DNA of 64,000 bases from Paramacrobiotus metropolitanus (lineage: Eukaryota; Tardigrada; Eutardigrada; Parachela; Macrobiotidae). The DNA lies in NCBI RefSeq assembly GCF_019649055.1, contig NW_026570387.1:160691-224690 (forward strand), in the 5' to 3' direction. Positions 1 through 64,000 of this stretch are shown here, piece after piece. The notes beneath the pieces are model-generated. The model worked only from the letters and a program-made list of their open reading frames with translations. It did not search any database and had not been told where the DNA came from. Position 1 is the first letter of the stretch, and each line of letters opens with the position of its first letter. A program made the translations under genes and the position numbers.

Positions 1-2985
1 TTACTTGCATACATTATAACGGTCACTCAGTCGTCGACTATTTGATAGTTTATCAACAGAGCGTGGAAAAGATTTTGGAGTTCGACATCTTAGAAAATCT
101 TGATTTTTCAGATCATTTACCGCTCAGAATATTGTTAAACATGGACATCGCGAGGTCAATCAAAAACACCAAGAAGAAGGAAAGTGATATGCACCCGTTT
201 TTAACGATGAACATTGAAAGTGTATTATGCTTTTTTATTCAGTGGTAATAACTTCCAGCACAACAATTATGGCGATATATCCTTGTTTAACAGCGTTGTC
301 GAATATGTGCGGGCGAACATTCGGAAACAGAAAATACCTTTCGATCCCTTTACACCAGAACTCCAGGTATTACAGAACGAAATTCTTGAGCTTAAGAACG
401 TCAAAATACAGTGCTGGAAAATTATGACTGCAAATAACACTGAAGAAACACGTGAGGTTTTTTGGTCGGCCAGGAAGAAGTTCCGAAAAAAAGTTTTGCA
501 ATACAACAGCATTTACGAGCGGATATATTGGGAAAAAGTGAAACATTTACAGCGCGAGAACCCAAAAATGTTTTGGAAAATGTTAAGCTTCAGGAAAAAT
601 GAAGACAGTTGTACTTCCGTTGTTCCTATCAGCTTGAATGACCTATACGAGTATTTTAAACAAAAGGCTTCCTATGATTCTGCGGTAAGTAAAACACCAC
701 ATATTAACCTTTCACCTTCGATACCAGTCCTCGATTCTGAAATAACTGTGAACGAAATCCAACGAGTAGTCGCAAAAGTAGCCGCTACAAGCAGCAGCGG
801 CTCATTTCCGTTGTGCACTGAAATTTTCAAAAAATGTGTAAAAATCAGCAGTTTTTGCAAATCCTAGCAAATACGTTTAATCACGTATTTGAATCTGGCA
901 TTATTCCACAAGAATGGTTGAACGGCACACTTACACCGGTACCGAAACCAGGAAAAGCCCACAGTCCAGAAAATTGTCGTCCGGTAGTTGTCGAACCACT
1001 GCCCATGCGTTTGCTGTCATCAATCTTGGCGAAGCGAATCGAACTGTGGGCGCACATCGAAGATGACCAGGGTGGGTTTCGAGAAGGCAGGAACACTTTT
1101 GACCAAATATACATACTGCACATCATCTGCGAAAAATACGCTTTTCGTAAAAAGCCGATTTTTCTTGCTTTTATCGATTTTTCTAGTGCGTTTGACACAG
1201 TTTGTCACCAGAAGTTATGGGAACGTTTGACTGAGTTAGGAATTTCGTTAAAAATGTTAAGATTTTGAAAAACATGTATGGAGCGGCAAAAAACTGCGTA
1301 AAATGGAACAAAGAATCGTCAGGATCTTTCCCGTTAGAAAAGGGTGTTAGGCAGGGCGATCCGTCATCAGGAATGTTGTTCGATCTATACGTTGACCCTT
1401 TAACAAAATATGTAAGAGAAGGGCGTGTAACAGATATTGCACTGGGAGATCTCCCTGTGTACCTCCTGAAGTTTGCCGATGATATCGTATTGATAAGCGA
1501 AAACGAAGAGGAACTGTTGATTTCGGTAGATCGATTAAGTCAGTTTGCACAAGAACACGAGCTGATAATTAACTACGCCAAATCGTTTTGTATGGTGGCG
1601 AAAGGTGCTATTCGAAGACAAATTTCCTGCCACATTGAAATCGATGGTCGAAAATTAGAACAGGTTCCAGAATTTCGGTATCTAGGTTTCGTGTTAAACG
1701 AACAATGCGATCTTAAGAAGTCTGCTAAGCATTTAACAGAGCGGGTAAAAATGGGATACAACATGGCAATACAGAAAGTATCAGGGATAAAAACCGGGTT
1801 CACATGGAAGACTGCACAAATAATTTTCGAAGCAGTCGTGGGAAGCGTGCTAACCTATGGCTCGGAATTATGCGGAAAAAACAGCGAAATTGACAAAGTG
1901 CAGATCAACTTTGCCAAGCGAATTTTCAGTCTCAGAAGCACTACGAACACCGATGCAATTTTGTACCTTTTGAATCTGCTACCACTCAGTCTCAGACAAG
2001 TACGTCAGCAGATGCGGTTTTCGAAAAGCTCAGTCGCGCAAACTCAGGGACGTTTCTACGAGCGGCTTTTGAGGAAAGCATTTTGGTTGGCAAAAGCAGA
2101 AAGAGATGCTGGATAAAAAATGCGCTTAGGGAATTACCGGAAGAAATCGAAATTAACCTAACAAACACGGTCCAAGATATTCGTAATCAGCTGGCACAGC
2201 TGAATTCAGTTGACATAATGACGAGACTCGAGAAAACATTCCGGGCGAATCTATTTAAGTCGGTACAGGATAATGCTGCCAGGAGCAGCAGGTTGCATTT
2301 TTTATTTCAGTGTCTACCGGTAAGCGGAGAAGTGGACTTGTTGAAAACGATGCCTGTGATAATAAGCGGAAACTGGGTAAAAATGTTGACTTCCGGTCAC
2401 TATCTGGCTGTGGAAACAGGAAGATGGAACGGTTTGTCACGAGAGGAGCGGATATGTAACTTCTGTGAGGTCGTGGAAGACGAGTATCATGCACTGAATG
2501 AATGTCCGGGATACTTTCCACACAGGGAGAAACTAAAAGAGCGACTAGCTTTCCATGACCTTTCAATACCGGATGGCGAGCTAGTGGAAACAATGCAGAA
2601 CTTACTACGAAAAAAGGACACGCCGACGGAGCACGATAAAACGCTGTTCTTTTGTTTAAGCAATTTTTTTAACCAGATCTTGAAAGATAGCCGCAAAGTA
2701 TTTTGCGGCGAATTGTTACTGCTGCCTGTGTAAAGCTTTCTGCAACTAAAATGCAGTTGAATCCATAAACTCACCTTCCTTTTGTTTTACGTACATCATG
2801 TTTTACATCGCCTTTTGTTTTACGTTTTACATTGTTAACTTGTTATGTTTGATACTATTTTCTTGACATCATCGATGTTTGTTCTGCAAAAGCTATAATT
2901 TTACACCTAATCATACGGCACAACGCATGGTGTGCCCCTGCCAGAAGAAATCTGGGGGAATAAAGTTGTCTTGTCTTGTCTTGTA
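1..2985 (+). mobile_element. APE-type LINE, 5'-cut by the window edge, broken
   Basis: Non-LTR retrotransposon running in from the left edge. Residues ending in FSDHLPLRILL (about 110-145) look like the SDH motif closing an apurinic-type endonuclease. A linker follows, then reverse transcriptase: FREGRNTFDQ and AFIDFSSAFD (about 1080-1195), GVRQGDP (about 1345) and the catalytic FADD box (about 1471). A C-terminal CNFC...H...C zinc-finger-like motif lies near 2458-2505. The reading frame changes at about 840-870, 1265 and 2090-2115, so the copy is dead. It ends after a stop at 2733 and an untranslated tail with a short TTGTC repeat at 2966-2984, typical of LINE 3' ends. The clade (L2, CR1 or Jockey-like) is not resolved. 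Confidence 0.9.
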
Positions 2986-3067
2986 CACCATAATATCAAA
3001 TCATGCCAGGCATGAGAATTTAGTTGAATTTTGCGGTATTCTTTTTTGCATCAGTTGCATAATTCTA
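2985..3067 (+). repeat. dispersed repeat, copy 1
   Basis: This stretch, directly after the LINE tail, aligns with 4911-4996: both start ACACCAT, contain TCATGCC.GGC and a T-rich middle, and end in CATAATTCT or CATAGTTCT. Similarity is about 70 percent by eye. It may be a shared short element or a second copy of the LINE's 3' tail. Confidence 0.45.
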
Positions 3068-3879
3068 GTTAAATTTAATTGTAAAAATTCTCGTTGAAAT
3101 TTAATACAAAAAAATTAATAATAAAAATAATTCGATTTATTTTTAACAAAGTTAATTCCATTATAATTTAATTTTTGAATCCAGAATTGCCCGGTTTAAA
3201 TTTAAGTTTTTTTTTTAAATTAATTCCCGTATAATCAAATTTTTCCAAAATAATCCGGTTTAAAACTCGTTTTATTCTATTTGTTTTTAAATTTAAATTC
3301 CGATATAATTTAATTTTTAAATTCAAAATGATCCTATTAAAATCTAGTTTAAATGTGTTTTTTTTTAAATTTAATTGCGGAATCATCTGACTTTCGATTG
3401 TGGATAAGAGCTTGACGTATCGCATGTAAAACTGCGATTTTTCATGCTGTTAAGTGTTAACCAACAGCGAATGGTGGCAGTGTTATCGCCGTACGCCGCG
3501 GTAGCATCGATATGGGTTACACATTTTCAGCCGGCATTTTTAACGGCAGTGCAGTGTTGACCATTATCTTTATGGGTTTGATTATCGCCGTGAACCCTGT
3601 TGACTTTTCCCCGTGCCACAGTCAACACGCTGAACGAGATTTAACACAATTTACTCACTGGCTCAAATCAAAACCACTCACCTGGATTTAATCTGAATTT
3701 TCTGGTTCGCGGAATATTGCGCAAAAACACTGCATTTTTTCCCTTCCAAATTAATCATTTTTTCAAAAATCATGGATTAATCACATGAACCGGTGACTGA
3801 TGCGCCCAATAAACCCGGTCATGCCGGCGACATTCCGGTGTTTTTATGCGCCATAAATCCGCGACATAAACCTGCGAAA
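3068..3879. other. AT-rich intergenic stretch upstream of the GH31 gene
   Basis: Up to about 3420 the sequence is AT-rich and made of imperfect TTTAAATTTAATT runs. From 3430 to 3880 it is mixed and must contain the promoter and 5' UTR of the following gene. I see no coding region here. Confidence 0.5.
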
Positions 3880-6800
3880 ATGCGTCGCGATGCGAGAAAT
3901 GACAGTCAGATCTTATACGCGGAAGTGCCGACGGCATTCGCCCACGCCGACGGTATGGAAGTGCAGGTGGCCCATTCCATTCGCCGACGTCCTAAGAAGA
4001 CCGGGCAGCGTGTCTGCACCGTCTTATCCGGCGTCCTGGTCAGTCTCCTGGTGTTGGGGGGCATCGCCGCCGTCGTCTGGTGGGTGTGTTTCCGCGAGGG
4101 CGCCCCGGTCAGTCGGCAGCCGGAGTTCCTCGGGCACCTGGTCGTCTACCCGACGGAGCTGACCGGGAGCGTGTTTAGCGCCGGGAATGGCTCGCGGGTG
4201 CTGGCGGAGTGGACGCTGGGCCGCGGCGGAGCGTCAGGGATGGTGTTCAGTCGCGAGTGCAGTCTGGGCAAGGAGCAGGGGAATGCGACGTAAGTCTATA
4301 CGGCTGATTTAATTTTTTACGCATTTTATTGATCATTATTTTGCATGTAATAGTAATATAATACGTATCGCTGGCGTTGTAATTTATTTTATATTTTTGT
4401 ATTTATATTGTATTTGTTTTGTTGTTTTTTTTAATTATTGTATTTTAATCAGTATTTATTTTAATTGGTGGTTTCTTCGTTGTATTTGTATTATTTTGTG
4501 GTGATTTTACGGTTTCTGTATGGTTATTTTTGGGTTGGTTAATTATGGGTTATTTTTTGTACCGTTTTTATATTGTTTTTTTACTTTTATTTGGGAATAA
4601 TTTTTCAAGTATCTTTCTGGACAGTACTTATTGGCTGCATTTATCATTCAGTTTTCTATTGACTGCATTCATCATTAGTAGGCATTTTTCGCACACCCTC
4701 CGCTTATCAATTTATTTACAGTAATCTTGTTCTTCTCCTGTTGTTGAAAACCGTTTCTTACAGACTTGCAGTACGACTGTACGAGTAATTCGCAATGCTG
4801 TGTATTAATCGCTGCTGTTCTGTCATGTGGTACAGTACATGTTAAATTACCTGATATCGTAGTTCTGTGGCTTAGTGCCGGCTGTCCATGCAGGAGTAAT
4901 AATGTTTTGCACACCATGCCAAGTCATGCCCGGCGTGATTTTGTAGTTGGACTTTGTGGTTGTTCTTTTTGTTCCAATTGCAAGTGCCATAGTTCTGAAT
5001 AAAGTACAGTATCTAGCAAAGTTAGCATACTAGAATGTCCTAATAAAATGCAACCAAGAAAACAAAGTACTTAAAATGAAAACGTATCCGTCAGATGAAA
5101 TACTACCGCAGAAAATAATTAAATGAAATAGCTTAACAATAAAATGTGAGGTAAAATACGCCACAATTAATAAAATACATCAGTCGCTAAATGGACTAAA
5201 AACAGACCAGATTAAAATGAAATAACATTTGGCATATTCGATAACGATAAAGGTACTACTGATTTATCCACCGCCGATTCCAGAACAAAAAAAGCCAAAT
5301 TATAGCAAAATAAAATGATGTGAGAAATAATATTTAATAAAACTGAATATTTAATAAAATTTTATTAATTATGAAAATATATATTTAATAAAACTGAATA
5401 TTTTCTCTAACAACCCTTCAGCTTGAATAGAAAACTGTTGCTTATTACAGCCGACCTGGCCTCCTGAACGACGAGCGCTTCCGGTACATCTGCCTGGAAT
5501 ACTCCCGCTCCCGTTCCACCCTCGCTGCCCCTTCCCACCGCCTCCTCATCCAAAAATCCAATCTCTCGGCCGACGCCGCCTGCTACGACATCCACTGGGA
5601 CGCCCTGACCCCCTCCACGACCTCGGAGACCCTCCAGGACTGCCTCTTCCCCTCTCCCGCCACCCCGGGGATCCTGGGCCCCGCCCGCCTCCCGGAGGGG
5701 GACACCCTGACCCTCCCGTACTGGATCCTGGCGACCGGGGTCATCCTGGTGGGGCGGGACGAGGACGACGGGGTCCCGGGATCCCTGGAGGCCGCCGTCA
5801 ACGCCTCGGGGGTGTGTGTGGGCGGGGCGGGACCGCGGCGGTGGTATACGTTGTGTGTGGGACGCCCGGAGGAGGATGTGGTGGCGCTACATCGGGTGGT
5901 GCTGCCGCGGGTGCAGGTGGGTGGCGGTGACCTTTGGAGGTGGTCGGCGCGGTGTTAGAGGTGGTGATTTTTTGTGTTTAGGCGCTGTATGAGCATGATT
6001 TTGATAGTGGAGTGAAAGGTCAGTTGGATGAGAGTGTTATTCGGCGACCTATCTGGAACACCATGTCCGTGGTACGCCCAACATAGTATATATTTTTTTA
6101 AAGTTTATTCCAACTCTAAAACAAAAATTTAGACAATTTATTTCAGAGTCGATTGCGCAAATTTTGTTTATTTTACGCAATTTGTTCGGATTTATTTACA
6201 GAAAAATTCGTTTTGACATAGATGATTCGTTGAGATTTATCTGAACATTTTACTTTTATTTTATTAATTTATTCGGAATTATATAATTACGAAAGGCGCA
6301 TTTTATTCAAGAATGGTTTACCTAAGAAAATTCATTTATTTTTGATACCTTATTCGGTTCTTTTTTTTCTTACTTAGAAAACGTTTTGAGTAATTTATTG
6401 ATATTTAATTAACAAATGTAAAGTAGTACTTAAAGGACAGTATTGTGCTTCAAATTTCTAAAATGTTCTACTTCACATCAGAAATTAAATTAAGAAACAT
6501 TTTCTGAAATAATTTATTCGGATTTAATTATGCACCAAAAATTCGGATTTTTTTTTTTTTATCCAGGAATATTCCTCTTTATTTTGACAGATGTTGATTT
6601 AATTTTCTTCGTTCTCGTGGTTTGTTACTGCTGCGAATATCTCAGACCCGGGAATGTATTTCGACAATTTTTATTTCATTCTGGTTTAATTCAGCAATTT
6701 AGTTTTGATTTATTAAAAAAATGGATTTATTTTAAATTTTTTCGTTACATTATTGCAGGGCGGCGACGCCAGCGCCCAGCTGGACGCCGGCCTCATCGCC

Positions 6801-8536
6801 GACCTGGCGCGCCTCCTCACCGTCGACCTGCAACTCCCGGTGTCGCAACTGCTCGTCGACCCCCGCTGGGAGGGCGTCCTGGCCCTCGGGGAGGACACCC
6901 TGGACCCGGTGACCTTTCCCGTCCCGCCGGCGCTGTACTTGGAGCTCCAGGCGCTGAATATCAGTCTACAATTATCACTCCATCCCTTTATTACCTCCAA
7001 CTCGGCGCTGTTCGCCAACCTGTCCAACAGCGGCCTGCTGGTGGGGGACCGGCGGCAGTATAAGGTCACGGACGCCTGGTACTGGATGACGCTGCCCGGG
7101 GAGGTCAATCTCGTGCAGACGGCCATGCTGGATCTCACGCTGCAGGCCGCCGTCGACTGGAAGAAGGCGCGGGTGCGCAGTCTCATGAAAACACTGCAGG
7201 TGGGTCGGTAAAGGTCACCGTAGGTCAAAATGATTATTCTGTAGTTAAATCCGCATGCGTTAACTAAAAATGAAATAAATTAGCTTTGCCTTAGACAAAT
7301 GACTTGAATTACAGTGCGCTGCGTAGTTGAGACACATTTTTGAAGCTTAAAAATAAAAATTTATTTTAGAAATAGGTAATAATAAAAATTATTTTACAAT
7401 TTATTTATTTGCTTTTATTTAAAAATTTAATTTATTAATTTTTTGAAAAATTAATTTTTTAAAAATCTGTTTTGCAATTTATTTATTTATTTAAAAAAAA
7501 ATATTTTACAATTTAATTCACAAACCATTCGAAAATTCGTACCTTGAATGTTTGGAAAATTGCGTATTATAAAAAGGCAAAAGTAAATTTGATTTTGTAT
7601 CCTTTTCATAGTGATTTTTGCGGAATTTTAGACAATAAAGGAAATATTCCTTCTCGAACGCAGAAAAACACAACTTACGAATGGTTCTGGGAATTTGTAG
7701 GGCCGCGAACTGCCGGACAGCCGCTCCGGGTCCTGCCGCTTCCTGGGCGGCTGGACGGGCTGGCTGCGCCCCTCCCCGCCCACCGCCGCCCCCTCGCGCC
7801 GCCTCCTGGCCGCCTTCCCCGCCGCCGTCCGCCACATCTGCGGCGACAACGTCCAGCTCTCCATCCCACCCCTCTCCGGGTCCTTCGGGCTCCTCCGCCT
7901 CCCGGACACCCCGCTAACCAACTCCCCAAGCATGTCCGCCGCGGACACCCTCCACTCCATCATCACCGGCCTCATCCCCACCGCCCTGCGCACCTCCCTC
8001 ACCGGGCACCCCCTCTTCATCGCCCCGATGGTCGGCGGGAACCCCTTCCTCACGCCGGACCACCTCCTGGACTTCGGGCCCGACGCCGAGGCCCGCTATC
8101 CCCCCGGGGAGCGGTTCCTCCGTTTTCTGGGGGTCGTCCTCTTCTTCCGGTGCTGGAGTTCGGGGTGAACCCCGCGTACTACTCCGATGACCTTTCCGTT
8201 CTGGAAAACACGTTAACTTTATTATCTCTTCGGGAGAAATATTTGGAGGTGATTTTGAGCGCCGCCCGCGAGAGTTGGATTGATCCGCGGGTGCCGGTGG
8301 TGCGGCCGGTGTGGTGGGAGTGGCCGGGGGATCCGCGGGCGTGGCGGGTCGAGGATCAGTATCTGGTGGGGGCGGGGATGTTGGTGGCCCCTATTATTGA
8401 AAAAGGGGCGACGTCCCGGCGGGTTTATCTGCCGGAGGGGCAGTGGGTCAACGCACAGGGCGGCCGGGAGCGGGCGGGGGTCGTCGAGGTCACCGCCGGG
8501 TTGGACACGGTGCCGGTGTTCTTTCGCGTCGTCTGA
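3880..8536 (+). CDS. GH31 glycosidase of MYORG type, five exons, probable pseudoenzyme
   Basis: Exons 3880-4289, 5451-5916, 5982-6071, 6759-7199 and 7701-8536; all junctions are GT-AG and in phase. 3880 is the first in-frame ATG; the frame is open back to 3781 without one. Exon 1 encodes a basic cytoplasmic tail (RRRPKK), one membrane span (VLSGVLVSLLVLGGIAAVVW) and a lumenal start, so a type II membrane protein. Exon 2 has ACYDIHWDAL and DCLF as in MYORG relatives; exon 3 has RRPIWNT. Exon 4 gives VDPRWEG and LHPFIT, and exon 5 gives APMVGGNPF, VVRPVWWEWPGD and VAPIIEKG, all GH31 landmarks. Where the family has F-D-A-G-E with the nucleophile, the exon reads FLGGW, so catalysis is doubtful. 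Exon 5 has a one-base frame conflict near 8147 (FRCWSSG-stop versus LPVLEFGVNP). Total about 745 residues. Confidence 0.8.
4911..4996 (+). repeat. dispersed repeat, copy 2, inside GH31 intron 1
   Basis: Partner of 2985-3067 (see that entry). The preceding 4760-4910 also looks non-unique: GATATCGTAGTTCTGTGGC at 4854-4872 resembles GATATTGTAGTTCAGTGGC at 8988-9006. Confidence 0.4.
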
Positions 8537-10410
8537 ACGGAATGGATTGCTCCAAATATTTTTTTTTATTTAAAACGGAATTTTACAGATTTAGTTTATT
8601 TGGCGGCGATTTATTATTGATCTAATTTTCTTTCTGTGCCGGTTATTCGTGGTTTGGGGGAATCGGAAAATATATTCGCTGGTTTTTTTTTGCATCGATT
8701 GCCTGTGGACCGTTTGTTGTGGCCGGCGCGGAATGATCTTGTGGGAATTCTCTCGTGTAAGCCGTCAACATTATGAAAGCATATTTTCGCCGAACTATCA
8801 AAGATTATTTCTGATATATTTAATTCTTCTATGCGGTTTATTTACTTTTCTAATTACTCGATATTTACGGTTGCAAAGTGTTGTTTCCATTAATTTTTCT
8901 TTTGATTTATGTCGAAATTGTAAAATTAAATATACTGCAATGGAGTGCGAAAACATCACCAGCTAAGTGTACATAAATAATACACATGATATTGTAGTTC
9001 AGTGGCAAATCAAGAAAAATTTCAGTAAACACGTGCTTGGTTAACCTTAGTTATATACTTCAGCTTTGCTGAATGAATGTACAGTAAAGCATCTTTTTCA
9101 CTAATAAAATTTTTTTCCGATGTTTCGTCCAGTACGCGGTATATGTCTTCCTTTATATTAGGGCATATTTCTAAATGTTGTTCTAATTTTTGTTGTATTC
9201 TTATGACAATATCTCTTAGTTTTTTTATTATTATTTCTCATGTTTTCGTTTTGTATTGTAGAACTCTTTCTCTTTGTATAAATCGTTTTATTATTATCCT
9301 TTCCATTTTATTATTGCACATCACCATTAATTTTTATCAAATTTACGGTACCATTATGGCGTTGGCAAAATAAGAATAAAAATCTTGTATAAAAATATTA
9401 TTGTTTTATAGTGTTTAAACCATACTGTGAAGGTTATGAAAGCTGATATCGAACAACTTGACGCCAATGTTGGAGAGGGGCTTGAGCCATCGCACTACAA
9501 TACTATCCCACATGACTGCACTACTTACACGACACTGTACAGTATGTTTTATCTGGCAATATTTTAACTGCATTGAATTTATTGTCTTATGCATCGGGCC
9601 ACGATCCTCTCAAAACATTTGACACTCGAGACAAAAGAAACAACAAAGTTGATAATATCAAACACAAAAACTTTTAACAACTGTTTAAGGTCATTTCACG
9701 TTGAAGTGTCAGCTACACATGCACATATTCCGGCAAAAAATACATTCAAAAAGTGGATGCAGTTGTCAGTGGTCAGTTTGTTGTTAGAAGAAATATTAAC
9801 AATTTAAAATTTAGTGCAACAGGTCGGTATCGCAGTTGCTCTTGGTCCGCTGCAGTTTAATACAATTATCTGGCACGTTCACATAACAACATCAGTTTGG
9901 GCTTTATTGTACCCCAGTTTATTTTCACAGAATTAAAACTATCCAGGGAATGCAATCCCAGAATTAATTAGAAGTTTTTCAGGTTAATTTATTCTTATGG
10001 TGAATTATTTAATGATGGTTGAGTAGTTTTCTTTGGATGTTTTCGCAAGCTGAAAACTAATTTAACTGCGCTTGTTTCCGGCACGTTCCTACCGAATTTA
10101 ATCAACGAAAAACACTGCCTAACATGATTGCTAAAAAAAATTACAAATTTCCCTCGTCATTCTATAAAAAGATTATCTATCAGCCTCCTCGTTTATCTAT
10201 AAAAAATTGAGATTGTAAAAACATGAAATTCTCGGCAAGCACGGCAGATGCGAAAAGTAAGAAACCGCAGAAAAATATGGCGAAGACGCGCTACACGGAA
10301 TGTACACAATCTGACCACACCCCAAACAATCAACAAATTAACACCACAGAATTTCCATCAAAACTTCCCCATAAAACAAATACTGCAGTAGGAAACAAAT
10401 GGCAATGTAT
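8537..10410. other. intergenic, AT-rich, no gene seen
   Basis: This lies between the stop of the GH31 gene and the stop of the convergent H3-variant gene, so it should hold both 3' UTRs. Short ORFs (for example 9077-9373) are low-complexity hydrophobic translations of T-rich DNA and look accidental. Confidence 0.5.
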
Positions 10411-12740
10411 TTAGCGGGATTCGCCGCGGATCCGCTTGGCCAGCTGCATGTCTTTCGGCATGATGGTCACGCGTTTGGCGTGGATGGCGCACAGGTTGGC
10501 GTCCTCGAATAGCCGCACGAAATACGCCTCCGTCGCTTCCTAATCACGGAAAATAACATTTTACAACCAGGCAAAATTATTCGGATTAAAAATCTAATTA
10601 TACGTATAGAAGGCAAATTAACTGGCGAATTAACTGGCAATTAACGGGGATTTTATTGTGAATAAAATTCTGATTAGACGATTGGACCAGGTAATTACGA
10701 GTAAAAGCAAATTTATACTGAAATAAACATTTAATTAACAGTGAAAATTGCATAAATAAACGACAATTTCGTCTGAATTAAAATCAGTTCAGAACAGGAT
10801 TTGCTAATTAAAACTGAATTTAATTCGGAATAAAAACTCCATTAAAGGATAAAATTGGGTAGTTAAAAGAACTTTATAAATTCATAAATTTTTTTTAAAT
10901 TTAGAAATTTTTTTCTGAATAAAGATTTATTAAACGACAAAATCTGCTAATTTAAAAGGAAGCAAATCGGAATAAAATTTGAACTATAAGGATAAAACTG
11001 GGTATATAAAGGGAAATTTATTCCAAATTAAAAAGTTTTAATTAAACGATTAATTCGGATGAATTCAGAAAATTGAATTTGAATCAAAATTTAATAAAGG
11101 ATTAAGTTGGGTAACAGAAGAAAACTCGAGTCTGAATAAAACACATAAGCAATTAAATCAGTACGAAGTACTTCAAGAACATTAAATCAGGAGAAAAATC
11201 CACTAAGACGATATTAATTGGATTATTTATTTGAGTAATTAAAGAAAATTAAACCGGAAACAAATTTCATTGAGGAAATAAATCTGATAATTAAAGGACA
11301 TTAAATCCGAATAAAAATTGATTAAAATACCCGGAAAAATAATAACGAAAAAAAGCACGGACCTGCAGGACATCGAGAGCCGAAGCCTGGAAGCGGTAGG
11401 TCTCGGAGTCGCCGAGATTGACGCGGTGGAAGTAGTTGAGCCCGCGGCCGGGCCCGGCGCTGGCCGACCGACAGATGTCCTGCACGATCTCCCGCACCAG
11501 CCGCTGGAAGGGCAGCCGCCGGATCAGCAGGCCCGTCGTGCGCTGCAGACGCTGGATCTCGCGCAGGGCGCCCTCGCCCGCCCGCAGACGACGCCCACCT
11601 GCACGACAATTCAACCAAAAAATAATCAAATGAATATTCGACAAAATGGCACATATAAAATGAAGGAATAAATCGAAAATAATCGAATAAATGGCAATAT
11701 TTCAAAATACCTGATCGAAATATGAAAAAAGTAGTAAAGAAAAAACTAGAAAAATGTCTAAATTAACTGGTTGCAGAAAATCTAACACAACTATTAGAAA
11801 ACAAAATCAAATACAATTTCTTCGCAAAAAAGCATGCCACGCAAAACTAGCCGAAATATAAACGTTTAGTTAATTAAAATACATAAAAATTAACACGCTA
11901 ACTGCGAAGAAGTTATTGAAAATACAGACAAATTAACGATAAAGAAATTAAATCAATTCAGATTTGTTTCCCTGCATTTTCCAAAAATTAATAAAAATTT
12001 TAAAAAAATTAAATTATTTAATGCATTTTTCATGGACAATAATTACTGGAATTTTTTCTAAAATTAAAAAAAATGCTGCAAAAATTAGGACAAATTAGTA
12101 AAAAAGAAAATAAACACATCAGATTTATTAACCTGAATTTTTCAGAAATCAATAAGAATTTTTCAGAAATCAAATTAAATTATTCAATGGATTTTTTAAA
12201 TGGCAAATAATTACTGGAAAATATTTAAGGTCGACAAAAATAGCCGGAAAAATCAGTACTGACCCGGTCCGTGTCCGCGGCCACGCCCGCGTCCACGTCC
12301 GCGTCCGGGACCCCGTCCACCATGTCCGCCATCTCCCGGCCCGCCCGGCGGTCCCCCCGGCGGCCCTCCGGGAGCGGGACGGCGCCGGCCCGACGCGGGC
12401 GGCGGGTGCGGCATGGCGCGCTTCCGAGCCATGCGGTTGGGGTTCATCCCGGGGCCGCTGCCACGGGGCAAGTGTCGGCCGGCGCTAGACTTGACGGCCA
12501 CCTGTTTGCGGGGCTGTTGGCCGCGGGGACGCTGGGGCCCGGTGGGGGTCACTTCGGGGGAGGAGTGGCGGGCGGAACGGCGGCGCTGCGGGCTGCTGCT
12601 GGGGAGGTGGAGCGGCGGCGGTGACGCGGCGGGGTGTCGGGGGCGGGAGAGACGGAGGGGGTCCGCGTCACCGAGGAGGCCGGCGAGGAGGAGGCCGATG
12701 AGGGCGAGGTGGAGCGGGTGCGACGCGGCCGGTCCGACAT
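10411..12740 (-). CDS. histone H3 variant with long loop 1, candidate centromeric H3 (CENP-A-like), three exons
   Basis: Exons 12740-12264, 11598-11363 and 10539-10411 on the minus strand. The histone fold is clear: [20 protein letters not shown] and [10 protein letters not shown] (alpha N and alpha 1), [20 protein letters not shown] (alpha 2), [20 protein letters not shown] and [11 protein letters not shown]-stop (alpha 3 and C-terminus). Between REIVQD and RFQ there are 27 residues where H3 has 5; the insert is GC-rich like the exon, not AT-rich like the introns. The N-tail is long and unusual: Ser-Pro and Arg rich, then [10 protein letters not shown], then a Gly-Arg-rich tract. Extended loop 1 and a divergent tail are hallmarks of centromeric H3. 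The frame of the MSDRP start and that of the PRKQ part differ by one base somewhere in about 12560-12640, by sequence error or damage; an alternative start is the ATG of MNPNRMARK. Confidence 0.82.
10680..11125. repeat. degenerate tandem repeat in intron 2 of the H3 variant gene
   Basis: The motif GGATAAAATTGGGTA recurs with changes at about 10852, 10980 and 11099, a spacing near 120-130 bp, embedded in AATTAAA-type sequence. Function is unknown; it probably reflects replication slippage. Confidence 0.4.
11925..12250. repeat. two diverged tandem copies (about 170 bp) in intron 1 of the H3 variant gene
   Basis: The first copy (about 11925-12085) and the second (about 12086-12250) share in order GACAAATTA, AGATTTRTT, CCTGMATTTT, ATTAAATTATT, AATGSATTTTT and AATAATTACTGGAA. 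Confidence 0.4.
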
Positions 12741-15392
12741 GGTGATGACGGGGGTCGACAGTCAACAAAACACTGCAACAATCGACAATGAAGGATTTTA
12801 AAAAAAACCAGTCCAAAAATATTTAAAAAAAATTTTTTTTAATAATATTGACAGAATTTCTGGTGTAGATATATCGTTTTATATTCTTATTTTATTCTAG
12901 TTTTTTTTATAACCAATTCTCACCGCTAATTATTTTTTATCAATTAATTTACGTATTTATTCGACATTTAAATAAATATTCTCCAGTAATTTATTTCGTT
13001 TTTTTGTGGCTGTTTTGTTAAAAATAAATATACTGTTATTGTTGTTTCGTATCCCTTTTTTTAAATTTTAAGAAATATTCAAAGAAAATTTAATAATTGG
13101 TTTTTTATGCTGTAGCTGAAATATCATCAGGCGATAATGATTTTTTAAGCATTTTCTTAATTTTTAAGGAGATTAAATTTTAAAATAATATTTTGCGAGA
13201 AAACATTCAAAGTGGAATGCAGTTCACGAATTAATGCAGGGATCGAGAAAAAATCAACGAGCAAAAAAATTTTCTTCGGAACACGGAACAAACTGCAACT
13301 GCAACAACCGATGCACAGTGAACCGGACAAAGTCACAAATACAAAAAATTAAAATCAGAAAATAAATTTCGCAGAACAACGGTTGAAACCGCGGTTCAAG
13401 GTTATACCAGAACTTCAAAGCCAATTCGCCTGCAAACGGTCGGTAGAACGGGAAGAAAAACGTAAGATAACATATACAAATGCATCGCCATCGTAAAACA
13501 CACGACCACGCGAACAAAGACACGAAAAACCCGCGGAGAACCCAGCGCAAGGCAAATTCAGCCTGTTTTCACTTACCACACAGTGCAAAGACGCAATAAG
13601 CAGCTCCTGCGCAGATGACACTCAGCGCTCCCTCAACAGACCATCCCGGAATAATCCGCAATAAAAAAATGAAGGAATCAACTGGCGGAATAAAGCAACA
13701 AGAGCCACTTGAAAAAGAATCAGTAAATTTTTAAAACGTCGTCCCAGATTTGAAATTTCAGTTGTGTTGTTGTGATAGCAAATGCAGTGCGGTTGCACAC
13801 TGCCCAATTTGGCGCCAGGCACACACTGAGCAGACAGCCGCTGACGGGCCACGGCGCTGTGGCGCGGGGGTGGCTGGCACGGCGACAGACGACTAGCGGG
13901 GCGGGACAACGACCTAATGGCCCATTTAATACGTAATCTTACTTGGTCAATACTATTATTCGCTTGTCTGCGGCATAAACAAGTAACAACAGGCATTTCG
14001 CCATTAACTTTTCTTAAATGAAATGCCGCAAACAGAACTTACGTCGCTTTTTCGTGTCTGTCTGGTATGTTTTTTCGGTGCAATTTACTGTACACTTGAT
14101 CCAAGGTGATTAACAAATCATGCATTAAGGCAATTAAGTGCGATTAGCTCGCCTATTTCCGCAGTCGGCTGAGGCTGCGTAATTAGTACAAATCTTTCAC
14201 TTTCATAGGAAACTGGTGACTGCTGCACTGTATTAATACAATGCAGTCACAAGTTTCCTATGAAAGTATATTGCATTGGAATAGGTCTATCAGGGAAAAA
14301 ATAACTGACTCTGTATTAAGTGTGACTATGCGGCACAAGATTGTCATAATCAAGATTATCATAATTATGCCAGAGATACTGTACGCGTGTATTTTTATCC
14401 TCGAAGGACATTGAAGATTTTATTCAGCCAGAGCATAATGCGCAGAATTTTTAATTACGTGACCTTTAACTTAAAAGTGCGATCTTCAGACTTCACGTGA
14501 CCTTCTTGAATTTGTATACGTTTTCTTTCCGTAAATTCTTCCCCGCCCTACCGTGTAAAAACGTTCCGGCTTTTGGAGTCTTCGAGAAGGCTTTCAGCTT
14601 AAAATCAATCTTTAAGGTCATGCCGCTAGTCAAAATACCAAACTCCGCAAGCGAATGATGTACTTGAGAGACGTCGGCTTTTTTAGAATTTTCCGTTATG
14701 TGCGGGTTGGTCAGATCTCGGAACTGTTTTTCCGAACTTATTAGGTCTGGGACCTTGGGTCGTGGACAGGCATGTGAGCATTGTCGTGTTCTCTCGCTCG
14801 CATCTTCATCGACTGATTACTGTATGTGACAGTTAGATATACAATACATATGTTGCATAACATTAAGGTCGTAATTATCGTTACAGTGATTGACTGTTGA
14901 TTGAGCAGCCAAGCCGGGTACCTTTCGGCACTATCCCATACCTTTATTCTCGAAGAACATCAAATACCCTACGGCTAGTTAAGTCACCACACTCCGTTAA
15001 ACACCAGTAACACGAACACTACAGTCGACAGATGCAGCACGCCACAAAATTGTCGTAGTGCCTACCACGTGCACGACACTACAAGCATGGACAGTTATAT
15101 AGAAGTTATTTTTGCGGTACTTATAGGTAGTGTTGCCCAAGTGTCAGACAGTTTCTTTTCCGGTTTTGCTTGCCGACGTTTGATCTCTAATCTGAGCGTT
15201 GACTTTCACGGACACCGTCAGATGTGTACCCAAGTACAAACAGCAGCTTCCCAATCCGTTACGCACAGCGTGTGCCGCTGCAATTATCAGCCGCCACGAA
15301 CCGCGCGGATAATCCTCACTCATCAGCAGGAAAAAGACCTTTAAAAATACCACATTGACTTTTAGCTACCACGTCACTGAGTCATGAATATT
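12741..15392. other. intergenic, 5' side of the H3 variant gene; no gene recognised
   Basis: 12741-13200 is AT-rich and contains the presumed promoter of the H3 variant gene. 13200-14000 has open frames on the minus strand (for example 13622-13996) without recognisable domains. A strong hairpin lies at 14199-14267. The rest to 15392 shows nothing I can support. Confidence 0.45.
14199..14267. repeat. hairpin, 25-bp arms with one mismatch
   Basis: Left arm 14199-14223 (ACTTTCATAGGAAACTGGTG...) is the reverse complement of 14243-14267 apart from one base; the spacer is 19 bp. Too short for a typical MITE, but well preserved. Confidence 0.75.
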
Positions 15393-17065
15393 CTACGTTA
15401 ACAACATGACTATCGGCTGTTTGTCGCGTACCGGATTGACAGCATACTCGCCCACCAGTAGCGTGCGCATCCAGAACGACAGCAGCGGACCGGATCGTCT
15501 TTCCTGGGGAACGGCCAGCAGCACCATCAGCGGCAGCTGATTACAGATCGTGTTCCACACGAATGACGCACACAAGAGTTTAGCGGTGGTGACCTTGCGC
15601 TGGTACACATCGCGCAGCATTCCTGCCCGGTCCGGTTCGTGCTATGGCCGTTGACGCGATGGCGTCGCCGCCTGACGGCCACGACACTGAAGACCGTAAT
15701 GTACAGGATCCCCAGAACAAGAATGGGAAGGTACTGGGCGATGCTGACCATCAGTAGCATCCCGGCGCGGTTAGTTGTCTTAATTGTTCCGCACGACCGT
15801 GACGACAGCATTCCGTTAATGACATTAACGTTGAAAAAAGCTGGCATGCCGGCCGCTGTACAGATAATCCAGGCGGCTGCGATGAAGGAGAAGATGGCGC
15901 CACGGGAACTAATTTTCTTGTAGCTGTGCGGCATAAGTAAAGCCACACAGCGATTGACCCCCAGAAAGCAGGCAATCCAATATCCTACCTGTTAAGGGAA
16001 ATGGTCCGGTACGTGGTGTCAAAAATGAGATATACAGCACAACATATGTACACACATTTTATACACTACAACTTTCGCTTTCGCGCCCTCCGAATCACTT
16101 TTTTGTAATACTTTATGTCATCCTAAAGCCAAATGATTTGTATAAATTGTCAGTATTATAATATAGGTAGTAATTGCCAAATTATCATCAACTTCTGAAA
16201 TATGACTTATTATCATCCCAGTGACCACTGTATGTAATATGTACCATCCAGCTTCCTTACTAATCTCACGTTAAAGTGCAGTCTTTTAGATGTCGTGATT
16301 GTGAATGTATCCCGTGCATGTTCAAGCAACCTGCTTACAGCTTATGTTCTTTTGATGGCTGTCGCCTATTAAAGGTATGTAGTAAAAGCAATCTCCTTAT
16401 ATATGTGATGCTCCCGGTTTCTGTTCCCGTGATTTATACTGACACTACGATATACGGAAATTCTAACAATATGTGCTCGTATATGCTAGTCTAACACTAT
16501 GTGCTCGTACCTGCATAAAAGGATTTGTACGAGGACATTTGGGTGCTGTGAACATACCCTGCACGATTAGGCTGCGATGAACAGCTGGTTAGCCGTAGCT
16601 CGCAACGCTACTGATATCACAGTCTGAACGCAAACGGCTATAAATTTAGCCGGCTGTTCATCGCAGCCTAATCGTGCAGGGTATGTTCACAGCACCCAAA
16701 TGTCCTCGTAGCGTGTAAGTGGCGTTGCAGTCGAGAGGGAGCATTGTCTGGCCGATCCATAAGTCGAAGACGGGAACGGTACTCAGAGGAAACAGGATGG
16801 AGCACAGTAGTGTGTCGGTCAGTTGTTTGTGTGCGATCAGCCACCCGGATCCGGTGCGCAGGCGCCGGTACGTCATGATGGCCAAGAGAATAATCAGGTT
16901 GGATACCGTACCGATAAAGCACAAAACAGCGTAAACGACGAGCCAGATTTTAATGCCGGAGGTGAGAACGAAGGGCTCGGAAGTGCGATTGCCAAGGAGA
17001 TTGACAGACAAGTTAGGCATGTACACGGGGGATAATAAATTTGAGAGGTTTGCAAAGGTCACCAT
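15393..17065 (-). pseudogene. class A (rhodopsin-like) GPCR, two exons, damaged
   Basis: Exon 1 starts at 17065 with an extracellular N-terminus holding N-glycosylation sites (NLS, NLS, NRT), then TM1 (WLVVYAVLCFIGTVSNLIIL), TM2 (LIAHKQLTDTLLCSILF) and the start of TM3 (LRGHLGAVNIP). Exon 2 begins at 15988 after an AG acceptor: WIACFLGVNRCVALLMP is the end of TM3 with the Arg of the DRY-like motif. It continues with TM4, TM5 (YLPILVLGILYITVF), a basic loop and TM6-7 ending NPV, the NPxxY position. Two defects appear. A one-base frame conflict occurs near 15625 between TM5 and TM6, and the 3' end of exon 1 falls in a perfect inverted repeat that leaves no clear splice donor. It is probably a recent pseudogene; ligand unknown. 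Confidence 0.7.
16528..16710. repeat. 58-bp perfect inverted repeat at the GPCR exon 1 end
   Basis: 16528-16585 is the exact reverse complement of 16653-16710, with a 67-bp spacer. The right arm contains the TM3-coding end of GPCR exon 1, so the left arm is an inverted copy of coding DNA. Confidence 0.9.
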
Positions 17066-18038
17066 GATTATACGCACTGTATACCTGTTAACTACATGCA
17101 ACAGCGGTTTACTGAACTGCGAAAAACTGATTCTGTCAGATTTCTCTGTGGCGTTTAAAAACAATTGTCGGTCGCATGTGTACAAGCAGAACCACCAATT
17201 TACCAACAAAAGCACTCATGCGCAACGTCGATCATAAGGAATGATTCAGTATCGGTTAGTGAGCGTTTCTCGTCTTATATCTATACACGACCATGAAACA
17301 AGACATTTCTTTGGGTGCATCACTATACATACAGTAGGTAATAATGCAGATTAAACAAAATGTATGCAGCAAATTTAATTAAGTTATACTGCTCATGTTT
17401 TGCGGGCAGATGTATTTGATTGCAAGCTATGACGGAGCAAGCTATTTTCGATCATTCCAGTAAACAGAATTTGTTGCACCCGCGTCTTCAATTAGTTAAT
17501 AACTTTCGGTCTGAACTGCAGACGGAAAACAAAACGAAGCGTCATTGGTCAACGTCATGCGCGTTGGTGAGTGTAGCCGACACGAAGGTAAACGAGTTGA
17601 TGCAATTCGGCTGTATCTATACATGAAACGTTTCGTATCACTAGACCTGAAAAATCGGATCGTTTTTCTCTTCTGGAATGCTGCTTCAGAAAAGTTGAAC
17701 GCGCTCGATCTCCTGTCTTCCGCGCAGAAGGTGTTCCGCCTTATCTAATGTACTTAAAACTTTGTTCAATACGGTCCAAATGCACCCAGCATGGCTACCA
17801 CTACTCTACTGGATACTGGATACTGTCACGTATTGCCAAATACGCTGTTGTTTATTGCTGCTCGTACACAACTCGACTGACATTCTGCAGCTGGTATTCG
17901 CAGATACCGTTGCCGTTGCCAAGACATTGTATGACTCCATTACACCTTCCCCAGTGGTGAAACCATTCATCACTCACTAAAGAAATTATCAAGCCAATTA
18001 TTTAAGTAAGAATTCCAATTCCATTATAGTACGTAATA
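17066..18038. other. intergenic, upstream of the GPCR; no gene seen
   Basis: Short frames only. AAGACATTGTATGACTCCAT at 17921 is the left member of a 24-bp direct repeat that flanks the fossil gag (right member 19607-19630). Confidence 0.45.
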
Positions 18039-19514
18039 TCAATTCAGCATAATGCTTCCGGTATCCTCAGCATTTCCATTCAGCTTGCTGCGCTTGCGCT
18101 TCTTCTTCTTCTTCTTCCGAACACTTACTCGTGATACGCCATCACTGGTAAAACACGTTTCCGGTTCCGCATTTTCGGTCGTACACAAACGCTCGGTCGC
18201 TTCCTCAGCACCGTCCACTACTTTGCTGTCTTCGGCCAAACACACTGTCGTTGTGTCGTCTGCCTCGCTGTCTTGTGATCCAGCTCCATGCGAGTTCGCT
18301 GATTTCTCATGCGATGTCAGCTTATCGGATTCTCCCCGTTCATCCGGCGCGGCCGCGGGCGTAACCGAATCGGGATTCTCTTTAGGACATTTCAGGTCCG
18401 TAACCACGTCGGCCAGCTCAAGTAACTGGCACTGGACATCTTGCAGTGTCCGGTACATATCGCGAAGGCAGGCCAGGTCATTTCTGGCTAACTGGCTTCT
18501 CTGTCGCTCCTGCCTCCAGTGCTTTGCTGTACGCCTGGGTGAGAACGTCGGCAGCACGTCATATTCTTCGGCCACCTGTATGCCCATGACGTCGAATTCG
18601 TCTTCAACCAACAGAGTTTTTCTTCCTGCCTCCTGCCGTTCCCTGGGTTCAGCGCGACACACTTTCGCGATGTGTCCGCGCTTACCGCAGTTGCGACACT
18701 TGACATCTTTAGCCCAACAGTCCGCACGCATATGGTCCTGGTCACCGCAGCCGTAACAGCCACGCCCACCATCGGCAGACTTCCTCCGTGTGCCACCACT
18801 ATCGCGCGCGTCTGAAACGCCCTCCTGTCCGCCTCTTTCCCTACTCCGGCCGCTGCGCCATGATGCTTCACCGCGCCTGTGGTTCTGTGTGGTGGGACGG
18901 CCACGCCCTTCTCCCCCATTGACCTTGGCGACTACATCTGCGGCGTTCTGGTTCCGGCGGCTGCTGCGGGAAATCTCGTACTGCTCCGCAAATTCCAACG
19001 CCTTCTCCAGCGTCGAGTACTCCTTCGACGACAGGTGCATCCGAGTGGCATCGTTCTCCAAGCCATTCAGGAAGGTCGCCTTCATGTTCCCTTCGAGAAC
19101 ATCCGCGGGGAATGCGCAATTGAAGGCCTTCTTCCGGAGTCTGTTGGAGAATTCTAGCAGTGATTCTCCAGACTCCTGCTTTAGTGAGAAGTAATTCGCC
19201 CACTCAGTGTCCTTGAGTGTCTTTTTCACGTACGCGTGCTCCAGTTTGTCGACTATCTGGGCCGTCGTATAGTCATCAGGATCTTTCGGCAAGCACATTG
19301 CGTGTAGCATCTCCAATGCGTCGATGTCCAGGGAATCTAGGAGCAAGGCCTTCTGTTCATCGCTATCGGTGACCTTTCGGAGCTTTACTTAGTTCCTGTA
19401 ACGGAACTGCCAGGATCTCCAGGTCATCACCAGCGGGTCGAACTTCAGCAAGCCCACGCTGTCCTCCTTCCCCTTACTCTCCGTAGCGCTTGTCGTTCCG
19501 CTCGGAGGCGCCAT
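18039..19514 (-). mobile_element. fossil LTR-retrotransposon gag, isolated
   Basis: A Ty3/gypsy-type Gag remnant. The N-terminal part carries the Retrotrans_gag pattern (Trp-rich start, YFSLKQESGESLLEFSNRLR, FLNGL). A basic RG-rich stretch follows, then two CCHC zinc knuckles (CYGCGDQDHMRADC and CRNCGKRGHIAKVC). The C-terminal region is acidic and ends in a Lys-Arg-rich tract. I see no protease, reverse transcriptase or integrase beside it and no clear LTR. A 24-bp direct repeat with one mismatch (17921-17944 and 19607-19630) flanks it at some distance and may mark element ends. The copy looks nearly whole, with about one break. Such gags are sometimes domesticated, but nothing here shows that. 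Confidence 0.75.
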
Positions 19515-20657
19515 CCGTACGCAAGTGGATTATCAAAGCAAAGTTCGAAATATCTCAGCCTACACGTCAGTTAATATCTCAGTAAATATCTCAGCCTACA
19601 CGTGCTAAGACATAGTATGACTCCATTACAGATACGTTAAAGTTTTCAAATACGTAAAATTTTCGCCATTTCTACATAAGCAGTTTCCTGCCATTTCAGC
19701 AACGGCTCCGACTTTCTGTGAATTTTCGTTGGCAGTTCGAATCGGCTGGAGTGCACCAACTTGACACATACCCTACGGAAACTACGTACTAGGTAGCGTT
19801 TCGGCTTTCCTGGACGGACAACGATCAGCAGCATACTTCAGTACCGATAGTTTTATTCTGACAATTAATGCAAGCACAGCACAGCCCGTTACCGTGGCGG
19901 CAGGAACACGCAATGACCGGTGGAGAGCGATCTCTCTCACACATCTCTGCAGTGGCACAGCTTACCCAACCGGTTTCTGAAATCGATTCTGTGTTAGCAA
20001 CAGCGGATCATTACGTTAACGCGCGCAACCGCTGCGCATACCTAAGAGAAGGAAATGTTTTGCACTCGTAGAAGCTGCTTGCGTGTTGAAACTAATTGTA
20101 CGAGCATTGTGTAGAATCGCTTTGTAAATCTGCTGCACTTGAGCGGTCAAATAGAAGTGTTTACTTAAACCGGAAATACTCGTACTACGTTTGTCGGCGC
20201 CGCAGCATCTGTTTCGGCGTGAGCAGCGTCCACCGGCGCCGAAGATGCTGCTGTAGCTAGAGTGCAGATGGAGGCATGCCTGTACGAATACATCATACAT
20301 GAAGCGGAATGGACCAGCAAGAGCGATTCAGATTTCACTGTATTTAGCGGAGTAGTCAAGCAAGTTTGTCTGCTCGAGTTGGATTGCATTTACGGTTATA
20401 CAGCACATTTAATTCCGTGGATTATGTTGTGGTCGTGTATCACATTCGGTATTTTCCTAGCGCTCTCTTGAAACGAATCATGATCGGTTTTCCGTTTTAG
20501 TTGACAGGCTAATTGGTTGCTTACGTGTCATTAGGAGCACAGGTACTGCTGATGTTTAACGATAGCTTAATACATCTGGTATCATCCTGGACAAGAACAC
20601 TGAGTGTCGGTTAACGGGCTTGATTACTCCATAAAGCAATTCATCAGTCAAGCACCA
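19515..20657. other. intergenic, no gene seen
   Basis: About 19540-19610 contains AATATCTCAGCCTACACGT twice. The other short ORFs on both strands have no recognisable domain. Confidence 0.4.
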
Positions 20658-22620
20658 TGTACGCATTGTTGTACTTCCGCAAATTTCTCTCGGGCGCCAG
20701 CGAGGTGAACTTCGGCAACACGGTGCTAGTGCGGCGCGATATCGGGTAGTGGTGACTAGGCTATGTGCAGGACATTGACGGCGATCGCTTCTTTATTGAC
20801 TTCGACTCGACCACCACCCGCCCCGAGTGGATCCACTCCCGTTACCTCTGGGCGCACAATTTTCTCTGCCAGTCGGCGTATTCGTATCGTGGTCGGTCCG
20901 TGCAGGTGGCGTAGCGGGACATCCCCGGCGGACCGATGGTCTTCCGACCCGGGACCATCACTCGCGAACTGAGCCACTTATTTAACGGTGTCCGCCTGGA
21001 GACCAGCACCCGCAGTTAGCGTCCAGTGTTAGCCGTGAGGCCGACGCAATGGACACCGTCCAGTCTGATTAGTGTTTACAAGAAGTCAAGTACTGAACAA
21101 GTTTTCAAAAAGATTGGATAACAACGAGAATTCTGCTACACCAAAAACCCTATTTAAGTTTGTTTTTACAGAACTGGAGGACATGAATATCAACGAGCTT
21201 TCGCATCCGATTCTGGCGTATATTCTGCTCCATTCCGATATGGTTACTCAAATGCGGATAGGCCGGTTTGCAGCCTTTTGAAAGTGGCAAAGCCTTTACG
21301 TTACGATCACCAGGTCAAATTAAGATACCTACACTTTTGAAAACCTTCAAATAAAAATTGAAGTTTTAAAAAAGACGGTAAAAATCGTAGTAGGACCTTT
21401 GATGGGGTTATTCACGTTAACAATGTCATCGGATAAACGTAAGATTACGCAGTTAATCATTTCAACTAGTAATAGTACACTTTGTCCATGCACTTCGTAA
21501 AAATCTGATATATTGGTACTGATGGCCGTATCTTAAATAAGGAGCAAGCAGCGTATAATCGCAGGGGTTTTATTGAATTGCCAGTATTCCCGTGACCTTA
21601 TCAACCAACTGCTGAATGAGAGGCGGAGAATGCTCGCTGACCGCCGCTGACAGACGCCGGCGCTGTTCCTCCGCCGTTTCCGAGCAGCGCAGACACAGGA
21701 TCGGAACTGATCTGCATATACGCGCCCCCAACGCGTTCCTCCGGCTCGCGCAACCTCTGGTGTCCATCGTCCAGCCAGGCGCTGTCGTCGACATCGTACA
21801 AGTGCAGCTTGTACGATACATTATTGACTGTTGGAATAGACACGTTGTAGTTAATGAGTTGCAACTGCTGGCACACCGTCCACCACTGACGGAGTGGACG
21901 GCACTCGTAGCTAGGCTTCTTTCCTATGTCGTCTCCAACATCCATCAGCACCGGGCGCAATTCCGGAAGGTCACCACTGTTCTTCAGAATGATTAGCGGC
22001 ACGCGCCTGTCTGTCGCTCTAAGGATGTGACGATAACCCGAATTCTGTTCCGTAGGTGAACGCTAACCCACGTTCGCTCGAGCATATTCAGCATTCTCAT
22101 CGAATCAGAAGGCCGCGCGCCGTCCACCAGGGCCACGGTCTGCGTCGCCGAGGTCAGGCAGTTGTCCAGCATCGTCACAAGCTGGTATGTATGAGAGTGG
22201 TATTCAGTGTTGAATTTCTTATCCGCCGACATCCTAACACCGGCGACCAGCCGCGGGATATCGAGCACCAGATACGTCTGGTGGCGACGTACTCCAGTAG
22301 AAGTCTCTATAGCGCGCACATTCTAATTGCAAAAATACTTGTCCAGGCACATAACGGTCTCTGATGGCACATCCATCCATCCATCGAAATATACATCCAT
22401 TCATTTCCGTCACCACAGGCTTGATTATCCGCCGCGCAATATTCGGTGGACCGTGGAAGACATCCAGAAGGACATGGATTGGAATGGAATGGATGGATGT
22501 TATTCGATGTATATTTCAGCATTGTTGGGAAGTGAACAGGCAAGTCCCTTTACATTCCGGTCTATGTCAGACGCTGGCCTATCCTGACCAATGGACCAGG
22601 ATCCGCATATTTCTTAATTT
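20658..22620 (+). pseudogene. F-box/Tudor-like family, unit A: rearranged pseudogene
   Basis: Exon 1 starts at 20658 (MYALLYFRK, SEVNFGNTVLVRRD, GYVQDIDGDRFFIDFDS) but has in-frame stops at three conserved positions: TAG for Gln, TGA for Trp and TAG for Leu. It degrades after about 21010. Exon 2 (21172-21265, 94 nt, MNINELSHPILAYIL) is an F-box exon. Exon 3 is on the opposite strand: it starts at 22322 after an acceptor and runs down to about 21583, with several frame changes and without its 3' end. That missing 3' end (QTLAYPDQWTRIRIFLNL, then a GTGAGT donor) sits on the plus strand at about 22568-22620. So most of exon 3 was inverted inside a plus-strand gene. Exon 4 is absent. An 85-bp inverted repeat flanks the displaced tail. 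Confidence 0.85.
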
Positions 22621-22870
22621 GTGAGTGATGTATTCACACGCATACCCGATGGAAGCTCGCTCAGCGACGGTGACGTAGAAAAAGCAAAAATGTGCCGCCA
22701 GATACGCTAATCGTAAGCATAACCGGCTACTCAGTAGTTTATTGCAATCTCGACCAGACATCTGCCACCCGTACTTCTAATTTCGCAATCCATGTCCTTC
22801 TGGATGTCTTCCACGGTCCACCGAATATTGCGCGGCGGATAATCAAGCCTGTGGTGACGGAAATGAATGG
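22397..22870. repeat. 85-bp perfect inverted repeat around the displaced exon 3 tail
   Basis: 22397-22481 and 22786-22870 are exact reverse complements, with a 304-bp spacer that contains the displaced exon 3 tail of unit A. Read on the minus strand, the right arm encodes IHFRHHRLDYPPRNIRWTVE inside an open frame (23036-22731). It may therefore be a fragment of an unrelated gene, which I do not recognise. Confidence 0.9.
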
Positions 22871-23274
22871 ACCAGAAGGCGCCGCCGTCTGGCTTACGCG
22901 CAATTCTCACGTCGACGCGATTTTTGCGATATAGATGTTCTCCCGTCAATGCTACTGTATTCGTATCTACTGTATCAACGTTCGCACATCGTAAACATTG
23001 GTAAAGATTAAGGATATCAACACTCACGATGTACATTACATTGTATACTTTACCGGTGGAGCATTATCAGAAATTGTAATGTGTGTCGTAGCGATAGCTT
23101 TGTTTAATTGGTGATAACTCAGTCAGTTTTGTGTTGCACAGTTGCACTATCACAGATCAGAGAATGCAAGAAGAATATAGGAAGAAAGTGGCACTCTGAG
23201 TATCTTATGAAGCATTTGCGATTTTACAAAATAAAATTTAGTTCCTGTCTTCAGTTTGATCACTATCCCGAGAA
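22871..23274. other. intergenic, upstream of the kinase-kelch gene
   Basis: Contains the rest of the minus-strand open frame that ends in the inverted repeat, then a presumed promoter and 5' UTR. No supported gene. Confidence 0.35.
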
Positions 23275-25345
23275 ATGGGTGCTAATGCTTCCAACACGGC
23301 CGATAAGGCCCAATATATGGGTAGTACTATGCAATATTACTATTCTCACGCAGATTTAATTGGAAGAGGGATGTTCGGTGCAGTTTACAAGGCCAAAGTA
23401 ACAAAGCGTGGCGATTACGAAGGGAGGGATGTTGTTGCTGTCAAGGTAATGCAAATTTTTGCTGCTTACAAAACCGTTCCTGGCCAGGGCGGATTTATGG
23501 AAGCCGAGGAAAAACTGAAAAAACTGCTTAAGCTTTCTCACGAAAATCTCGTAACTTATCATAAAGTTTCGATCATCAAAGCCACAGGCGGAGCCACCGT
23601 AGAATTAGCGATGGACTACCACGAAGGTAAAACACCTTTTTTGCTTTATAGAGCATTAGCTTCCCCTTGAGCAATATTATAATATTAATTACAGCAAACC
23701 TTTAGGAGATCTGGCTTCTTTCTTGATGGAAGCCAAACAAAACCAAAACCTCCTGAACAGTTATAACAAAGTCGCCCAGCTCGTGGCATGCATTGCAAGA
23801 GGTCTTGAGTTCCTCCATGAGAACAACATTATACACGGAGACCTGAAGCCGGGAAACATTCTTGTAGCGGTCGCGGAAGGTGGTCGCAGGAAACTGCTGA
23901 TTAGTGACCTCGATGATTTCGTTCAAATGCAGGGAAACGTAACATGCTCTGCAGACATTTCGCAGATGCGGGGCACAAAACGCTACATGTCACCAGAAAT
24001 GCTGAAGAAATTTTCTCAAGCAGAAACAGATTCGCCCGGGAGAAAAACGGATATCTGGAGTCTGGGTTGCATTATCTTGGAGATGGATCAAATATCCAGT
24101 GGTGTATTGGAAATACAACTCGTGAAAGACGGTAACGTTGTAAATGCCGGGGATAATCTTTCGAATGACCAGTATGCCATCAAGATCATGGACGGTTACA
24201 TGCCAGTTGTGGGCGGAGGCAATGCGCCAAATTCGGCTGATCTTATTCGAAAATGTTTGGATCCAGTGGCGGCGAATAGAATATCATCAAAAGAGCTGCT
24301 GCACGAGCTCCGAAACAAGCAAGTTATAGTGCTTTTCCCATGCGACTGTGAAATTGACTACGCGTTTTTTATAATACTATTTGACCCGGCAACTGGCTCT
24401 TTAAACCCCAAAAAAAGTAGTCAGAAAACCAACCACCTTTGGCCAACTGAGGGCTCCCAGCCGGCAGTTAACGGAAACAGATATCTTATTCGCGGATGCA
24501 GTATTTGATCCTACAGACAATTTTTTACGATTGCATTTATGGAATGTCGGCGAAGAAACCTGGCGTGAACAAAAGTGTATTTTGCCACTGCTTCTTCATT
24601 TGCCCTTAGGGCTGGTGGTTCTCGGTCGCATATGTTATTTCTGGGATAATTACAGTAAACAGTTCACCGAAATGGATATTTACTCTGGCAGTACTAAGTC
24701 TTTAACCAATCCTCCTGTGGAAATCAAGTACGATCACATATTGTATGTTTTCCTTGAGTTAGACGATTCTAATTGCTAAAGTATCTTTTCAGCATTCATT
24801 CGGAATTTTTGAAGTCATCAACATCTCCGGCAACGTGGGGCGAGCTAATATATTACGCCGCAACGGACAGAGTGCACCAGTACGATACAGTTGCCGACAA
24901 ATGGGAAACCTTACCAAAGTTTCCACAGCGACGAAAGGCATTTGCAGTGGCTGTGGTAAACGGCTACGTATATGTTATCGGCGGATATTTGCCGGACGAC
25001 TCAGACGAGCGTATTATTAAGTCAGCTGACTGTATTCGGCAGAACGTGGATACTGGTAAATGGGAAGCAATAGAACCTCTTGGACACCCAAGATACCGTC
25101 ATGCTGCTTGCGTAATCCATGATCGAATATATGTGTGCGGCGGGAGAGATGATCTTAATAAGTGCGCGCTTTCAATAGAGGTTTACGATACCAAACAAGG
25201 CGCAGGATGGTCCATTGTGAATTTGCACCAAAAGGACACGCGGTTCTTGTCGGACTTGGCTGAGGAATGCTCCTCTCTTTTTGGGGACTTAACCGCTAAG
25301 ACGATTCGTTTGATTAGTGACGCTGTTCCCGGTAGTAGCAACTGA
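23275..25345 (+). CDS. protein kinase fused to C-terminal kelch repeats, predicted N-myristoylated
   Basis: The ATG at 23275 gives MGANASNTADK, a good N-myristoylation signal (Gly2, Ser6). Exons: 23275-23626, 23706 to about 24322, about 24420 to 24727, and 24793-25345. Introns 1 and 3 (79 and 65 bp) are GT-AG with matching phase; the middle junction is uncertain. The kinase has a normal glycine loop (GRGMFGAVYKA), the VAVK lysine, a hinge ending HEGG, RYMSPEM for APE and DIWSLGCI. The catalytic loop is HGDLKPGN instead of HRD, and the metal-binding DFG is replaced by DLD (LLISDLDDF). The second half has beta-propeller blades: FDPTDNFLRLHLWNVGEETW, then VYVIGGYLPDD and IYVCGGRDD. It resembles the kinase-plus-propeller fusions seen in some invertebrates; substrate unknown. 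A membrane-tethered signalling scaffold is a guess. Confidence 0.85.
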
Positions 25346-25987
25346 TCCAAATGTTTCAAGGGCCATTTTGGCCCTTCTGTTTCCTGAAATTACAAGCTGT
25401 TAAAGTGAAAGACGTAGATTGCTGATGCCATCTCTGCGCAAGGAGTGACAACTGGGCATCATTCATGCAGCCTTAAAAAGACTGAATGATGAATACGTCT
25501 GAGCGGCCTCACGGACGACTTAGTTGACTATGGGCTTACTGTTTTGTTCCACTCTTTCTTCTTTCTGTCTAGATTTCCGTCCTGTGACTAACGAAACAAG
25601 TTCCAAAATGCCTGGAATGTAAAATTTTTTGCCGTATTGTACGCACCTTGCCTTCGTAAACGAAGCCTTATGGAGGTATTGTTCCTTTGGTTTCTGTGTC
25701 GGTTGAGGAAAACACGATGAAAAACAAAACAGATTACCTTGTCCTTTTGCAATAATTTTGCGAGCGGTAGGAACGATCAGGTGTCTTTATTTACTCTGAT
25801 TAGCGGCACGTCAAATTCAGACAGTAAGCGGTGTACCTTTGACAGGCTTAAGCAGCACAGGGACGCTGTATAATGCGACATTAAATTCTCCTTTACTGGC
25901 ACAGATTACAGGTACATTGCAACCATATAGGAACATAAGGTATCAGATGTCGCATATAATTTAAAAGTGTACGCCTTCTCGGCCTGT
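25346..25987. other. intergenic, no gene seen
   Basis: 3' flank of the kinase-kelch gene facing the 3' end of unit B. Nothing recognisable. Confidence 0.4.
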
Positions 25988-26847
25988 TCAGTCTTGGAAG
26001 AAGGCGTCCAGTATGTGCATGGCGAGGCGGGTGTGCACAGCCACGTCCAGCTGCCGTAAATCGGCATCATCCCACCGTTGTGGAAGACCCTCGCGGCCCA
26101 CGCCGCTAAACCTTGAAAACAATGCACCATTATACTGCGAAATTATTATGTGCTATGCCGGCATGTGACCCGACTGTATCAGCTGTAAGGGAATCTGCAG
26201 GGATAAGTTTCATCTACAGGCTTGCACTGGTATCACCCTATATTTCGAGAAAAACACAGAACCACGATTCTTCTGCGCTTGATACTAAGCACTTACCCTG
26301 CAGAGCAAAAACTACTCCTGTTGTCAATTTTGATTTCAATACGCTTGCTGTAAACAAAGGTGATTCAAAGGTATTGAGATCGCAAGACTTTAACGTAGCA
26401 GATATGTCTAGCGTATCTGGCGCTGCACTTTCGCTGTTTGTACGTCACCGCCGTAGAGTGAAAATCCGTCGATCATGGGTGTACACTGTAACACATTAAT
26501 CATCACTTACAAGTTAAGAAACTTCCGAATGCCGATCCATGGGTCGGGATAGGCGAGCGTCTGCACCCATCGAGCCAACACCCCGCGACCTTTTCCACCA
26601 TCTCCCGACTAACGGCTGGACAGTGCTCGTTGGCCGCCGCCAGGAAGCGCCAGCGCTGTTCAGCAGCCGTTTCCGTGGCATGGGAACGTAAGAACGGAAT
26701 GGGATCTTCAGATATGCCTCGCGTGCGGCTGTCCAAGCCACCCTATGCCCGTCCTCCAGCCATGCTAGATTCTGGTTATAGCAGAACAGCCGCTTCAGTA
26801 ACGAATGCCGAGCGGACAGAATTGAGCCGGTATAGTTGACAATATAG

Positions 26848-27209
26848 GCGGTATAGTTATAGTTGACTTCTATGATATCTGAACTCGTACTTTACGGCTA
26901 TATTTTGTACTTTCACGCGTTTTCTCTTTTGTTTTGGTTTATACTTTTGGTTTTTCTAACCGCATGCGCTTCGCGCCTAAATAAGTCCGAGAGTTGCAGT
27001 ATTTTTGGCATCAGTTCGTTCTCATTCTGAGTTTGGCAGCGTCGGAGTTTTTCTATTAAAACAATGCATTCGTATTCTCGCTTCGCGTAGTTCGTAGCTT
27101 GCGCATATTATTTAGATATGCCTCATTGAAATTATCAGCTCATTCTCTGTCGTTGAGTCAGGTCGGTAGGATTGATATTACGGTACTATTTTACTGTACT
27201 CGTCTTTCC
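26848..27209. other. about 360 bp of foreign sequence inside unit B exon 3
   Basis: It has no similarity to the family. It contains a TAAATAAG TATA-like block followed about 20-60 bp later by GCAGTATTTTTGGCATCAGTTCGTT, which resembles a promoter. It could be a fragment of a transposable element. No clear target-site duplication was found. Confidence 0.45.
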
Positions 27210-27905
27210 GTCACCACTTCCGGAAGGTCACCGCTGTCTTGGGTAACGATGAGGGGCAGGCCTTAGCTCGGAGTGTGTGCCGCACAACTTTCATTCTGTC
27301 TCGCGTCTTCATTCTTTGAAGAAAATCCGCATATCCCGCTGCATCCACCATTGCTACAGCGTGCAGAGATATGGTGCGTTCCAGCAGCGTCACAAGCTGG
27401 TACGTATGATAGTGGCACTCAATGTCGAATTCCTCGACTTCCGGCTTTTCGGCTAGCAACAACGGGACGTCGAGAACCAAGTGCCGTTTGCTGTCGGTGG
27501 CATAATTTTCCAGAAGAAGCTTCCATAGCGCGCACACTCTAATAAAGCAAGGTCAACTTTTAAACCCCGCATCGATGGTTGGCATGTTTTGTTTTAACCA
27601 TGCGTGTATCTTCAAAACTACTGAAGCAAAGGCTTGCGTTGCAACATGTTGCAGTAGGCTCGCATTTCTCTCCAACCGGATGCTGCTCACATTTTCGGCA
27701 TTATACCGACCTGAACGAATTATCTGGCTAAAAGATACTGAGAACGGACTTGAAAATGCTTTTAGGAGCGCACCATCACCGCAGTTTTAGATGACAGATC
27801 GGAATGTACTGTAAAGACGTTACGAGTTCACTTAATTTTACGGAAACGCCGACTTACGCGCCTAGACGCAGCTGAGTAATCATATCGCAGTTCAGGAGAA
27901 TATAT

Positions 27906-27975
27906 GCCAGAACCTCCTTGATATGCATTTGAACCTCCTTGATATGCTCCTTGATACGGAACCTCCTTGATATGC
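27906..27975. repeat. tandem duplication of an 18-21 bp motif in unit B exon 2
   Basis: On the minus strand CATATCAAGGAGGTTC (with variants) appears three to four times in a row. Intact copies have a single ATGCATATCAATGAGCT at this place. The expansion disrupts the F-box. Confidence 0.8.
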
Positions 27976-29149
27976 ATTTCTTCAACATCTGCAAAATTTC
28001 AATCCAACTGTTTTCTGGGCTTAACGTTCGTAGGGCGGTAAAGCCTTTCAAAGCCTTAATAAAGTTCTTATACGGTCACAGAAAGTGCACTGGTACAGTA
28101 ATCTTACGAGATTTGGCTAACTGTATTTCCTTCCAACCGAAAACCAGTTTCCTTGTCATCAAATTGTTGGCTTGGTATGTCCTAAAATTTTGCGCTCAAC
28201 TCACCGGGCTGGAGGGCTTCCATACCCATACCGCAGTCCTTCCTGATGATACCAGACGCAGTACTTGGTTGCTGCTCAGTGAGGCATAGCTGGCAGGCTA
28301 TCTTCAGGTCATCGCCAGTCCAAAACATACTACGTCCAAATGCATCACCGGGCACTTCGGCGCAGCTAGACGAACGTCACCGTTCCCATGCCCACCCTCT
28401 CAAACACCCGACATCCCACATCCAAAGTATAGAACGCCCGGGCATCTGTAGGCTTGAAGGGCCTGCGCAATCTGGTACAGTAAAACGTCAGTGTCTCCTG
28501 GCCTAGAGGAAACCCTCGGGCCAACTGGCAGCTGGCGTCACACACCATGTCACCCGGACCCAACGTCATCTAACATGTCCGCTCAAAAATTTTGGCAACA
28601 ACGCCACATCCCGCAATAGATTCGCCGACTCGAAGGCGATGACGTGTTTCCGGTAGACAAATTTGGTATTTGTCATGAAGAAGCTGCGCCGGCTGTTGGA
28701 CGGCGGGAGTTTTCGGATAAACTGGCATATATCCACGACACAACAGTCCCCAACCGTTGTCAGGGTCTTGAGGCGGACGCCATAAAACACACCGGTCACT
28801 TCGTGGGTGATTTTCCCGGTCGGAACATCATCGGCCCACCGGGGGCGTCCCGCAGCGCCACCTGCACCGACCGGCCGCGATTCTGCGTCCCCGAGATACG
28901 GAGGACTTGGTGTGGCCAGAGATGTTGCGTGTGGATCCATTGGGCGTTAATGGTGCTGGCGTCGAAGTCAACGAAGAAGTGATCGCCGTCAACATCCTGT
29001 ACGTAGCCCAGCCAACACTGGCCGTTGTCGCGCCGCACTAGTACCGTGTTACCGAAGTTTACCTCCCGGACGCCCGTGTGGAACTGGCGAAAGTACAGCG
29101 GGGATGCAAACATGTTTACGGCCATGGTAAGTCTTTATTGAACGCCTAA

Positions 29150-29990
29150 GCCGGTTAACTCACACAACCGTATCTACGAAAATCATGGATTCCACTTCTT
29201 TAAACACTCTGCAATTCCAGACCAGCGTTGCCCTACGATTAGGCGCTCCAATCGTCACTCCTCATGAATGTAAATGCGGCGAGTGGGTGGACGAATTCGG
29301 GAGACATGGATTGAGGTGCAAACGATCTGCTGGACGTCTACCTAGACACGATGGCATCAGCAGAGAGTTCGCTCGCGCGCTAACGACGAGCGGTTTCCCT
29401 GCCAGAATGGAACCGAAGGGACTGGCCATAGTAGGCAGTAAAAGACCAGACGTTGTTACGCTTATCCCATGGGAGCGTGGTAAGCCACTAGCAATAGACG
29501 TGACGTGTGTGGACACTCTGACAACTTCATATATTGACCGCACATCCGTCAACGTCGGTGCCGCAGCAGAAATGGCCGAAACAAAGAAACTCGCAAAACA
29601 TGCGTGGCTGCAACCAAGGTATAACTTCACCCCAGCAGCCTTCGAAGTATATGGACCTTTGGGCGGCGGAGCGATGAAGCTGGTCGATAAAATCGGACAC
29701 CTCTTAGTGGCCGCTACCGGACAACCACGCGCGAAAGAATTTTTCCGGCAGCGGATCTCTATACAGATTCAAAGAGGAAATGCCATGTGCGTGATGGGGA
29801 CAATACCGGATCACGAGAAACTAGAGGAAATATTCTTGTTATAACCTCTTAAAACTGCATTATTGTTTTTGTTCTGTTCATATTGTGTTATGCTGGTATA
29901 GACAGGTATTCCTTTCAATCTGTATTGCTAAATTTTGTAAAAACCTACCAACTTAGGGCTATCGAATAAAATATAGAACTCTGCAATACG
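29150..29990 (+). mobile_element. LINE 3' end with zinc finger and restriction-like endonuclease domain, 5'-truncated
   Basis: The open frame 29185-29844 encodes CKCGEWVDEFGRHGLRC (CxC...H...C finger), SAGRLPRHDGI, then KRPDVVTLIPW and LAIDVTCVDT, ending with IQIQRGNAMCVMGT. This arrangement is known as the C-terminus of invertebrate LINE polyproteins; the RPD...D-x-T residues fit a PD-(D/E)XK fold. No reverse transcriptase precedes it, so it is a 5'-truncated insertion. It sits between the start of unit B and that unit's duplicated upstream DNA (30003-30290), so it inserted after the duplication. A second, more decayed copy is at 47277-47870. Confidence 0.8.
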
Positions 29991-30002
29991 GAGGTGCATG
30001 AC

Positions 30003-30290
30003 ACACGCAGCAGCGACTAGCAGGTGATGCTAGTAAACCACAGGAATGCGGTTGTTATTTTTCACTTGCACACTTATGTAACTGATTAATTAACCGCATA
30101 TTCAGTTTAATGTGAAATCGTGGTCCAACGTTAACGCGAGATAATACAGTTTGCTACGCCGTTACATGTACCAAGTAGGCTTCTAAAAATACTCGTATGT
30201 TTTGCTCTTGCTGCCCCATTCCGGTCCACGTGCTCATCAGCCCATCCTCCTACTCATCTCTCGCCGGCACCGGCTCTCGAAGATCATGCT
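30003..30290 (-). repeat. upstream region shared with unit H (inverted segmental duplication)
   Basis: The reverse complement of 30003-30290 aligns through its length with about 53130-53400. Shared blocks in order include CTTCGAGAGCCGGTGCCGGC, GGAATGGG.AAGCAAGA, TATTTTTAGAAGC, GTTAACGTTG and CATTCCTGTGGTTT. It represents the promoter-side flank of units B and H. Confidence 0.8.
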
Positions 30291-31843
30291 CATAGAGACC
30301 CGTTTCAAAGTCCTGTAAACAGCGCGGGCTTGCGCCCATCTCTAGAATGCGCTATGCCCTAGTAGGCTAGTTGTACCTTTACGTGTCGAATATCCGGACC
30401 GGCTTATACATCCCCGTCGCAGAGCATTCGTTGGTTATGCGTTTGAATACATTAAGTACTTACAAATTGAGAAATTTCCGTATATACCTTCATAGCAAAA
30501 TGTAGGAAATTTATTTCTCTACAATGTGGTATTTAACATACCAAAGAAAATTCGAAGCAAGCGTTTTAAAAAGAGTTAACCCTAGAAGATCCAAATCCCA
30601 GCTGTCATATTATGTTGCAAACACACACTTGGCAGTACGATGCAGTAGAGAAAACAAGACTATTTCGTTCAAACGTTTTTAAAATTGCTCCATGAAGTTA
30701 TTGTGGCGTAGGGCAGCAACAGAGTTGCTGTCACTGACAGCAACTCGACTTTTGGCCATTACGGTACGCTTCGCCGCTCCCACCACAGTACAATCGGTTG
30801 GTTGATAATGCATTTTTCACTTGTGATAACTGTTTTCATAACACTTATATTTTATGAAAACATTAAAAATAGTTTTGTAAAAGCATGTTCTTTAAAAAAG
30901 ATTCATTAAAATTCATTTTGTTTTCGTCCCACCGATCCCACCAATCCCATCACTTCACGTTCCCATTCCCATCACATCCCACTTCAAAAATCAGGGTGGG
31001 ATGACAACCCTAGCTGTCGGTGTTTGGTCAGCTGAGAAAGCTCACTGTGTTGTGTGAAGCATGGCCGACCAAATGTACCACGACGAGATTTTATGCGACG
31101 AGTTAGTTAGTGAGTTAGTTCAACTTAGTTGCTCACGACAGCTAAGCTGTCTTCAGTGTCCTGCAACTGGAAACATGCCAGCCGCGCAATGTCCTTGTAG
31201 CCAGGAGGCTAAACTGCAAGGAAAAGAATACTAAATCGTGGAAATCAGCGATGTCTCGCACTGTGGTCAACTGGTCACATTTACTCTTTATAGCCAACGG
31301 CCACACATGCTTCAGCTTCATAATAAACTTATTTTCCTTTCCTCATAAGTCTCTTACAAACTTCCTGTTTTGTTTATATCACTCAGATTTATATTTTCAT
31401 GCTCAGTTTTCATTCTAGTTTGCAATGTCGGTCGTGACATTCACCATTGAATCAAGCTCAGCGTTTCGCACAATACATTTAGGAGCTATGTACAAGTACC
31501 TAAATACAGCAATTTATCTAAAATTGAGTGCTTCATAAACGCACCGGCTTTAGCATGTTTCAGTACAGTACCCTGAACGCTATGCGACTGCCCGCTGCCT
31601 GTTCCGTGGCGGCGACCCTCTTAGCCCGGCAGCTACGGTTTTTTGTTAAAGTTTTTGCCACATCAAGCTGCAAATGCTGGCACTTCGAATATTTTTGCTG
31701 TACTGGTTTACACTTTTGCAGTTCATATTTAGTTTTGACTGAGAGAATTTTACTGTGATACGTATTTAGGTCAGCGTCCCTCAAAAACTGTACGATTGTA
31801 CTGTCCTTTCTTCCCCTGAGTGCCCGCTGTCCCATCGGGAAAA
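30291..31843. other. intergenic, upstream of the BTB-kelch gene; no supported gene
   Basis: 30723-30745 is a 10-bp-arm hairpin (AGTTGCTGTC ... GACAGCAACT). 30940-31010 is rich in CCCATCAC-type repeats. A short frame at about 31062 starts MADQMYHDEILCDELV and, in a shifted frame, reads SSVSCNWKHA, faintly like an F-box remnant. Confidence 0.35.
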
Positions 31844-34800
31844 ATGTCAAAGTCCAGCAATACTTCTCCTCGCCATGACTGTCTCGCTGTGGATGAGTTT
31901 CTTCGTGGGATGCGCGATCTGCAGTCGACGGGAGCCCTGTGCGATGTTATGCTGCAGGGTGGCGAAGAATCTTCCGTGGGCATTCCTGCCATCGCAATGT
32001 CCTCAGCGTGCACAGCGCGTATTTTCGGGCCGTCTTCACACAGGAGTGGAAGGAGTCATCGCAGCCAGTATTCCGGCTGCGCAACATGGACAGTCGCACG
32101 TTGAACGAGTGAGTACTGGATGATACGGAGTGTAACGAAGTTTCATGGTTTAACGTCCGCACACATTCAGGGCAAGAACCCAATTCGAGGCAGCAGACAC
32201 TCACAACAACAACAACTCTCCAGAATACACAGTATTTCAGATCAGCTTTAAACAAGAATACAGTAGCGTATTTAAGCACCACAACTCAGTACACCCACTC
32301 CCTTACAAACACATTTGTTGGCCCAGTCTCAGGTTCCAGAACTTTTTTCGCCATGTCTTTAAACGTACTTACCAATGCGGACAAACGTGGAAGAGGTTCA
32401 GCTGGTTCTACGATCAGTCAAAGCATTGATGTGAACTGGCAAGTTAGGAGTCGCAAACCTCAATTATTATGCAGTATTTATATGCCCGCTATCCCGAAAC
32501 TGAAAAGAGTGCTTAAGAGATGTATATTTGGCAGCATAAATCGGTATGGCGTGCGGTGTGTTTTGCCTTGCCATCATTATTTCCAGGGCACACTGTCCTG
32601 CTGACCGAAAACTTGCTGGCGACTTTTTGCTGACCGACAAAACGATGACCCGACGATTTGTTGAAATGGCAAATCGTTGATAGTCATCTCGCTCGGGCCC
32701 GTCGCGAGACCCCCGTTAGTTTTTCAAAAAGCTTCTCCTCCCGGGGTTTTCATCGCACATTTTTTCTGAATATACCGTACCGTTAGAACCGCCGTGAAAT
32801 TCTGAACAAAATGGTTGAGGCCGATTTTCGAAATTCGCTTTTTCTCAAAGTCGACATCATAGGGCGGTCGCCAATGCGACACCGTACAATTTGGGGTTTC
32901 CCCCTTGACCACCCCAGATTAGGGGAAAACCACAAAAATTAGACTGTCGTACGGTCGACCGCCCTGTAACTTGATTCTGGGGAGAAACGAATTTCGAAAA
33001 TCGGTTACAACCATTTTGTTCAGAATTTTGCGGTGAGTTTATTGGTGTATTCAGAAAAAATCTAGCATGAAAACTGTGGATGGAGTAGATTTTTGAATTT
33101 TGTAAGGGAAAACTGCCCAAAAGGAAGATGTCGCACTAGCGACCGCCCGTGAATGTCGAATCTTGGGGGCTAACGAATTTTGAAAATCGGCCTCAACCAT
33201 TTTGTTCAGAATTTTACGGCGGTTCTAACGGTATATTCAGAAAAAATGTGCGATGAAAACCCCGGGAGGAGAAGCTTTTTGAAAAACTAACGGGGGTCTC
33301 GCGACGGGCCTGAGATTCTCGCTCAATGACCTTTTGTGAATACCGACAACTTCCTTGTGACATTTTCCTGGCTCGAAAAATCTAAGAGACCTAAGAAAAC
33401 TAACAAATCTAAGATCCCTACGAAATCTAAGAGAAAAACAACAAGTAGCTAAGAAAACACAACCTAACGTATCGAACCGAAAAGCAAGTAGTCGGTCAAC
33501 AAACGGGTTTCGGCAGAACGTCGGTCAACGATTTAGCAGGAAAGCGAATTGTCGGTCACCGAATTGTAGGTCGGCGCCTTGACGTACTTTATTTCCAGAC
33601 TCCAGTGTAGTGTAAATGACGATGATTGGATGGTTTTTTCGCTGTGTAGGCTGGTGGAGTACGCGTACACTCTGCATCTTAGCCTCACCGCTGACAACGT
33701 GGCGTCCATACTGATTGCGGCGCAGTTCCTGCAGATGGACCGCGTGGCCGGACTGTGCTGGGAGTACGTGCAGCAGCACCTGAACACATCCAACTGCCTG
33801 GCCGTCCACGCTCTGGCCTCCACTCACCACCATCCCCGTGTGGCCGCGGCCGCTCTGCGCTTGCTCCACATGCACTTTCCGCAGTGGGCGCAGAGTCCTG
33901 AGTTTCTACAGGTGGACGCGCAACAGGTGCTGGCCGTGAGATGGAGGGCGTTGTATGGCAGCTACATGAATTTATGTGTAGTATTACGTGTGCTTGTGCG
34001 TTGATTTATTCACCATATTTACATCAAGGAGCACCACTCAGTAAACACTAACAAAGTAAAGAATTTGTCCCAATTAACATGAGAAGGGACAGTGCTTTTA
34101 CGAACTTAAAATCGGTTGGGTCGATAGCCGACAATATTTGGTAGTAACGGCGGAATGTCTCAACTGTACAGTCCTTTTTTGCAGTTGACTGCCCTGATCG
34201 CATCGGAAGACGTGGAGGTCTTCAGTGAGGATCAGGTGCTGGGGGCGGTGCTGCGTTGGTTGGATCACGACCGTCCCGGCCGATTGGTGCACGTGGCGTC
34301 GGTCTTGCAGAATATCCATGCTCCCTTCCTGAGCGACCACTGCCGACAGGAGTACGCGGCGGCTCTTGCCAGTGCTTCGCCGTGCCAGTCCACAGTGGCC
34401 GCCAAAGAACTGCATGCCGGGGAAGTGGCTATCACCACGCCCCGCCATTCATACGGTAAGGACCATGTTGTTCTATTCCCCGATTTGTAATGGTGAAATA
34501 GCTGTACGGTAGGTCTTTGTTGCTGTTTTTGTCGGATGATATGCAAGCTTGTCCGGTAATTTCCTGCGTAAAGGTACAGACAGCACATATTTAGCGTGCA
34601 AAGTTTTGCGCTATGACGGTTGCCACTACACTGCACCGTGAATTTGTATATTTCGCTGTGTTGATTCGTCGGAAATTACGGACAAACTTGTACACCTCGT
34701 GTCTGTCCGTCTGAGAAAGTACAGACCTTTTACTTCCAGCATTACAAGTACGCATGTTGCAGAGAAACCAAGACTTTGTTATTGTTTTCTTGGTTCCGTG

Positions 34801-36827
34801 AACGCCAATACTGTCACAGTTGAACATCACTCGTGCAGTAAACTCTGTGAGATCGAACAACTGCGAAAACTGAACAACTGCGAATATTGAACGCTCGTGT
34901 AGGAACCGGCGCGTCTCGTATACTGCAAAAGCTACTGCGAATATTGAACAGTTGGTTACTATGAACACTTTTGAAGCAACCGGAGGTGTTCAGATTACAC
35001 AGGTTTTACTGTATTCGCATGCGAAGAAATATATGACGCTTGGGGTAAATGCGGGATCTCATTCATAATGGTCTTGCAGGTGCGCAGGAAGTGATCGTCT
35101 GCGTTGGCGGTGGCGAACCCCTCATGTATGATGCTTGCGTTGAGGCGTTCAGCCCGTCGATTCCAGCCGTCTGGCACCTGGCCGAACTACCCATTCCCGC
35201 CGACTGCTACAAAATAGCACTGCTGGACGCCAGCACCATTGCGGTTTCTCACTTTGCTGGCATGTATACAGTACAGCGCGACAGCCGCTACACCGGTCTG
35301 CGTGGCGAGTGGCGCGAGATGCCCCCGATGCAAACACCGCGCCGGGACTTCGGCCTTGCCGCGCTGAATGGTCGCATTTACGCCGTAGGCGGCATTGAGG
35401 TGGACAAACTCGGTACACTGGCGTCCGTAGAAGCGTACGATCCCACCCAGGAAACGTGGAGCGCCGTCGCGCCGCTGCCCGTGGAACTGAGCGGCGTGAG
35501 GACCGTGGGGTGCGACGGTCGACTGTTCGTGTTCGGCGGGGACGGGAGGGAGGAGGATGTGGGCCGCTGGGCCTTCTGCTACGATCCCGCTGGCGATACG
35601 TGGACCCGACTGCGCGACATGCTGATCCCTCGCGACTTTTGCAAGGCCATCGTGGCTCCCAGTGGGCTGATCTACGTTATTGGTAAGAATGGTAACTCAG
35701 CACTCGTGACGGTACAATTAACAGTAACGAGCCATAAGTGAATCACGCGCTAGAGTAGAGAGTGTATCGTATCATAGAGGCAGCCATAAGTCGGCTGCCC
35801 GTGGTGATCTCAGCGAGGGAGGGCGGTCAGATGAAGTCCTGTCTGTTGAGGAAATTCCGAAAAACGGCGATGGAACGGAATCGAACCGCTGGCTACCGAG
35901 TGTGATCCACGTAGCACAGCCACTGTGCCATCGCCGCTGTTGGCGAAAATCAAGATATTTGTGCTTGAGCTTGAGCCAACCAGGTAGGCGGCGGATGGGC
36001 GGCTGCTGTGTGTACAGAGGATTCTCCTCTCACAATCGCCAGTACGGTAGTTAGCCAGCTTCATTTATTTTTCACTTTACTGATATTTTTCTTTTGGTTT
36101 CTTGTTTGTGTGGGATCAAAGCTCCTTTCGTCACTATATAGTATGGACAGTCTGTATGGTTAACAACTCAGAGGGAAGGCGTGTTCGTCTCAGTTTTGAA
36201 AATGGCTGATGTCCATGTATGTAAAGTGAACAGTATGAAAAATATCGATGATTTCCGGCCGATATCGTTAGTGTGCATTGTGGAGTATACCGAAAGTGTT
36301 CGAGCGTTATGTACAAACACAGCTGACCGCCTTTCTAATGTGGCATAGCCTGCTGTCAGCACGGCAGTCCGGCTTCCGCCTGCGGCTGGGCATTGTCAGA
36401 TTGTGGTCAGTTTGTGTGACCCAATGGATGGTGTATGCTGTGTTGTGAATCACTAGGTGGAGCGGAGGTCGGGGTACCGTCAAAGCGCGTTGATGCCTAT
36501 GACCGCGTCAGCGATCAGTGGGTGCGAAAAGGTAAGTGCAATTCCGCTGTCGATATCACTGCCTGTCGGTGTGTCAGTACGACTTGCATGGGATGTCCTT
36601 CAAAACCGTGATATCAGTGTCGCTGTGTGATTACAGCGGATCTGATCGTGGAGCGCGATTCTCCCGGATGCGCTTGTCTGGATGGAAAACTGTACGTTCT
36701 TGGAGGGGATGTTGACAGCATCGAAGTGTACGACGAGGAGACGGACAGGTGGAGCCTGCTGGAGTGCCGACTACTGGACCCCCAGACAGACTTTGACTGT
36801 GTCGTGATGAAGCTGAAGCGCGAGTGA
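31844..36827 (+). CDS. BTB-BACK-kelch (KLHL-type) protein, six exons
   Basis: Exons 31844-32108, 33650-33935, 34185-34455, 35080-35682, 36457-36531 and 36637-36827; every junction is GT-AG and phase-consistent. Exon 1 begins the BTB domain: LCDVMLQGGEE, then HRNVLSVHSAYFRAVFTQEW. Exon 2 completes it (LVEYAYTLHL, FLQMDRVAGLCWEYVQQHL, NCLAV). Exon 3 is the BACK domain (ASEDVEVFSEDQVLGAVLRW). Exons 4-6 carry kelch blades (RIYAVGGIE, RLFVFGGDG, YVIG, KLYVLGGDV). Such proteins recruit substrates to CUL3 ligases. In exon 1 the frame slips by one base between VGIPA and HRNVL near 31985: the summed exons are one base short of 564 codons, so this is one small deletion or a sequence error. Intron 1 holds a long-TIR element and intron 4 a tRNA-like unit. 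Confidence 0.88.
32695..33316. mobile_element. MITE with long terminal inverted repeats, in kelch intron 1
   Basis: The left arm from 32695 (GGGCCCGTCGCGAGACCCCC...) matches the reverse complement of the right arm ending near 33310-33316 over roughly 180 bp. The octamer TCTCGCTC directly flanks it on both sides (32687-32694 and 33317-33324), a likely 8-bp target-site duplication. A third, diverged copy of the arm lies inside (about 32984-33105). Flanking DNA (about 32598-32680 and 33330-33580) contains repeated TGACCGAC or GTCGGTCA motifs in opposite orientation, so this element may have landed inside an older foldback element. No transposase. Confidence 0.8.
35866..35935 (-). ncRNA. tRNA-like Pol III unit (tRNA pseudogene or SINE head)
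   Basis: On the minus strand GGCGATGG ... CCATCGCC forms an 8-bp acceptor-like stem. TGGCACAGTGG fits an A box and GGTTCGATTCC is a perfect B box in a 5-bp T stem. CACAG/CTGTG can make a D stem. The GCTAC/GTAGC stem closes a 14-nt loop, too large for a normal anticodon loop. A run of five T follows directly, as in a Pol III terminator. It is most likely tRNA-derived rather than a working tRNA. It lies in intron 4 of the BTB-kelch gene, antisense. Confidence 0.65.
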
Positions 36828-37224
36828 AGTGCGAGCGAGAGCTGGATCTTTCCGTTGACGGCCGTATCGTGTTCGTTTTATTGGTCATAGGGTTATCTGT
36901 ACAGCGGGTTATTATGTTCTTAGGTTTCTATCAAAGTTCTGTTTCTATTACATTTGAAAGGTAGCGATCTGCGATTTGTGGATCTGCAAGGGCTCTACGT
37001 AGAGACCCTATGGTCTGTTCTTTTACTGTAAGCGTGTAACACTGACGGCTACCATCGAACTTGCCCGAACACGGGAAGTGGCTGGCCATTAAAAGCGGAT
37101 GAACATGGAAAGTTTGTTATGCTGACCATTGCAGCACTAGTACATAAAGAAGAGGAACACCAGTTAATTTATTTTAAAGTGAATGCGGTTTAATATCCCC
37201 ACGTTTCTTCTGCATTCGGCTGGA
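36828..37224. other. short intergenic gap between convergent genes
   Basis: 3' flanks of the BTB-kelch gene and of unit C. No gene seen. Confidence 0.45.
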
Positions 37225-40200
37225 TCAGTCGGGGAAGAATTCATCCAGAATGTGCATGGCTAAGCGACTGAGAACCGCCGCATTCAGTTGCCGCAAGTCA
37301 GCGCCATCCCACGGCTGAGGAAGGCCATCGGGTCCAACACTGCTGAACCTGATCAACCAACAGACCTGCTGCACAATTACTACTTATTGGACAATGTTCG
37401 TCTAAATGATTGAGAGGCTTATGCCGATAACCAAACCACAAGTAGAATTTCGAGAAAACACACGAGTCACGATTACGCTGGCCGTGTTAAAAATTCTAGT
37501 AATTAAAATGAGTTTTTTATAAATCCTGGAGATGGGAGAATGTTAGATTGTCTGAATCTGGCGACTTTTTTAAACCAGAAAGAATTAGTACGGTGGAAAA
37601 TAAATTAGTAGATGCGTATTTCCATCACAATCCTTACATACTCGTGCAGTTTTATAGTCTGCTGCTCGGATACGACTTTGCGCTGCTGTCTGTCGACTGT
37701 CAGCATCATAAACATTTTTCTCTGAGTCCAGCATCACTTACAGATTGAGGAATATGCGGATACCGGTCCATTGGTCGGGATAGGCCAGCGACCGCACCCA
37801 GCGAAGTAACATCCCCGTGACCTTTTCAGTCATGGTCTGACTGACAGGCGGGCAGTTGTCATTGACCGCCGTGATAAAGCGCTGGGACTGTTCAGCGGCC
37901 GTCTCGGTGCAGTGGAAACGCAGGAACGGAATACGAATCTGCAGATGTGCGCCGCGTGCCTTAACCATGTCGCCCGCCCTCTGACCGCTGTCGTCCAGCC
38001 ATGCCAGGTCGGCGGGAGCGAAGAAGAACAGCTGGTCCATTAAGGAATTGCCAGAACCCGTTGGAATGGCTGCGTTGTAGTCGACCAGCAGTAGCTGCCG
38101 GCACACTGTCATCCACTGACGAAGGCCGCGGCATTCGTACCGCGAAGCCTCCTCTCCGGGCATACGTCCAGTATCCATCAAAGCCGAGAGCGCTTCCGGA
38201 AGATCACCGGTGTTTTTGATGACGAGTAATGGCACACGACGATCTTTGGCGCCGAGTATGTGCCGGATCAGCCGCACCATGTTCCGGCACTCTCTCCTCC
38301 GATCAAAATTTAGCTGCCTCTCGAAGTCTGACAAATCTGCTTTTGAGATCGTAGCAGAATGTCCCTGGTCGTCCAGCAGTACCACGGTGTGTATCGATAC
38401 GGTCAGGCTTCGGTCCAGTAGCGACACGACTTGGTATGTGTGAAACTGGCATTCAGCGTTGATTTCGTGTTGCACAGGTTTTCCAGCGAGCAGTCGTGGT
38501 ATGGTGAGAATAATCTGCCGCTGGCTCGCAGCGTACTCTCCCAACAGCAGCGACCAGAGCGCGCATACCCTTTAAAACTTAAACTATTTCAAAGGTGACA
38601 TGTTAGAGCTTTATATCCGCCGGCGGTGAGAAACGGGCTAAGTAAGTAAATTAATGCTAGACCGCCTGCAGAATAAATTACCGTAATTATCGATTTATAA
38701 CCCCAGGGTTACAAATATTTCGAACGCCTCACGGGGTGGGCTCTAATTACGGGCATGGTCTTGTACTCGTATTTAGGGGGCTTCAAGTTTTCAAACCAAC
38801 GTTTTGGGATTTCACAATATGGGCTTTACGGCATTTAATTAAGCCCATGGGCCTATATTTCGGGAGGGGGGCGGCTTCTAATTTCAAACGACCTTAGGGG
38901 TGCGCTTTAATTACATGGGGGAGCTCGAATCCGATAATTACGGTATACAGCGTATACTGTATGCCACCCCTTGCACTGCGAAGTTTAGCAACTTCAACCA
39001 AAGTGTTCATTTACCCAATCAGTTGCCGCAAAGTTGCTTTCAGCGCTTAGTCGTCCACTGACCATCGTACATAGTCAGTGGACGACTAAACGAATGGAAT
39101 AGTGCATCTTAGCAAAAAAGTAGACGTACCGATTTAGCCGTAATTGAGTTACCACATCGAAATGCAGCAAAATGTGCCCCAAAATCGGATATGGGAGATC
39201 ATTAATGTGCACTGCTTCCTCATCTACAAGATAAACCGATTGTTCAACCCAAAACTGATGACTCGCAATTTTCCCATCGACTGTCACGAGTCGAACTAGC
39301 GCGTTTTGTTAGACCCTCTTAGTGTTCTTCGCTATCTCAGGCTTTCTTACAGATGTTTTTAGATTTCTTGGTTTTATTAGCCGTCGCCAGGTGACGGTCG
39401 ACGGAGTGTGAGTCGACAATATAATGTCGACCAACCAGAATTCTCGTTAGTATCCAATGTTCTTGGAACCACTACGCTAAATCACGGTGCACGTCGGTGT
39501 CACGGTGTACACTGTAACCGCCTATGAAGGCAGTCAGGCATAGAAGTGCCCCTATTTAATGGTCTTTCTACTGGATTGAAAGTGTCTCTGATCTGGAATT
39601 ATCCATTTTATGTATTTGCTCCCATTTATTCCTTTTAGTGAATAAAAGCTATTATTTAGGGATACCCCAGGTTTCCCCACATTGTAGGTTTATAGGATAT
39701 AGGTAGTACAGTGGAACCTCGCAACCCTGAACACCCTCGGTACGTAATTTCCTGTTCAACGTTCGAGGTGTTCACCGTTCGGGGTGTTCAAAGTCGGATC
39801 GAAGTTCCACTGCACTACAGAACCTATGACACTAACCAGGTTGCACGGTCCCCATTATATCCGCCTCACTGTTAATACCCGGCCTTATCCTCGGCTTCTG
39901 CGCCGTGAGGCATTCCAGGCAGGCTTCTTTCAGGGCATCCGCCGTCCAGAACTTACTGCGTCCGAATGCATCACCGTGCACTTCGGCGCAGACGAACGAC
40001 ACCGTCCCCGTGTCCACCCGGGCAAAAACCCGAAAGTCCACATCCACGCAATAGAACGCCCGGTGATCGGTAGGGGCCGAAGGTGAATGTAGTCGGGTGC
40101 ACTGGAACGACCTCTCCTCCTCATCGATGGGAAAGGACCGGGCAAACTGGCAGCTGGTGTCACACAGCGTGTCAATGTCACCCCTGCCCAAAGTTATCCG

Positions 40201-40743
40201 GCACGCCCATCCCACAAACTTCGGCAACAACGCCACATCCCGCAATAACTCTGCCGGCTCAAAAGGGACGACGTGCTTCCTGTACACGAATTGTGTTTTG
40301 GCGTCGGAAAAGCTGGGTTCATTGTGCGTCGGAAGCTCCGTGACAATCTGGCAGATATCGACGATGCAGGCCCGATTGGCACCATCTGGACGGACACCAA
40401 CCAGGGCAACAAATATTTTGTCCCACACTTCGCGAGTAATGGTCGCTGGGCGAAATACCATTGGTCCACCCTGGGTATCCCGCAGAGCCACCTGGATAGA
40501 GCTGCCACGGTTTTGAGGCCCCCATTGACGCAGGAAATTGTGTGGCCAGATGTGACGGGTGAGGATCCATTCGGGGCGGACGGTCGGTGAATCGAAGTCG
40601 ACAAGGAAGCGGTCGCCGTCAATGTCCTGCACGTAGCCCAACCACCACTGGTCGTTGTCGCGCTGCACCAGCACCGTGTTCCCGAAGTTCACTTCGCGGG
40701 CGTTGGAGTGAAACTGGCGATAGTATAGCGGTGATGCGTACAT
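37225..40743 (-). CDS. F-box protein with N-terminal Tudor/Agenet-like domain, unit C, intact
   Basis: Exons 40743-39837, 39223-39130, 38569-37742 and 37348-37225: all GT-AG, all in phase, 1953 nt, 650 residues. It is the only copy here without a defect. Exon 1 (1-302): EVNFGNTVLVQRDNDQWWLG and YVQDIDGDRFLVDFDS look like a Tudor/Agenet-type chromatin-reader fold, close in pattern to the FMRP N-terminus; the rest is family-specific with spaced Cys. Exon 2: VHINDLPYPILGHILLHFD is an F-box, completed by VCALWSLLL at the start of exon 3. Exon 3 (276 residues) is unknown, ending AYPDQWTGIRIFLNL. Exon 4: WDGADLRQLN and AMHILDEFFPD-stop. By analogy it would be an SCF (SKP1-CUL1) substrate receptor. 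Head-to-head with unit D, 1087 bp between ATGs. Confidence 0.88.
39709..39812. mobile_element. small pogo/Tigger-like MITE in unit C intron 1
   Basis: 104 bp with ends CAGTGGAACCTCG and the reverse complement of CGAAGTTCCACTG (one mismatch in 13), the terminal repeat typical of pogo-group Tc1/mariner elements. A TA precedes it; CA follows. It lies only 24 bp past the exon 1 splice donor. Confidence 0.75.
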
Positions 40744-41830
40744 AATGTTTTTACCGCCAATATCAGGTTCACGTTCACATAAAGAAGCCTGCGCTGGTAT
40801 ACACTAATTAAACTGATTCAAAATTCAAATCAGTACGCACTTTATGGTAGTCTGGTAGGTCGTCGATGGCTTCCGGCTGTAGTGATTGGTGAGTAGTGAG
40901 TTGCTAAATCCGTAGAAGCTGCAGGAACATCGCGTAAAAATCTAGCCAGATCATTATACTCCCATAGACACAGCCACTTGCACACTACCGGAACAGTACA
41001 ATAGGGAATCGGATGCAGAAACCCCACCGCAAAGGCTTATGCAGATTCACAACGATTTATTTACCGTTCGTTTGGCTCCACAGCTCCATACTCTATACGG
41101 TAAAACGGAAACACTTGAGATGCTCTTGTTGGCGGTGTTTAACTGCATGTGCTCGCTTGCATGCTGACATGAATGATTGTGCCGCATCGAGTGCCGGTAC
41201 GGTGGTGCATGACTCACGTCAACGCAGCCGGTGCAACGTCGACAGTTTTTAACTTGTAAGGCTAACTACAATCGATTTTTACCGCTTGAAGAAGCCTACA
41301 TTACAATGTCATAAGTTCCTGTGGCTTCCGTTGGACCATCTTGACATAATTCTGATTCCGCGACAGAGCCTGACATTGAGGTTTTTTTTATTTTAACGCT
41401 CTTTTATCAGTATCGCCTTTAATTTTCTGAGACGTGTTGTATGAAAGATATTGTGCGTACTCTACTGCTGTTAAGATAAAAGTGGTATAAAGAAGCGAAA
41501 CGCAAAATCTCTGCACTCGGTTAGATGCTTTTAGAGAGGACACAGGAGAAAACGGTCCACTCAGTTCCTGAAGCAGAGAAATCGGTGCTGCTTTGATGCT
41601 GCTTGCGTTCAGGAAACGTTCTGTATCGGTAAGAGGCTGTATGAAATGTACAGTATTTATGATATGTCCTGAAATAATGTACTTACTGCGCAATTTGGCA
41701 TTTAACCAATGTTCATGTGAGTAGCTCAATAAAACCTCTTCACCTTCGATGTTTTTCGTAGATGCGGCAATGTGAGAGAACCCATTGACGCGGACTTTAA
41801 ATTTGATTACTCAATAAAGCAACACTCACC
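40744..41830. promoter_or_regulatory. bidirectional promoter region between units C and D
   Basis: The two divergent family members start 1087 bp apart, so both promoters must lie here. Both 5' flanks have CTCAATAAAGCAAC-like or TTTATGG-type sequence close to the ATG, but I cannot define a core promoter. Confidence 0.4.
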
Positions 41831-44800
41831 ATGTACGCATCACCGCTGTACTTTCGCAAGCTGCACACGGGCGCTCGCGAGGTGAACTTCGAGAACACGG
41901 TGCTGGTGCGGCGCGACACCGACCAATGGTGGTTGGGATACGTGCAGGAAATCGACGGCGACTACTTTCTCATTGACTTCGACTCGACCACCAACCGCCC
42001 CGAATGGATCCACTCCCGTCATCTTTGGCCAGACAATTTCCTCCGCCAAACGGGGGCTTCGAATCGTGGTCGTTGCGTGCACGTGGCAGTGCGGGATACC
42101 TTCGAAGGACCGATGGTGTTCCGACCCGGGACGATCACGCGCGAGGTGGCTGCCATGTTTTACGGTGTCCGCCTTGACGGTGACCCTCCAACTAACACGG
42201 TTCTCATCGCGGATGCGTCCCAATTCGTCTCGCAACTGCCGACGCCCGATGTCCGGTGCATCTTCTTCGGAGGCCACACGAAATACGTCTACCGCCAGTA
42301 TGTCATCAACTTCAAGCAGGCGCGGTTATTGCGCGCTGTGGAGTTCTTGCCCCGAGCTGTGGCACGGGCGTGCCGGGTCACGTTGGGTCCTGGTGATGGG
42401 GTCTGCGGCGTTGCCTGCCATTTTGACTGGTCGGTGCCCATCGGCTCGGCGATCGCCATGTTCCATTGCGCCGGATTGCATCGTCCCACACCGTCGGGGC
42501 CCAGCGGAATTTAGGCGAAGTTTTATAGATTCGATGTGGGTTGTCGGGTGTTTGCGCGGGTGGACACGGGGACGGTGACCTTTGTCTGCGCCGAAGTGCA
42601 CGGTGATCCCGCCGGACGTAGTATGTACTGGACTGAAGATGCTTTGAAGAAGGCCTGCCGGGACTGCCTCAGACAGCAACAGGAGCTGCGAGCGCCTAGT
42701 ACAAGGTGGCTGAGCAAAATGGTGGTCTGGTTTACCAAGGTGCGCTGGGCTCCTTTAATGCTTGAATCACAAAATTTTTAGTTGCGTTCGAAAGAGCAGT
42801 GTTTACAACATACACCAGTACAAGTAGCTTTAAGCAAGAATCTGTATTTTTTATGAACATTTTTGAAAAACTGGGTGGTGCTGGAGAACGAAAACATTTG
42901 CTTAACCTATTTTTAAAGGGAATGACCCAGTACATGGGATCAAATTCGTGCGCATGCACGAAAACTTTCACTTTCTCGCTCACTCTTAATTTCCCAAACA
43001 CTTATTGTTTTGTTTTGTGAAGTACAGTAGCAAGTGAATTTTTATACATTGGCTCAAAAACCGTTTGTGCGCACAACATTCGGTTCGGGAGTTATGGTTG
43101 TTAAGCAATTCCAAAAGGTTTACTACTAACTGCGCTCAGGTGTACTGAAAATCCAATAGACCGACCTACTTTAAATCCTATATGTAAACGCACATTTGCA
43201 TGAAGATCGCATGTACACAAAATGGTTTTTCGTGAACGCTGCAGAAAGTCGAAGTGCCAAAAACTGGCCAACTGAAACTCATTTTGGCAATTGGACGATC
43301 TCTTAGCGCCATTTGCCCATTAAACCGACATTTTTTGTTCTAGACTACTGTGCAAATTAGAATGCGAAGAGTGATTCGCGAAAATCACACCAAACGTGGA
43401 CACCGCCATTCCGTTCACCAAGCCGGTAATATGTATCTGCGAAGGTTTGCATCCAATTACAAAATATGCTTTGAAAGCAAGGCGAAAGAGTGTTTTAGAG
43501 TGCGTGGTCAATTTCGGTAGATGTGCACGCCGGATTACTGTACTTGCAGAGGTGGAAGAGATCCACATCAATGACCTTCCGTATCCGATTCTGGCGCACA
43601 TTCTGCATTGTCTCGATCTAATTGGTCAGCTGCGGATACAGCGGTAAGTTGTCAATACTTTTTGCATAAGTGCTTTTCATGTAGGTTGACAAGTTGAAAT
43701 ATTGTAGTGAGAAGGAGTGTTGGTGTTCAGAACAAAAGAATTTACAAACATACTGAGACCTATCTTTTGATTGCCACTTGCAATTAGGGTGTGCGTGCTG
43801 TGGAAACTTCTGTTGGAACAGTCTACCGCCAGTCAACGGCACATGATTCTCGACTTCCCGCTGCTGGCCGCAGGAAAACCGGTACATGAGAAATCCGGTG
43901 ATAGCGCCTTTCGATTAAACGTCGAAAGACACTATTATACATACCAACTCGTGGCGCTGCTTGACCGCCACCTTGGCTTAACCAATATGGACACCGTGGC
44001 GTTGGTGGCGACTGCGGGACATACGGGTTATAATTCACGGAAAGCATGTCACGCTCAGATGCGCGATATCCGGCACATCTTCCAAGCCAAAGATCTTCGC
44101 CTGCCGCTGATTATTATCAAAGACAGCGGAGACCGTCCGGAAGCGGCATTGATGCATATGACCGTCATGACGGCGGAGACGGACGGGTACCGCTGCCGGG
44201 TGCTGTCCCAGTGGATGGGCGTGTGCCAGCAACTGCTGCTGATTAACTACACCACGTCCCTGCCGACGGGTCTGCATTCCCTACTCGATCTGCTCTTCGG
44301 CCCCGACGCCAGTAAGACGACCTGGGAAGATGGTGGGGATGTGGCGGCGCGCTGGATGGAGCGCGACACGCTGACCATCACTATTCCGTTCCTGCGCTTT
44401 CACTGCACGGAGACGGGTAAGGAGCAGCGCGGGCGCTTTATCGCGGCGGTGAATGACCACTGTCCGGCCGTCAGTCAGGGGATAACCGCAAAGGTCACCA
44501 AAATGTTGGCACGCTGGGTGCAGACGTTGGTCTATCCCGATCAGTGGACTGGGATTTGCCAATTCCTCATCCTGTAAGTGCTATATGGTTTAGAACACTA
44601 CCTGACAGCTTAAATTTCAACACTACAAACCAACCCAGATTTCTAACTTCTTGTACCGATTTATTTGGTAACCTACTCAAAACAACCGTAGCATTTCCTT
44701 CGTCAACACTTTAACTAAACCGCTGCTTGAGAAAAGCAGTAGAACCTAAATGATCTAGTACGTACAACGCAGTACTGCTTAAAATGGCACTCGCTGTTGC

Positions 44801-45002
44801 TGTTGTTCTCAGGTTCAGCAGTGTGGACCCTGATGGCCGTCCACAGCGGTGGGATGACGTTGACTTGCGGCAATTGGATGTGACGGTGCTCAGCCGCTTA
44901 GCCATGCACATGCTGGACGAATTCTTCCAAGACTGGTTGGAGCCGATGCATGTCGATGGAGGGAAACCTTTCACATGTCTTCAGCTGTCTAAAAAATACT
45001 AA
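41831..45002 (+). pseudogene. F-box/Tudor-like family, unit D: near-complete, premature stop and stop loss
   Basis: Exon 1 starts at 41831 (MYASPLYFRKLHTGAREVNF). It is open except for one in-frame TAG at 42512-42514, just before RFDVGCRVFARVDTGTVTF in the same frame; its 3' splice donor near 42730 is unclear. Exon 2, 43550-43643 (EEIHINDLPYPILAHIL). Exon 3, 43788-44573, intact and slightly shorter than in unit C. Exon 4, 44813-45002: the usual TGA after EFFQD has become TGG, adding 22 residues (WLEPMHVDG ... SKKY). All visible junctions are in phase. A product truncated at the TAG would keep the Tudor-like domain and lose the F-box, so it could still be expressed. Confidence 0.85.
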
Positions 45003-45697
45003 TGTGCCGATGGGCTATGGCCACCACGGCAGAGGCGAAGAAAGATCAATACCGCGGATTTTCGCGCGTCAATTGCACAACAGTAATCACGCTTCAAACT
45101 TATACGTTTATTTATACTTCAAACTTATACGTTTGTTTTCGTGATTCACTATGCTGGTGCCATGTGGTGCGTCTTGTGCGGACCTACACACCGGGACCTT
45201 CGCTTTACACACCGTCCTTTTTTTAGTAAACGTTTCCGATAACCTTGCGTTACGTTGCTTAGTCGCTCATGCATCCAAAACCTTTTCAGAAAGAGCCATT
45301 ATTAGGCACGACGGATCATTCGCACGCAAAGCAAATAAAGTTAAACAAGCTAGCCATGGGCTATAACATACAAGAAACAAAAGATTGGCACAAACGTACG
45401 TAAAATGAAGAAAACAGACATCAACCAAAAGCTAACTGCACTACCAGTTTAGGTACACAAGTATGTATCAGTAGAGAGCATAAAAACAGAAGAAGCACGT
45501 CGAAGAGTACTGGTACTGGTGGACGAACTAACTTCTAGTTACATGTCATGTCACAGATCACTAAGGCAGGAGCCAGACTGAATGAATTGCTACCGCAAAC
45601 GTAAGTCAGTTTTTTGAACCAAATTAGCGTACAACCGCGTAATAACTTGCATGGCGTTTCAATCTGTAACACAGTCTACTGTACATGTCGGGTTTAA
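45003..45697. other. intergenic between tail-to-tail units D and E
   Basis: 3' flanks only. TTCAAACTTATACGTTT is repeated in direct order at about 45089-45105 and 45118-45134. No gene. Confidence 0.4.
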
Positions 45698-48600
45698 TCA
45701 GTCTTGGAAGTATTCATCCAGAATGTGCATGGCTAAGCGACTGAGCACAGCCACTTCCAGCTGTCTCAAATCAACATCATCCCACGGCCGAGGACGGCCA
45801 TCCGGACCAGTACTGCTGAACCTGATGTAAAAAAACAAAATCCTTGCATGAAAAGGATAATTAACATAAGCGAAGCAAAGCTTTGAAACGAAACACTCTA
45901 GTAAGTACTAAATAATCAAGTTATGCGTAAAAAATAACTTCCGAAAGCAAAGCAAGCATTACTATACCCTAACCCTGCTTGACGGAAATTTGTACGCTAT
46001 GAGCGATACGGTGCTGTACTGCTGCATAGCCGCATAAATTTTCAGCCGATTCGCGTTCGCATGCACTAGCTGCAAGCCGTGCATGTGAATGATGAACTCG
46101 ATCGTAAAAGTGCTTGTGGCTGCACTGTACAAATTTCCGTCAAGTGCACGGTTAGGGTACACTACTTACAGTTTGAGAAACATGCGAATGCCGACCCATT
46201 GGTCGGGTTAAGCCAGCGTCTGCGCCCAGCGTGCCAACATCCCCGTGACCTTTTCGATCATTGGCTGGATCACGGCCGGACAGTGTTCGCTAACCGCCGC
46301 TATGAAACGCCGGCACTGTTCCGCGGCCGTCTCCGTGTAACGGAAACGCAGGAAGGGAATGCTGATTCGCAGATGCGCACCGTATTCACCCCCTCCACGC
46401 CACATTCGATGGCCGTCCTCCAGCCAGGTCCAGTCGGCACTGAAAAAGAAATCCGCGTCCAATAAAGAATTATTAGAACCCGTCGGAATGGTCACGGTGA
46501 GGTTGACGAGCAGCAGCTGCTGACACGCACGCATCCATTGGGACAGCTCACGGCACTCGTACTGGTTAGCCTCCTCTCCCACGCTGCCTATATCCAGCAA
46601 CACTGAGTGCGGTTGCGCAAGATCTCTGCTTCCTTTAATTATGATTAGTGGGACACGATGATGTTTTGCTTTGAGTGTATGCCGGACAACCCGCATTCTG
46701 TCACGCAAATCGTTCCTCTTCATATAATCAGCCAGTCCGGCAGTGTCGAGCATATCTATCATCTTCATTACATTGGAATGTCCTTCGGTGTCCACCAACG
46801 CCACAGTGTGCGTCCAGCTGGAAAAACTGCGGTTCAGCAGACGGACAAGTCGGTACGTATGATAATTGCATTCTGCGTTAAACTGTTCATCCACAGGTTT
46901 TTCAGCGAGCAGCCGCGGTATGTCGAGAAGCAGATGCCACTGTTTTCCAGCAGCGTAGTCTTCCAAAAGGAGCCTCCATAGCACGCATACCCTTCAAATT
47001 ACAAACACGCTTTTTCACATGCGTTTACAACACAATCACAGTGCAGTCTAATGATTTTAATGCACTGCCGTGAAACCGCAGATAAAAATTCATTCAACGT
47101 TGGCTGGCATTGAGTTGCGGATGAAATACATACCTACAAGCCGGCTCCACAATTGATTGCGTAAAGATACATGAATGATGTACTGGAAATCGGCGTTTAA
47201 AGTGACAGCCACTGCATTACACACTTAGCGTAACCCATGAATTCCGATTTTTCACTGCACATTTACACAACCCATTATGAATCTGGCTTGTAAGATTCCG
47301 AAAACTATAAAAGCGGTGGACGATTTGGGCCGGCACGGGCTCCGATGTAAATGGTCAGCAGGAAGAATACCACGACACGACTGTATAAGCGGGGAAATCA
47401 CCCGCGGACCGGAAACGACCGGTTTTCCAGCAAGAATGCAGTTAAAAGATCTTTCCGTGAAAGATAAGATAAGGCCAGTGCGATCACACTGGTACCATGG
47501 GAGCGCGGAAAGCCTCTGGAAGACGATGTAAGTGACTCATGTAACCATTGTATTCTGCGTGTACTAACTCGCTGCTTCGGACATCAGCCGTACCAGTGCG
47601 AACGCCGAAGCAGCTGCTGAACACGCGGAAAGGGGGAAACTGACAAAACACGCCTAGCTATAACCAAGATACGATTTTGTAGGTGCAGCCTTTGAAATTT
47701 ACGGACCCTGAAGAGATGGAACCAAAAGCTAGCGGAGAAGGTTGGAAACGATATAGCGACTTTGACGAAAGAAGCGGGCGAAAGAGTGTGTTAAGCAGCG
47801 ACTCTCTATGCAAATACAACGTGGAAGTGCTTCTGGTATGAATTTTGTGGCTGGTACTTAGTTTGTAACCGATATTATATGACACTTGTTAAAAGGCACT
47901 TGTAGCCTTATTAAAGCGGTTTCTTAGATTACAGGTACTGTATTACCTACCACTACCGTTACCGTGCAAACCAAACACTCGTCCTACCATTTTCCCGAAT
48001 TTAAATTTGATACCATTTCCCTTTTCACCTTGAGTAAAGCCTGAAGTGACCTACACTAGCGATTTATTTGCACTTGCATAAGCTGTAGCCGAGTAATCAT
48101 GTCGAAATGTAGCAGAATGTTCGCCAGAATAGGATATGCCAGCTCATTGATATGCATTTCTTCGCCATCTGCAAAAATTATCGGCTTATTAAGCCTGCTT
48201 TGATTCCACTAGATTTCCGGGTTATCGTCCTTGTTGTAAACACTTACCGGTTTGGAAGGTGTCAGTTAGGCCATCCTCACAGAGAATACCAGGAGCGAGC
48301 CTCGGTTGTTGCGCCTTGAGGCAAGCGTCGCACGCTTCCCTCAGGTCGTCGTCAGTCCAGAACATACTGCGTCCGAATACGTTGTCGTGCATTTCGACGC
48401 AGACGAACGTCACCGTTTCGGTGTCCACCCTTGCAAACACCCGACAGCCCACATCAAACATGTAAAACGAGAGCGAATGCAATCCAGCACAGCGGAAAAT
48501 CTGTTCCCCCGAGCCCACGGCATTTGCCAGGGCGAATTCGCAGTCCGCGTCACACTCGGTGTCACCCGGACCCAACGTGATGCGACACGTCCGTCCCACA

Positions 48601-49124
48601 AATTTCGGCAACAGTGTCACATCACGCAATAGCTTCGCTTGCTCGAAGGGGACGACGTGCTTCCGGTAGACGAATGTCGTCCCGCTCTCGGCAAAACTGG
48701 GCTTGTTAGGGATCGGCAGTTCCGTGACGATCTGGCACGTATCGACGATGCAGGCCTGGTTGTGATCAGCACCATCTAATCGCACACCATTAAACATATT
48801 GTTACACAATTCGCGAGTGATAGTTCCCGGCCGGAAGACCATCGGTCCGCCGGGGACGTCCCGTAGCGCCACCTGCACGGACTGACCACGATACGAAACA
48901 CCCGACTGGCGAAGGAATTCGTGCGGCCAGAGCTGACCGGATTGGATCCATGCGGGACGGTCGGTGGTCGAGTCGAAGTCAACGAGGAAGCGGTCGCTGT
49001 CAATATCTTGAACATAGCCCAACCACCACTGGCCGGTGTCGCGCCGCACCAGCACCGTGTTACCAAAGTTCACCGCGCGTGTGCTCGTGCGAAACTGTCG
49101 AAAGTATAGCGGTGATGCGTACAT
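45698..49124 (-). pseudogene. F-box/Tudor-like family, unit E: nearly intact
   Basis: Exon 1, 49124-48248, fully open (MYASPLYFRQFRTSTRAVNF ... LTDTFQTG, then GTAAGT). Exon 2 starts at 48168 (GEEMHINELAYPILANILLH). Its normal CG|GT donor is lost, and the nearest GT (exon end 48074) would give 95 nt instead of 94. Exon 3, 46991-46170, is open except that the conserved Tyr codon in LAYPDQW is TAA, a stop 19 codons before the exon end. Exon 4, 45821-45698, intact (FSSTGPDGRPRPWDD ... DEYFQD-stop). Intron 2 has grown to about 1.1 kb by insertion of a decayed LINE 3' end. If spliced correctly the product would lack only the last 60 residues. Confidence 0.85.
47277..47870 (+). mobile_element. decayed LINE 3' end in unit E intron 2
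   Basis: DDLGRHGLRCKWSAGRIPRH, TTGFPARM and, further on in other frames, TSA.VRTPKQ and SMQIQRGSASG match the zinc-finger and endonuclease-like region at 29185-29844. It carries frame changes and a deletion of the central catalytic part, so it is older than the 29-kb copy. Confidence 0.7.
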
Positions 49125-49762
49125 GGATGCTTTATAGACCATAGACTGAGTTGATCGAAGCAAAATTACCAAACTACCTTAATAAAGTGCCCAAGTGATG
49201 CAACACCTCTGAAGAACTTCAGAATGCTGAAATAGGCTGTGGAAAATGTTGTCTATCCTCATCACTTCTCACTGGTGATCACCATCTGTATGCATGTACC
49301 GCAACATGCGGTAAAACTAAGAACTCGTTTAACCCGTTTAACACCATGTGCTCGCGTTCCTGTTCACGTCTGTCATCTGTTGCCGGCGTGGCGAGTGACT
49401 CATATACAGGTGCTACGATGCTGGCTCAGAGCTAGAAAGTCTACAATGCGCTAAATTACCACAATCGTTCAATTGTTATACAGCATCCACCGAACAGCAA
49501 CCCAAACTCATCAAGGTAGCGTTAGAAAAACAATAAATGCACTTAACGTGGTTCTGTTCACTGTTCCCAACAAATTTTTCAGAACCTGCTTCAAAATAGC
49601 AGTCACATGGCCGTAATAAAACGAAATACTATAAAGTGTAAAGCAATCCGGCAGCGGCAACAGCAGCCAAACTGGTTGAATTACTAGTCGCACAGGGCAC
49701 TGAATATTTATTAGTTTTGGAATTCTATTCATAGATGCAATCACAATGTTTTCCTGCTTTGA
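49125..49762. other. intergenic between units E and F
   Basis: Upstream of unit E and downstream of unit F, both on the minus strand. No gene recognised. Confidence 0.4.
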
Positions 49763-52299
49763 TCAGTCTTGGAAGTATTCGTCCAGAATGTGCATGGCTA
49801 GGCGACTGAGCACAGCCACATCCATCTGTCTCAAGTCAACGCCATCCCACGGCTGTTGACCGCCAATACTGCTGGCCCTAATTACAAAAAGGTCATTTTT
49901 CAAAAAGCTAATCGGCCGAAGCGAAGCTAAGGTTTCTCTATGTTCAGAGAAACGGTATTTATTGTTGTTTTTCAAGAGATTTAGTTTAAAGCGAAATAAC
50001 GCTTTGCCATAGAAGACAATAATTTCAAGCAAAACACGTTTTAATTTTAACATGACCTACAGGTTGAGAAAGATGCGGATGCCAGTCCATTGGTCGGGAT
50101 AGGCCAGCGTCCGTACCCACTGCCCATGCATGCTCGTGACCTTTTCGGTCATCCGTCGGGTAACTGTCGGACAGTGGTTATTAAGCGCCGCTATCAATCT
50201 CCGACACTGTTCCACGACCGACTCCGTGCAGTAGAATCGCACGAACGGAATGACGATCCGCAGATGCGCACCAGGATGAAGTTCGGACACCATCCGGTGC
50301 CGGTCCTTCAGCCAGGTCCAGTCGCTGGCTTTGTCAAAAAGCCGCGCATGCAGTAGGGAACTATCCCGACCCGTCGGAATGGCGAAGTTGACGAGCAGAA
50401 GCTGCTGACACGCACGCATCCACTGGGACAGCGCATGGTACTCGAACTGGTTAGTCTCCTCTCCCACACTGTCAATATCCGGCAACACCGGGCACAGCAC
50501 TATTCAGCCTTCATACGCTCGCGCTGGAGTCCAGTCTGCGCATCACACAGCTGATACGTCTGACCAGTGGCCAGCGACATGCCGCCAGCATTCTTTCACG
50601 CCGTGACAGACGCTCAAGAACTAACTTCGCGTGCACATCGCCCCGTTTAGATATTAGGCCAGACTGCCATCTTTGTTCTCTTCCCGCATTATCACGCGGT
50701 ATTTATTCAGCATTACTTGTCAATAAAGCTTGATCGTGAGTCCTCGGCACTTGTCTGTTACAAAATTGTAAAACGAAATTTCATTTTTTGAAATTCAGTA
50801 CAAACTGTCTTTACGCCAATGATACAAATCATTTTGCTAGAAAATGTATTACAGGGTCGAAAAATGAGTTTTGGAGTGCGAGAAATGTTCATGTGCATGT
50901 TAGCTGTTAGCATGGGCTGTAGCCGCCAGATGAAATGGCACCAAGTTTAGATCCGGCCGACAGAAGGACGGACGCGGCCGTAGCCTGCCACCTGCCGCAT
51001 ATCGCACAGCGCCGACGCACACGCTACGTGGAACATCGAGCAGCGTGTGCGTCGTTATCCGTCCAGTCGGCGTCACCAGACTCTGTGGTGCCATTAATCA
51101 TCTAGCGGCTACAGTACACAATATTACGATCCGTACTGTACACTGTACATACGCTAGTACAGGAAGTACAGGAATTTGGTATTATGTACCGGGTTGTCGC
51201 GTACTGTATATGTTCGAAATATACTCACCGATTTAACCACAGTTGAGCAACTATATCGAAATGTAGCAGAACGTTCGCCAAAACCGGATACGTCAGGTTA
51301 TTGATATGTATTTCTTCGTCATCTGCAAAAATAATCCGCTTATTAAATGTGCTTTTCTCACACTAAAATTCTGGTTACTATCCAAATATCAACGTTACAC
51401 CACCTCCAGTTACTGTTTTACTAACCAGATTGGAAGGCGTCCTCACTAAAAATACTAGGCACAGACGCTAGCTTCGATTGCTGCGCAGTGAGACATTCCG
51501 TGCACGCTTCCTTCAGAGCATCTTCAGTCCAGAACATACTGGGCCCGACAGCGGCGTCCCGGTGCAATTCGGCGCAGACGAACGTCACCGTCCCCGTGTC
51601 CACCCGTGCAAGCACCCGACACCCCACATCGAACCAGTACATTGTGGCGGACGTCGGGGGTAGATGCGTGGGACAGTGGAAATTCGAGTCCCCTGAGCCA
51701 ATAGGAAACGAGCGGGCGAAATGGCAGCTGGTGTCAAACACGGTATCACCCGTACCCAACGTGATCCCGCAAGCCCTCCCTACAAATTTCGGCAACAAAG
51801 CTACATCTCGCAATGACTCCGCTTGCTGGAAGGCGACGACGTGCTTTCGGTAGACGAATTTCGTCCCGCTTTCGGCAAAACTGGGCTTTTTATGGGTCGG
51901 CAGTTTCGTGACGATCTGACAAGTATCGATGATGCAGGCAGGATTAGCGCCGTCTACGCGAACACCATTAAACATATTGTCACACAATTCGCGAGTGATG
52001 GTCCCCGGGCGAAAGACCATCGGTCCGCCGGGGATATCGCGTAGTGCCACTTGGATAGAACGGCCACGATAGGAGGGTCCCGTTTGGCGGAGGAAATTGT
52101 GAGGCCAGAGATGACGGGAGGGGATCCACTCGGGGCTGTTGGTGGTCGAGTCGAAGTTGAGGAAGCGGTTGCCGTCAATATCCTGCACGTAGCCCAACCA
52201 CCACTGATCGGTGTCGCGCCGCACCCGCACCGTGTTCCCGAAGTTCACTTCGCGAGCGCCCGTGTGGTATTGGCGAAAGTACAGCGGTGATGCATACAT
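49763..52299 (-). pseudogene. F-box/Tudor-like family, unit F: exon 3 truncated at its 5' side
   Basis: Exon 1, 52299-51426, is open with an in-frame loss of one residue (RFLNFDS). Exon 2, 51322-51229 (EEIHINNLTYPVLANVLLHF), with a GTGAGT donor. Exon 3 is recognisable only from about 50497 (LPDIDSVGEETNQFEYHAL) to 50061, so about 130 N-terminal residues including its acceptor are missing. In their place, 50500-51228 shows no family similarity; a short frame there reads SLATGQTYQLCDAQTGLQRE. Exon 4, 49877-49763, intact (WDGVDLRQMDVAV ... DEYFQD-stop). Exons 1 and 2 could still be transcribed. Confidence 0.85.
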
Positions 52300-52477
52300 A
52301 GTGATTGGTTACAGACGGTTTTGTTAATCTGTGGCCAAATTACCACACTTACTTAAAAATGCCCTGAATCAGTCAAAAAAGGGTTACGGAGTATGGGAAA
52401 CTTCCTCTGCTTGTACGTATCGTGCGAGTACAAGGATTTGATACCATGTACCGGGTTGCCGCGCATACTAGACTTAC

Positions 52478-52850
52478 CGATTTAACAGCAGTTGAGTAGC
52501 CATATCAAAATGCAGCAGAATGTCGCCACAATCGGATACGGAAGCTTATTGATATGCATTTCTTCGTCATCTGCAAAGATAATCCGGTTATTATTAAACG
52601 TGCTTTTCTGACACCAAAAAAAATTCTGGTTATGTGGCGCATGGCAACGTGTGCCAACGTCGTACTACTGACCTATGTTGTATTTCAGTGTGTTTTTGGT
52701 ATTTTGTTATTGCGTTGGTTAATTATTAAAGAGACGACGCTCCACGTCGCGGCAGGTTAATAACCGAACTGGTTATTCACCATCTTGCACGCAAGCCACT
52801 AACCAGGTTGGGAGGTATCTGCTATACCATAAATGGTCCGTTCATACAGG
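52478..52850 (-). pseudogene. F-box/Tudor-like family, unit G: remnant of exon 1 end and exon 2
   Basis: Reading left on the minus strand, about 52850-52804 ends CAACCTG before GTTAGT, as unit C exon 1 does. Then exon 2, 52570-52478, is 93 nt, one base shorter than normal, which shifts the F-box frame (EEMHINKLPYPI, then lost). Exons 3 and 4 are absent; unit F begins 180 bp further on. It looks like a tandem copy largely deleted. Confidence 0.75.
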
Positions 52851-53496
52851 CATCGCACGCGACCGATCCGCCCCCTGGTTCTAAAACCTGGGCAGGATGC
52901 TGGGGTCTTAACAATATGGGATCTTAACTTAATACATTCGCGCTTATACCGCTATGTGTTTAGACAATTTTACTGCAGTAAATGTATCCGCAAGATTGGC
53001 GGATGGAGAGAAATCTCATTCATATGCCGGCCGCACTGGTTAACAGTAAACCGAAAACGACTGCCACGACTGCCGTAACAGTAAAGGCAAGTCACGACTG
53101 CCGCGCTACATACCGGCATCGAAGATGTTGCACGATGCAGGATCTTCGAGAGCCGGTGCCGGCGGGAGATGAGCAGGAGGATGGAGCACATGCATCGGAA
53201 TGGGCAAGCAAGATCAAAATGTATTTTTAGAAGCATACTTATTCTTGCATATAGCCGCGTAGGCAAACTGGAGTAGCTAGCGTTAACGTTGAACCACGAT
53301 TTCACATCACATGGAATAATTTATTTCAACGCTCTCTGAAATCAGTTAAATGTGTGCAACTGAAAAATAACAACTGCATTCCTGTGGTTTTTTAGCAGCA
53401 TTGATTGTCGCTGTTACATGTGTAATATACGAGCCTATCTGTGCCTACGTAGTACTGGTGTTTAAGAAAGTGGAATCATTTACCAAGGCCGTGAAC
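52851..53496. other. 5' flank of unit H, partly duplicated
   Basis: About 53130-53400 is the inverted partner of 30003-30290 (upstream of unit B). It should contain the unit H promoter. A short palindromic pair, ACCGGCATCGAAGAT and ATCTTCGAGAGCCGGT, lies at 53112-53158. Confidence 0.5.
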
Positions 53497-54841
53497 ATGT
53501 TCGCATCCCGGTTGTACTTTCGCCAATTCCACACGGGCGCCCGCGACGTAAACTTCGGCAACACGGTGATGGTGCGACGCGACAACGGGAAGTGGTGGTT
53601 GGGATACGTACAAGATATTGACGGCGATCGCTTCTTCGTTGACTTCGACGCCAGCACCATCAACGCCCAATGGATCCACACGCAACATCTCTGGCCGCAC
53701 CAAGTCCTTCGTATCTCGGGAACGCAGAATCGCGGCCGGTCGGTGCAGGTGGCGCTGCGGGACGCTCCCGGTGGGCCGATGGTGTTCCGGCCGGGAAAAA
53801 TCACCCACGAAGTCGCCAATCTGTTTTATGGCGCCCGCCTCAAGACCCCGACCACCGCTGGAGACTGCTGCATCGTGGATATATGCCAGTTTATCCGAAA
53901 ACTCCCGCCGTCCAACAGCCGGCGCAGTTTTTTCATAGCAAATACCAAATTTGTCTACCGGAAGCACGTCATCGCCTTCGAGTCGGCGAATCTATTGCGG
54001 GATGTGGCGTTGTTGCCGAAATTTTTGGGGCGGACGTGTCAGATGACGTTGGGTCCTGGTGATACGGCGTGTGACGCCAGCTGCCAGTTCGCCCGGGCGC
54101 GGAAACACTGACATTCTACTGTACAGTGCACAGTCCCTCGATGCCTTCCGATCCCCGGGCGTTCTATAATTTCGACGTGGGCTGTCGGGTGTTTGCCCGG
54201 GCGGCCACGGGGACGGTGACGTTCGTCTGCGCCGAAGTGCACGGTGATGCATTGGGACGTAGTATGTTCTGGACGGACGATGACCTGAAGATAGCCTGCC
54301 AGCTATGCCTTACTGCGCAGCAACCCAGCACTGCATCTGGTATCATCCGGGACGGCTGTGGTATGCAAGCCCTCCAGCCGGGTAAGTGTTGAGCACGAAA
54401 TTTGAAAACAACCGGAGATGAATCTAATCAAGAACTTTTAAATGTGATACCACAGTTAGATCGGCCGTGGTCCAGAACTGCATCACATGACTTTTGTTTT
54501 TGAATACGTCCAATCAGAATCGTGCTGGCACGATGCCCCAAACGATCCAACCCAGTTTCAAGATGACCTTGAACCTTAAAAAATTTTTGCCTGGATACAA
54601 TATGCAACATATAAATTATTAAATAAGCAAATTAAACGAAATAAATTGAACTCATTCTCGTACACCACTAACCACAAAATGAAGTACGCAATCACAAGTT
54701 ACCCTATCGATTTTCGTTGTCGGCACATTTCTGATATAATGGTAGGTCTTAACCATGCGGACATCGGGCTGTTCGATCTTGGCAAGACCACCCTTCTAAA
54801 CAATTGCTAAAAGCGAAGAGCCGGATTTATATTATTTTAAG

Positions 54842-55025
54842 GTGAGTGAGTGACCGAGATACCTTCACTGACCAGCGAGCAAAATCGCTAATAAATGAGT
54901 GAGTTACCAAGTTACCACTCGCTAATCGAGTCAGTGATTTACCGAGCTATCACTACTGTCCAGTGAGCAAAATCGTTAAACTGACTCAGTGAGTGACCGA
55001 GCTACCACAGCTATCCAGCGCTCAA
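54842..55025. repeat. degenerate tandem repeat, about four units
   Basis: Units begin AGTGAGTGACCGAGATACC, AGTGAGTTACCAAGTTACC, AGTGATTTACCGAGCTATC and AGTGAGTGACCGAGCTACC. Two units contain CCAGYGAGCAAAATCGYTAA. Unit length varies between about 35 and 55 bp. Confidence 0.7.
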
Positions 55026-55696
55026 TACGCTACGTGAATGAGTATTCCTAGGGGCCATGGATCACAAGAAACACGGAGGCGAAGCCGCAGCTGTTTCTTG
55101 TAAATGCATAACACCATAAAGACATAAATGTCCGGCTCAAATATGATCATAAACGATACAGCTCGGACTTGGTACACACAAGAACATAAAGATATGTCCA
55201 ACCCTGCAATCCACGATATCCCCTGTCCACGGCCATAAATCCCCATGGTCGTAACAGAGAAAACTCCGCCCATCCAATAGGTGCGTTCCAGTAGGTTCCA
55301 CTGCATATTGATGTGCGTCCAGCGCCGTTGTTTGCCTCGTTTTACCTGCAACACAATCTGCAGCAGGAAATTTCTTACTGCTTTACTTGCCTGTTTTACC
55401 GGCCTGCGTATGTTAGCCCAGAAACTCGACGGATTAATTTTTGCAGATGATGAAGAAATGCATATCAATGAGCTTCCGTATCCGGTTCTGGCACACATTC
55501 TCCTGCATTGCGATATGATTACTCAACTGTGGCTAGATCGGTAAGCCGGCTTTTTTTATAACTAAAATGCACCGTGAAGTTCGAAAAAAGGATCGCTGTA
55601 TGATGAGACGTCGGTGCAGCTGTTTGCACTAGAACCTTTCAAAATCTTACGCTGCCTCATCAAATGTCGTGAGCAGTAATTTGTTTTCACGCCAAT

Positions 55697-56524
55697 AAGT
55701 AGGTTGCGTTTTGCACGGCCTCATGATTAACGGCAAAATTAACGACGATTTTAGCGTTGTTAATTCAACGTTCCGTTAATTCGAATAAGAGGTTGCGTTA
55801 TAAACTAAACAATTTACTGCTCCTGGTATTAACGTGAGGAACTAGGTATCAGACAATCAAACAATAAGAGTGTCTCCGTCAAAATATTGTATTCAGTCTT
55901 GAAAAACTTAAAACAACTTCGTTTACCAGCGTAAAAATAACAAATTAGATCTTTTTTATATGGCACACACACTTTAGAAAGAAATGTGGTTAAAGTTTCC
56001 GCGGAGACGTTCTAAAAACAGTCATTCCATTCTAAAATGCGTGACTAGCAGTTGCACTTGAGAGATAGTTGGGGCCGTCAGGCGACAAAGTTGCTGCAGA
56101 ACTCCAGCTGCTGAAACAGTGAAGTATTCGTGTAACTGTGTTTTGATTTTTGCAGTAATTTTTACATTTATGAAGAAGTAAATTATTTTGATTTCAATAA
56201 TCTAGCTGGCAAAAATCTCACTGACAGCAGTGCAACTGTCGAGACTGGTACGGTTTTCGAAAATTCGAGTCGAGTGGGCAACTCAGGATTGAATGCCCAG
56301 GCAGAAATTCACTGGGTAGACTGTCTCGCCTATGCAGTCATCGTGCTCAATGGTCTATGTAAGCACAGTCGTTCATTACTGAATTTCAACGTCGTTATTA
56401 ACGAAACGATACCCCCTTCGTTTCGTTAATAACGACGGGCAGTGCCGTTTAAACGTTCGGTAATCGTACCCCGTCGTTAATACTGTCGTCAATCGTATGC
56501 CTTCGTTGATACCGCAACCTGCTT
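55697..56524. mobile_element. non-autonomous DNA element in unit H intron 2
   Basis: Ends AAGTAGGTTGCG and the reverse complement AAGCAGGTTGCG (one mismatch in 12), enclosing 828 bp with subterminal TTAACGACG-type motifs in both halves. A perfect 20-bp hairpin is at 56390-56437. No coding capacity. The target-site duplication is unclear. Confidence 0.55.
56390..56437. repeat. perfect 20-bp hairpin
   Basis: 56390-56409 (CGTCGTTATTAACGAAACGA) is the exact reverse complement of 56418-56437, with an 8-nt loop. It lies inside the intron 2 element and may be its internal foldback. Confidence 0.85.
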
Positions 56525-57425
56525 AATGTGTGGGAATTGCCTGCAGTAAGAAAATTTCAGACATGTCCCTTAATTAGGGTGTGCATTCTGTGGAGACTTC
56601 TTTTGGAAGATTACGCCGTGGCCCGACAGCGCCTCCGCATTCTCGATATCTCATGCCTCATGGCCGAAACCCCCGTAGAAGAAGAATTCAACATCGAATG
56701 CCATTATCAAACTTACCGACTCGTGCTGAGGCTGGACCACAGCCTGACCGTATCGACGCAGACACTAGCATTAGTGGACACCGTGGGATGTTTCGATCCA
56801 ACTAAGGAAATAGACTGGCAGGACGCCGCCGGATACGCTCATTATATGAAGAGGCACGATTTTCACGACCGACTGAAGCTTATCCGCCATACACTCAAAG
56901 CCCAAAATCAACGTGTACCGTTGATCATCATCAAGGACGGTGGTGATTGTCCGGAATCTGTGAGCCCGGTGTTAATGGATATCAGAGACGAGGGAGAGGA
57001 GGCTCCCCGGTACGAGTGCCGTGCACAGCGCCAGTGGATGGAGGTGTGTCAACAGTTGCTGTTCGTCAACTACACCGCCGCCATTCCAACGGGTCTGCAT
57101 CATAAGTCCATACTAGACGCGCTGTTCTATTACGGTGCCGCCGACCGGACGTGGCTGGAGGATGGGCACCGGGTGGAGCGCGGGATGCATGAACAGGGAG
57201 CGCATCTGCAGATCCACATTCCGGTCCTGCGTTTCCACTGCACGGAGTCGGCGGCGGAACAGTGTCGGCGTTTCATCGTGGCGGTTAATGACAACTGTCC
57301 GCCCGTTAGTCAGCAGATGATGGAAAAGGTCACGGGGGTGCTGGCACGTTGGGTGCAGACACTGGCCTATCCCGGCCAATGGACCGGCATCCGCAGGTTC
57401 CTCAACCTGTAAGTGATGTTTGATA

Positions 57426-57697
57426 CAGACCTGGGCAGTTACAACTTAACTCGTTAACTTGGCGCGAGTAATCGAGTTTTAACGTAGCTCTGTAGCGTAA
57501 CTCGCTACCAAAGAAACTTGACTCTGACGTAACTCTCATAAAACTGTTATATATGGTCTATGATAGCGTAGCCCGTGGTATAACTCGAAACACGGTTTTA
57601 TTTGCATGACCAGCGCAACTCGTAGCCGCGTAACTCGCACGCTCCCTTTAACTCGTAGCTCTTAACGGTGGGGTGGGCGCATAATTACCCAGGTCTG
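57426..57697. mobile_element. hAT-like MITE in unit H intron 3
   Basis: 272 bp with ends CAGACCTGGGCAGTTA and, reversed, CAGACCTGGGTAATTA (two mismatches in 16). CAG...TGGGC ends are usual for hAT elements. The interior is rich in AACTCG repeats. No transposase, and no matching 8-bp duplication was seen. Confidence 0.65.
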
Positions 57698-57962
57698 GCT
57701 GGAACTTTGATATGTGTGGTTTTCTATGCTCCTTCGTTTGTAAAACATTATTTCGTTCTACCGTTTTTTTGAAAATGGTGAACCCTCGCTCTGCTTCGAT
57801 CGACTAAGAGTGCAGTGACCTTGTTTTTTTGATCGCAGGTTTAGTAATATTGGTCTGAATGACCATCCTCAGTCGTGGGATGACGTTGACTTGAGACAGC
57901 TAAATGTGGCTGTGCTCAGTCGTTTAGCCATGCACATTCTGGACGAATTCTTCCAAGACTGA

Positions 57963-58495
57963 TCAAGCGGAAAGGAGATACTCTACGATCACATACACGT
58001 GGTCTAATCAAAGGTCGCATCAACACAGCATAGACTAACCAGAGAAAAGGGTCAGCTAGTACAAGAGAACAATAGGTACAGCTACGTCATGGAGTCGCGG
58101 TCACGTCGAAATGGCAAGTCGCAGTCAAAGTTCTCTGCTTGACATTTCTTAGAAGCATCGACTCGGACACGGGGTCATGTCTCGAGTAGTCGTTGTAGTT
58201 AGGTCTAAGCCTAAGCCTTGGGGTAAAAGTAGTAAAGTAGTAGTCCGATGTGTACTATGGGACGCCAGTACACGTCACTAGTTATGCTATGCTGATGGCA
58301 GTCTGGTAAGAATAGGTGGTCACACACACATCGTGAACCGTTTAAAGTCTTTAGACAACATTCATCCGCTTTAGTATGTATAGTGCTTGGGTGCAGTAAA
58401 CATGCAGACACTGAAATCGTTGACGTAAAATGAACGACGGAAGTCATAATCCCACAGTAATAATTTATGCCAACAGATCGAAATAAAGCGTGGTG
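57963..58495. other. intergenic between unit H and the LTR element
   Basis: 3' flank of unit H and the insertion site of the LTR element. Nothing recognised. Confidence 0.4.
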
Positions 58496-58922
58496 TGATA
58501 GACTCGTAACCGTACACCGTGCAACAACTTGTTGTTAACGTTTTAATGATATAACGGATAACACAATGAACTCCAGATTCGGTGTAATGTAATGATAATG
58601 TATAAAGCATTAACAAGCGATTAAATATGACCGACAGAAATCACGTATCCTTCCGACACAGATCAGACGAACATACTCGTACAGATCACCACAACGTAGC
58701 CACATTCCTTATGTGCACCATTGTAACAGTTTTCATCGGTTCTCACTCAGAAACATGTAAACATGACAACGCATAAGCAGCTGTGAATTAGGTAAGCTAG
58801 GAATGGTGGGAATCAGTGATCCACGCGACTGGCGCCATCCTGTTGCGACATCTGGCTGGCACGCGCCAACATACATGCGCACATCCGGCTAACCGGCACC
58901 GGCAGCATGCATGCGGCTTGCA
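58496..58922 (-). repeat. 3' LTR of the env-bearing element
   Basis: Bounds TG...CA in plus orientation (TGATAGACTCG to GGCTTGCA). A pyrimidine tract, TACCTCCCTCCTT, follows at 58923, which is the polypurine tract on the element's strand. Its first 206 bp match 63795-64000. Confidence 0.85.
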
Positions 58923-58933
58923 TACCTCCCTCC

Positions 58934-61188
58934 TTAAGAGCTTTGGTCCTCCAAAGCCGACGCCCCGGCACGACCGACGACACGCAGTCCGGCATCCTTG
59001 CCCTTCCGATACGTAGCTCGCTCACCAGACAGGTTGACGGTGTCCTCCGCAGGTCCCTCCACCTCCGTTCCAATCTGGACGCCGTTCCCTTCGCTCACAA
59101 TTACAGCCGTAGGCGAAACTGCTCCTTGTTTGCATCTGAAACAACTCGCAATACATGACAGCCACTTCGTTCCATAGCGAAAGAACAGGTACAGTATAAC
59201 TGCAACCAATCCAGCGCTGACTGTAGCACCAAACAATCCCTTCAACAGACCCAAGCGCGCAAAAACCTCCGGCAATTGTGCTGTTTTGGAAGCTGATTCA
59301 ACGAAATCCCCCACATTGTCGATTCCATTTTACCCGCTAGCTGTCCCAGCAAGTTGAACTGCATACTGTGCTCTTTTTACATTACCGCTCCCAGTACCGC
59401 TTCAGACAAATCAATGGACTCGTTCAAACTTGCAGCTAACAGGTTATGCTTCACGGAAGTAGTCGGTTTTACCGGTACCCAATCTCCATTTCTGGCTTCA
59501 TATGGCATGCCATTGAAGTTTACAATTGACGATTTCCAATGGCACTCACTGTACGGCACCAAAGCGAATCCATCCATTCCTATTGTAAATCTTCCAGATC
59601 TCCGCTGTGGTCCACATGGCGATCGCGTCTCTACTGCGAACTCCAACTTCGCTGGCCGACACTGCCGCACCACACCAAATTTTCCCAGGCTTTGTAGAGA
59701 CTGACACTTCTTAAGTTTCATCTCCCTGGCAGCAAGTACTCCGGAGACACGCGAAAGTGTATACAACTGATCCACTTGTATACGGGCAAACTTGCAATCC
59801 AAAGTGTTAATCGCATGCGCCAGGCTGTTTCCTTGCTCCACTGCAATATCTTCTTCATACTGCAGGTGCGCAGTAACGTACTGCTGCATTTCCAAGGTGA
59901 CGTTCGCTAGCTCTGTCTCACGCGTCTTACGGGACTTCTTTCGCTGCTTCGGAACTCGTACTCCTGCGACTTCAGTCAAATGCATTGGTTTCCGCTCTTT
60001 ATCAGCCGTATACAATGCAACAAACACATCCGCTTGCCCAACTACAGTCAATAACTGTCGTCCTTTTATGGCACAGGTTCTTGTGTAGTTACCCAGCACG
60101 AAAACCATCTGCTGCTCCGGGTCACGCAGCCGATGTGCTGCATTCTCCACATACAGTTGACCTTGACGCTTTGCTAACCTTGATACTTGACATGGTTTTT
60201 TCACAACTTGTGTTTCACTCCAAACAAACGTACGCTGACCTTGGATGGCATATCCATCAGCTCGCCGGTGAGTCACTTCTCCAATGACACTCAACACTGG
60301 ACAAGTTTCACATGACTGCTCCAGAGTAATCTCCTCCAGCACCCAGTTTCTGCTAGAAAAAACTTTGTTACTGTTCCACGAACCTTCACCGTAAGGACGT
60401 TTGCTAAATGTCCGCACTCTGCCACTCTTTGTCATTGGTTCCCCGGCACACTTCGCCGTCTGCACCATTTTCCAACACTCTGCAGAACTAGTCTCCACCG
60501 GTTCCGTACGGTACACTGTATCGGTTTGCCACAAGAAACTTACATTGATGTATAGGTAGTGATTCCGCTGACGACACATATATCCACTGAACGTTTTTCC
60601 CTCAGACTTATGTGTCCACAGCTCGTAGTTGACCGGTGTCCATTGGAGCGACGCATCTTTCGCCTTGCAGTCCATCAACTGCTGAAGAAACATAACTCCT
60701 ACATACTGCGGATGGTCGCAGTTCCACACATCCACAGGTAATCCACTGACACTTCCGGCACACAGCAGTACCACTACACCAAAAAGAAACATCAGTAAAC
60801 GAGACTGTCTTGCTTGCGGTTCCACACGGGAATTGAACACCTTACTCTGATACTGCTTGTCCTTACGCGGTGTGGTAACCTTTCGTTTACTCCTACGTCC
60901 CGGCTGCCGCGGCTCCTCCACTGGCTGCCCAGGCAGGTTCACACAAGGATTGCCACCAAATATCATTCCCTGTTCTGTTACATCCACTGCGGTAATATGG
61001 ACAATTCTATTTTTAACTTCATAGTTAGTCGATTCATCCAAAACAACTTCTTCTATGGACATGAACTGGAAATCTTTTTCCTGTAAGACTTCGCCTTCGG
61101 CATTGTACCATACATCACAGTGTTCCACGCCATCCACCTGCGCCTCGTACTCCTCGCGGTCGCATTCTCCATCCGGCGTGTTATCCAC
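58934..61188 (-). mobile_element. env region of the LTR element (fossil)
   Basis: It encodes a large glycoprotein-like product. The N-terminal part is charged, then a hydrophobic segment (LLMFLFGVVVLLCAGSVSG) may serve as a signal peptide or anchor. A Cys-rich ectodomain with N-glycosylation sites (NVS, NYT, NVT) follows. Near the C-terminus is a membrane span (LFGATVSAGLVAVILYLFF) followed by a Cys-containing tail. Size and layout match Env proteins of invertebrate Ty3/gypsy elements; I cannot assign the fusion-protein class. It looks nearly whole, with about one break. Confidence 0.75.
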
Positions 61189-63476
61189 TGCACCAGGTCA
61201 CACTCGCTCTCAGCGCCACACTGGTTGTACAGTACTTCAGACTGAGCATATCCATCATCGCGGTAGTTATCCTCGTCATCGCTGCTACCGATGTAAAACT
61301 TTACCGGCTCTGCTATCTTCCATTCGTCATTAGCGGCTTCCACTGCGACTGCAGAAACGTTCCTTTCCTCATAAGCTGCAGTTGCTGCACTGCCTGTGAC
61401 ACATCCGCTCGCTGGTACGTCTGCCATCGCACTTCCACAGGCTAACCCAACCTCCGCTTTAGCACAGTTGGACACCTTTACTCGCTTCGCTCGCACCTCT
61501 GTGTCTACCGACTGGCTTGATTCCAATCGCTGTTCGTCAGTCAGATCCATTGCCATTTTGTACTTATCCGGTCCCATGATGCGATTGTCTCCAACATCCA
61601 CCCGGATTCCCGGTATCATCGATACATTGCGTCCAATTATGCAATCATACCGACTGCTGTTAGACTCAGAAACATGGAACAACATTTGACCTTTTACGCC
61701 ACACAGCTCCACTTCCAAATATACATGGCCACCTGCACTCATCGTTATACCATCCGTCATCGTGACCTCCACGACTTCCGATGTAACGTCCACTCCCAGG
61801 CCACGGATAAAACTTAAGTTAATTACCGACATGCTGCTTCCAGTGTCCACTAACGCCGTAGCCTCCATGCTTTGAATACGGACTGGCACCACTGACACCG
61901 GACCGCACTGCTCCATTGGCTCTGTTGTCGGTTCACATGGCCTGCCTGCTTCCACTGCCACTACCGGTGACCTTTGCGCATGGTCAACGCTGCCCTCCGA
62001 TCCCGTTACTTTTTCTGTCCCGTCTGGTTGCTCACGCGCGCTACCGCATGCCTCCAAGCGCTCAACGCTTTTATGCTGCAGTTGCTTTACCGGCAAATAT
62101 CCAGGCCGATCTGGATGTAATGGCGCTTCAGTGCCCAACCGCCTGCACACCTGCCGCGTTGCCTGCACACCTGCCGCCGATCCATCCCGCAACTGCTTAA
62201 CTTGTTCGCAACTCTGATGACGAGCCGCTCCGCGGCGCCCAGCTGAGCCGGTCACTGGTGGGCGCTGGCCTCCCGCCGCAGCCTCCTCCAGTTCGCCATC
62301 TGCAACAACAATAATACGCCGGTTAATACCGTGAACAGCATCACCAGTATCCACTCCGGTGTTTCTCCAGCCTCCATTCTTCGCACACCGGCTATCCGAC
62401 ACATCCACCATGGTGTTCAGCATCGCCCGGTTATACGAACCACCCCGCATCGGCAACGCGTTCCATCCATACATTGCTGCACCTTGAGCTTCCTTCTCAC
62501 CGGCGCCACGCACAATCATGGAACTAGCCTGCGCGCTGCTCGTATGCACTGTATCTTTATTCACTGTACAGTTACGTACTAAATGGTCCAGACTGTCACA
62601 GTTGTAACACCGCCTACCGGCACCTTTAGATTCGCTGCCGCCCCCACCAGCCCGGGTGCCGCCGCCTTGCCCAGCGCCTCCATAACTGCTGCTACCTGAG
62701 CCTCCCTGCTCAGTGCTGTCCTCGTCGCTGCTGCCTCGCTCGGCACCACCGTGACTACTGTGGTTGCGATCCCTCCACTTGTTAAACTTCTTATCGTGCT
62801 TCTCCTGCGCATTGCCGGAACCGGTTGTCGCTGCATCGTGTCCGCCTTGCTCGCATTGAACGCCGTGACCACCCTGCCAGCGGTTCTTCTTTTCCAAACG
62901 GATGGTCTCGCCCACACGTTGAAGATCGGACAGGTATTCGACCGGCGTCGCTGCCTTGGACAGTGCTGCACGTGACACGTATTCCGCCAATAAACCATTA
63001 CGCAGTTTACTTATGACTGTTTCATCATCCATATCTCTGTCATAACGGTAGCATAAATCAACTATATCGTTATAAAAATCCTCCAGCGGTTGATCGCGTC
63101 GTTGCTTTAAACTACTAATTTGAATTTTTACTTGGTTCTTAAAATCCGCTGTTTGGAACCGCGCTGTCAGATTCTGCTTAAAATCTTTCCAGGTAGTGTA
63201 TGGCTTTACGGTACCTTCTTTGGTAACACGATCCCAGCAGATCGCTGCCGATGAAGCCAACAACACTGATGCCTGCGCGATCCTCCCCTTGTCGTCCCAA
63301 TCCTGCGCTAACGCAACGGTCTCGAAACGGCGGCACCAAGCGACCACATCCTCCTTTGCGTATTCAGAAAACTTCACCAAGTTTCGTGACATACCGCCTT
63401 GAAGATGGTCCAGCTCCGCCGCCCCTTCTCGCGAATTCAACACCTGATTCGGGATCGTCGATGAAGGTGTAGTCAC
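61053..63476 (-). mobile_element. gag-protease region of the LTR element (fossil)
   Basis: An 807-residue open frame. Residues about 30-200 have the Ty3/gypsy capsid pattern (ICWDRV, FKQNLTARFQ, LEDFYNDIVDLCYRY, KLRNGLL). Gly-Ser-rich and basic stretches lead to a single CCHC knuckle (CYNCDSLDHLVRNC, about residue 290). A retropepsin-like protease follows with ALVDTGSSMSVI (the DTG/S active site) and, later, DCIIGRN. The frame ends without entering a reverse transcriptase. The frame looks whole. Confidence 0.85.
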
Positions 63477-63776
63477 TGATGGCGTAGTCTCCGTTGACTA
63501 ATCCGACATCCAACGCTGTTGAACTGTTGCTAGTTGCACGATATTACGATAACGCACTTACAGTATTGGACAACGCCAAATATAATCCGGAAATTCACAG
63601 ATAATTCCACAAATCCGTTCAAATCAAGATACACAATGCACGATGTACACTCACAAAATCTCCCAGAACACTAGTCGGAAATTCACTGTAGAACTTACTC
63701 GTCGTCCTGACACACACACACACACACTGTTCAGCTTAAAGGTTGATGGATAAATCCAAACTCCTACGCCCTTTAA
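63477..63776. other. 5' leader of the LTR element
   Basis: Non-coding interval between the primer-binding site and gag, with a CA microsatellite (about 63711-63726). No other signal seen. Confidence 0.6.
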
Positions 63777-63792
63777 GACGGTTTCGGCACCA
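63777..63792 (-). promoter_or_regulatory. tRNA primer-binding site
   Basis: On the element's strand TGGTGCCGAAACCGTC starts two bases after the LTR end (...CTATCA), as expected for pairing with a tRNA 3' end finishing in CCA. I cannot assign the tRNA. Confidence 0.75.
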
Positions 63793-63794
63793 TA

Positions 63795-64000
63795 TGATAG
63801 ACTCGTAACCGTACACTGTGCAACAACTTGTTGTTAACGTTTTAATGATATAACGGATAACACAATGAACTCCAGATTCGGTGTAATGTAATGATAATGT
63901 ATAAAGCATTAACAAGCGATTAAATATGACCGACAGAAATGACGTATCCTTCCGACACAGATCAGACGAACATACTCGTACAGATCACCACAACGTAGCC
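63795..64000 (-). repeat. 5' LTR of the env-bearing element, cut by the window end
   Basis: 206 bp are visible and match 58496-58701 with two differences. About 220 bp more are expected past the window. Confidence 0.9.

What the first reader, a model, noticed from the sequence alone, without database searches (positions are those of the whole stretch)
20658..57962. A lineage-specific F-box family with a Tudor/Agenet-like N-terminus, in birth-and-death evolution
Eight units or remnants share one four-exon plan with conserved phases (1, 2, 2) and a constant 94-nt F-box exon. The domain pairing (Tudor/Agenet-like plus F-box plus an unknown 270-residue region plus a short C-terminal exon) is one I do not know from described families. 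Only unit C is intact; the others are damaged in different ways. Rapid turnover of F-box receptors elsewhere is linked to conflict with viruses or selfish elements; that link is inference here.
Basis: partly seen in the sequence, partly recalled or inferred. Interest (0 to 1): 0.88.

Follow-up and report, generated by a model that had tools for sequence, protein, structure and literature searches.

The report
Giant Tudor–F-box family in a tardigrade
The window holds one worn-down local cluster of a very large family of tardigrade genes that join a chromatin- or RNA-protein-reader-like domain to an F-box, the tag that normally hands proteins over for destruction; the family appears to be undescribed and its job is unknown.

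Summary
The window is from the tardigrade Paramacrobiotus metropolitanus (NCBI names of matching proteins). It carries eight units or remnants of one gene type with four exons, intron phases 1, 2, 2 and a short exon (94 nt in 5 of 8 units) encoding the start of an F-box. Unit C is intact (650 aa).

'One intact gene among ruins' is only local. Exon-1 searches of the genome give at least 345 distinct loci on 102 contigs, many clustered and open. Intact copies show purifying selection.

A predicted structure puts the N-terminus in the Tudor/Agenet fold, nearest to human FMRP's tandem Tudors. The F-box is recognised, weakly in most members. All hits of three protein searches were this species; no paper held the genus name with 'F-box'.

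Best reading: SCF ubiquitin-ligase adaptors with a constant Tudor docking module and a variable C-terminal recognition region, in birth-and-death evolution. SKP1 binding, ligands, and any link to viruses or selfish elements are not shown.

The parts
39837..40743 (-). Unit C (U3) exon 1: N-terminus, Tudor-like barrel 1, barrel 2 and a third alpha/beta region; 907 nt, ends phase 1
   Evidence: ORF; exon profile E 3.4e-117; model; NCBI model P0001 has the same donor
39130..39223 (-). Unit C exon 2, 94 nt: first two thirds of the F-box
37742..38569 (-). Unit C exon 3, 828 nt: end of F-box (VCALW) plus region of unknown fold
37225..37348 (-). Unit C exon 4, 124 nt with stop: short conserved C-terminus
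20666..22618 (+). U1: exon-1 fragments, exon 2, exon-3 tail; internal exon-3 piece inverted (21579-22277 on -)
25991..29113 (-). U2: degraded copy, exon 1 in four pieces, exon 3 lacks profile positions 93-189
41831..44936 (+). U4: all four exons, one in-frame stop in exon 1
45701..49124 (-). U5: all four exons, stop in exon 3 and no donor at the usual place of exon 2; NCBI predicts a short protein here (P0003)
49766..52299 (-). U6: exon 1 open, exon 2, exon 3 without its first ~118 residues, exon 4 partial
52489..52565 (-). U7: exon-2 remnant only
53497..57959 (+). U8: exon 1 with frame break, exons 2-4 open; its exon 3 matches the NCBI-predicted 429-aa protein P0023

Best explanation
The units belong to a very large P. 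metropolitanus gene family encoding SCF-type F-box adaptors with an N-terminal tandem Tudor/Agenet module. Proposed mechanism: the F-box, in the middle of the protein, binds SKP1 (inferred). The strongly conserved first Tudor barrel docks all members onto one common ligand, such as a methylated histone or a methyl-arginine or RNA-protein partner (inferred). The fast-diverging exon-3 region picks the protein to be ubiquitinated (inferred). The family grows by local duplication and recombination and loses copies by ordinary mutation; the window is one such cluster, mostly decayed (shown by clustering, trees, mosaic unit and broken copies).
Against: SKP1 binding is untested. The F-box part of the model has low confidence (blocks 291-340 at mean pLDDT 38-52). 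Only 3 of the 28 family proteins carry a precomputed Pfam F-box (P0005, P0012, P0020), unit C's own scores 15.4 bits against a cut-off of 24.3, and 6 of 19 give no PF00646 match at E 0.1. Only 4 SKP1-type loci were found, so a large SKP1 expansion does not accompany the family. The exon-3 fold is untested because the second structure job failed. No Tudor ligand is known; Pfam's Agenet and Tudor_4 scores that were printed lie below cut-off. Average dN/dS gives no sign of diversifying selection on exon 3. The pairwise dN/dS values rest on non-independent pairs with dS mostly 0.75-1.2.
Confidence: 0.6

Rival explanations
1. Genomic drift: the copies are real F-box genes, but numbers grew mainly because clusters recombine and extra copies are tolerated; most members have no distinct function.
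For: Broken copies are common; U8 is a mosaic (its exon 1 is 89% identical to U2 and 70% to C217_5761, its exon 3 83% identical to C217_5761); no diversifying selection seen. Plant F-box papers use the term genomic drift (title and start of abstract in the listing only).
Against: dN/dS 0.21-0.36 and uninterrupted models at a median pairwise identity of 42% point to long-kept function for many copies.
Confidence: 0.25
2. Not SCF adaptors: the F-box-like segment is a relic or a different helical hairpin, and the proteins are FMRP-like or chromatin Tudor scaffolds.
For: F-box blocks of the model at mean pLDDT 38-52; 6 of 19 members give no PF00646 match even at E 0.1; Tudor 1 is more conserved than the F-box.
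Against: The F-box motif positions recur across the family, two members pass curated cut-offs, and the F-box exon has a low mean dN/dS, 0.25.
Confidence: 0.12
3. Arms-race receptors: exon 3 recognises viral, transposon or microsporidian proteins and drives turnover, as proposed for nematode F-box families.
For: Family size, clustering and decay resemble Caenorhabditis F-box families, for which immunity is proposed (passages of PMC8665587; discussion of PMC12062965). Exon 3 is the most diverged large region.
Against: No region or window has a ratio above 1; no infection or expression data were available.
Confidence: 0.2
4. Some clusters act as selfish toxin-antidote loci involving F-box proteins.
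For: Nematode F-box genes occur in such systems (stated in the discussion of PMC12062965).
Against: Hundreds of dispersed loci; I saw no paired toxin-like gene among the window's frames, but did not search for one.
Confidence: 0.04

Closest known systems
Caenorhabditis F-box A2 family (N-terminal mariner HTH + F-box + FTH)
   Same: Expanded F-box family with an extra N-terminal domain before the F-box and a divergent C-terminal region (PMC12062965: abstract, passages and discussion)
   Different: N-terminal module here is Tudor-like, not a transposase HTH; no FTH or FBA_2 Pfam match in the 27 proteins scanned; far more loci than the 30 A2 genes given for C. elegans
FMRP/FXR N-terminal module (two Tudor/Agenet barrels + KH0)
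   Same: Best structural match to exon 1 of P0005; FXR2 Tudor is also the first, non-significant, PDB sequence hit (E 0.46)
   Different: No significant alignment of the family profile to the tardigrade's own FMR1 orthologue, a single sequence; Pfam KH0 rings only at that one locus in the genome; no KH match in the 27 family proteins scanned
Sgf29, AGDP1/ADCP1, UHRF1 and SETDB1 tandem Tudor readers
   Same: Same tandem-barrel arrangement in VIA-align
   Different: These act in histone-acetyltransferase, DNA-methylation or methyltransferase settings (recalled); none carries an F-box to my knowledge (recalled)
Caenorhabditis F-box FTH and FBA_2 families
   Same: [quoted passage not shown] passages of PMC8665587)
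   Different: C-terminal region matches neither domain in the 27 proteins scanned; they are not described there with a Tudor exon
Another F-box family of the same genome (C35 loci, L031)
   Same: Profile match over 111 columns, F-box plus the start of exon 3 (hhalign probability 87.6, E 3.5e-6)
   Different: F-box and C-terminal region lie in one 324-aa frame without the Tudor exon; most of exon 3 does not align

Membership tests
F-box protein superfamily | F-box motif recognised by curated profile | tested here: met
   13 of 19 proteins match PF00646 at E<=0.1, best 1.4e-5; P0020 28.7 bits vs cut-off 24.3 (F-box-like) and 24.9 vs 20.5, P0028 22.5 vs 20.5. Weak elsewhere: unit C 15.4 vs 24.3; 3 of 28 carry a precomputed Pfam F-box
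F-box protein superfamily | Binds SKP1 and acts in an SCF ligase | not testable with these tools
   Needs co-purification; 4 SKP1-type loci exist in the genome
Tudor/Agenet (Royal) domain | Tudor-type beta barrel | tested here: met
   Model of P0005, mean pLDDT 92-95 in blocks 21-60; the first ranks of Foldseek and VIA-align are Tudor/Agenet structures
Tudor/Agenet (Royal) domain | Curated Pfam cut-off | tested here: not met
   Agenet 16.5 and 13.5 bits vs 27, 14.6 vs 27; Tudor_4 14.7 and 12.9 vs 25.8; one member of A1 at Tudor_4 E 2.2e-4, bits not shown
Tudor/Agenet (Royal) domain | Methyl-lysine or methyl-arginine aromatic cage | not tested
   Nearly invariant W33, W34, Y37, F50, W59 and W66 (P0005 numbering) are suggestive only
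FMRP/FXR family | Tandem Tudor followed by KH0 | tested here: inconclusive
   4ova aligned over 194 residues at rmsd 8.0, but the KH_9 profile finds only the FMR1 orthologue and hhalign is not significant
FMRP/FXR family | KH1/KH2 domains | tested here: not met
   No KH match at E<=0.1 in the 27 family proteins scanned (19, 8)
Caenorhabditis F-box A1/A2/B families | FTH (PF01827) or FBA_2 (PF07735) C-terminal domain | tested here: not met
   No match at E<=0.1 in the 27 proteins scanned
Birth-and-death multigene family | Clustered paralogues related to their neighbours, with pseudogenes | tested here: met
   Window + C217 + C481 clade, support 1.0 in both trees; 134 of 198 main loci within 20 kb of another; damaged units

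The most novel reading that the evidence does not exclude
An FMRP-like reader module was fused to an F-box gene in the Paramacrobiotus lineage and then multiplied into one of the largest animal ubiquitin-adaptor families, with a constant Tudor module that anchors all members to one shared place (chromatin or a germ-granule-like body) while hundreds of variable C-terminal regions select different proteins for destruction there, as a genome- or germline-surveillance system.
Probability: 0.2. Interest if true: 0.87.

Novelty: new variant of a known kind. Interest (0 to 1): 0.66.

Why it matters
Species-specific explosions of F-box genes are known from nematodes and plants. A comparable one in a tardigrade, with a Tudor-type module fused in front of the F-box, gives a further case of the same evolutionary pattern. 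It differs in one telling way: the added domain, not the F-box, is the best-conserved part. That makes a clear prediction (constant docking, variable target choice) that can be tested. It also means several hundred tardigrade loci, whose predicted proteins are so far 'uncharacterized', can be named and grouped.

Tried and rejected
Rejected: that the window is a relic cluster of a dead family (genome-wide the exons are mostly open). Not found: a known family for the whole protein (Pfam, NCBIfam and PDB searches). Not supported: homology to FMRP at sequence level. Not supported: diversifying selection on average. Literature: no paper held both 'Paramacrobiotus' and 'F-box'; of searches for tardigrade F-box expansion (4 of 4 listed), F-box with Agenet (15 of 31 listed), F-box with Tudor (12 of 150 listed), tardigrade gene families and ubiquitin (15 of 805 listed), the species name (15 of 16 listed) and Paramacrobiotus expansions (8 of 2,179 listed), no listed title or abstract start is about this family. 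Most subscription papers and all preprints of bioRxiv are outside that library. Other F-box loci of the genome (150 of 1080 first-look candidates scored, all over the Pfam cut-off; not cross-checked one by one against this family) were sampled at three places: one matches F-box-like and weakly LRR_9, one has an F-box and an otherwise unassigned region (one search match told above), one gave no open frame of 150 aa in the stretch. VIA-align and Foldseek rows were filled by the Tudor part, so absence of F-box or exon-3 rows says nothing. A set of Tudor_FRX1-like loci with frames of about 98 aa (L036) does not match the family's exon-2 to exon-4 profiles in the 3.1 kb held, and its exon-1 match is weak, E 0.21.

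Counting limits: the 345 loci rest on lists copied by hand into; for 44, 46 and 47 only places I judged new by eye were entered; for the 150 rows entered are fewer than its 156 matches, and it says more are not listed; every search scored only part of its first-look candidates. Some loci may be allelic copies (C523 against C11: 96% identical proteins, dS 0.04). The random control ignores contig ends. 'No model' (20 of 39 chains) means no model under my rules, not proof of a dead gene. That script required frames to agree with the profile hits and mildly favoured a 94-nt exon 2; the NCBI models are the independent check on phases. One of the 19 models (C381_13341) has a short exon 1 and was left out. 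In the exon-1 tree the node setting U8 and U2 apart from the other window copies has support only 0.30; the mosaic claim rests on the identities.
Full report
WHERE IT IS. The window lies on contig C167 (bases 160691-224690) of a 169.8 Mb genome in 533 contigs. Every protein hit listed carries an NCBI name of Paramacrobiotus metropolitanus, 'uncharacterized protein'. Searches scored only the 8000 candidates sharing most words, on the Tudor part of P0010, had 60 candidates and 21 hits.

THE UNITS. Profiles of the four exons, built from 28 NCBI proteins of the family (alignment A2), were run over all six frames of the window and 199 kb of related stretches. The window holds eight units or remnants, six with all four exons detectable. 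Only unit C (37225-40743, - strand) gives an uninterrupted model: exons of 907, 94, 828 and 124 nt, introns of 613, 560 and 393 nt, 650 aa. The NCBI model of the same gene, P0001, has the same three introns but a different N-terminus. Other units are broken in different ways: an internal inversion of exon 3 in U1, scattered frame breaks in U2, one stop in exon 1 of U4, a stop in exon 3 and no donor at the usual place of exon 2 in U5, a missing first part of exon 3 in U6, only exon 2 left in U7, and a frame break in exon 1 of U8.

THE PLAN IS GENERAL. Across window and fetched stretches, 52 chains of exon matches were found. Uninterrupted models came from 19 of the 39 chains with all four exons, all with phases 1, 2, 2. 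Exon 2 is 94 nt in 10, 97 nt in 7, 85 nt in 1 and 100 nt in 1. Two distant members, P0025 and P0027, also end exon 1 in phase 1; their later exons were not in the fetched stretches.

HOW MANY. Exon-1 searches with unit C (124 matches), a 71-residue Tudor piece (150), P0025 (149) and P0021 (143) overlap and give 198 distinct loci on 59 contigs. A search with P0027 (156 matches; 150 rows used) gives 147 more loci on 56 contigs, with no overlap. Together that is 345 loci on 102 contigs, a lower bound (limits of the hand-copied lists under Tried and rejected). In one search, 111 of 124 matches contain no stop. Clustering is strong: 134 of 198 main loci have another within 20 kb, against a mean of 9.0 in random placement. 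On C11, 80 kb hold 19 chains, 17 of them with most of exon 1. Exon 3 alone gives 142 matches.

EVOLUTION. Window units with copies on C217 and C481 form one clade with support 1.0 in both exon-1 and exon-3 trees of 40 sequences each. U8 is a mosaic: its exon 1 is 89% identical to U2 and only 70% to C217_5761, while its exon 3 is 83% identical to C217_5761; C217_5761 and C481_4139 are 85% identical in both exons. That points to recombination or gene conversion. Over 29 pairs above 50% identity, mean dN/dS is 0.23 in the Tudor part, 0.25 in the F-box exon, 0.36 in exon 3 and 0.21 in exon 4; over 28 such pairs no 30-codon window of pN/pS exceeds 0.73. Tudor barrel 1 is the best-conserved part (mean identity 0.67 among 28 proteins, against 0.45 for the F-box region and 0.33 for exon 3).

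HOW IT MAY WORK. Shown: architecture, size, clustering, decay and purifying selection. Inferred: the F-box recruits SKP1; the conserved Tudor barrel binds something common to all members; the variable exon-3 region chooses substrates. Tudor barrel 1 being better conserved than the F-box argues against the Tudor part being the variable receptor, and for a shared docking role. The genome also has many other F-box loci (150 scored of 1080 candidates) and 4 SKP1-type loci. One of those F-box families (C35, L031) aligns with this one over the F-box and the start of exon 3 (hhalign E 3.5e-6, 111 columns), a lead for where the F-box half came from.

WHAT IS KNOWN. The nearest parallel is the Caenorhabditis F-box A2 family, where a transposase HTH was added in front of F-box and FTH (PMC12062965: abstract, passages and discussion seen). 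Caenorhabditis F-box numbers run from 39 to 1426 in five species (PMC8665587: passages), and nematode F-box clusters are discussed as ultra-large families (PMC5041008: passages). The comparative paper on Hypsibius and Ramazzottius has no 'F-box' or 'Tudor' in its main text (PMC5531438: term count and passages), and the P. metropolitanus transcriptome paper has no 'Tudor' (PMC11191345: term count and passages). No paper in the library held both 'Paramacrobiotus' and 'F-box'.

VERDICT. A real, large, apparently undescribed gene family; a new variant of a known kind (lineage-specific F-box expansion with an added N-terminal module). The conflict idea is open, not supported.

Noticed in passing
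window 58496-58701 and 63795-64000: 99% identical direct repeats flank a gag/protease frame (61056-63497, -; Retrotrans_gag 7.2e-11) and a 606-aa frame without Pfam match (59380-61197, -): apparently a young LTR element reaching the window's end.
   Followed up: partly
window 23660-25345, + strand: A protein-kinase domain frame followed by a Kelch-repeat frame; a second Kelch frame lies at 35049-35741.
   Followed up: no
window 18042-19388, - strand: 449-aa open frame with a zinc knuckle and a weak PNMA/gag match.
   Followed up: no
window 211-2733, + strand: Retroelement remnant; reverse transcriptase match 7.8e-17 in the frame at 1235-2113.
   Followed up: no
L036 (C106:65813) and other loci: Another set of loci carries a Tudor_FRX1-type domain in frames of about 98 aa; L036 scores 3.6e-7, over the Pfam cut-off, and shows no exon-2 to exon-4 match of this family in the stretch held.
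   Followed up: partly
genome G000: 150 F-box loci over Pfam's cut-off were scored among 1080 first-look candidates, most in frames longer than this family's exon 2: a generally large F-box repertoire in this tardigrade.
   Followed up: partly
window 21579-22277: The middle of exon 3 of unit U1 is inverted inside the unit.
   Followed up: no
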